Of a DNA stretch of 33,210 nt, positions 1 to 33,210 are shown one piece after another (position 1 is the first letter of the stretch; every line of letters starts with the position of its first letter). The notes under the pieces were generated by a model. The model did no database searches. It worked only from the letters and a program-made list of their open reading frames with translations, and was not told the DNA's origin. The position numbers were made by a program, and so were the translations under genes. This stretch comes from Candidatus Coprenecus merdipullorum (GTDB lineage: Bacteria; Bacteroidota; Bacteroidia; Bacteroidales; UBA932): positions 1 to 33,210 of the forward strand of contig DWYD01000031.1 of assembly GCA_019118865.1 (NCBI GenBank). The letters run 5' to 3'.

Positions 1-36
1 CGTTCATCCTGAGCCAGGATCAAACTCTTCATTGTA
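1..36 (-). rRNA. 16S rRNA, 5' end only (gene continues off the left edge)
   Basis: Reverse complement reads TACAATGAAGAGTTTGATCCTGGCTCAGGATGAACG, the conserved 5' end of bacterial 16S rRNA including the 27F primer site. Confidence 0.96.
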
Positions 37-219
37 TATGTTTTATATATCTAAGCTTGTCCTGTATCACCTTAATTTCAAAGAAACTAACGCTACTCTT
101 TTCTTGGTACTTTGCTTGTACTTGTTCTTCAATATTTCAATCAACTTTTGGGCTTCCGTGTCACACTCTCAATCTCTCTTCATTCAGTCTTCATCGTGTT
201 TCCTTTTCGAAAGCGGGTG

Positions 220-251
220 CAAAGATATGGCGAGTTTTTTTATCCTCCAAA
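220..251 (-). promoter_or_regulatory. Bacteroidota-type rRNA promoter (-33 TTTG, N20, -7 TATCTTTG)
   Basis: Minus strand reads TTTG (251-248), 20 nt spacer, TATCTTTG (227-220), followed by CACCCGC. Matches the Bacteroidetes primary sigma consensus TTTG-N19/20-TAnnTTTG. A-rich tracts lie upstream (about 252-297). Confidence 0.8.
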
Positions 252-293
252 TTTTTTTGCAACTTTTTTTTAAAATTTTTTTCATCTTTTTGC

Positions 294-318
294 AAAATCC
301 TTGATAATCAGGATAATT
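294..318 (-). terminator. Possible weak terminator or AT-rich hairpin at the end of rng
   Basis: Inverted repeat ATCCT (297-301) / AGGAT (310-314) overlaps the rng stop; minus strand continues with TTTT. Short stem. Confidence 0.3.
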
Positions 319-1861
319 TTTCTCCATCTTTTTTTGCCCACTCAAAATCCAAAATAGCCATATTTTCTGATGCGGATATGGAAATGGCCACTCCATACTT
401 CTTCCTCCATTTCTTTATAATGGAGTTGAACATCCCCTTTGTAAGGTAGGCCTCCACCAACGGATTTACTGTCAGGTGAAAAGCCTTCACGCCTTTTTCC
501 TTTACATAGAATGCCAGCTGCCGCTCAATATTCTCATCAACGAGTATGCTGGACGTTATACGCCCTGTGCCTCCGCAAGCGGGACATGTCTCAGTTGTCT
601 CTATCTCGGTGGCAGGACGTACCCGCTGACGTGTAATCTGCATTAAGCCGAACTTCGTAAGAGGCAGAATATTGTGCTTTGCCCTGTCAGACGCCATAAG
701 CTCCTGCATCTTCTTATGCAGCGCAATTTTGTGTTCTCCCAGGTCCATATCTATAAAATCCACTATGATGATACCGCCCATATCACGTAACTTGAGCTGA
801 CGGGCAATCTCCTCGGCCGCCACGCAGTTGACATCATAAGCGTTCTGCTCCTGGTCCTTTCCTGTTTTGACACGGGTGCCGCTGTTTACATCAACAACAT
901 GCATGGCCTCTGTATGTTCTATGACAAGATAGGCCCCTTGCCGCATTGGGACAACTTTCCCAAAAGAAGACTTTATCTGCCTTGTAACATCGAAATGATC
1001 CATAATCGGCTCATGTCCTCTGTACAGCTTGACTATCTTCTCGTGATCGGGCAATATAGTGGATATATATTCGCGGACTTCGTCATATGCCGCCTCATCG
1101 TTTACATAAATATTCGTAAACGTGTCATTTAACAGATCTCTTAAGATCGTGGTAGTCTTACTGTTTTCCTTGAACAGGAGTTGAGGCATCTTTCTGGTCG
1201 CCATCTTGGGCCAGGATTCCTCCCACTTGCGTACCAGGAGGCGGAGCTCCGCGTCCAGGACTGCGGCATTCTTACCCTCGGCTGCTGTACGGATAATTGC
1301 ACCGTAATTTGTCGGCAGTATACTGTAAAGCAAGCGTTCCAGACGTTTCTTCTCATCCTTGGAAGAAATCTTCTGCGAGACACTTATCTTATCTCCGAAA
1401 GGAAGAAGGACTATATTGCGTCCCGCTATGGAAATCTCTCCGGTCAGCCTGGAACCTTTTGTAGAGATAGGCTCCTTGACAATCTGAACTATAATCGGCT
1501 GTCCGGGAGTAAGTACATTCTCTATCTTCCCTTCCTTCTCCAGGATATGACTGATATCCATGGAGGAATAAAATTGTTTGAAATCCCTGTTGGGGTTAAT
1601 CTGCTTGACAAAATTGTCGAATGCTTTAAAATTAAGGCCGAGATCCAGATAATGGACGAACGCATCCTTCTTGTCGCCTATGTCTACAAAGGCCGCATTC
1701 AGGGTAGGAATAAGCTTCTTTACCTTTCCCAGATACACATCCCTCAAAGAAAAAGCCCTCTCGGCATTATCCTCCTTATTGAGTTCCACCAGTCGGTGAT
1801 CTTCGAGAAGGGCTATTACAGTTTCCTTAAGTCTTACATCTATTATCAGGTTTCTATCCAT
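308..1861 (-). CDS. rng: Ribonuclease G/E family (Rne/Rng)
   Basis: 517-aa ORF with an S1-like N-terminus (VYLGKVKKLIPTLNAAFVDIG), the catalytic core VVDVNSGTRV...IIIVDFIDM, and the Zn-link CPACGGTGR. Confidence 0.95.
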   Translation of the reverse strand: MDRNLIIDVRLKETVIALLEDHRLVELNKEDNAERAFSLRDVYLGKVKKLIPTLNAAFVDIGDKKDAFVHYLDLGLNFKAFDNFVKQINPNRDFKQFYSSMDISHILEKEGKIENVLTPGQPIIVQIVKEPISTKGSRLTGEISIAGRNIVLLPFGDKISVSQKISSKDEKKRLERLLYSILPTNYGAIIRTAAEGKNAAVLDAELRLLVRKWEESWPKMATRKMPQLLFKENSKTTTILRDLLNDTFTNIYVNDEAAYDEVREYISTILPDHEKIVKLYRGHEPIMDHFDVTRQIKSSFGKVVPMRQGAYLVIEHTEAMHVVDVNSGTRVKTGKDQEQNAYDVNCVAAEEIARQLKLRDMGGIIIVDFIDMDLGEHKIALHKKMQELMASDRAKHNILPLTKFGLMQITRQRVRPATEIETTETCPACGGTGRITSSILVDENIERQLAFYVKEKGVKAFHLTVNPLVEAYLTKGMFNSIIKKWRKKYGVAISISASENMAILDFEWAKKDGEKLS

Positions 1862-1928
1862 CGCAATTCAAAAAAAAAATCTAAAGCGGTTCATCAACGC
1901 TTTAGATTTAAGTAGCTGAGAATGGCCG

Positions 1929-2018
1929 CTATCTCTTCTTGTGTCTATTCTTGCGCAGGCGTTTTTTACGCTTGTGCGTAGCCATTTTATGTCTCTTTCT
2001 TTTTTTTCCGCTGGGCAT
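1929..2018 (-). CDS. 29-aa basic ribosomal-type small protein (AURKAIP1/COX24-like family of Bacteroidota)
   Basis: Translated by hand from the minus strand: MPSGKKRKRHKMATHKRKKRLRKNRHKKR*. Stop is CTA on plus at 1929-1931, start is CAT at 2016-2018. Lies between HU and rng; not in the supplied ORF track. Confidence 0.8.
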   Translation of the reverse strand: MPSGKKRKRHKMATHKRKKRLRKNRHKKR

Positions 2019-2026
2019 AGCTGTAA

Positions 2027-2314
2027 TTATTTATTTATGTTTGTCTTTACTAAGTTAAGGAATGTCTTGGAAGGCTTGAATGCAGGAATATAGTGCTCAG
2101 GTATCACAATAGTCTTCTGCTTCGAAATGTTGCGGGCTGTCTTCTGCGCACGCTTCTTAGCTATAAAGCTGCCGAAACCACGGAGATACACGCTGTTATC
2201 CTTTGAAACAGAATCCTTGACTGTCTCCATAAAAGCCTCTACGACCTTCTGTACATTGAGTTTTTCAAGTCCTGTAGCTTTTGCTACTTCATTTACGATA
2301 TCAGCTTTTGTCAT
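2027..2314 (-). CDS. HU/IHF-family DNA-binding protein
   Basis: MTKADIVNEVAKATGLEKLNVQKVVEAFMETVKDSVSKDNSVYLRGFGSFIAKKRAQKTARN, the HU fold signature. The internal ATG at 2314 is preferred over the 2347 start in the track. Confidence 0.92.
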   Translation of the reverse strand: MTKADIVNEVAKATGLEKLNVQKVVEAFMETVKDSVSKDNSVYLRGFGSFIAKKRAQKTARNISKQKTIVIPEHYIPAFKPSKTFLNLVKTNINK

Positions 2315-2366
2315 CTTAAATAATATATTAATGTTACTAATAATCACTTGCGTGAAATTCAGAATG

Positions 2367-2397
2367 CAAAAGTATTCTTATTTTCGACATTTACAAA
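2367..2397 (-). promoter_or_regulatory. Candidate Bacteroidota promoter for the HU-small protein-rng unit
   Basis: Minus strand TTTG (2397-2394), N19, TACTTTTG (2374-2367), about 53 nt upstream of the HU start. Confidence 0.6.
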
Positions 2398-2547
2398 ATA
2401 TTATTTCACTTTTTTGTCTTTTTTTCTTTGGCACAATCATTGACTATTACCACTTCTGTCAAATAGATGACGGTTCAAAAGCGGTATTCTGCCAAAATGG
2501 CACAAACTGCAGCCGCCCTACTGACACTTTAATTTGGAGAACTATAT

Positions 2548-4953
2548 ATGAAACAGACAATAGAAGATTTATTTCATGCCGGAGCAGGCGAAATGAACAT
2601 CGTCCCGGTCGTAAGTATTGACACCGTCCAGAAGCTGAATGAGAATGAACTTCCGGACATTCTGCCAGTCCTGGCACTTCGGAACGCAGTACTTTTTCCT
2701 TCCACGGTCACTCCGATATCCATCGGCAGGGAAAAATCCATAAAGCTGGTAAGGGATGTCTACAAATCCAGCAAGATTCTAGCAGCCATTTCCCAGAGAG
2801 ACATCAACGTAGAAGATCCGTCACTCATAGACCTTTATAATATAGGCACACTTGCCCGGATTATAAAAATTATCGAAATGCCGGACGGTACTATAACCGC
2901 CATTCTCCAAGGGCTGAAACGGTTGCGGCCCATAGAGCAGACTGCCTCTGAGCCCTATATGTTCGCCAGGATCAAATACCTGGAGGACACCATGCCCAAG
3001 AAGAACGACAAGGAGATGAGTTCCCTGACAGGCTCCGTCAAGGACCTGGCCCTGCACATCATCAAGCTCTCCCCTCACCTGCCGACAGAAGCCTCGTTCG
3101 CCATCAAGAACATCGAGGGCGACGAATTCCTGATCAACTTCATCGCCTCCAGCATCGAGTTTGAGGACCCCATGGAGAAGATCAAGCTGCTCGAGGAAGG
3201 CAATCTCAAAATCAGGGCGATGAAACTGGTGGAGATGCTGAACCGTCAGATAGAGATACTCAAGCTCAAGGACGACATACAGCGCAAGGTCCGTACCGAG
3301 ATGGACCAGCAGCAGAGAGAGTACTACCTGAACAATCAGCTCCGTACCATCCAGGAAGAGCTCGGCATGGACGAGGCCCAGGATATCGACGAGCTGCGCC
3401 AGAAGGCCAAGAAGAAAAATTGGCCCGAATCCGTGGCCAAGACCTTCGAGAGCGAGGTCCGCAAGCTCGAGCGCTCCAACCCCAACTCCCCCGACTACAA
3501 TATCCAGTACCAGTACATCCAGTTCATCCTGGACCTGCCCTGGGGAGATATGACCAAGGACAATCTGGACCTCAAGCACGCCCAGAAAGTCCTGGACAAG
3601 GACCACTTCGGCCTGGAGACAGTCAAGGAGAGGATAATCGAGTACCTCGCTGTGCTGAAGCTCAAGGGCGACATGAAGTCCCCTATCATCTGTCTCTACG
3701 GCCCTCCGGGAGTCGGCAAGACCTCCCTGGGCAAATCCATAGCCAAGGCCCTGGGCCGCAAGTACCAGCGCATATCCCTCGGCGGACTGCATGACGAGTC
3801 GGAGATAAGGGGTCACCGCAGGACCTACATCGGAGCGATGCCCGGACGTATCCTCCAGAGCATCAACCGCGCCGGCAGCTCAAATCCGGTAATCGTCCTC
3901 GACGAGATAGACAAGGTCAGCCAGGACTACAAGGGAGACCCCTCCTACGCCCTGCTGGAAGTGCTCGACCCCGAGCAGAACAATGCCTTCCACGACAACT
4001 ACCTTGACATCGACTACGACCTCTCGAAGGTACTCTTCATCACCACGGCCAACAACATCAGCACCATCCACCCCGCCCTGCGCGACCGTATGGAGATGAT
4101 ATCCGTATCCGGATACCTGGCCGAGGAAAAAGTCAGCATCGCCCAGGGCTACCTGATACCCAAGCAGCTCGAGGCCCACGGCCTGAAGAAGAGCCAGGTA
4201 CGCTTCCTCAAGGGCTCTATTGAGAAGATTATCGACGAGTACACCCGCGAGTCCGGAGTCAGGGGACTGGACCGGCAGATAGCCAAGATCGCCCGTATCT
4301 CCGCCCGTAAGATAGCCACCGGCGAGACTGCGAAGGTCAGCGTCACCCCCGAAGTCGTCTCGGAGTTCCTCGGACTTCCGACCAACTTCCACGACCTCCA
4401 GAAGGGCAATGAGGCTCCGGGCGTAGTCACAGGCCTGGCCTGGACAGAGAACGGCGGGGAAATCCTCTTCATAGAGTGCTCCGTAAGCGAGGGCAAGGGC
4501 GTCCTATCCTCTACCGGCAACCTCGGAGACGTGATGAAGGAATCCGCAACCATCGCCTTCCAGTACCTCAAGGCCCATCCGGACCTGATCGGACTGACCA
4601 CCGAGGAGATAATGAAGCATGACATCCACATCCACGTCCCGGAAGGAGCAATCCCCAAGGACGGTCCCTCGGCGGGCATCACCATGGTAAGCGCCATGGC
4701 CTCCGCACTGTCGGGTAAAATGGTCCGCAGCGGCATCGCCATGACAGGCGAGATGACCCTCCGCGGCAAGGTCCTGCCGGTAGGCGGTATCAAGGAGAAA
4801 ATCCTCGCAGCCAAGCGGGCGGGCATCCACACCATCATCCTCTCCAGGCAGAACGAGAAGGACATCAAGGACATCAAGCCCATCTACATCAAAGGACTGG
4901 ACTTCGTCTATGTAGACAATATCTCCGAAGTTCTGAAATACATATTCAGCTAA
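2548..4953 (+). CDS. lon: ATP-dependent endopeptidase La (Lon)
   Basis: 801 aa; Walker A GPPGVGKTSLGKSIA, Walker B VIVLDEIDK, catalytic PKDGPSAGITM, GGIKEKILAAKRAG. Confidence 0.98.
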   Translation: MKQTIEDLFHAGAGEMNIVPVVSIDTVQKLNENELPDILPVLALRNAVLFPSTVTPISIGREKSIKLVRDVYKSSKILAAISQRDINVEDPSLIDLYNIGTLARIIKIIEMPDGTITAILQGLKRLRPIEQTASEPYMFARIKYLEDTMPKKNDKEMSSLTGSVKDLALHIIKLSPHLPTEASFAIKNIEGDEFLINFIASSIEFEDPMEKIKLLEEGNLKIRAMKLVEMLNRQIEILKLKDDIQRKVRTEMDQQQREYYLNNQLRTIQEELGMDEAQDIDELRQKAKKKNWPESVAKTFESEVRKLERSNPNSPDYNIQYQYIQFILDLPWGDMTKDNLDLKHAQKVLDKDHFGLETVKERIIEYLAVLKLKGDMKSPIICLYGPPGVGKTSLGKSIAKALGRKYQRISLGGLHDESEIRGHRRTYIGAMPGRILQSINRAGSSNPVIVLDEIDKVSQDYKGDPSYALLEVLDPEQNNAFHDNYLDIDYDLSKVLFITTANNISTIHPALRDRMEMISVSGYLAEEKVSIAQGYLIPKQLEAHGLKKSQVRFLKGSIEKIIDEYTRESGVRGLDRQIAKIARISARKIATGETAKVSVTPEVVSEFLGLPTNFHDLQKGNEAPGVVTGLAWTENGGEILFIECSVSEGKGVLSSTGNLGDVMKESATIAFQYLKAHPDLIGLTTEEIMKHDIHIHVPEGAIPKDGPSAGITMVSAMASALSGKMVRSGIAMTGEMTLRGKVLPVGGIKEKILAAKRAGIHTIILSRQNEKDIKDIKPIYIKGLDFVYVDNISEVLKYIFS

Positions 4954-4958
4954 GGACT

Positions 4959-5621
4959 ATGGAAGTCAGGATAGAAGAATCGTGGAAAGCGGTGCTCCGG
5001 GAAGAGTTCGACAAGGAATATTTCGCCCGGATCGCCGCTTTCCTGCATCAGGAGAAAAGGGAAGGCAAGACAATCTATCCTCCCGGACCTCTCATTTTCA
5101 ACGCATTCCAGCTTACACCCTTCGACAGAGTAAAAGTAGTGATACTGGGCCAGGACCCCTATCATGGTCCCGGCCAGGCTCACGGCCTGTCATTCTCCGT
5201 TCAGGACGGAGTGGCACTGCCGCCCTCCCTCCAGAACATCTACAAGGAGATAGCCGCCGATACCGGCTGCACCCCCCCGCCCAGCGGCAACCTCGAGCGA
5301 TGGGCCCGCCAAGGCGTATTTCTCCTCAATTCTGTCCTGACCGTCAGGGCCGGCTCACCCACCTCCCACAGCGGAATAGGCTGGCAGACTTTCACCGACG
5401 CGGTCATCAAGACCATATCCGACCGCAAGGAGTGCGTAGTATTCATGCTCTGGGGCAACTACGCCCGAAGTAAAAAAGCACTGATCGACAGTTCAAGACA
5501 CCTTATACTGGAGGCAGCCCACCCGTCCCCGTTAGCCCGGGGAGCCTTCTTCGGATGCCGTCATTTTTCAAAGGCCAACAACTTCCTAATCGCCACCGGC
5601 CAGTCTCCCATCAAATGGTAA
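4959..5621 (+). CDS. ung: Uracil-DNA glycosylase
   Basis: 220 aa; VVILGQDPYHGPGQAHGLSFSV, FMLWGNYARSK, LEAAHPSPL motifs of family 1 UDG. Begins 5 nt after the lon stop. Confidence 0.97.
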   Translation: MEVRIEESWKAVLREEFDKEYFARIAAFLHQEKREGKTIYPPGPLIFNAFQLTPFDRVKVVILGQDPYHGPGQAHGLSFSVQDGVALPPSLQNIYKEIAADTGCTPPPSGNLERWARQGVFLLNSVLTVRAGSPTSHSGIGWQTFTDAVIKTISDRKECVVFMLWGNYARSKKALIDSSRHLILEAAHPSPLARGAFFGCRHFSKANNFLIATGQSPIKW

Positions 5622-5630
5622 TCCTCATCT

Positions 5631-6272
5631 TTACGGAACCAACAGAAAACGATAAATTCCCTCGAAAAGGGAAATCAGCCCAAGCACCATTATCACTACT
5701 CCGGCTATACGGTTAATCATTATCAGTTGCCTGAGCCGCAACTTATTTCTGAACATATTAATACATGTGGACAGAATATGCCACCATAAAGCCGCTCCTG
5801 CAAACACACCTGCAAGTGTCACGGCTATCCTCTCCAGCGGCTCTGCTTCTTCACGGCTTATTCCGATAAAAGCAAAGAGTCCGAGCATCAGGAAAAAAGC
5901 ACCTGGATTACTGATTGTCATCAGCACTGTCGAGAAGAAATCCTGCCAATAATGGCGGTTTCCTGACTTGACCCGGCGGATCTGCTTCACAGGATTGCTC
6001 ATAAAGAGTTTTACTCCGAAGATTCCGACGATAATTCCACCGGCAATCATAACCAGATAACGGTAATCTGACAATAGCTGCTGCACATACGAAATACTGA
6101 GAAGAGCGATTGCTGCAAAGACAGTATCGGAAAGCGCAGCTCCCAAGCCGGTAATAAAGCCTGAGTTACGGCCTTTGCTAAGAGTGCGCTGAATACACAG
6201 CACACCGATCGGCCCCAATGGAACCGATGCACATATTCCGACAACTAATCCTTTCAACAGCTCCAGCAGCAT
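5631..6272 (-). CDS. LysE/RhtB-family exporter
   Basis: 213-aa hydrophobic ORF with LLKGLVVGICASVPLGPIGVLCIQRTLSKGRNSGFITGLGAALSDTVFAAIA, typical of LysE. Confidence 0.85.
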   Translation of the reverse strand: MLLELLKGLVVGICASVPLGPIGVLCIQRTLSKGRNSGFITGLGAALSDTVFAAIALLSISYVQQLLSDYRYLVMIAGGIIVGIFGVKLFMSNPVKQIRRVKSGNRHYWQDFFSTVLMTISNPGAFFLMLGLFAFIGISREEAEPLERIAVTLAGVFAGAALWWHILSTCINMFRNKLRLRQLIMINRIAGVVIMVLGLISLFEGIYRFLLVP

Positions 6273-6276
6273 TTCC

Positions 6277-7923
6277 TCACTCCTCCACTCCGGTTACAGC
6301 GCCCTCCTCAGGTGCCAGATAATATTCCAGAAGCGCACTCAGAACATCCGGATTGATATCCTTTGCCAGAGTGACTTTATCCTCGTCAAGAAGATATATC
6401 GCCGGCACGTCAATCAAATCATATTTGTCGAACATACCGGACTTTCTCTTACTGTCCCAAAGATTGATCCACCCAGGATTATTCTCCTTAACATCGTTCT
6501 TCCAGTTTTTATCTTTCCCAGTATAGATAGCTACAACCTCGACATCCGTACGGTCATATTCTTTATACATCTTAGCCAGAGCCTCCGTAACTCCGCGGCA
6601 GAGAGCGCAGTCAGTATTGTAGAAATAGAGCACGGTATAACGGGAACGGACATCGTATATATGAAACTTCTTATTTTGAGGAGTCCTGAGTTCAAGGTCC
6701 GTGGCCGGCTTGTCAAGAGGATTCCGGTAAAACATCAGAACGGCGAGCGCTGTCTGGTCAATGAAATCAGAGGGAGACGAGAAATCCGCCCTGATCACAC
6801 TTCCCCTGGACTCTCCAGTATCCGTGAATGTTACTGTTTCCCACATCTCCGGCATTCCGGCAATATACTTGTTGGCCAGATAAGCCGCTCCCTGCTGGAG
6901 AGTATAGCTGGCACTAGTCTTAAGATACTGATAGAGAGAGTAGAAAAGCTCGTGAAAGAACTCCGGATTGTCTTTCGAATCCTCGAAGAATGTGTCAATT
7001 TCCTTTGTCACCAAAGTTGTGTCCGCCGAATTGGCTATCGGGACAAATATCTGCTCGAATATCATTTCTGTAGGCGTAAGCTGACTCTCATGCACCTCAA
7101 CTACCTGTGACAAGGCCAAGGGGGTTAGCTCTCGTCCGATAATGACTCCGCTTCTGTCGAGAAGAAAAAGTTTCGGTGTAGATATGACTCCATATTTATT
7201 GACAAAATCTGAAGTCATTTCAGGATCCCAAAGATGGATAATCCTCACATTGCCGGGAACGGAGAAGGGCTGCATAGCCTTCTGTATATATGACATCCAC
7301 CTCTCTCTGTCGTCCTGGACATAGATCATATATACAGTGAAGTTGATCCCTGCCGTATTCCTGGTGAGATACTGCATGAGAGCAGGGGTTGTACGGATAC
7401 AGGACGTACATTCATCATCGTAAAAATAGAGAACCGTATAATCCTGATCACCGCTGGTGACAGCAACGCTATTGCCGGCAGGATCCTGCAACGTCAGCTC
7501 AGGAGCAGCCATTCCTATCAGGGAGCGGCGGTTAGTCTCCGCAAACAGCTTCATTTCCATCATTGCATTCCCGTCCTTCAGGTTATACTTGCCGTTCAGA
7601 AAGTAATTGTCGGCGATATAAACAGAAATCTCATCATAGCCCATTATCCTCGACTCACGGTAATACCTGTAAATATAATAAGCCAGCGAGGCCTTTTCCT
7701 CATCTGTTTTCCCTGTCTGGATGAATGCGTCTGCCTTACCGATTATCTCATAAGGCTGCTGACCATCAAACACACTCATAACCAAGTTGATATCTTCCTG
7801 TGTCATTCCTTTGTCCAAAGATGTGGAAAGAGTATCGGTCTGAGCTGATGCCTCGACAGACATTGCTGCAACGGATAATACTACGGCGGCCGCAGCTGCT
7901 ATGACTTTGCAAAAATTTCTCAT
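6277..7923 (-). CDS. Secreted protein with two thioredoxin-like (TlpA/DUF5106-type) domains
   Basis: 548 aa; signal peptide MRNFCKVIAAAAAVVLSVAAMSVEASA; two segments YTVLYFYDDECTSC and YTVLYFYNTDCALC, each with CxxC and a following cis-Pro-like strand (VISTPKLFLLD, LIDVPAIYLLD). Confidence 0.8.
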   Translation of the reverse strand: MRNFCKVIAAAAAVVLSVAAMSVEASAQTDTLSTSLDKGMTQEDINLVMSVFDGQQPYEIIGKADAFIQTGKTDEEKASLAYYIYRYYRESRIMGYDEISVYIADNYFLNGKYNLKDGNAMMEMKLFAETNRRSLIGMAAPELTLQDPAGNSVAVTSGDQDYTVLYFYDDECTSCIRTTPALMQYLTRNTAGINFTVYMIYVQDDRERWMSYIQKAMQPFSVPGNVRIIHLWDPEMTSDFVNKYGVISTPKLFLLDRSGVIIGRELTPLALSQVVEVHESQLTPTEMIFEQIFVPIANSADTTLVTKEIDTFFEDSKDNPEFFHELFYSLYQYLKTSASYTLQQGAAYLANKYIAGMPEMWETVTFTDTGESRGSVIRADFSSPSDFIDQTALAVLMFYRNPLDKPATDLELRTPQNKKFHIYDVRSRYTVLYFYNTDCALCRGVTEALAKMYKEYDRTDVEVVAIYTGKDKNWKNDVKENNPGWINLWDSKRKSGMFDKYDLIDVPAIYLLDEDKVTLAKDINPDVLSALLEYYLAPEEGAVTGVEE

Positions 7924-8423
7924 ATTTTACTCTGTATATAATCTTTTATATCAATGTTGGACGGAAGAAACGGTGACGCATCACCTCCGTTGATAATCAC
8001 ATCCCTCACGACAGTCGAGGATATGAATGAGTATGCATGGGACGCAGGTATGAACACAGTTACAGTTTCAGGCTGCATCTCGCGGTTGGCCTGCGCAATG
8101 ACTGACTCGAGTTCGAAATCGGTCGTTGTCCTCAGTCCTCTTATGATAAAATCTGTTTCTTTTTCCCGGCACAGGCTGACTGTAAGACCCGTATATGACA
8201 GTACCTCAATATCCGCACCATTATCCATCAACGGACGCACTGCATCCTGAATAAGACGCACTCTCGTCTGCGGAGACAGAAATCCCCGCTTGAGATGATT
8301 GTATCCCACAGCGACATATATTTTATCGAACAGCTTGAGCGCAGACTGGAGAACATCCATATGCCCAAGTGTGAAAGGATCGAAAGATCCGGGGAAAACA
8401 GCAGCTCTTTTATTCTGTTTCAT
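7920..8423 (-). CDS. coaD: Pantetheine-phosphate adenylyltransferase
   Basis: AVFPGSFDPFTLGHMDVLQSA, IIRGLRTTTDFELE, AYSFISSTVVRDVIINGGD. Confidence 0.97.
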   Translation of the reverse strand: MKQNKRAAVFPGSFDPFTLGHMDVLQSALKLFDKIYVAVGYNHLKRGFLSPQTRVRLIQDAVRPLMDNGADIEVLSYTGLTVSLCREKETDFIIRGLRTTTDFELESVIAQANREMQPETVTVFIPASHAYSFISSTVVRDVIINGGDASPFLPSNIDIKDYIQSKI

Positions 8424-9754
8424 AAGACAACCTTCTTATGGGGAGTACCTATACTGTAGTAATCCAGACCGGCTGAAACCGGCTCCTGCGGATTATAAAT
8501 ATTGCGTCCGTCTACAAACACACGACCTTTCATAACGTCTCTCAGCCTTCCCCAGTCGGGGATTCGGAACTGCTTCCACTCAGTAACAAGCGCGACAGCA
8601 TCCGCACCGGAGGCAGCATCATAGATATCAGAGCAATACACTACACTGTCCCCGAATATACCTCTGGCAGTATCCATCGCCACCGGATCATAAACCCGCA
8701 CAGAAGCACCCGCTTCAAGCAGCATCGACACTGTCACGATGGACGGAGCCTCTCTCATATCGTCGGTACAAGGCTTGAAAGCCAAGCCCCACAAAGCAAT
8801 GACCCTACCTGAAAGCGAGCCACCGAAAGCCTCCCGCAGTTTCTTGAATACGATTTTCTTCTGCTCATAATTTACCTCTTCTACCGCACTGATTATTTTC
8901 ATTCTGTACCCCTGAGCCTGCGCAGTCCTGATCAGGGCCTTTACATCCTTCGGGAAACACGAGCCGCCGTAGCCGCATCCGGGATAGAGAAACTTTGAGC
9001 CGATTCTGCTGTCAGATGCCATGCCCGTACGGACTTTGCTCACATCGGCACCGGTAAGCTCGCACAGCACAGCCAGTTCATTCATAAAACTGATGCGCGT
9101 CGCCAACATGGCATTGGAGGCATATTTGGTCATCTCCGCAGAGAGAATATCCATAAAAATAACTCTGTAATTGTTCAGAAGAAAGGGACGGTATAACGAC
9201 GATATCATGGACTTGGCCCTTTCACTCTCAACACCTATAACGACCCTGTCAGGAGTCATAAAATCTTTTACAGCTACTCCCTCCTTCAGAAATTCGGGAT
9301 TGGAGGCGATGTCGAACGGTATGTCCTCTCCCCTCTTCCGCAGCTCTTCCTGAACCGCTGCCTTGACCCGGAAACAGGTCCCGACCGGCACAGTGCTCTT
9401 CATCACCAGCAGCGTATAGCGTCTTATCAGGCGTCCGAACTCTGACGCTACCTCCATCACATGGGAGACATCGGCCGATCCGTCCTCGTCGGGAGGAGTC
9501 CCGACAGCCACAAAGACGATTTCGACACTGTCCAGACAGTCCGCCAGAGATGATGAGAAATGCAGGCGGCCGTCAGCACTGTTCTTGTCCACCATATCCT
9601 GGAGGCCGTCCTCATAAATAGGAAGAATACCTTTGCGGAGATTTTCTATCTTGCGGACATCCACATCCACACACCACACGTTTGCGCCCATTTCTGCAAA
9701 GCACGCACCCGACACCAGGCCGACATATCCGCTTCCTACTACAGCTATGTTCAT
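8420..9754 (-). CDS. UDP-glucose/GDP-mannose dehydrogenase family (UDP-glucose 6-dehydrogenase)
   Basis: 444 aa; MNIAVVGSGYVGLVSGACFAEMGANVWCVD, catalytic Cys in YPGCGYGGSCFPKDV, ALWGLAFKPCTDDMREAPS. Confidence 0.94.
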   Translation of the reverse strand: MNIAVVGSGYVGLVSGACFAEMGANVWCVDVDVRKIENLRKGILPIYEDGLQDMVDKNSADGRLHFSSSLADCLDSVEIVFVAVGTPPDEDGSADVSHVMEVASEFGRLIRRYTLLVMKSTVPVGTCFRVKAAVQEELRKRGEDIPFDIASNPEFLKEGVAVKDFMTPDRVVIGVESERAKSMISSLYRPFLLNNYRVIFMDILSAEMTKYASNAMLATRISFMNELAVLCELTGADVSKVRTGMASDSRIGSKFLYPGCGYGGSCFPKDVKALIRTAQAQGYRMKIISAVEEVNYEQKKIVFKKLREAFGGSLSGRVIALWGLAFKPCTDDMREAPSIVTVSMLLEAGASVRVYDPVAMDTARGIFGDSVVYCSDIYDAASGADAVALVTEWKQFRIPDWGRLRDVMKGRVFVDGRNIYNPQEPVSAGLDYYSIGTPHKKVVL

Positions 9755-9760
9755 CTTGAC

Positions 9761-10846
9761 CTACTCTGCTGCTGATTTCAGACGCTCGGCGTTCTCGGCT
9801 ATGGTAAGCTGGTCGATGACCTCCTGGATGTCGCCGTCCATGAAGACGGGCAGGTTGTACATCGTATAGTTGATACGGTGGTCGGTCACACGGGACTGAG
9901 GGTAGTTGTAGGTGCGGATCTTCGCCGAGCGGTCACCGGTGGAGACCATTGTCTTGCGCTTCTTGGACATCTCATTGAGATACTTCTCGTACTCCATGTT
10001 ATAGATGCGGGTACGCAGCTCGGCGAGGGCCTTGTCGAAGTTCTTGAGCTGGGACTTCTCGTCCTGGCACTGCACCACGATACCGGTGGGGATGTGAGTC
10101 AGACGGATGGCCGAATAGGTGGTATTCACCGACTGGCCGCCCGGTCCTGACGAGCAGAATGTATCCTTGCGTATATCGTTCATGTTTATCTCCACGTCGA
10201 ACTCATCGGCCTCGGGCAGCACGACCACCGAAGCGGCCGAGGTATGCACCCTGCCCTGGGTCTCAGTCTGAGGCACGCGCTGGACGCGGTGCACTCCGCT
10301 CTCATATTTCAGGATACCGTAGACTCCCTGGCCGGACACCTTGAAGATAATCTCCTTGTATCCGCCGGCGGCGCCCTCCGACTGGCTGTTGATCTCCAGT
10401 TTCCAGCCCTTGCGCTCGCAGTATTTGGCATACATGCGGAAGAGGTCTCCGGCAAATATGGCTGCCTCGTCGCCGCCAGTACCGCCGCGGATCTCCACGA
10501 TAGCGTTCTTCTCGTCCTGAGGGTCCTTGGGAATGAGCAGAAGCTTTATCTCCTCCTCCATGCCCGGGAGCTGTCCCTCGATGGAGGAGACCTCCTCCTT
10601 GGCCAGCTCGCGCAGGTCCTCGTCCTTCTCCTTGGCCAGGATATCCTTGGCACCTTCTAGATCGCCGACCATCTTTATGTACTTGTCTCCGGCAGCCACG
10701 ATAGGCTCCAGCTCCTTGTACTCGCGGTTGAGCTGGATGTATTTCTTCATGTCGGACATCACGTCGGAGCCCGAAAGCTGCTCCGAGAGAGTCTCATACT
10801 TCTTCTTCAGTTCCTGTAATTTTTCTGTTAAGGGATATTCGCTCAT
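9761..10846 (-). CDS. prfA: Peptide chain release factor 1
   Basis: 361 aa; GGQ motif in [28 protein letters not shown]1-type N-terminal helical domain. Confidence 0.97.
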
Positions 10847-10868
10847 ATACTGACTTCAAATTGACTTG

Positions 10869-10876
10869 CAAATATA
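10869..10876 (-). promoter_or_regulatory. Candidate -7 element (TATATTTG) upstream of prfA
   Basis: Minus strand TATATTTG (10876-10869), 23 nt before the prfA start. No convincing -33 TTTG seen. Confidence 0.35.
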
Positions 10877-10894
10877 ATACAATTTCTTATGTTG

Positions 10895-12031
10895 TCATAT
10901 TCCGGACACCTGTTCCTTGTTATCGACAGGTGTAGCATATATCCGCAGAAAAATCTCCATGAGCACAGACATATCATAGTCCTTGAACTGCTCCAGAAGC
11001 ATCATACGCTGCCTGAAGGCCTCCTTCTGCGCCTTCGTGTAGTTGTCCGAAAAGCGGCACTCGTGATGAAGAAGGTCGTGCGCTATGAAATTGTTGGGGT
11101 ACAGACGGAAAGCCTTCCACAGTCTTCTGTCTATGATCCTCGCCACTATATTGTAGTACTCGTTCCTGGAAGTATCCGACACCCTCGAAAGCTCATCCTC
11201 CGTAACGAGAGGGCAGAACTCCATATGCACCCTGCCCTTCGGCTGGCTGATTCCGGTGAGAATGCTGTTCAGGTCCTCGCCCTTTTTCTTGACATATGCC
11301 CCGAAACGCGAGGCATACAGTTCCAGAGTCTTGAGGATGTCGCATGGCTCCCACTCGTAGGAAACTGCCAGCGGCACTATGTGCAGCTCCGCGAGAGCCT
11401 TGACCTTATTCTCCTTGCAGCTCATGCAGAACATGTTGATTATACCCTTGTCCGTCACGTCGCTTCCGTCCTTTGTCCGTCCGTTGCGCTGGGCTATCCA
11501 CACCGAGCTGCGCTTTTCGGTGAGAGTGTACCGCAGATACTCGGACAGATGCATCGAATTGCGGTAGAAATCCTTGATGTTGCCTCCGCGCACCACCTTG
11601 AACATCTTGTTGGACTTGCCGATATCCACCAGAAGCGTACTGCTCATAAGATTGGAGCCGAACGTTATCTCAGTACTGTCGTAGCCGTTGGCAAGGAGGA
11701 CATACTGCAGGAGAGTAGAGTCCAGCATGATATCCCTGTGATTGCCGATGAACAGATACGGCTCTCCATGACGGAGTATATCTATTCCGGAATAAGTGAA
11801 TCCGTCAGTGGTCGTATCAATTATTCTTTCCGTAAGAGGCATCATCACCTGCGTCTGAAGGTCGTAAGTTCCGCGTATACCGCAGACCAGGGAGCGCACC
11901 TCCTCCAGCGGCCTGTCAGGAAAAATGAAAGAGGCGATGGCGGGGAAATTCCCGTCCGCCGCAATCCTCTCCATTGCCGCGGGCAGTTCCTCGTCCGTAT
12001 AGGGACGGATATCGTCAAATCTATTGTCCAT
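10895..12031 (-). CDS. PlsC-like glycerol/lysophospholipid acyltransferase
   Basis: 378 aa; YLFIGNHRDIMLDSTLLQY and SSVWIAQRNGRTKDGSD, Bacteroidota acyltransferase motifs. Start overlaps the stop of the upstream AMP-ligase gene. Confidence 0.8.
   Translation of the reverse strand: MDNRFDDIRPYTDEELPAAMERIAADGNFPAIASFIFPDRPLEEVRSLVCGIRGTYDLQTQVMMPLTERIIDTTTDGFTYSGIDILRHGEPYLFIGNHRDIMLDSTLLQYVLLANGYDSTEITFGSNLMSSTLLVDIGKSNKMFKVVRGGNIKDFYRNSMHLSEYLRYTLTEKRSSVWIAQRNGRTKDGSDVTDKGIINMFCMSCKENKVKALAELHIVPLAVSYEWEPCDILKTLELYASRFGAYVKKKGEDLNSILTGISQPKGRVHMEFCPLVTEDELSRVSDTSRNEYYNIVARIIDRRLWKAFRLYPNNFIAHDLLHHECRFSDNYTKAQKEAFRQRMMLLEQFKDYDMSVLMEIFLRIYATPVDNKEQVSGI
10906..10933. repeat. 8-bp perfect inverted repeat ACACCTGT/ACAGGTGT at the 3' end of the last operon gene
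   Basis: ACACCTGT (10906-10913), 12-nt loop, ACAGGTGT (10926-10933); no U-tract after it on the minus strand. Confidence 0.5.
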
Positions 12032-13319
12032 TTTTGCGTTTATCTATGATTGTCATCGGTTTTCGGCTTTTTGCCGGAAGCGTGAGACCGGCGATCTCGT
12101 CCATAGGCAGCAGCTCTATCTCAGGGGTTACACGCAACCTCGAGCGGAAACGGTCCTTGAGATCCTTGACGGCATCAAACTCCGGCCTGCGGGAGAGTCC
12201 CACCTTGACCAGGACCTCATCCGTTCCGGTATCATTGCTGCTGATGATGATGGCGAAGTTCCCCACATAGTCCGTCCCGTCCAGCACATCCTTTATGGCC
12301 GGAGGATACAGGGTAGTGCCCTTGAGCTTTATCATGTTGTGCCTGCGGCCGTAGAGAGGGCTGAGACGGTAGGAATACCTGCCGCAGCGGCATCTGTCAG
12401 TATATTTGGCCGCTATATCCCCCGTTTTGAAACGCAGCAGCGGCATGCCCTCCACTCCGAGGGTTGTAACCACCACTTCTCCCGGCTGTCCGTCCGGCAC
12501 AGGCAGTCCGTCCTCGCCGACGATCTCCACTATAATAAGCTCAGGATGCACATGCCCCCCCATCCCGTACTCACACTCCGAGAAAGTCGCGCTCATCTCG
12601 GTGGAGGAATAGGTGGAGAACAGCCGTACGTTGTCCCACTCATCCTGAATCCGGCGGCCGAGGAGATTGAGTTCCAGGTTGTGGTCCCTGAGCGCCTCGC
12701 CTATGCCTATGATACGCCTGATGCTGGAGGCACGGTGGTCTATGCCATGCTCCTTGGCATACTGAACCAGCCTGAGGATAAAGGAGGGCACACACATGAT
12801 AGTATCCGGCCTCAGCTCCCGGATAGAGTCCCACTGAAGCTCCGGAATACCGTTGCCTACCCGTATCACTCCCACTCCCATCTTCCTGACACCCATGAAA
12901 TAGGCCAGTCCGGCCATAAACCGCTTGTCCATCGTCACCATCAGCTGAAGTCTGTCTCCCGGACGCAGTCCCGCGCACTCGAAGGACTTCTGCTCATTGT
13001 AGGCCAGCCGCTCCAGGTCCCTGTCGGTACAGCAGAAATTGACAGGTCTTCCCGTCGTCCCGGATGTCGTCACGAAATCCGCCACCTTCTCCACGGGGCA
13101 GCACAGGAAGTCCCGGTTGTATGTGCTGAGGTCGTTCTTGTCTGTGAACGGGATAAGGGAAAGGTCCTCCAGATGCCTGATTTCCCGCACGTCTATCCCG
13201 TGCGCGGCAAACATCCTGCCGTAAAACGGAGAATGGGCCGCGATATACTCCAGCTGACTGCGCAGCAGGCCTTCCTGGTATTCCTTGATCTCTTGAGGTG
13301 ATTTAAATTCTATATCCAT
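12021..13319 (-). CDS. PaaK-like AMP-dependent acyl/aryl-CoA (or ACP) ligase
   Basis: P-loop FVTTSGTTGRPVNF; VVTTLGVEGMPLLRFKTGD; GRRHNMIKLKGTTLYPPAI as in phenylacetate-CoA ligases. Start taken at MDIEFKS (track ORF begins at 13331). Confidence 0.88.
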   Translation of the reverse strand: MDIEFKSPQEIKEYQEGLLRSQLEYIAAHSPFYGRMFAAHGIDVREIRHLEDLSLIPFTDKNDLSTYNRDFLCCPVEKVADFVTTSGTTGRPVNFCCTDRDLERLAYNEQKSFECAGLRPGDRLQLMVTMDKRFMAGLAYFMGVRKMGVGVIRVGNGIPELQWDSIRELRPDTIMCVPSFILRLVQYAKEHGIDHRASSIRRIIGIGEALRDHNLELNLLGRRIQDEWDNVRLFSTYSSTEMSATFSECEYGMGGHVHPELIIVEIVGEDGLPVPDGQPGEVVVTTLGVEGMPLLRFKTGDIAAKYTDRCRCGRYSYRLSPLYGRRHNMIKLKGTTLYPPAIKDVLDGTDYVGNFAIIISSNDTGTDEVLVKVGLSRRPEFDAVKDLKDRFRSRLRVTPEIELLPMDEIAGLTLPAKSRKPMTIIDKRKNGQ

Positions 13320-14829
13320 AGTAGTTCTCATTTATTTTATCCACGATAGTTCCGAAACCTTCCACGGCCTCAACTGTCTCTATGGCAGTAAGAGGGACTC
13401 CGCATATGCCGTGCAGGTTGACATTCTGCCCTGTAAGCAGAAGATTCCGTACCTTGGTGCGCACGGGAATGTAGGACAGTGGAAGATTCTGACTGTCCTT
13501 TGCATAACCGTACATGCTTCCCTCGAAGGTACCGTAATAATCCCTGACTGTCAGCGGAGATGCGCCGAAGGCATACTCTATGCAGTCCTCTATCCCCGGA
13601 TATCTCTCCGCCAGCCTTGAGAGGACCTTGGCGACATGAGCCTCCTTCCACCGCAGGTAGTCATCACCACGGTGTCCTACATATGTATTCTCCCAGCGCC
13701 GTACCTCCCCGAAATCCATGATGCAGTTCACCGTCATCCTGTCCGCCCAAGGTCCCTGACCGGAATCAGGAGGCGTCATGGCCATGAAACCGGCCGGCCA
13801 CAGTTCCCCGCGACAGCAGTCCCCGGCCCAAAAATGGCCGTAGTCCACCTGACAGTACTCAGGCGAAGGCAGGTAGGGGAAGGTATTCTTCTTGAATTTT
13901 ATAAAGACTACGAAGGCCGAACAGGTATTCGGAATACTCCTCAGACGGTTGCCATATGATGGAGGGAAGGCGCCTTTGTCGGTGATATCCAGAAGCGACA
14001 GCGGGTGTATCGCCGAGACATAGATGTCTCCCCTATACACCTTCCCGTCCTCCGCCTCCACGGCTGTCACGGCCCTGTCCTCCACCCTGACCCTGACAGC
14101 CTTATTTCCCGTCAGCACTCTTCCGCCCCCTTTCCCGATTACCCCGATGAGTGCGTCGGCCAGCTGCTGGCTGCCCCCGTTGAACCTGGACGAGCCATTG
14201 ATATACAGCACATTGATAACTGCGTGGACATAGGCCGGAGTGTGACCTTTCCAGCCTCCGTACATCGTATTCATATAGGCCAGGACATCCTTGAGCCTGG
14301 AATCCCTGACAAACCTGTCTATAAGCTGGTCCGCCGGCATGAAGAAGTCCTCGCTGTGGGCCAGGTTGCTCCTTCCGGCGTTGCGGACATGGAAAAGCGG
14401 GATCTCACCGGCAAGGGCATATAGACGGTCCACATAGGCGGCAATACCCTCTTTCTCCTCCGGAAATTCCCGACTGAGAGACTCCACGAAGCCTTCCCGT
14501 CCGGATGCCAGGCGGTAAGTCCTGCCGTCGGAAAGGTAAGTTATGGTATCCATACAGTCCGCAGGAGTATCCGTCATCGAGAGACTGTCCATGATGCCGA
14601 GCCAGGAGCAGATGCGCCTGAGCGATCCGCCTTCTCCGAATCCTCCCACCACATGCATTCCGGTATCGAAGACAGTGCCCCGGCAGGAAAAGTTCTGGAG
14701 TCCCCCTCCCGCCGTACGGTTCTTCTCCAGCACCGTCACGGCATATCCCAGACGCGAGAACATCGCCCCTGTAAAAAGACCTCCGAGTCCACCTCCTATT
14801 ATAACTACTGTTTTACCGTCTTTATTCAT
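13303..14829 (-). CDS. FAD/NAD(P)-dependent oxidoreductase, phytoene desaturase/CrtISO/RetSat-like (copy 1)
   Basis: Real start MNKDGKTVVIIGGGLGGLFTGAMFSRLGYAVTVLEKN at 14829 (the 640-aa track ORF starts too far upstream). C-terminal NLLLTGQNVNLHGICGVPLTAIETVEAV. Confidence 0.87.
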   Translation of the reverse strand: MNKDGKTVVIIGGGLGGLFTGAMFSRLGYAVTVLEKNRTAGGGLQNFSCRGTVFDTGMHVVGGFGEGGSLRRICSWLGIMDSLSMTDTPADCMDTITYLSDGRTYRLASGREGFVESLSREFPEEKEGIAAYVDRLYALAGEIPLFHVRNAGRSNLAHSEDFFMPADQLIDRFVRDSRLKDVLAYMNTMYGGWKGHTPAYVHAVINVLYINGSSRFNGGSQQLADALIGVIGKGGGRVLTGNKAVRVRVEDRAVTAVEAEDGKVYRGDIYVSAIHPLSLLDITDKGAFPPSYGNRLRSIPNTCSAFVVFIKFKKNTFPYLPSPEYCQVDYGHFWAGDCCRGELWPAGFMAMTPPDSGQGPWADRMTVNCIMDFGEVRRWENTYVGHRGDDYLRWKEAHVAKVLSRLAERYPGIEDCIEYAFGASPLTVRDYYGTFEGSMYGYAKDSQNLPLSYIPVRTKVRNLLLTGQNVNLHGICGVPLTAIETVEAVEGFGTIVDKINENYYGYRI

Positions 14830-16313
14830 TGCTGTGATTTTATCTGTTTGAAAATATTCTCCATACCCAGCAGTTCGGCGGCACATATCATCGAGCCGAC
14901 CAGCACTCCGAGCGTTCCGTGCGAGTTGATGCTCTGACCGCACAGGAAGAGATTGGGAATCCTGGTGCGGTGCGACACCCTTCCGGCAGCACCTGCCGTG
15001 ACATTTTTCTCTATGCCGTACATCGAGCCGTCCACAGTCCCTGTATAATCCCTGTATGTCAGAGGAGTGGAAGTCCAGTAATCCTGTACTGCCGCACCGA
15101 GCCCCGGGAAGTCCCTCTCCACCACATCCATCAGCCGTGCAGCCGCGCGGCGCTTGAAATCCAGATACTGCTGAGGACGATGCCCAGTAACCGTATCGCT
15201 CCACTGTTCCACGTCCCTCATCCACATATAGGCCAGCACCACCCCCGTACGGGCATGGGTCATTCCCGGGACATCACAGTGATGCATGTACATGTAGCTG
15301 CCGGGCCAGGACTGACTGTCATAGTCCTCGCTGCCCCACGGAGAATTCCCGGTGTAACCGAAATAATTGGCATTGAGATAGGGGCATGCCCCGTCCCTGA
15401 AGCGCAGGTAGACGGCAAAACAGGAAACAGTATTGGGCAGAGAGGCTATTCTCCTGCGGTAGGCCGGTCTCAGAAGCCGTGCGTCCAGCATTTCCAAAGT
15501 CCGGACCGGATGCACTGACGAGATAACAAAATCCCCGTCCAGCCTCCTGCCGTCATCAGCCTCCACCCCCCTGCACAGACCTCCGCCGCAAATTATCCTG
15601 GAAACCCGGAAACGGCTTATGACCCTTCCGCCGTACCGTTCGAGAGTCCCGCGCAGAGCCGAAGCGAGCGTCCCGCCTCCGTCTGCGATACGGAATGCGC
15701 TGCTGTTGTAGAAATTGAAAATCAGAGCATGGGTGAGAAACGGCGTAATGTTCCTGCGGGCCGCATACAGAGGCTGGTCTCCGCAGAGGACATCCCGCAT
15801 AAGAGGATCCCTTACCAGCGAGTCCATCACGGTATTCATCGCCATGGTCCCCGGTCCGTCCGGCCTGAAGACCCTTGAGGTGTCGAAATCATAGAACTGA
15901 GAAGACCCTGCAATCTCCGTCACTGTATCGTAATACCTTGCCGCACAATCCTTTTCTGAAGGAAAATACTCTCCCATCCTCTCGATGAAAGCCTCCCTTC
16001 CGTTCGGTATGCTGAAACGGTTCCCGCCCAGGGATATGACGTTGTATCCGTCCGTATCCAGCCGGTCCAGCGTGATGCCGTCAAGTACCTCCAGCCACTG
16101 CAGGACCCGGTAAAGCTGCTGGCCCGGATCCGCACTTCCGACATAGTGCAGCCCCGTCTCGAAACGGGCTCCTTTCCTGTAGAAGCACTGCAGGCAGCCT
16201 CCTATCACCGCCTCCTGTTCCACCACCGTCACATCATAGCCGTTGCGGGCCAGCATGACGCCGACGGAAAGTCCTCCGAGGCCTGAGCCGATTACTATCA
16301 CCTTCTTTCTCAT
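14826..16313 (-). CDS. FAD/NAD(P)-dependent oxidoreductase, phytoene desaturase/CrtISO/RetSat-like (copy 2)
   Basis: MRKKVIVIGSGLGGLSVGVMLARNGYDVTVVEQ; NLFLCGQSINSHGTLGVLVGSMICA. 4-nt overlaps at both ends with its neighbours. Confidence 0.88.
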   Translation of the reverse strand: MRKKVIVIGSGLGGLSVGVMLARNGYDVTVVEQEAVIGGCLQCFYRKGARFETGLHYVGSADPGQQLYRVLQWLEVLDGITLDRLDTDGYNVISLGGNRFSIPNGREAFIERMGEYFPSEKDCAARYYDTVTEIAGSSQFYDFDTSRVFRPDGPGTMAMNTVMDSLVRDPLMRDVLCGDQPLYAARRNITPFLTHALIFNFYNSSAFRIADGGGTLASALRGTLERYGGRVISRFRVSRIICGGGLCRGVEADDGRRLDGDFVISSVHPVRTLEMLDARLLRPAYRRRIASLPNTVSCFAVYLRFRDGACPYLNANYFGYTGNSPWGSEDYDSQSWPGSYMYMHHCDVPGMTHARTGVVLAYMWMRDVEQWSDTVTGHRPQQYLDFKRRAAARLMDVVERDFPGLGAAVQDYWTSTPLTYRDYTGTVDGSMYGIEKNVTAGAAGRVSHRTRIPNLFLCGQSINSHGTLGVLVGSMICAAELLGMENIFKQIKSQQ

Positions 16314-19300
16314 ATTTCCTTCCTCCATTCCCTTAGTTCCAGCACCATATCCACAGCAGTGCCGGCATGAGCACCGTGCACGAAATGCAGGTTGGCCGGC
16401 TGCGCGGACGTATTGGCGGCCACCAGGAAGGACTCCTCATCCGACTCACACCCGTAGACCTGCACCTGCGGATGCACCAGGGCCAGAGCCCAGGCCACCT
16501 CGCCCTGACCGCAGCCCCGGACTTCTATGCTCCTGACATCCCCGGGAATGCAGTCTATCTCCCGGCAGTGCCGTGCCGCCAGCCTCAGGGCCATGCGGCT
16601 GGCAGTCTCCACATCACGTCCCTTATACAGATATTTATGCCGGATATAGTCCGAATAATAAAGGGTATTCTCCCTCTTCGAGCATATCTCCCCGTATCTT
16701 GCAGCGAACTGCTTCCTCACAGCCGATGTCAGCTTCGCGAGAGTAGGGAAAAGCGACAGGTCCCGGTACGGAATCCTCTCCCCCACCTCCATGTAGATGC
16801 TGCCGCGCCGCAGCATGAAGTCCCGCTTGGGCAGTACATGTCCCGCCCCGTGGATATACACCGGCAGCACGTCCAGACCCAGCTCGCGCGCTATATAGAA
16901 CGCCCCCTTGTGGAACCGTCCTACCGACAAGTCCAGGGATCTGGTCCCCTCCGGGAAGACCATGACGGAATATCCGCGCCCTACCATCGTCCTGAGCCTG
17001 GGCATCAGCTCCTCCACCCCGTCCGAGACCGAATAGAAGTCCAGACGGCGGATGATACGGCTGTAGAGCGGATTGCGTGAGGCCCAGCGGTTGGTGAGTA
17101 TCACCATCCTGGGTGTCAGCATCATGATGCACATCAGGTCCAGGTGGGACTGGTGGTCGGCGATGATCACGGAAGGCCTCTCAAACGTCTCGCCTCCTGG
17201 ATTGCTCATGCTGAAACGCACTCCCGGCACATGCCGGATGATAAATCCGGACACCCGGCTGATGAGGCGGTGATACCTCAGGTCCACCTCGTCGGTACGT
17301 CTGCGGGTATGGAAATAGAACCATGTCCAGGGCAACAGCACAAGGAAGGCCGCCACAAGATAGAACACCAGAGCCCACAGCGAGTACGCCAGTCTCCGGA
17401 TGGTCAGGGGCAGTTCCCTGACCTCCCCCTTCCTGCGGGTGAGGAAACGGAATACCAGCGGAGGGAGGTAGAACGCCATCAGCACCACCACCGTCATTCC
17501 GACCACAGTCACCTCAGCAAGGGACTTCATGGCCGGATGACGGGCCAGCACCAGCATTCCTATAGCTATGAACATGATCACCGCGGAGAGCAGCACGCTG
17601 TCCTTGTACGAGGACAGCACCTTGCGTCCGTAGGCATACTCGTGCATCAGGCCCTCCGTCACGAATATGGTATAGTCGTCTCCCTGGCCGAAGATGAAGG
17701 CCGCGAGGATGATATTTACGATGTTGAAAGTGATGCCGAAGACATCCATGATACCGAGGATCCACACCCAGCCCACAGCCAGCGGCAGGAATGCCATGAC
17801 TGCGGTCTCGACACGCCCGAAAGAGAAGCACAGGAAGAGGAACACCACCGCACTGCACACCGCTCCGACAAAATCGAAACTTTCCGACAGGATCTCCACC
17901 AGACGGCTGCTTACATCCTCCGACGTGAAGAACAAGCCGGTCCCGGTCGCACGCAGCGCCTCCACCCGTCCTCCGTCAGGGCATGACAGCAGGTTCACAA
18001 TCTGCACCCCGCTGTCCGAGGGCAGGACATAAGTCCCTTGAAAGTTCAATGACAACGGCCCGAATTCATCGGCCTCCAGAGGTCCTGGATCCGCTGCCAG
18101 CAGTGCCTCGAAAGGCGCGAACATCTTCTCCGGCAATCCCTTCTCCGAGGCCGCCTCCGCAACCTGTTCCGACAGACCGGGATGACGTTCCAGGAAACCG
18201 CGCCACATCCCGAGTATCTCCTCCTGCCGCTCCACCGAGGGCAGAAAGCCGTTGATTCCGCGCACTGACGCACGGGGTTCTGTCTCCCCGACCGCCTCAA
18301 GCATCAGCTCATTGCTGCGCAGAGCCTGCTCCATGTCCTTTCCCTCCACCACCGCATATACCGTGACAGCACTGTCCCCTGAAGACGCCACGGACGAAGT
18401 CAGAAGGGCCATATCCCGCTTCTGTGCCTCCGTCATATAATTGATATTCATCAGATTGGAGTCAAACGAGGCACCCCGTCCGAAAACCAGCAGTCCCAGG
18501 GTCACAAGGACTATGGCCGCAAATACGGCTTTCCGCACAGGCGCCGGGAAGCTGATGCTGCGCCGCAGGAACAAAGGAGCTGCCTCTCCCCTGCCGCAGG
18601 CCCGTCGGGGAGCCAGCACCGGCAGGAATATCAGGACAAACAATATGGTCCCGAGCAGCATCAGGGCCCCGAAAAGCCCCAGGTCCCTCATGGCCTCCGC
18701 CTTCAGGAACAGCAGGCAGAGAAAGGCGCTCACCGTTGTGATATTGCCCGTCAGCATGGGAGAGACTATGTCGCGGAGCACCTCGCGCGGACCGGAAGCA
18801 TATTTGAGATAGTCGAAATAATGCAGGGGATAATTGACGGCAATACCGACCAGCACCGTGCCTATGCCTATGACTATCAAAGACACCGAACCCTTGATCA
18901 GAGCCATCAGGCCCAGGGCCGCGCACAGCCCGAAGAGAACGGATACAAAGGTCCATACTATGCTGGAAGGACGCCGGAAGGCCAGGGCGAGCACCAGGAG
19001 AATCAGCGCTGCGGCCAGGGAGGCGGACAGCACCGTATCGCGGCGGATCCGGTCGGCATTGGCCACCGCTATCAGCGGAGCGCCTGCTGCGGACACCCTT
19101 ACCCCTGGACAGAGCTCCATAGTACTGTCCATCGCTTCCTCCAGCAGCCCGGCCACGGCCTTGTTGCCCATGGTCTCGCTGCCGCCGAAAGGAGATGTCA
19201 CAAATGCCAGGGCCACCGTACCCGACCTGTCGGTCACATATCCGTCCACTGCCTGGAACTCCCCGTCTGGGGCCAGGGCCGCGAGACGCTGCAGCACCGG

Positions 19301-19843
19301 CGTAAAAAGTCCCAGGGGATCATATCTGAGCACAGCTCCTGCCATTCCGGTCCCCGGAAGCAGCATCATGATCCCTGCGTTGTCCATCCGGCTGCCGATA
19401 TAGCCCCCGACAGCCAGCAGCGAATCCATTCTAGAGATATCCTCAGGCTGGAGAAAATATGGAAAATGCGAGGCTGCGAAATCCAGCATCCCCGCCATGT
19501 TGTCCTCATTCTGACGCAGCTGCACACCGGCAAGCAGCCCGGACGTATCCTTGTCCGCCAGTATCTGGCCGAAAACATCCACCGCGTCGTAGAGCCCGTC
19601 CACGGCAAGACTGTCCTCCGACCTGAACACTACGGTAATCCGTCCCTGGTCCGACATCCGCGAGTAGACCCCGGCATAGCGTTCTGTCCCGGGATCCACA
19701 GGGAGGAATTCGGAAATATCCTCACCGTAATGCATCCGTGAAGCCAGGAGAACCAGGACTCCGACCGTTACGAGCAGGATAATCCATGTCAGGGTGCGGT
19801 GCCCCGACAGACGGTCGTAGATATGGAGAAAAAACCTGCTCAT
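16310..19843 (-). CDS. MMPL/RND-family exporter fused to a PlsC acyltransferase domain and a C-terminal methyltransferase-like Rossmann segment
   Basis: 1177 aa. Two membrane-repeat blocks with IIGQGDD-type motif (AAFIFGQGDDYTIFVTEG); PlsC motifs SVIIADHQSHLDL and VMVFPEGTRS; C-terminus IEVRGCGQGEVAWALALVHPQVQVYGCESDEE resembles SAM-MT motif I. Confidence 0.88.
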   Translation of the reverse strand: MSRFFLHIYDRLSGHRTLTWIILLVTVGVLVLLASRMHYGEDISEFLPVDPGTERYAGVYSRMSDQGRITVVFRSEDSLAVDGLYDAVDVFGQILADKDTSGLLAGVQLRQNEDNMAGMLDFAASHFPYFLQPEDISRMDSLLAVGGYIGSRMDNAGIMMLLPGTGMAGAVLRYDPLGLFTPVLQRLAALAPDGEFQAVDGYVTDRSGTVALAFVTSPFGGSETMGNKAVAGLLEEAMDSTMELCPGVRVSAAGAPLIAVANADRIRRDTVLSASLAAALILLVLALAFRRPSSIVWTFVSVLFGLCAALGLMALIKGSVSLIVIGIGTVLVGIAVNYPLHYFDYLKYASGPREVLRDIVSPMLTGNITTVSAFLCLLFLKAEAMRDLGLFGALMLLGTILFVLIFLPVLAPRRACGRGEAAPLFLRRSISFPAPVRKAVFAAIVLVTLGLLVFGRGASFDSNLMNINYMTEAQKRDMALLTSSVASSGDSAVTVYAVVEGKDMEQALRSNELMLEAVGETEPRASVRGINGFLPSVERQEEILGMWRGFLERHPGLSEQVAEAASEKGLPEKMFAPFEALLAADPGPLEADEFGPLSLNFQGTYVLPSDSGVQIVNLLSCPDGGRVEALRATGTGLFFTSEDVSSRLVEILSESFDFVGAVCSAVVFLFLCFSFGRVETAVMAFLPLAVGWVWILGIMDVFGITFNIVNIILAAFIFGQGDDYTIFVTEGLMHEYAYGRKVLSSYKDSVLLSAVIMFIAIGMLVLARHPAMKSLAEVTVVGMTVVVLMAFYLPPLVFRFLTRRKGEVRELPLTIRRLAYSLWALVFYLVAAFLVLLPWTWFYFHTRRRTDEVDLRYHRLISRVSGFIIRHVPGVRFSMSNPGGETFERPSVIIADHQSHLDLMCIMMLTPRMVILTNRWASRNPLYSRIIRRLDFYSVSDGVEELMPRLRTMVGRGYSVMVFPEGTRSLDLSVGRFHKGAFYIARELGLDVLPVYIHGAGHVLPKRDFMLRRGSIYMEVGERIPYRDLSLFPTLAKLTSAVRKQFAARYGEICSKRENTLYYSDYIRHKYLYKGRDVETASRMALRLAARHCREIDCIPGDVRSIEVRGCGQGEVAWALALVHPQVQVYGCESDEESFLVAANTSAQPANLHFVHGAHAGTAVDMVLELREWRKEI

Positions 19844-20613
19844 CTTCTTCCTTTCAACTTCCTGAGCAGTCCGGCGGGCCGGCCGTACAGCAGGGCACCG
19901 GCACAGAGCAGTGTATTGAGTATGCTTATGCGGGTAAAATCATATACCGGACGGAAATGAGAGATTCTCTCATCCGCGGGAGGATAATAGACCTTGATCG
20001 GAACACCGGTCACCCGCACTCCTCCCCAGGCGGAGAACACCAGCAGCTCCAGCTCCGCCTCGTAGCGCGAGGTGATGAGTCCCAGCCCCCTCAGGCTTCG
20101 CAGAGGGTAGACCCGGTAGCCGCACTGGGTATCCCCCAGGGATATCCCGGTCTGGAGCCTGAACCAGAAATTGGAGAAGGAATTGGCAAACCTGCTGCCT
20201 CCTGTAGCCGCAGTCCCCTCCAGCGTCCTGACACCGGTCACCAGCGAGTCCGGACAGCGCTCCACCTCCTTCAGAAGCAGGGGGATGTCCTCCGGATAGT
20301 GCTGCCCGTCCGAATCTATAGTCAGGGCATAGCGGAATCCACGGCCGGCAGCTTCCCTGAGACCTGTCCTGAGCGCGCATCCCTTGCCCTTGTTCCTCTC
20401 ATGGCGGATCACGGACAGTCCTTCCAGACGCTCCCTGCAGCGCTGCAGCACCCGGGGCGTACCGTCGGTACTTCCGTCATCGACCACTATCACATCGGGG
20501 ATGAAACGGCTGACCCGCAGCACGATATCCTCCAGTGTCCCGGCATTGCAATAGGTCGGAATCACCGCGCAGACTCCTGCGGAACTCTCAGTATGGCTTG
20601 CAGTATCAGGCAT
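19840..20613 (-). CDS. Family 2 glycosyltransferase (DPM1/GtrB-like)
   Basis: CAVIPTYCNAGTLEDIV, VIVVDDGSTDGT, ALTIDSDGQHYPEDI, GDTQCGYRVYPL. Confidence 0.93.
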   Translation of the reverse strand: MPDTASHTESSAGVCAVIPTYCNAGTLEDIVLRVSRFIPDVIVVDDGSTDGTPRVLQRCRERLEGLSVIRHERNKGKGCALRTGLREAAGRGFRYALTIDSDGQHYPEDIPLLLKEVERCPDSLVTGVRTLEGTAATGGSRFANSFSNFWFRLQTGISLGDTQCGYRVYPLRSLRGLGLITSRYEAELELLVFSAWGGVRVTGVPIKVYYPPADERISHFRPVYDFTRISILNTLLCAGALLYGRPAGLLRKLKGRR

Positions 20614-21004
20614 AGACGTATCTCAGGGACATCTTGGCATATACCGTCTCCCCGGCGGTCAGTGAGGCCTTCACAGAACATCCTTCCCCGTCGTCTCCGG
20701 AGATTTCCAGACGCACCGTCAGGGACGTCATCTCCCTTGGAGACACCACTGCCAGGAACTTGACGTTCCGGGCCGAATCCAGGACAGCCACACGCCCCAG
20801 AGCGTCCTCCACACAGGCCGACACCATCTGAAGCAGACATACCCCCGGAGTTATTGGCTCCTGCGGGAAATGCGCACGGTAAATGACGCTGTCCGGATTA
20901 AGCTCCGCAGAGTACTGCAGAGACCCGTCGGAAACGTCCTCCACCGGCTTAATTGTAAACAGATCCGTTTTCATATCCATCCTTCTGTTTTTGTCAAAGT
21001 TCAA
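20606..21004 (-). CDS. FabZ-like hotdog dehydratase subunit carrying the His motif (ApeI-like)
   Basis: VIYRAHFPQEPITPGVCLLQMVSACVEDALG aligns with FabZ HFPGHPxMPGVLIIEAMAQ, keeping His but with Gln where FabZ has Glu. Start may be an internal Met (MDMKTDL or MKTDL). Confidence 0.8.
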   Translation of the reverse strand: MNFDKNRRMDMKTDLFTIKPVEDVSDGSLQYSAELNPDSVIYRAHFPQEPITPGVCLLQMVSACVEDALGRVAVLDSARNVKFLAVVSPREMTSLTVRLEISGDDGEGCSVKASLTAGETVYAKMSLRYVYA

Positions 21005-21605
21005 AACTGTCAGGAGCGAGCTCTACGTTGACCTTCACTCCGCTCAGCACTATCACCGTCACGTCCCCGCCCTTTTCTTTCATCTCCAGGCGCCGCAGCA
21101 GACAGCTCCCGGAATCAAAATACATGGTCATGCCGCTGATAACCCTGCGGAGCTCCCTGTCCCTCGGAATCATCTCGGCGACCAGCTCTCCGTCAGCCTC
21201 GGTCACAGTGTAGTCGAAGCTGCCTCCCGGAGCGAAGCACTTTCCGCTCACCATCCCGGCCATAAGCTCCGATATCCTGCGGAACATATTGTCGGACGGA
21301 AGCACAGTGACCTTCCCGTCCCCGGTACGCATCGACACGCCGTCCTGTGTAAGCACGACCGCATACCGCACCGGAGTGAGATACTCCCACCTCAACGATG
21401 ACGAGCGGCCGTCATAGACCATCCTCCCGGACGACTCCGTACTCCCGTCCAGGGCCGTAAGGTATTTGGTCTGGACAAAACTGCAGTCCAGGGTCTGTAT
21501 CGAGGACGAGACCTCTATTATCCTTCCGGCGTCCTGGGCCCGCAGCTCCGGTGCCGTTGCAGCGCAGAATGCCATGACCGTCAACAGTATCAGTATCTTT
21601 TTCAT
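20994..21605 (-). CDS. LolA-like outer-membrane lipoprotein carrier protein
   Basis: Signal peptide MKKILILLTVMAFCAATAPELRA; ISSSIQTLDCSFVQTKYLTALDGSTESSGRMVYDGRSSSLRWEYLTP, LolA-type. Confidence 0.85.
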   Translation of the reverse strand: MKKILILLTVMAFCAATAPELRAQDAGRIIEVSSSIQTLDCSFVQTKYLTALDGSTESSGRMVYDGRSSSLRWEYLTPVRYAVVLTQDGVSMRTGDGKVTVLPSDNMFRRISELMAGMVSGKCFAPGGSFDYTVTEADGELVAEMIPRDRELRRVISGMTMYFDSGSCLLRRLEMKEKGGDVTVIVLSGVKVNVELAPDSFEL

Positions 21606-21607
21606 AT

Positions 21608-21961
21608 CTACTTCATTATCAATACGCAGCCTCCGGCTATCAGCAGCACCCCCACCCATTTCATCACCGACACCTCCTCATGGAAGAAAACGATAGCGGC
21701 AAGCATCCCGAAGACATAGCTCAGGCTGGAGAGCGGATAGGCGACGCTGAAGGGGAAATGCTTGAGAATGTACAGCCACAGTACTGTCGCCCCGCCGTAG
21801 GCAATGCCGCAGGCCAGCAGCCACCAGTTGGTCAACAGTCCGAACCAGTACTCCCTGGTCCAGGCGAAGGCCCCCATGCGCATCATGCCCATCTTCAGGA
21901 ACACATGCCCCAGGGATAGAAAAATGCTCTGAACGAGAGCCAGCGGTACTATTTTCCACAT
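21608..21961 (-). CDS. Small EamA/EmrE-like (DMT superfamily) membrane protein
   Basis: 117 aa from MWKIVPLALVQSIFLSLGHVFLKMG; four hydrophobic helices; FSVAYPLSSLSYVFGMLAAIVFFHEEVSVMKWVGVLLIAGG. Confidence 0.82.
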   Translation of the reverse strand: MWKIVPLALVQSIFLSLGHVFLKMGMMRMGAFAWTREYWFGLLTNWWLLACGIAYGGATVLWLYILKHFPFSVAYPLSSLSYVFGMLAAIVFFHEEVSVMKWVGVLLIAGGCVLIMK

Positions 21962-22902
21962 AATCTTTCCAATAAAATAAATGAACAGTCGCCCTCCGCC
22001 GTATGGTTGAAGAACAGCACACCGCGGCTGAACTTTCCGGACACCAGCCAGGAGACGGCGGCATAGACTCCCAGGGCCGGTACGGTGTAGCATTCTCCGA
22101 AAATATCCTTGTAGCCGACAGCCGGCAGACCGGGGAAAAGTTCCCCTACAAGCGGCTCCGGCTCAGCCACCACTCCGTCCACAGCACCGCTGTCCAGAAT
22201 CCGCGCAGCCTCCTCCCGAAGCTCAGGCAGCTCCGGCCGGTGCAGCAGCCTCACGCTGGAGAGACGGCACAGCCCGCCCTCATCTCCCTCAGAAGCGGCC
22301 AGGGCGAACGCCACCGCTGCCTCGGAGCACACAGGGCCTCCCTCCCGCACAAAGCCGAGCTTGCGGAGCAGCACCAGGTACGACGGGGTAATCTCGTCAA
22401 AACCTCCTGCCAGGGCAGTGCCGGTCCTACCGCTCCGCAACTGCAGGAATGCGTCGTACAGCGCGCTCTCGAACGAGATGCTGCCGTGCGAATAGGTAGT
22501 GTTGTAACCGTGACAGCCCAGACGGACGGCCAGGGACGCGGCGACGGTATTGTGGGTAGACTGCATGAAATAAGTCGGCTTGAGAAGCTCCTCCCCCTCA
22601 CAGAGCTCGTTGAGAAAAGCTTCCGTGTTGGCGATGCAGCCGAGACCGGTAGCCGCGATGACCGCATCCGGCACGGCGATTCCCGCCTCGGACAGAGCCT
22701 CGGAGCTGACTGCTGCCGCCCTCTTGAGCAGCCGGCCCATGCGCCTGGCCTGCATCGGGGATATCCACTTGCGGAAATCCGGATCCACGGACACGGCCAA
22801 GTCCTGCCCGTCATAGCGCAGCGGCGAAGTCATCCAGTCCTCCGAGAGCGGAGCCTGGACGGATATCTGCTTGACGGCCCGTATGATCACATCTCTATTC
22901 AT
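21949..22902 (-). CDS. Beta-ketoacyl synthase-like chain length factor (CLF/ApeC-like), no catalytic Cys
   Basis: MQSTHNTVAASLAVRLGCHGYNTTYSHGSISFESAL aligns with the KS nucleophile region, with Ser where Cys is expected. Start taken at MNRDVII. Confidence 0.8.
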   Translation of the reverse strand: MNRDVIIRAVKQISVQAPLSEDWMTSPLRYDGQDLAVSVDPDFRKWISPMQARRMGRLLKRAAAVSSEALSEAGIAVPDAVIAATGLGCIANTEAFLNELCEGEELLKPTYFMQSTHNTVAASLAVRLGCHGYNTTYSHGSISFESALYDAFLQLRSGRTGTALAGGFDEITPSYLVLLRKLGFVREGGPVCSEAAVAFALAASEGDEGGLCRLSSVRLLHRPELPELREEAARILDSGAVDGVVAEPEPLVGELFPGLPAVGYKDIFGECYTVPALGVYAAVSWLVSGKFSRGVLFFNHTAEGDCSFILLERLCGK

Positions 22903-24103
22903 CATCGGCATATCTGGACAGAAGTAAAGCGGAGTCATTGCCTCCGAAACCGAAAGAATTACACAGGACATGCTTCATGCCCGGTCTGCAGAGAGTCTCC
23001 GTAACCGGTATGATGCCGTCCTCCATGGGCGCGGACCAGTTCAGGTTGGCCGGTATGAAACCGTTGCGCAGGGCCAGCAGGCTTATGACGGCCTCCACTC
23101 CGGCGGAAGCACTGGTTGTGTGCCCGGTAAAGGCCTTGGTAGAGGAGACGCAGGGAAGTCTGTCCCCGAAAAGCCTGCAGATGGCAGCGGCCTCGGTCCT
23201 GTCATTGTTCTCAGTAGCGGTACCGTGGGCGTTGATGTAGTCCACCTCTGATGGTTCGAATCCGCCCATCTCCAGTGCCTGCCTCATCGCCAGATACGGT
23301 CCTTCGCCATTGTCCGATGTAGCCGTCTGGTGATAGGCGTCGCAGGCATTGCCGTAGCCCGAGAGCACTGCCAGCGGCCTGACTCCGCGACGTGCGGCCG
23401 AGGCTGCCGATTCGAGGACCAGCCAGCCGGCACCCTCCCCGAGATTGAGTCCCCCGCGGTCCGCGTCGAAGGGACGGCAGGGCCTGCGGTCCAGTATCAT
23501 CAGGGAATTGAAGCCGTTGAAATGGAACTTGCTCAGACACTCGCAGCCCCCGGCCACGACTATGTCCGCCTCCCCGGCCTCTATCATCATCGAGCCCAGA
23601 ATCACAGCATTGGCAGCGGATGAACATGCGGTGGAGACAGTGTTCACTGTCCTGAAACGGCCGGCGCTTCCGGCCACCAGGTCCGTACACGAACGGCAGT
23701 CGTGGAACGCAATGTAGGCGTCGTGAAGACTGTCCGTAAGATAGTCCCGGTAATACTTCTCGCTGCGGTCCATGCCTCCGACAGTAGTGCCCGAGACCAG
23801 CGCCGCCCGCCTGATATCCTCCGGCCCGAGCCCTGCCTGGCCGACAGCTTCCCTGAGCGCCATGCACCCCAGAAGGGCAGACCTGGGGAGCACCGGTTCC
23901 CTCCACTCCATGCCGAGAGCTCCGTAGAGTTCCCTGTCCGAAAGAGGAACCTCACCCACCGGCAGGTCCCTGTGGACGGTATCGAGATACCGCACGGGGC
24001 CTATTCCGCTTCTGCAGGAGAGCAGCGACTCCAGCACGGCGGACTGGTCCGTGCCTATGGCGCAGACCACCCCCATGCCGGTTATGCAGACAGTTCCGCT
24101 CAT
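22895..24103 (-). CDS. Beta-ketoacyl-ACP synthase (complete Cys-His-His)
   Basis: 402 aa; VSTACSSAANAV, INAHGTATENND, STKAFTGHTTSASAGVE. Confidence 0.94.
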   Translation of the reverse strand: MSGTVCITGMGVVCAIGTDQSAVLESLLSCRSGIGPVRYLDTVHRDLPVGEVPLSDRELYGALGMEWREPVLPRSALLGCMALREAVGQAGLGPEDIRRAALVSGTTVGGMDRSEKYYRDYLTDSLHDAYIAFHDCRSCTDLVAGSAGRFRTVNTVSTACSSAANAVILGSMMIEAGEADIVVAGGCECLSKFHFNGFNSLMILDRRPCRPFDADRGGLNLGEGAGWLVLESAASAARRGVRPLAVLSGYGNACDAYHQTATSDNGEGPYLAMRQALEMGGFEPSEVDYINAHGTATENNDRTEAAAICRLFGDRLPCVSSTKAFTGHTTSASAGVEAVISLLALRNGFIPANLNWSAPMEDGIIPVTETLCRPGMKHVLCNSFGFGGNDSALLLSRYADDE

Positions 24104-24118
24104 ACTTCCTGCCGCCGC

Positions 24119-24379
24119 TTATTTTTTTCTATGGGCCGTGATATATCCGGCCATGGTGTCGAGCGATGTGAATATCTCACGGCCCTGAGCAGGATTGTCC
24201 AGCTTTATGCCGTATTTTTTCTCCATGAGCACTATCAGCTCCAGGGCATCAATCGAGTCCAGACCGAGTCCCGAGTCTCCGAACAGAGGCGCCGAAGGAT
24301 CGATGTCCTCCGGACGGACGTCCTCCAGATTGAGGGCGGAGATAATCTCATTCTTAAGTTCCTGTATCAGTTCTTCCAT
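24119..24379 (-). CDS. Acyl carrier protein
   Basis: 86 aa; phosphopantetheine site GLGLDSIDALELIVLMEKKYGIKL. Confidence 0.93.
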   Translation of the reverse strand: MEELIQELKNEIISALNLEDVRPEDIDPSAPLFGDSGLGLDSIDALELIVLMEKKYGIKLDNPAQGREIFTSLDTMAGYITAHRKK

Positions 24380-24403
24380 ATCTGCTTTTATTTTATCTGT
24401 TGT

Positions 24404-25051
24404 TCAATGAATTATTCCTAAAATCCCGGCCATTTCCCGCAGCCGGCCGGCCAGCTGCTCCGGAGAATACTGTCCCCGGCCTACAGTAAACATCAGCGAC
24501 TCGAAGTCGTCCGCATCCCTGCACTCCAGCCACCCTCCCGTGACCGAAGAGGTCACCCGGTCCGCGAAGGCATCCAGGACCCTGTCCGCCACCGCCTCAG
24601 GGCTGAACTCATCCATCATCCAGCAGGAGGTCTCCCCGCACCATCCGTTGCGTATGGCTATCTCCCCCGTCACGATATTGGGCAGGGTATAGACAAATAC
24701 CGCCGGCGAAGGGAAAAACTGCGAGCGGTCCTGTATCGTCGCCTGAAACTTCCGGTCCGTGACCAGCGACCCGCTACATCCGCAGATGACCAGGGCCCTG
24801 TCCTCCCTGCGGACCAGCGGCCGGCCTTTCGGATCCAGCTCCTCCGCGGAGCCGTCGCCCTCAAGCGAGGCCAGCAGACGCGAGGTCACAAAACCAAGGC
24901 GGCAGAGCGGGTCCATCTTGAAAAATTTCGGATACTCCGGACACACTGTCTCCTTGTACAGGGCCGTCAGCATCCTGCTGCCTGTCTCCGCGGGCACGCG
25001 CTCCCGTCCCGCAACCACTATCCTGTCCGATGTCAGTCCTACCCAGTCCAT
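24404..25051 (-). CDS. Half-length ketosynthase-like protein
   Basis: 215 aa; ALVICGCSGSLVTDRKFQATI...SPAVFVYTLPNIVTGEIAIRNGWCGETSCW resembles the N-terminal half of a KS fold and stops before the nucleophile and His motifs. Confidence 0.65.
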   Translation of the reverse strand: MDWVGLTSDRIVVAGRERVPAETGSRMLTALYKETVCPEYPKFFKMDPLCRLGFVTSRLLASLEGDGSAEELDPKGRPLVRREDRALVICGCSGSLVTDRKFQATIQDRSQFFPSPAVFVYTLPNIVTGEIAIRNGWCGETSCWMMDEFSPEAVADRVLDAFADRVTSSVTGGWLECRDADDFESLMFTVGRGQYSPEQLAGRLREMAGILGIIH

Positions 25052-25057
25052 ATTTAT

Positions 25058-26221
25058 CTACATTTTCTGAAACAGCATGGCCGCATTGCACCCTCCGAAT
25101 CCGGAGAGAGCCTTGATAAACGCCGTCCTGTCCGTCTTTCTGGAAGAAGACGATACAGACAGCGGCACCCTCACTCCCAAAGTGGAGAATCCCCTGGTAG
25201 CAGGCACCGTACCCCTGTCGACAGCTTTCATAGACAGGATGGTCTCCAATACTCCGGCGGCCCCCATGGTATGGCCGTAATAGCCCTTGAATCCCACTAC
25301 GGGGACACCCAGGAGCCCGGCACCCGCAACGGCCTCTCCCTCCATCGAGTCATTGTAGTCCGTGGCTGTTCCGTGCAGGCTCAGAAAGGCCAGTTTATGA
25401 GGGGGAAAATCCCCGAGTGCGTATTTCAGCGCCTGCCGGCACCCGTCGCCGGTGCGGGAAGGTGCGGAGATATGGTTGGCGTCGTTGCGGACAGCCCCTC
25501 TTACCGCGGCCCATTGTCCGGGAACAGCATCCGAGCTGTCACGGGCCTCGAATACGAGAGCTGCGGCAGCCTCCCCCGGATTAAGTCCCCGGCGGTCCTT
25601 GTCAAACGGCCTGCACTCCTCCGGCGAAACGGCCATAAACGACTGAAAGCCCGAGACGATGAAAGGCGACTGCTCGTCCGCCCCGGCCACTATGACATGG
25701 CTGTACCGGCCTGACTGCAGGCTGCGGTGGGCTGCCAGACATGCGCAGAGTCCCGAGATGCAGGCGTTGGACACCACCAGAGGAGGATTGGGACAGCCGA
25801 AACGGCGGCAGGCCACCTCCCAGGCCGCCCGGCTGAGCGGCAGCCTTGACTCCGGAAACTCGCCCGGGTTCTCCAGCAGGGATACATTGCCCTTGGTAGT
25901 GGAAATCACGAACAGAGTGCGGGGGGACGCCGGATCCACGCCGGTACCCCTCATGGCCCTTGTGACAGAGAGGATCAGCATCTTCTCGAAAAACGTGTAA
26001 TCATCCCCGATGTTCTCCTCCGCACAGGCATCCGCGAACCTCTCCCTGTCCAGCAGGGAGGCCGTAAAGTCAAACGGCAGACCGCAGCGGCCGCTGCAAC
26101 TGCGCAGGCCCGAGCGGAGCTCCTCCACAGCAGCGACGTTTTCCTCTGTAGTGAAGCCCACGGGGGATATGATATTGTCCGCTATCGGGACTGTCAGAAC
26201 ACCTTCCATCTCTTCTTCCAT
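25058..26221 (-). CDS. Beta-ketoacyl-ACP synthase (complete Cys-His-His)
   Basis: 387 aa; VVSNACISGLCACLAAHR, LSLHGTATDYND, GFKGYYGHTMGAAGVLET. Start may be M5. Confidence 0.92.
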   Translation of the reverse strand: MEEEMEGVLTVPIADNIISPVGFTTEENVAAVEELRSGLRSCSGRCGLPFDFTASLLDRERFADACAEENIGDDYTFFEKMLILSVTRAMRGTGVDPASPRTLFVISTTKGNVSLLENPGEFPESRLPLSRAAWEVACRRFGCPNPPLVVSNACISGLCACLAAHRSLQSGRYSHVIVAGADEQSPFIVSGFQSFMAVSPEECRPFDKDRRGLNPGEAAAALVFEARDSSDAVPGQWAAVRGAVRNDANHISAPSRTGDGCRQALKYALGDFPPHKLAFLSLHGTATDYNDSMEGEAVAGAGLLGVPVVGFKGYYGHTMGAAGVLETILSMKAVDRGTVPATRGFSTLGVRVPLSVSSSSRKTDRTAFIKALSGFGGCNAAMLFQKM

Positions 26222-27048
26222 TCCTCATAGAACGGCGGGTTGGTCCACACCAGTTTATAATCCTTGTCCATGAACACCTGCACCGAGTGTCCCGTCGCAG
26301 CGAGAGACCCGTCGGAAGTGTCCCTTATCTCATAGTCAAATACTATCTTGGCCGCCTCGGTAGGACGGTAGAATATCGTCACTTCCGGTTTCGAGCCGTA
26401 GAGCAGCGGCTTCCTGTACTTGAAGTCCAGTTCCACCAGAGGAGCATAGTAGCCGTTTCCGAAAATATCCATATAGCCCAGGCCGTACCTGGCACCGAAG
26501 GCCTCCCTGGCATCCTCAAAATACTTGACATATGAGCCGTGCCATACGACGGACATCGAATCCACCTCGCTGAAACGTATCTTCAGGGGCAGCGTCTCCG
26601 ACAGAGGGCCGTCATCGCGCAGGGCTATCTTGAGCCCGGCGGAAGCCACCGTACCGGCGGCATCCTCCACCACTGCATCGGCCAGCGTCATGTTCATCAC
26701 GCTCTCCCTCTCGGTCACTGTCGTCCTGAGGACAGCGCCCACCGCAGGACGGCGGATAATCCGGAAATCACGGACAGCCCCTATCACCCCGATCTTCACA
26801 GGACGGTCAAGATTGAGCCATCCGATGCGGGCCGCACAGGTCTGGGCCATGTTCTCCAACAGACCGTATGACGTAAGGGCTCCGTCCTCCACCAGGATAC
26901 AGTCCGGTCTGACCACGAACTCCGTCACGGCCGTCCTGTCCCCCGTCTCCAGCAGGCGGTCCACCATCACGAAGGGAGGCCGCTGCGGGATAAGCTTCAA
27001 AATAGGTATGTCCTGTACTTCTGTCATTTCAGTTTTTCCAAAAATCAT
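26194..27048 (-). CDS. Fusion: FabZ/ApeP-like hotdog domain (Glu half) plus 4HBT/YbgC-like thioesterase
   Basis: N-terminus ILKLIPQRPPFVMVDRLLE...SYGLLENMAQTCAARIG keeps the FabZ Glu but lacks the GHFP His; C-terminus IRFSEVDSMSVVWHGSYVKYFEDARE is a YbgC/4HBT signature. Alternative start at 27027. Confidence 0.83.
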   Translation of the reverse strand: MIFGKTEMTEVQDIPILKLIPQRPPFVMVDRLLETGDRTAVTEFVVRPDCILVEDGALTSYGLLENMAQTCAARIGWLNLDRPVKIGVIGAVRDFRIIRRPAVGAVLRTTVTERESVMNMTLADAVVEDAAGTVASAGLKIALRDDGPLSETLPLKIRFSEVDSMSVVWHGSYVKYFEDAREAFGARYGLGYMDIFGNGYYAPLVELDFKYRKPLLYGSKPEVTIFYRPTEAAKIVFDYEIRDTSDGSLAATGHSVQVFMDKDYKLVWTNPPFYEEWKKRWKVF

Positions 27049-27913
27049 AAAAATTGAACCATTGCTCCGGATACCTCCGCACTATATCCTCCAGCACCGG
27101 GACGAACGCCTCTGCCAGGCTCCGCTGCGGGTCAGGACACCTGCTGTCCGGCTGCAACCTCCTGACAAACACCTTGTACGCCTTCGCCGAGATTTTGATG
27201 ACAAAGACCGCCAGCAGGGGAACCTCCCGGCTGACCGCCAGTGCGAACGGACCCTGAGGAAACGATGCTTCCTTTCCCATGAAATTGAGCCGGAGTGTCC
27301 TTGACCCGGGGAAACACCTGTCCGCCGACATCGTCACTATCTCGCCTGAAGCGAGCGCGCCGCTGAGAACAAACAGATAGGACATATCGGAGGATATAGG
27401 GATCATGCGGACGTTGGTGCGTGAGAACATCCCCTCGCGGCCGTACATCACCGAATCATTCTCTCCGCCGAAGACCAGCGCGTTGATCCGTTTCCGGTCG
27501 GAGGTGAGAGTATAACCCGCCAGCTCGAAACTGCCGACATGACTGTTGAGCATCATGAATCCTCCGTCAGCCTCATTGAGCCGGACAAACTCCTCATACC
27601 CGTCCATCTCCACGTCGAACCGCCTTCCGGCATACATCGCGAACCGGTCCACGATAACCTGGGCGAAACGGTAGTGATTGAGCCAGCACATCAGGAACGA
27701 CTTCCACGCCCCCATACCCAGCCTGCTGCGGAAAAGACCGTAGGACGCCCGGTAACCGCTGCGGTTGAATATCATGTAGAACGGCACGAAACATGCCGCC
27801 ACAGGATACACTGCCCTTACGTCCACATGCCTCAGCAGCCGGACCAGCATCCTGAGCATCAGCGGACTGCCGTCAGTCCGTCCCTGCCACAGCCTCTTTC
27901 CTTCACTCTCCAT
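27029..27913 (-). CDS. LpxL/HtrB-like lysophospholipid acyltransferase
   Basis: 294 aa; GFMMLNSHVGSFELAGY (HX4E motif) and EIVTMSADRCFPGSRTLRLNFMGKEASFPQGPFALA. Confidence 0.85.
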   Translation of the reverse strand: MESEGKRLWQGRTDGSPLMLRMLVRLLRHVDVRAVYPVAACFVPFYMIFNRSGYRASYGLFRSRLGMGAWKSFLMCWLNHYRFAQVIVDRFAMYAGRRFDVEMDGYEEFVRLNEADGGFMMLNSHVGSFELAGYTLTSDRKRINALVFGGENDSVMYGREGMFSRTNVRMIPISSDMSYLFVLSGALASGEIVTMSADRCFPGSRTLRLNFMGKEASFPQGPFALAVSREVPLLAVFVIKISAKAYKVFVRRLQPDSRCPDPQRSLAEAFVPVLEDIVRRYPEQWFNFYDFWKN

Positions 27914-27927
27914 CCCGGTGTCCGGAC

Positions 27928-28170
27928 TCAGCAGGTCTTCCTTCCGATGTAGTCGCAGAAGTCCTTGAGTGTCTTCACGCCGGACATCTCCTCCGGCTTG
28001 ATCTTGAACCCGAAGTTCTTCTCGACTATCACCACTATATCCACAAAATCCAGACTGTCAATCCCGAGATCCTCCTTGAGACGGGCGTCCGGCACTATGA
28101 CATCCTCATCGACCTCCAGGTCCTCTATCAAGAATGTCCTTACTTTCGATTCTATCTCTTCTCTGTTCAT
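27928..28170 (-). CDS. Acyl carrier protein
   Basis: 80 aa; LKEDLGIDSLDFVDIVVIVEKNFGFKI phosphopantetheine site. Confidence 0.95.
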   Translation of the reverse strand: MNREEIESKVRTFLIEDLEVDEDVIVPDARLKEDLGIDSLDFVDIVVIVEKNFGFKIKPEEMSGVKTLKDFCDYIGRKTC

Positions 28171-28185
28171 ATCTTCTTATAGTTT

Positions 28186-29271
28186 TTATTTGATCTTACA
28201 TTCAAGTATACTGTGCCCCAGGCCTATGCCGTCGTAAATCTCCTCCACGGCAAGACCCGAGGCCTCAACCGCACCCCGCAGATCCTCCAGACTGTACATC
28301 TTGCTGCGGCCGTTGGCCAGCGCCGTGAAATAGGGGCTGATCTGAGTCAGGCACATGGCCGCAGTCTCATATCTCTGACGGTCCCAGAGCGTCTCCATGA
28401 TATAGAGCCGGGCTTCGCCGTCCATGATCCTCACCGCCTTGCCCAGGATGGAACGTATCTCCTTCAGGGAGAAACAGTCCAGGAACTGGGACATCCATAC
28501 CGCGTCAATACGGGGCGAGGAAGGAAGGACGGAACTGCCGTCCAGCATGTCCACCGGCCACGCGTCTATCCGGTCCGAACCGGGATGCCCCGCCGTCTCC
28601 CTGCGCATCATCTCTATCTGGGGCGGCAGGTCGGCTATGGTCACCCTCACGTCAGGATCGTGCTCCACGCACTTGAGGGCCCATGCCCCCAGATTGCCGC
28701 CCACATCCAGTATCCTGTGCGGCCTGCGGGCGAACACTATCTCCAGCGCCCTGTCGAAGGAATTGTCCGAATAAAAATGGTCAAAGGCGAACCAGCTGCG
28801 CTGCACCTGCTCCGGGAGCTGCGAGAGTCCCTCGTATATGGTCTTCCAGCCGCCGAAATGCCTCAGTCCTGCGGGCTTACCATCCCTGAGCGCCTCCTCG
28901 AGGTCAAAAAGGCCGATATAGTTCACGTCGTGATTGAAATCCATATTGACCCTCACCATCTCGTCCGTCAGCATGAACCATCCGGTCTTAGACAGCGAGT
29001 AACGTTTTGTGTCAAAGTCATAAAGCACTGTGCCGGCCGTCAGGGAGGATTCCAGAAGCACCTTTGCGGCATATTCTGAAAAACCGGACTCCGCGGATAT
29101 CTCCTCTACTGTCATCCCCCGGTCGCTGTCCCGGAGCATGGAGAAGATTCCCGAATGAAGCATAATCCTGGATATCTGGAATATCACCGGACCGAAAGCT
29201 ATCATCTCCGCCGCCTTCTGGGCGTCTCCGGCTGAAAGCCTTTCCCTTGAATATATCTTCCTATAGTCCAT
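28186..29271 (-). CDS. SAM-dependent O-methyltransferase (AOMT/caffeate-type family)
   Basis: 361 aa; RILDVGGNLGAWALKCVEHDPDVRVTIADLPPQIEMMRRE, typical of family 2 O-methyltransferases. Confidence 0.85.
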   Translation of the reverse strand: MDYRKIYSRERLSAGDAQKAAEMIAFGPVIFQISRIMLHSGIFSMLRDSDRGMTVEEISAESGFSEYAAKVLLESSLTAGTVLYDFDTKRYSLSKTGWFMLTDEMVRVNMDFNHDVNYIGLFDLEEALRDGKPAGLRHFGGWKTIYEGLSQLPEQVQRSWFAFDHFYSDNSFDRALEIVFARRPHRILDVGGNLGAWALKCVEHDPDVRVTIADLPPQIEMMRRETAGHPGSDRIDAWPVDMLDGSSVLPSSPRIDAVWMSQFLDCFSLKEIRSILGKAVRIMDGEARLYIMETLWDRQRYETAAMCLTQISPYFTALANGRSKMYSLEDLRGAVEASGLAVEEIYDGIGLGHSILECKIK

Positions 29272-30490
29272 CTGTATTGCGAAGTACCAGGGCGCTGTTG
29301 GTACCTCCGAAGCCGAAGGAGTTGGACAGCACCGTATTGATTTTCATATCTATCGTCCTGGGCGTGATGTTCAGGCCGGCGGCATGCTCGTCCGGACGCT
29401 CCAGGTTGATGTTGGGAGCGGCGAAGGAGCCGCGCATCATAATCACCGAGTAGACCACCTCGCTGGCCCCGGCCATCCAGCACTCGTGTCCGGTCATGGA
29501 CTTGGTGGAGCTGATGACCGCCTTAGTGTCTCCGAAGAGCCTGCGAAGCGCCATTGCCTCGCACATATCTCCCTGAGGGGTAGACGTTGCGTGGGCGTTG
29601 ATGTAGTCTATGTCCGACGGATTCAGGCCTGCGTCCTGCAGTGCCCTGCTCATGGCTGTTACCGAGCCGTCGTCGTTGGGCTGGGAAATACCCATCCCGT
29701 TGGAGGAGAAACCGTAGCCGGTCACCTCCGCAAGGATCACTGCTCCCCTGCGCACAGCGCTGTCGTAGCTTTCCAGCAGCACCGCTCCGGCACCGCCGCT
29801 CGGCACCAGACCGTCCCTGTCCGCATCGAAGGGCCTGGAGGCCTTCTGCGGGTCGTCCATCCTCGTGGAGAAGGACGAGAGGGCATCGAACGTTGCCATC
29901 GAGTAGTAGTTTGTCTCCTGGGCTCCTCCACAGAGTATCATGTCCTGCAGACCGCTGCGGATGAACATATAACCCAGTCCGATGGAGTGGGAACCGCTGG
30001 CGCAGGCCGCACTCACCGTGAAGTTGATGCCCTTGAGACGGAAGATGGTGCTCAGGTTCATGTTCACGGTGGAGTTCATCGACTGGAAGATAAGTCCGGA
30101 CCCCAGCATAGCGGAGTCGTGCTTGCTGTCCATTATCCTGGCTGCCTCTATCACCGGCTTGGCCGATGAATCGTTGCCGAAGAGGATACCTACCTCGTGG
30201 GTATCGAGCCACTGATCATCCACTCCCGCCATCGCAAGCGCCTCCCGGGACGCCATATAGGCATACTCGGCCTCTTCCGAGAGGCCTACTCTCTGCCGGC
30301 GGTTGAGCAGGGACTTGAGCTCTGGACGCGGCACGATGCCTGTGAGCGACGAACGGTAGCCGTACTCCAGTCTCTCGGGCTCCACCCCGATACCGGAGCG
30401 GCCCTCGTAGAGCGACTGACGGACCTCGTCCACATTGGTTCCGATGCAGGACCAGATGCCTATTCCGGTTATAACTACTCTATTTCTCAT
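29261..30490 (-). CDS. Beta-ketoacyl-ACP synthase, FabF/FabB-like
   Basis: 409 aa; VSAACASGSHSIGLG, INAHATSTPQGD, STKSMTGHECWMAGASE. Confidence 0.95.
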   Translation of the reverse strand: MRNRVVITGIGIWSCIGTNVDEVRQSLYEGRSGIGVEPERLEYGYRSSLTGIVPRPELKSLLNRRQRVGLSEEAEYAYMASREALAMAGVDDQWLDTHEVGILFGNDSSAKPVIEAARIMDSKHDSAMLGSGLIFQSMNSTVNMNLSTIFRLKGINFTVSAACASGSHSIGLGYMFIRSGLQDMILCGGAQETNYYSMATFDALSSFSTRMDDPQKASRPFDADRDGLVPSGGAGAVLLESYDSAVRRGAVILAEVTGYGFSSNGMGISQPNDDGSVTAMSRALQDAGLNPSDIDYINAHATSTPQGDMCEAMALRRLFGDTKAVISSTKSMTGHECWMAGASEVVYSVIMMRGSFAAPNINLERPDEHAAGLNITPRTIDMKINTVLSNSFGFGGTNSALVLRNTDGL

Positions 30491-30502
30491 AAAAATACAT
30501 TA

Positions 30503-31228
30503 CTAATAAAGACCTCCGTTGACCGACACCGTCTGACCGGTGATGTAAGCAGCTTCCTCCGAAGCCAGGAAGGCCACCAGGGCGGCCACCTCCTCCGGCT
30601 TGCCGAAACGACCGGCGGGAATCATCTTCCTGAGCTCCTTCTCGTCCAGGTCGGCCGTCATGTCCGTGGATATGAAACCCGGAGCTACGCAGTTGACCGT
30701 AACTTTTCTGGGCGCGACCTCCTGGGCCAGTGCTTTCGTGGCTCCGATGAGACCGGCCTTGGCGGCAGAATAATTGCTCTGTCCGGGCAGTCCTTTCAGG
30801 CCGGAGAGCGAACTTATGTTGATTATGCGGCCGTAGCGGCTGGTGAGCATATTCTTGAGCACCCGGCGGGTGACATTGAAGAATCCTCCGAGGGTCGTGT
30901 CCAGCACGCTGTTCCACTGGGCATTCTGCATGAATATCATCAGACTGTCCTGGCGGATACCTGCGTTGTTGATCAGGATGCCGATGTAGTCGTCCGGATG
31001 GGCGGCTTCCCATCCCTCCAGGGCAGCGTCCACCGCCTCCGTATCCGAGACGTCGAAACGCAGCAGCTCCGCGGTTCCTCCGGCGGAAGCGATCATCGCC
31101 GCCGTCTCCTCGGCCTTGGCCTGATTGGAAGTATAGTTGACAATGACGGGGATGCCCTCTCCGGCCAGCCTTACGGCCACGGCTCTGCCTATTCCCCGCG
31201 AGCCTCCGGTAACCAGCGCGTACATCAT
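30503..31228 (-). CDS. fabG: 3-oxoacyl-ACP reductase (SDR)
   Basis: 241 aa; ALVTGGSRGIGRAVA, NNAGIRQD, SSLSGLKGLPGQSNYSAAKAG, ITGQTVSVNGGLY. Confidence 0.95.
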   Translation of the reverse strand: MMYALVTGGSRGIGRAVAVRLAGEGIPVIVNYTSNQAKAEETAAMIASAGGTAELLRFDVSDTEAVDAALEGWEAAHPDDYIGILINNAGIRQDSLMIFMQNAQWNSVLDTTLGGFFNVTRRVLKNMLTSRYGRIINISSLSGLKGLPGQSNYSAAKAGLIGATKALAQEVAPRKVTVNCVAPGFISTDMTADLDEKELRKMIPAGRFGKPEEVAALVAFLASEEAAYITGQTVSVNGGLY

Positions 31229-32778
31229 AGCCGTTCAATCTTGTATTGGTCCGTAGTTTTGTTCCTGAGGTAATCCTCCACCATCGCTATTTTCTCATAG
31301 AAAGGCTCGTCCTCCCTGAAGGCAGGGAACATCTCCCTGATCCTGCGGTATTCGGCCCTCGTGGCGGGAGCGAGACGGTCCTCGCATCCGAGGCAGTCGG
31401 TCGCCTGGGCGAGAGCCATGTAGAGAATGGAAACGACCTGCCATGCGTTGTCTATGACGCGGCGGCAGATCAGGGCGGAGTTGGTGCCCATGCTGACGAT
31501 ATCCTGGTTGTCGTTGTTGTTGGGTATGCTGTGCACATAGTTGGGCATGGCCAGGGTCTGGCACTCGGCGGTAGTGGAAGTCGCCGTGAACTGGCAGGCC
31601 TGCATACCGTAGTTGAGCCCCAGTACTCCGAGATTGAGGAACGGAGGCAGGATACCGTTGATACGGTCGTGGAAGAGGTAGTTGAGCTGCCTCTCCGCCG
31701 TCATGGCCAGACGTACCACGGCAGTCTTGACCTTGTCCTCCTCCAGGGAGATGTAGTCGCCGTGGAAGTTGCCTCCGTGGTAGACGTTTCGGGAGACGGG
31801 GTCGACTATAGGATTGTCGCTGGCGGAGTTGAACTCGTCCTCGAGCACCTTCCCGGCAGCCATGACAGTGTCGTAGACCGGTCCTATCACCTGCGGCACG
31901 CAGCGCAGGGAGTAATAAGGCTGCACCTTGTGCTCAAACGTACTCTGGTTGCTGTGTCCGCTGTCGTAGAGCTCGTGCTCCCGCTTGCACAGGCAGCGGC
32001 TGCCGCTGCTCATCTCCCGCATCATCGAGGCCACGGCCTGCTGACCGGGATGACGCCGGCACTCATTGAGGCCTTCGGACATCAGGTCATCAAAGGAGGA
32101 GGCTATCTCATTAGTCCAGACAGAAGCCAGTACAAAACTGTAGATCAGCCTCATGGCATAAATGTGATTAACCACGCCTATTCCGGACATCACCGATGTA
32201 CCGTTGGTCAGGGCCAGTCCCTCGCGGATATGGATTTCAAGAGGCTCCAGCCCGCACTCCCGGAGCACATCTCCAGCATCACGCCACTCCCCGCGGTAGT
32301 GGACCCTCCCCTCCCCGATCATGGCCAGGGACATATGGGCCAGCTGCACCAGGTCTCCGCTCGCGCCCACGCTTCCGTGCTCCGGAATCATGGGGCAGAT
32401 GCCCCGGTTGATGAACTCCGCAAGCAGACGCACCACATCGGGATGGACTCCCGAGCGGGCCTGCAGGAAAGTGCCCAGGCGGGCTGTCATAGCCGCCTTG
32501 ACGCACACATCCTCAAGCGGCTGCCCTGCACCCGTGGAATGGCTGCGGATGATATTGTACTGAAGTTCCTTCAGCCTGTCGTCATCCACCCGCCACTGCG
32601 CCATGGGACCGAAACCGGTATTTATTCCGTATATGATCTTATCCTTGGAGAATTCTTCCAGAAACCTGTAGCACCCGCCGACCTCATCCAGCACGGCCGG
32701 AGACACACAAAGAGTTTCTCCTCGAAATAGAATCCTCTCTATATTTCTGATTGACAGTTTAGATGTTTCCATTATCAA
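31225..32778 (-). CDS. Aromatic amino acid ammonia-lyase (HAL/PAL/TAL superfamily)
   Basis: 517 aa; MIO-forming ASG in GSVGASGDLVQLAHM; YGINTGFGP; YSLRCVPQVIGPVYD; NQDIVSMG. Confidence 0.94.
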   Translation of the reverse strand: MIMETSKLSIRNIERILFRGETLCVSPAVLDEVGGCYRFLEEFSKDKIIYGINTGFGPMAQWRVDDDRLKELQYNIIRSHSTGAGQPLEDVCVKAAMTARLGTFLQARSGVHPDVVRLLAEFINRGICPMIPEHGSVGASGDLVQLAHMSLAMIGEGRVHYRGEWRDAGDVLRECGLEPLEIHIREGLALTNGTSVMSGIGVVNHIYAMRLIYSFVLASVWTNEIASSFDDLMSEGLNECRRHPGQQAVASMMREMSSGSRCLCKREHELYDSGHSNQSTFEHKVQPYYSLRCVPQVIGPVYDTVMAAGKVLEDEFNSASDNPIVDPVSRNVYHGGNFHGDYISLEEDKVKTAVVRLAMTAERQLNYLFHDRINGILPPFLNLGVLGLNYGMQACQFTATSTTAECQTLAMPNYVHSIPNNNDNQDIVSMGTNSALICRRVIDNAWQVVSILYMALAQATDCLGCEDRLAPATRAEYRRIREMFPAFREDEPFYEKIAMVEDYLRNKTTDQYKIERL

Positions 32779-32807
32779 AATTTGAACGCCCGTCGTTTTA
32801 TAGCGCG

Positions 32808-32815
32808 CAAATTTA
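32808..32815 (-). promoter_or_regulatory. Candidate -7 element (TAAATTTG) for the polyene operon
   Basis: Minus strand TAAATTTG (32815-32808), 29 nt before the lyase ATG. No well-spaced -33 TTTG found. Confidence 0.35.
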
Positions 32816-32852
32816 ACAATATTTTCCTTATATCGCTATCAATGTAAACAAA

Positions 32853-32884
32853 GGCCGGACAGGAATTCTCTTCCGTATCCGGCC
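32853..32884 (-). terminator. Rho-independent-like terminator downstream of the NuoE/HydC-like gene
   Basis: Stem GGCCGGA (32853-32859) / TCCGGCC (32878-32884) with inner GGAA/TTCC pairing; minus strand continues TTTGTTT. Confidence 0.6.
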
Positions 32885-32905
32885 CTGATTTTCAGGACAG
32901 AGTGA

Positions 32906-33210
32906 CTACTCGTACTGGGCGAGTATGCCCTTGATCTGCTTGGGTTCCAGACGGCCGTAGACCTTCTCGTCCACGAGCATCACGGGAGCCAGACCGCAGG
33001 CGCCCACGCAGCGCAGGCACTCCAGGGAGAATTTCCCGTCGGGGGTAACTCCGCCCACGTCGATCTTGAGTTCCTTCTTGATCTCCTCCAGCACACCCTC
33101 CGCTCCGCGGACATAGCAGGCCGTACCCATGCACACTGAGATGGAGTGGCGGCCCTTGGGCTGCATGGTGAAGAAGGAGTAGAAGGTAACCACACCGTAG
33201 ACCTTGGCCA
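32906..33210 (-). CDS. NuoE/HydC-like [2Fe-2S] thioredoxin-fold subunit (5' end outside window)
   Basis: Frame open to the right edge: AKVYGVVTFYSFFTMQPKGRHSISVCMGTACYV...CLRCVGACGLAPVMLVDEKVYGRL; four conserved Cys. Confidence 0.9.
   Translation of the reverse strand, partial: AKVYGVVTFYSFFTMQPKGRHSISVCMGTACYVRGAEGVLEEIKKELKIDVGGVTPDGKFSLECLRCVGACGLAPVMLVDEKVYGRLEPKQIKGILAQYE

Follow-up and report, generated by a model that had tools for sequence, protein, structure and literature searches.

A probable resorcinol-free aryl-polyene operon of the flexirubin lineage in Candidatus Coprenecus merdipullorum

The 33,210-nucleotide stretch of DNA analysed here (the window) comes from a Bacteroidales MAG, Candidatus Coprenecus merdipullorum. 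It probably carries a complete aryl-polyene operon of the flexirubin (flx) lineage, and, since no resorcinol (dar) genes were found, it most likely makes a DAR-free aryl-polyene lipid of the outer membrane and not a flexirubin. Gene content, orthology, catalytic residues and the lack of dar in the recovered genomes were observed directly.

Organization and gene content of the operon

The operon comprises 21 consecutive minus-strand ORFs spanning approximately 22 kb (32772-10895) and is adjoined by prfA (Table 1). A preliminary description of this DNA had proposed a one-strand, 21-gene operon with stop/start overlaps, which we confirmed: no intergenic gap exceeds 24 bp, and most adjacent ORFs overlap. 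The functions that it listed are present, although an EamA/ArnE-ArnF-like ORF (21608-21961), the start of which we set by the length of relatives, was missing from the list. The lyase more likely starts at ATG 32772 than at TTG 32778. In the leader, the promoter-like motif TAAATTTG (32815-32808) was matched to TAnnTTTG by consensus only. The GC content of the operon is 0.58 versus about 0.55 at two other loci of the same genome, and thus base composition does not indicate recent transfer.

Table 1. Features of the operon in the order of transcription, with evidence for the assignments
Feature	Position	Strand	Evidence
Leader	32773..32906	-	terminator-like hairpin of upstream gene, then TAnnTTTG promoter-like motif
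FlxA-type tyrosine ammonia-lyase, 515 aa	31225..32772	-	NCBIfam NF053541 (814 bits, cut-off 700); alignment with relatives
FlxB ketoreductase (ApeQ counterpart)	30503..31228	-	NF053542 (398 bits, cut-off 340); 47% to ApeQ
KS1 ketosynthase	29261..30490	-	best E. coli match ApeR; Cys-His-Lys-His intact
FlxJ/ApeB-type SAM methyltransferase	28186..29271	-	NF053543 (548.7 bits, just under cut-off 560); E. coli ApeB match (43% identity)
Acyl carrier protein 1, ApeF-like	27928..28170	-	PF00550; 41% to ApeF
LpxL/LpxM-type acyltransferase	27029..27913	-	PF03279; aligns to ApeJ 253-550 (C-terminal part)
ApeP-like hotdog dehydratase region + 4HBT thioesterase fusion	26194..27048	-	
KS3 ketosynthase, not CLF	25058..26221	-	Cys-His-Lys-His intact
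Half-KS / CLF-like partner of KS3	24404..25051	-	no Pfam hit; structure model; fused ORFs in relatives
Acyl carrier protein 2, ApeE-like	24119..24379	-	PF00550; 54% to ApeE
KS2 ketosynthase, ApeO-like	22895..24103	-	Cys-His-Lys-His intact
Chain-length factor (CLF), ApeC-like	21949..22902	-	catalytic Cys and both His lost
EamA small transporter, ArnE/ArnF-like, 117 aa	21608..21961	-	PF00892; ArnE/ArnF models below cut-off
LolA2 periplasmic chaperone of flexirubin clusters	20994..21605	-	NF053544 (145 bits, cut-off 125)
Hotdog dehydratase, ApeI-like	20606..20980	-	PF07977; 34% to ApeI over 65 aa
GT2 glycosyltransferase	19840..20613	-	PF00535; aligns to ApeJ 8-235 (N-terminal part)
MMPL exporter + PlsC-type acyltransferase fusion (ApeM + ApeD)	16310..19843	-	PF03176, PF01553; ApeD and ApeM matches
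FAD oxidoreductase 1, CrtI/CrtD/carotenoid-isomerase-like	14826..16313	-	
FAD oxidoreductase 2, same superfamily as FAD oxidoreductase 1	13303..14829	-	
FlxY 4-coumarate-CoA ligase	12021..13331	-	NF053551 (648 bits, cut-off 520)
PlsC-like acyltransferase (AT378)	10895..12031	-	weak PF01553

In line with the earlier reading, the operon includes a lyase of the tyrosine type and genes for outer-membrane trafficking. Alignment with relatives placed the MIO triad of the lyase at A137-S138-G139. The biochemistry of FlxA and FlxY is known from relatives, and the substrate choice of FlxA is not readable from sequence alone (PMC3992019). The methyltransferase, previously labelled an O-methyltransferase, probably acts on the aryl head; because it is of the FlxJ/ApeB type, O-methylation is not implied, and that label was dropped.

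The five KS-like ORFs, described earlier as three KSs, a CLF and a half-KS, comprise three ketosynthases that are intact and two partners resembling chain-length factors. The KS and CLF labels had to be corrected, KS3 being an intact KS and ORF 21949-22902 the CLF. This CLF clustered with ApeC in the tree; its sequence match to 6QSP chain B (ApeC of Xenorhabdus doucetiae) was weak (E=0.02), and its identity is carried by the tree and a fold search. Its mechanical ORF begins at 22971, versus the 22902 chosen here. The predicted model of ORF 24404-25051 matched the ishigamide CLF 6kxe_B (E=8.5e-6, TM about 0.49), and, as modelled, the protein resembles chain-length factors; its counterpart forms a single ORF with that of KS3 in Phocaeicola vulgatus and in genomes G004, G011 and G059. 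KS1, KS2 and KS3 were each recovered in one clade (support 99-100) with a KS from G324, a genome of the same class that has dar genes within its flx operon, and FabF fell outside these clades. By this tree, the KS set and that of flexirubin clusters with dar are orthologous, in agreement with the earlier assignment to aryl-polyene/flexirubin-type type II PKS operons.

Two hotdog dehydratase-like proteins and a thioesterase had been listed separately. These functions are present, but in ORF 26194-27048 the thioesterase and one dehydratase make up a single fusion protein, where an ApeP-like region at residues 18-144 (weak Pfam hit, E=0.0019) is followed by an ApeK-like 4HBT thioesterase at residues 158-265; in P. 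vulgatus they are two separate ORFs.

Acyltransferase modules occur in three places: the LpxL-like ORF, the PlsC-type part of the MMPL fusion protein, and the final ORF, AT378. The idea that AT378 marks DAR-free clusters was rejected: the gene occurs across the family, with one copy in most family genomes and two in the present one (G000), and the same-family genome G041 carries both AT378 and dar. EamA was likewise rejected as exclusive to this genus, since it is present in 28 of the 80 Bacteroidales loci retrieved for FlxA, many of which do not extend far enough to include it. The placement of the methyltransferase relative to the LpxL-like gene (before or after it) was counted against EamA over only 13 loci, too small a sample. 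No recognisable LolB2 or ApeN counterpart was found in the window.

Distribution and known relatives

Of 150 family genomes, 54 have a FlxA that scores above the cut-off. The operon is colinear in genus-mate G099, is 97.6% identical to that of genus-mate G353 over 9.6 kb, and has its core kept in P. vulgatus. Flexirubin-like and aryl polyene (APE) clusters are already known from gut Bacteroides (PMC5850320, PMC12940132), and the present one is of a common, recognised kind that is ordinary in this group.

When compared with the Chitinophaga pinensis flxA-flxY cluster and its Flavobacterium johnsoniae counterpart, the FlxA, FlxB, LolA2 and FlxY models scored above cut-off here and FlxJ just below. 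The five KS-like ORFs, MMPL, GT2, acyltransferases and tyrosine-derived starter are shared. Unlike those systems, this genome yielded no darA, darB or darH, and counterparts of LolB2, the polysaccharide deacetylase and the C45 acyltransferase were not recognised; EamA and a further PlsC-like gene are found instead, and the dehydratase and thioesterase are fused.

Thirteen operon ORFs map to 14 E. coli CFT073 Ape proteins (ApeB, C, D, E, F, I, J, K, L, M, O, P, Q and R), LolA to ApeL weakly. The APE core (PMC8253772 for the enzymology) is represented by a KS:CLF pair, KR, two ACPs, ApeI/ApeP-type dehydratases and a thioesterase, the ApeP-like and ApeC sequence matches being weak, and the APE envelope functions by an MMPL exporter, a LolA-like chaperone and ApeD/ApeJ-type transferases. 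Like this operon, the apeA-apeR clusters of E. coli CFT073 and X. doucetiae lack resorcinol genes. In contrast to them, a tyrosine ammonia-lyase and FlxY replace the 4-hydroxybenzoate starter and ApeH here, the KS3/CLF-like pair, EamA and the FAD oxidoreductases are additional, ApeJ is split in two, and ApeD with ApeM and ApeK with ApeP are fused.

The P. vulgatus ATCC 8482 cluster (BVU_1014 region, PMC5850320) shares the flx core. It differs in having KS3 and the CLF-like domain in one ORF, the methyltransferase after the LpxL-like gene, and a polysaccharide deacetylase, and in lacking matches to EamA and AT378 within the cluster.

Resorcinol genes and competing readings

The preliminary description had noted no darA/darB-like ORF. 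Our searches agreed, detecting no DarA, DarB or DarH in the window or the rest of the recovered genome (81.5% complete), nor genome-wide in G099; with the DarB model, none was found in G353 or in the complete genome of P. vulgatus. The DarB model scored 508-694 bits in genomes with dar and at most 51 bits in the others, G000, G353, G099 and P. vulgatus among them. DarB was clear in some same-family and same-class genomes.

The further claim that the product is not a flexirubin did not follow from the operon alone, since darAB of C. pinensis lies at a locus apart from the flx cluster (PMC3992019) and dar of G041 on a contig other than flx. A true flexirubin, with darA/darB at another locus absent from the assemblies, would fit these precedents and the four flexirubin models that pass their cut-offs (FlxA, FlxB, LolA2, FlxY). 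The three genus members with the operon are all incomplete MAGs (81.5, 87 and 91%), so that a distant dar locus could be missed in each; as a rough inference, the chance of missing it in all three is about 0.2%, taking completeness as the per-locus chance and the MAGs as independent. The genome-wide searches in these genus members, incomplete as the MAGs are, make the DAR-free reading likely. In addition, flx clusters without dar occur in complete P. vulgatus, and a strong DarB hit was found in only 11 of the 54 family genomes with FlxA. We regard a true flexirubin as unlikely. Far less probable still is a housekeeping or specialised fatty-acid locus. The best NCBIfam hits of KS1 and KS2 were FabB/FabF-type models, but their scores were well under cut-off, the KSs are set apart from FabF in the tree, FlxA and FlxY would serve no role in such a locus, and apparent FabH and FabF genes lie elsewhere in the genome (C191). 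We rejected this reading on the KS tree and the FlxA and FlxY scores.

Proposed pathway and lipid anchor

The DAR-free product is likely a tyrosine-derived, methylated aryl-polyene acid, a yellow polyene, carried on an outer-membrane lipid without resorcinol. By analogy with the lyase and ligase reactions described for relatives, FlxA would deaminate tyrosine to 4-coumarate and FlxY would activate it. Once transferred to the carrier proteins, the coumaroyl starter would be elongated with malonyl units by KS1 and by two KS:CLF-like pairs (KS2 paired with ORF 21949-22902, KS3 with ORF 24404-25051), as in the KS:CLF pairing reported for APE systems. FlxB would reduce and the ApeI/ApeP-type dehydratases would dehydrate each unit, giving a conjugated polyene. 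Head-group methylation, also known from relatives, would be carried out by the FlxJ/ApeB-type enzyme, probably at the ring carbon next to the hydroxyl; we infer this site, the chain length and the anchor structure. The thioesterase domain, GT2, and LpxL-type and PlsC-type acyltransferases may couple the polyene acid to a glycolipid or other lipid, which the MMPL protein and LolA2 would transport to the outer membrane, its location in the literature on relatives. There the pigment might protect against oxidative stress.

Xenorhabdus APE lipids carry the polyene acid on a phospholipid that contains a sugar. A similar anchor here, for which GT2 and the ArnE/F-like EamA would supply or move a polyprenyl-linked sugar, is a tentative, more specific version of the DAR-free reading. 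E. coli ApeJ is matched by GT2 and the LpxL-like ORF in combination, EamA matches ArnE/ArnF models, and a polyprenyl-phospho-GalNAc synthase model gives a weak match to GT2 (67 bits, cut-off 370). However, the sugar-related scores are far under cut-off. Furthermore, the dar-carrying clusters of G011 and G324 have envelope genes of the same kind, GT2 included, and such genes alone are thus no proof of a non-DAR anchor.

A resorcinol-free glycolipid anchor, assembled by GT2, an ArnE/F-like flippase and the acyltransferases, may carry a tyrosine-derived aryl polyene in many Bacteroidales of the gut and rumen, though we hold this only as a conjecture. If such an anchor is widespread, flexirubin proper would represent the form of the pathway in which a dar module is added. 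The occurrence of flx clusters with and without this module in one family offers a direct comparison for polyene attachment in gut Bacteroidales.

Layout and composition of the operon

The preliminary description of a one-strand operon of 21 genes was borne out by the ORF listing and by Pfam and NCBIfam scans, which gave 21 consecutive ORFs on the minus strand, from 32772 to 10895, with every intergenic gap at most 24 bp. The window covers the whole of its contig (33,210 bases), and the source MAG is 2.14 Mb and 81.5% complete. Several mechanical ORF starts in the operon are overlong, and the favored starts are listed in the table. A gene fragment at the contig end, upstream of the operon, had no Pfam match in a scan of the fragment, but it appears to be NuoE-like, because its counterpart in the same-genus genome G099 adjoins larger hydrogenase/Nuo-like ORFs. 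Downstream lies prfA; G099 also has a release-factor-like ORF on that side.

We think it fairly probable that this operon is a complete aryl-polyene (APE) pathway of the flexirubin (flx) lineage. Four curated NCBIfam flexirubin models were passed, namely FlxA (814 bits, cut-off 700), FlxB (398, cut-off 340), LolA2 (145, cut-off 125) and FlxY (648, cut-off 520), and FlxJ fell below its cut-off (548.7 versus 560). The window FlxA retains the A-S-G MIO triad. By our reading, its RSHS stretch would correspond to the HAL-like motif 1 that PMC3992019 reports for Chitinophaga pinensis FlxA, an enzyme that favored tyrosine about 1000-fold over phenylalanine in vitro.

The window ORFs were also compared by BLASTP with the 18 APE cluster proteins of E. 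coli CFT073, lettered by order along the annotated cluster. They matched ApeB, C, D, E, F, I, J, K, L, M, O, P, Q and R, with weak matches to ApeP, ApeM and ApeC and a marginal one between LolA and ApeL (E=0.039); no window ORF matched ApeA, ApeG, ApeH or ApeN. ApeJ corresponds to two window ORFs (GT2 and LpxL-like). Conversely, two single ORFs each span a pair of Ape proteins, ApeM with ApeD in the case of the MMPL ORF and ApeK with ApeP in that of the 284-aa ORF. Xenorhabdus APE lipids reportedly bear a galactosamine-phosphate-glycerol group, according to a preprint.

Positions of features in the window, its source MAG and two same-family genomes (G041, G011)
Feature	Position	Remark
FlxA (lyase) start	ATG 32772	likelier than longer mechanical start
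CLF start	22902	likelier than longer mechanical start
EamA start	21961	likelier than longer mechanical start
LolA start	21605	likelier than longer mechanical start
Dehydratase start	20980	likelier than longer mechanical start
Two FAD enzyme starts	16313, 14829	likelier than longer mechanical starts
MMPL ORF	16310-19843	
284-aa ORF	26194-27048	dehydratase-thioesterase fusion, also in G099; split ORFs in P. vulgatus and G011
Second ammonia-lyase of MAG	G000:C191:30276-31721	PF00221 611 bits, FlxA model only 317; probably housekeeping histidine ammonia-lyase
G041 ORF between LpxL-like and TE/DH genes	L047:10781-12145	B12-binding radical SAM protein
G011 flx operon ORF, same slot	joint position 21042-22421	start resembles G041 ORF
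G041 flx operon, second radical-SAM/B12-like ORF	L048:6262-7551	Pfam scores below cut-off

Resorcinol genes and distribution in relatives

DarA and DarH were not found in the MAG or in G099; a third flx-bearing genome of the genus, G353, was examined for DarB only. DarB-model scores divide cleanly: five same-class genomes scored 631-694 bits and G041 and G011 scored 508-537, and no other genome tested, the MAG, G099 and G353 included, exceeded 51. In G011, DarA, DarB and DarH lie at the end of the flx operon; its DarB scored 537 against a cut-off of 550 and passed the StlD/DarB subfamily model, and its DarH exceeded the model cut-off. No Pfam or NCBIfam model covers DarA, which was given this name because it lies next to DarB and because an ORF like it adjoins DarB in the same-class genome G324. 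FlxA exceeded its cut-off in 54 of 150 family genomes, and because only 11 of these 54 have a strong DarB, flx without detected dar is the common state in the family, in a count inflated by draft genomes. Eight genomes of genus g22 (G022, G058, G072, G084, G118, G129, G139 and G149), have a strong match to DarH, a BtrH-related acyltransferase, with no DarA among the matches listed, hinting at another role for DarH there.

G041 and G011 are without the FlxJ methyltransferase, and their ORFs in the slot between the LpxL-like and TE/DH genes (table) are possible replacements for head-group methylation.

FlxA of the window type occurs in 3 of 19 genomes of the genus, and its carriers among named Bacteroidales include P. 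vulgatus, Prevotella micans, Hoylesella saccharolytica, a Parabacteroides and Bacteroides congonensis. BVU_1014 of P. vulgatus has already been assigned to an aryl polyene cluster (PMC5850320), and a B. xylanisolvens cluster resembling the C. pinensis flexirubin cluster has been reported (PMC12940132).

Ketosynthases and CLF-like partners

Of five KS-like ORFs in the operon, three (KS1, KS2 and KS3) keep the Cys, both His and the Lys intact, and ORF 21949-22902 retains neither the Cys nor either His. In a tree of 37 sequences that included FabF, E. coli ApeC and proteins of G324, probably a flavobacterium, whose flx operon contains DarB, each of KS1, KS2 and KS3 formed a single clade with a G324 protein, with FabF outside. 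The degenerate ORF 21949-22902 clustered with ApeC on a long branch (support 99/96). Its predicted structure (mean pLDDT 73) has a KS/CLF fold, and the top fold matches were chains of AntDE:AntF, a type II PKS complex.

The KS-associated half-domain, ORF 24404-25051, had no Pfam or NCBIfam match and may merit a family entry of its own. The best matches to its model (pLDDT 77), built from a four-sequence alignment, were ishigamide CLF chains, with a TM that was modest (~0.49), and its counterpart is fused with KS3 as one ORF in P. vulgatus, G004, G011 and G059. Together, these observations lend moderate support to ORF 24404-25051 as a CLF-like partner of KS3.
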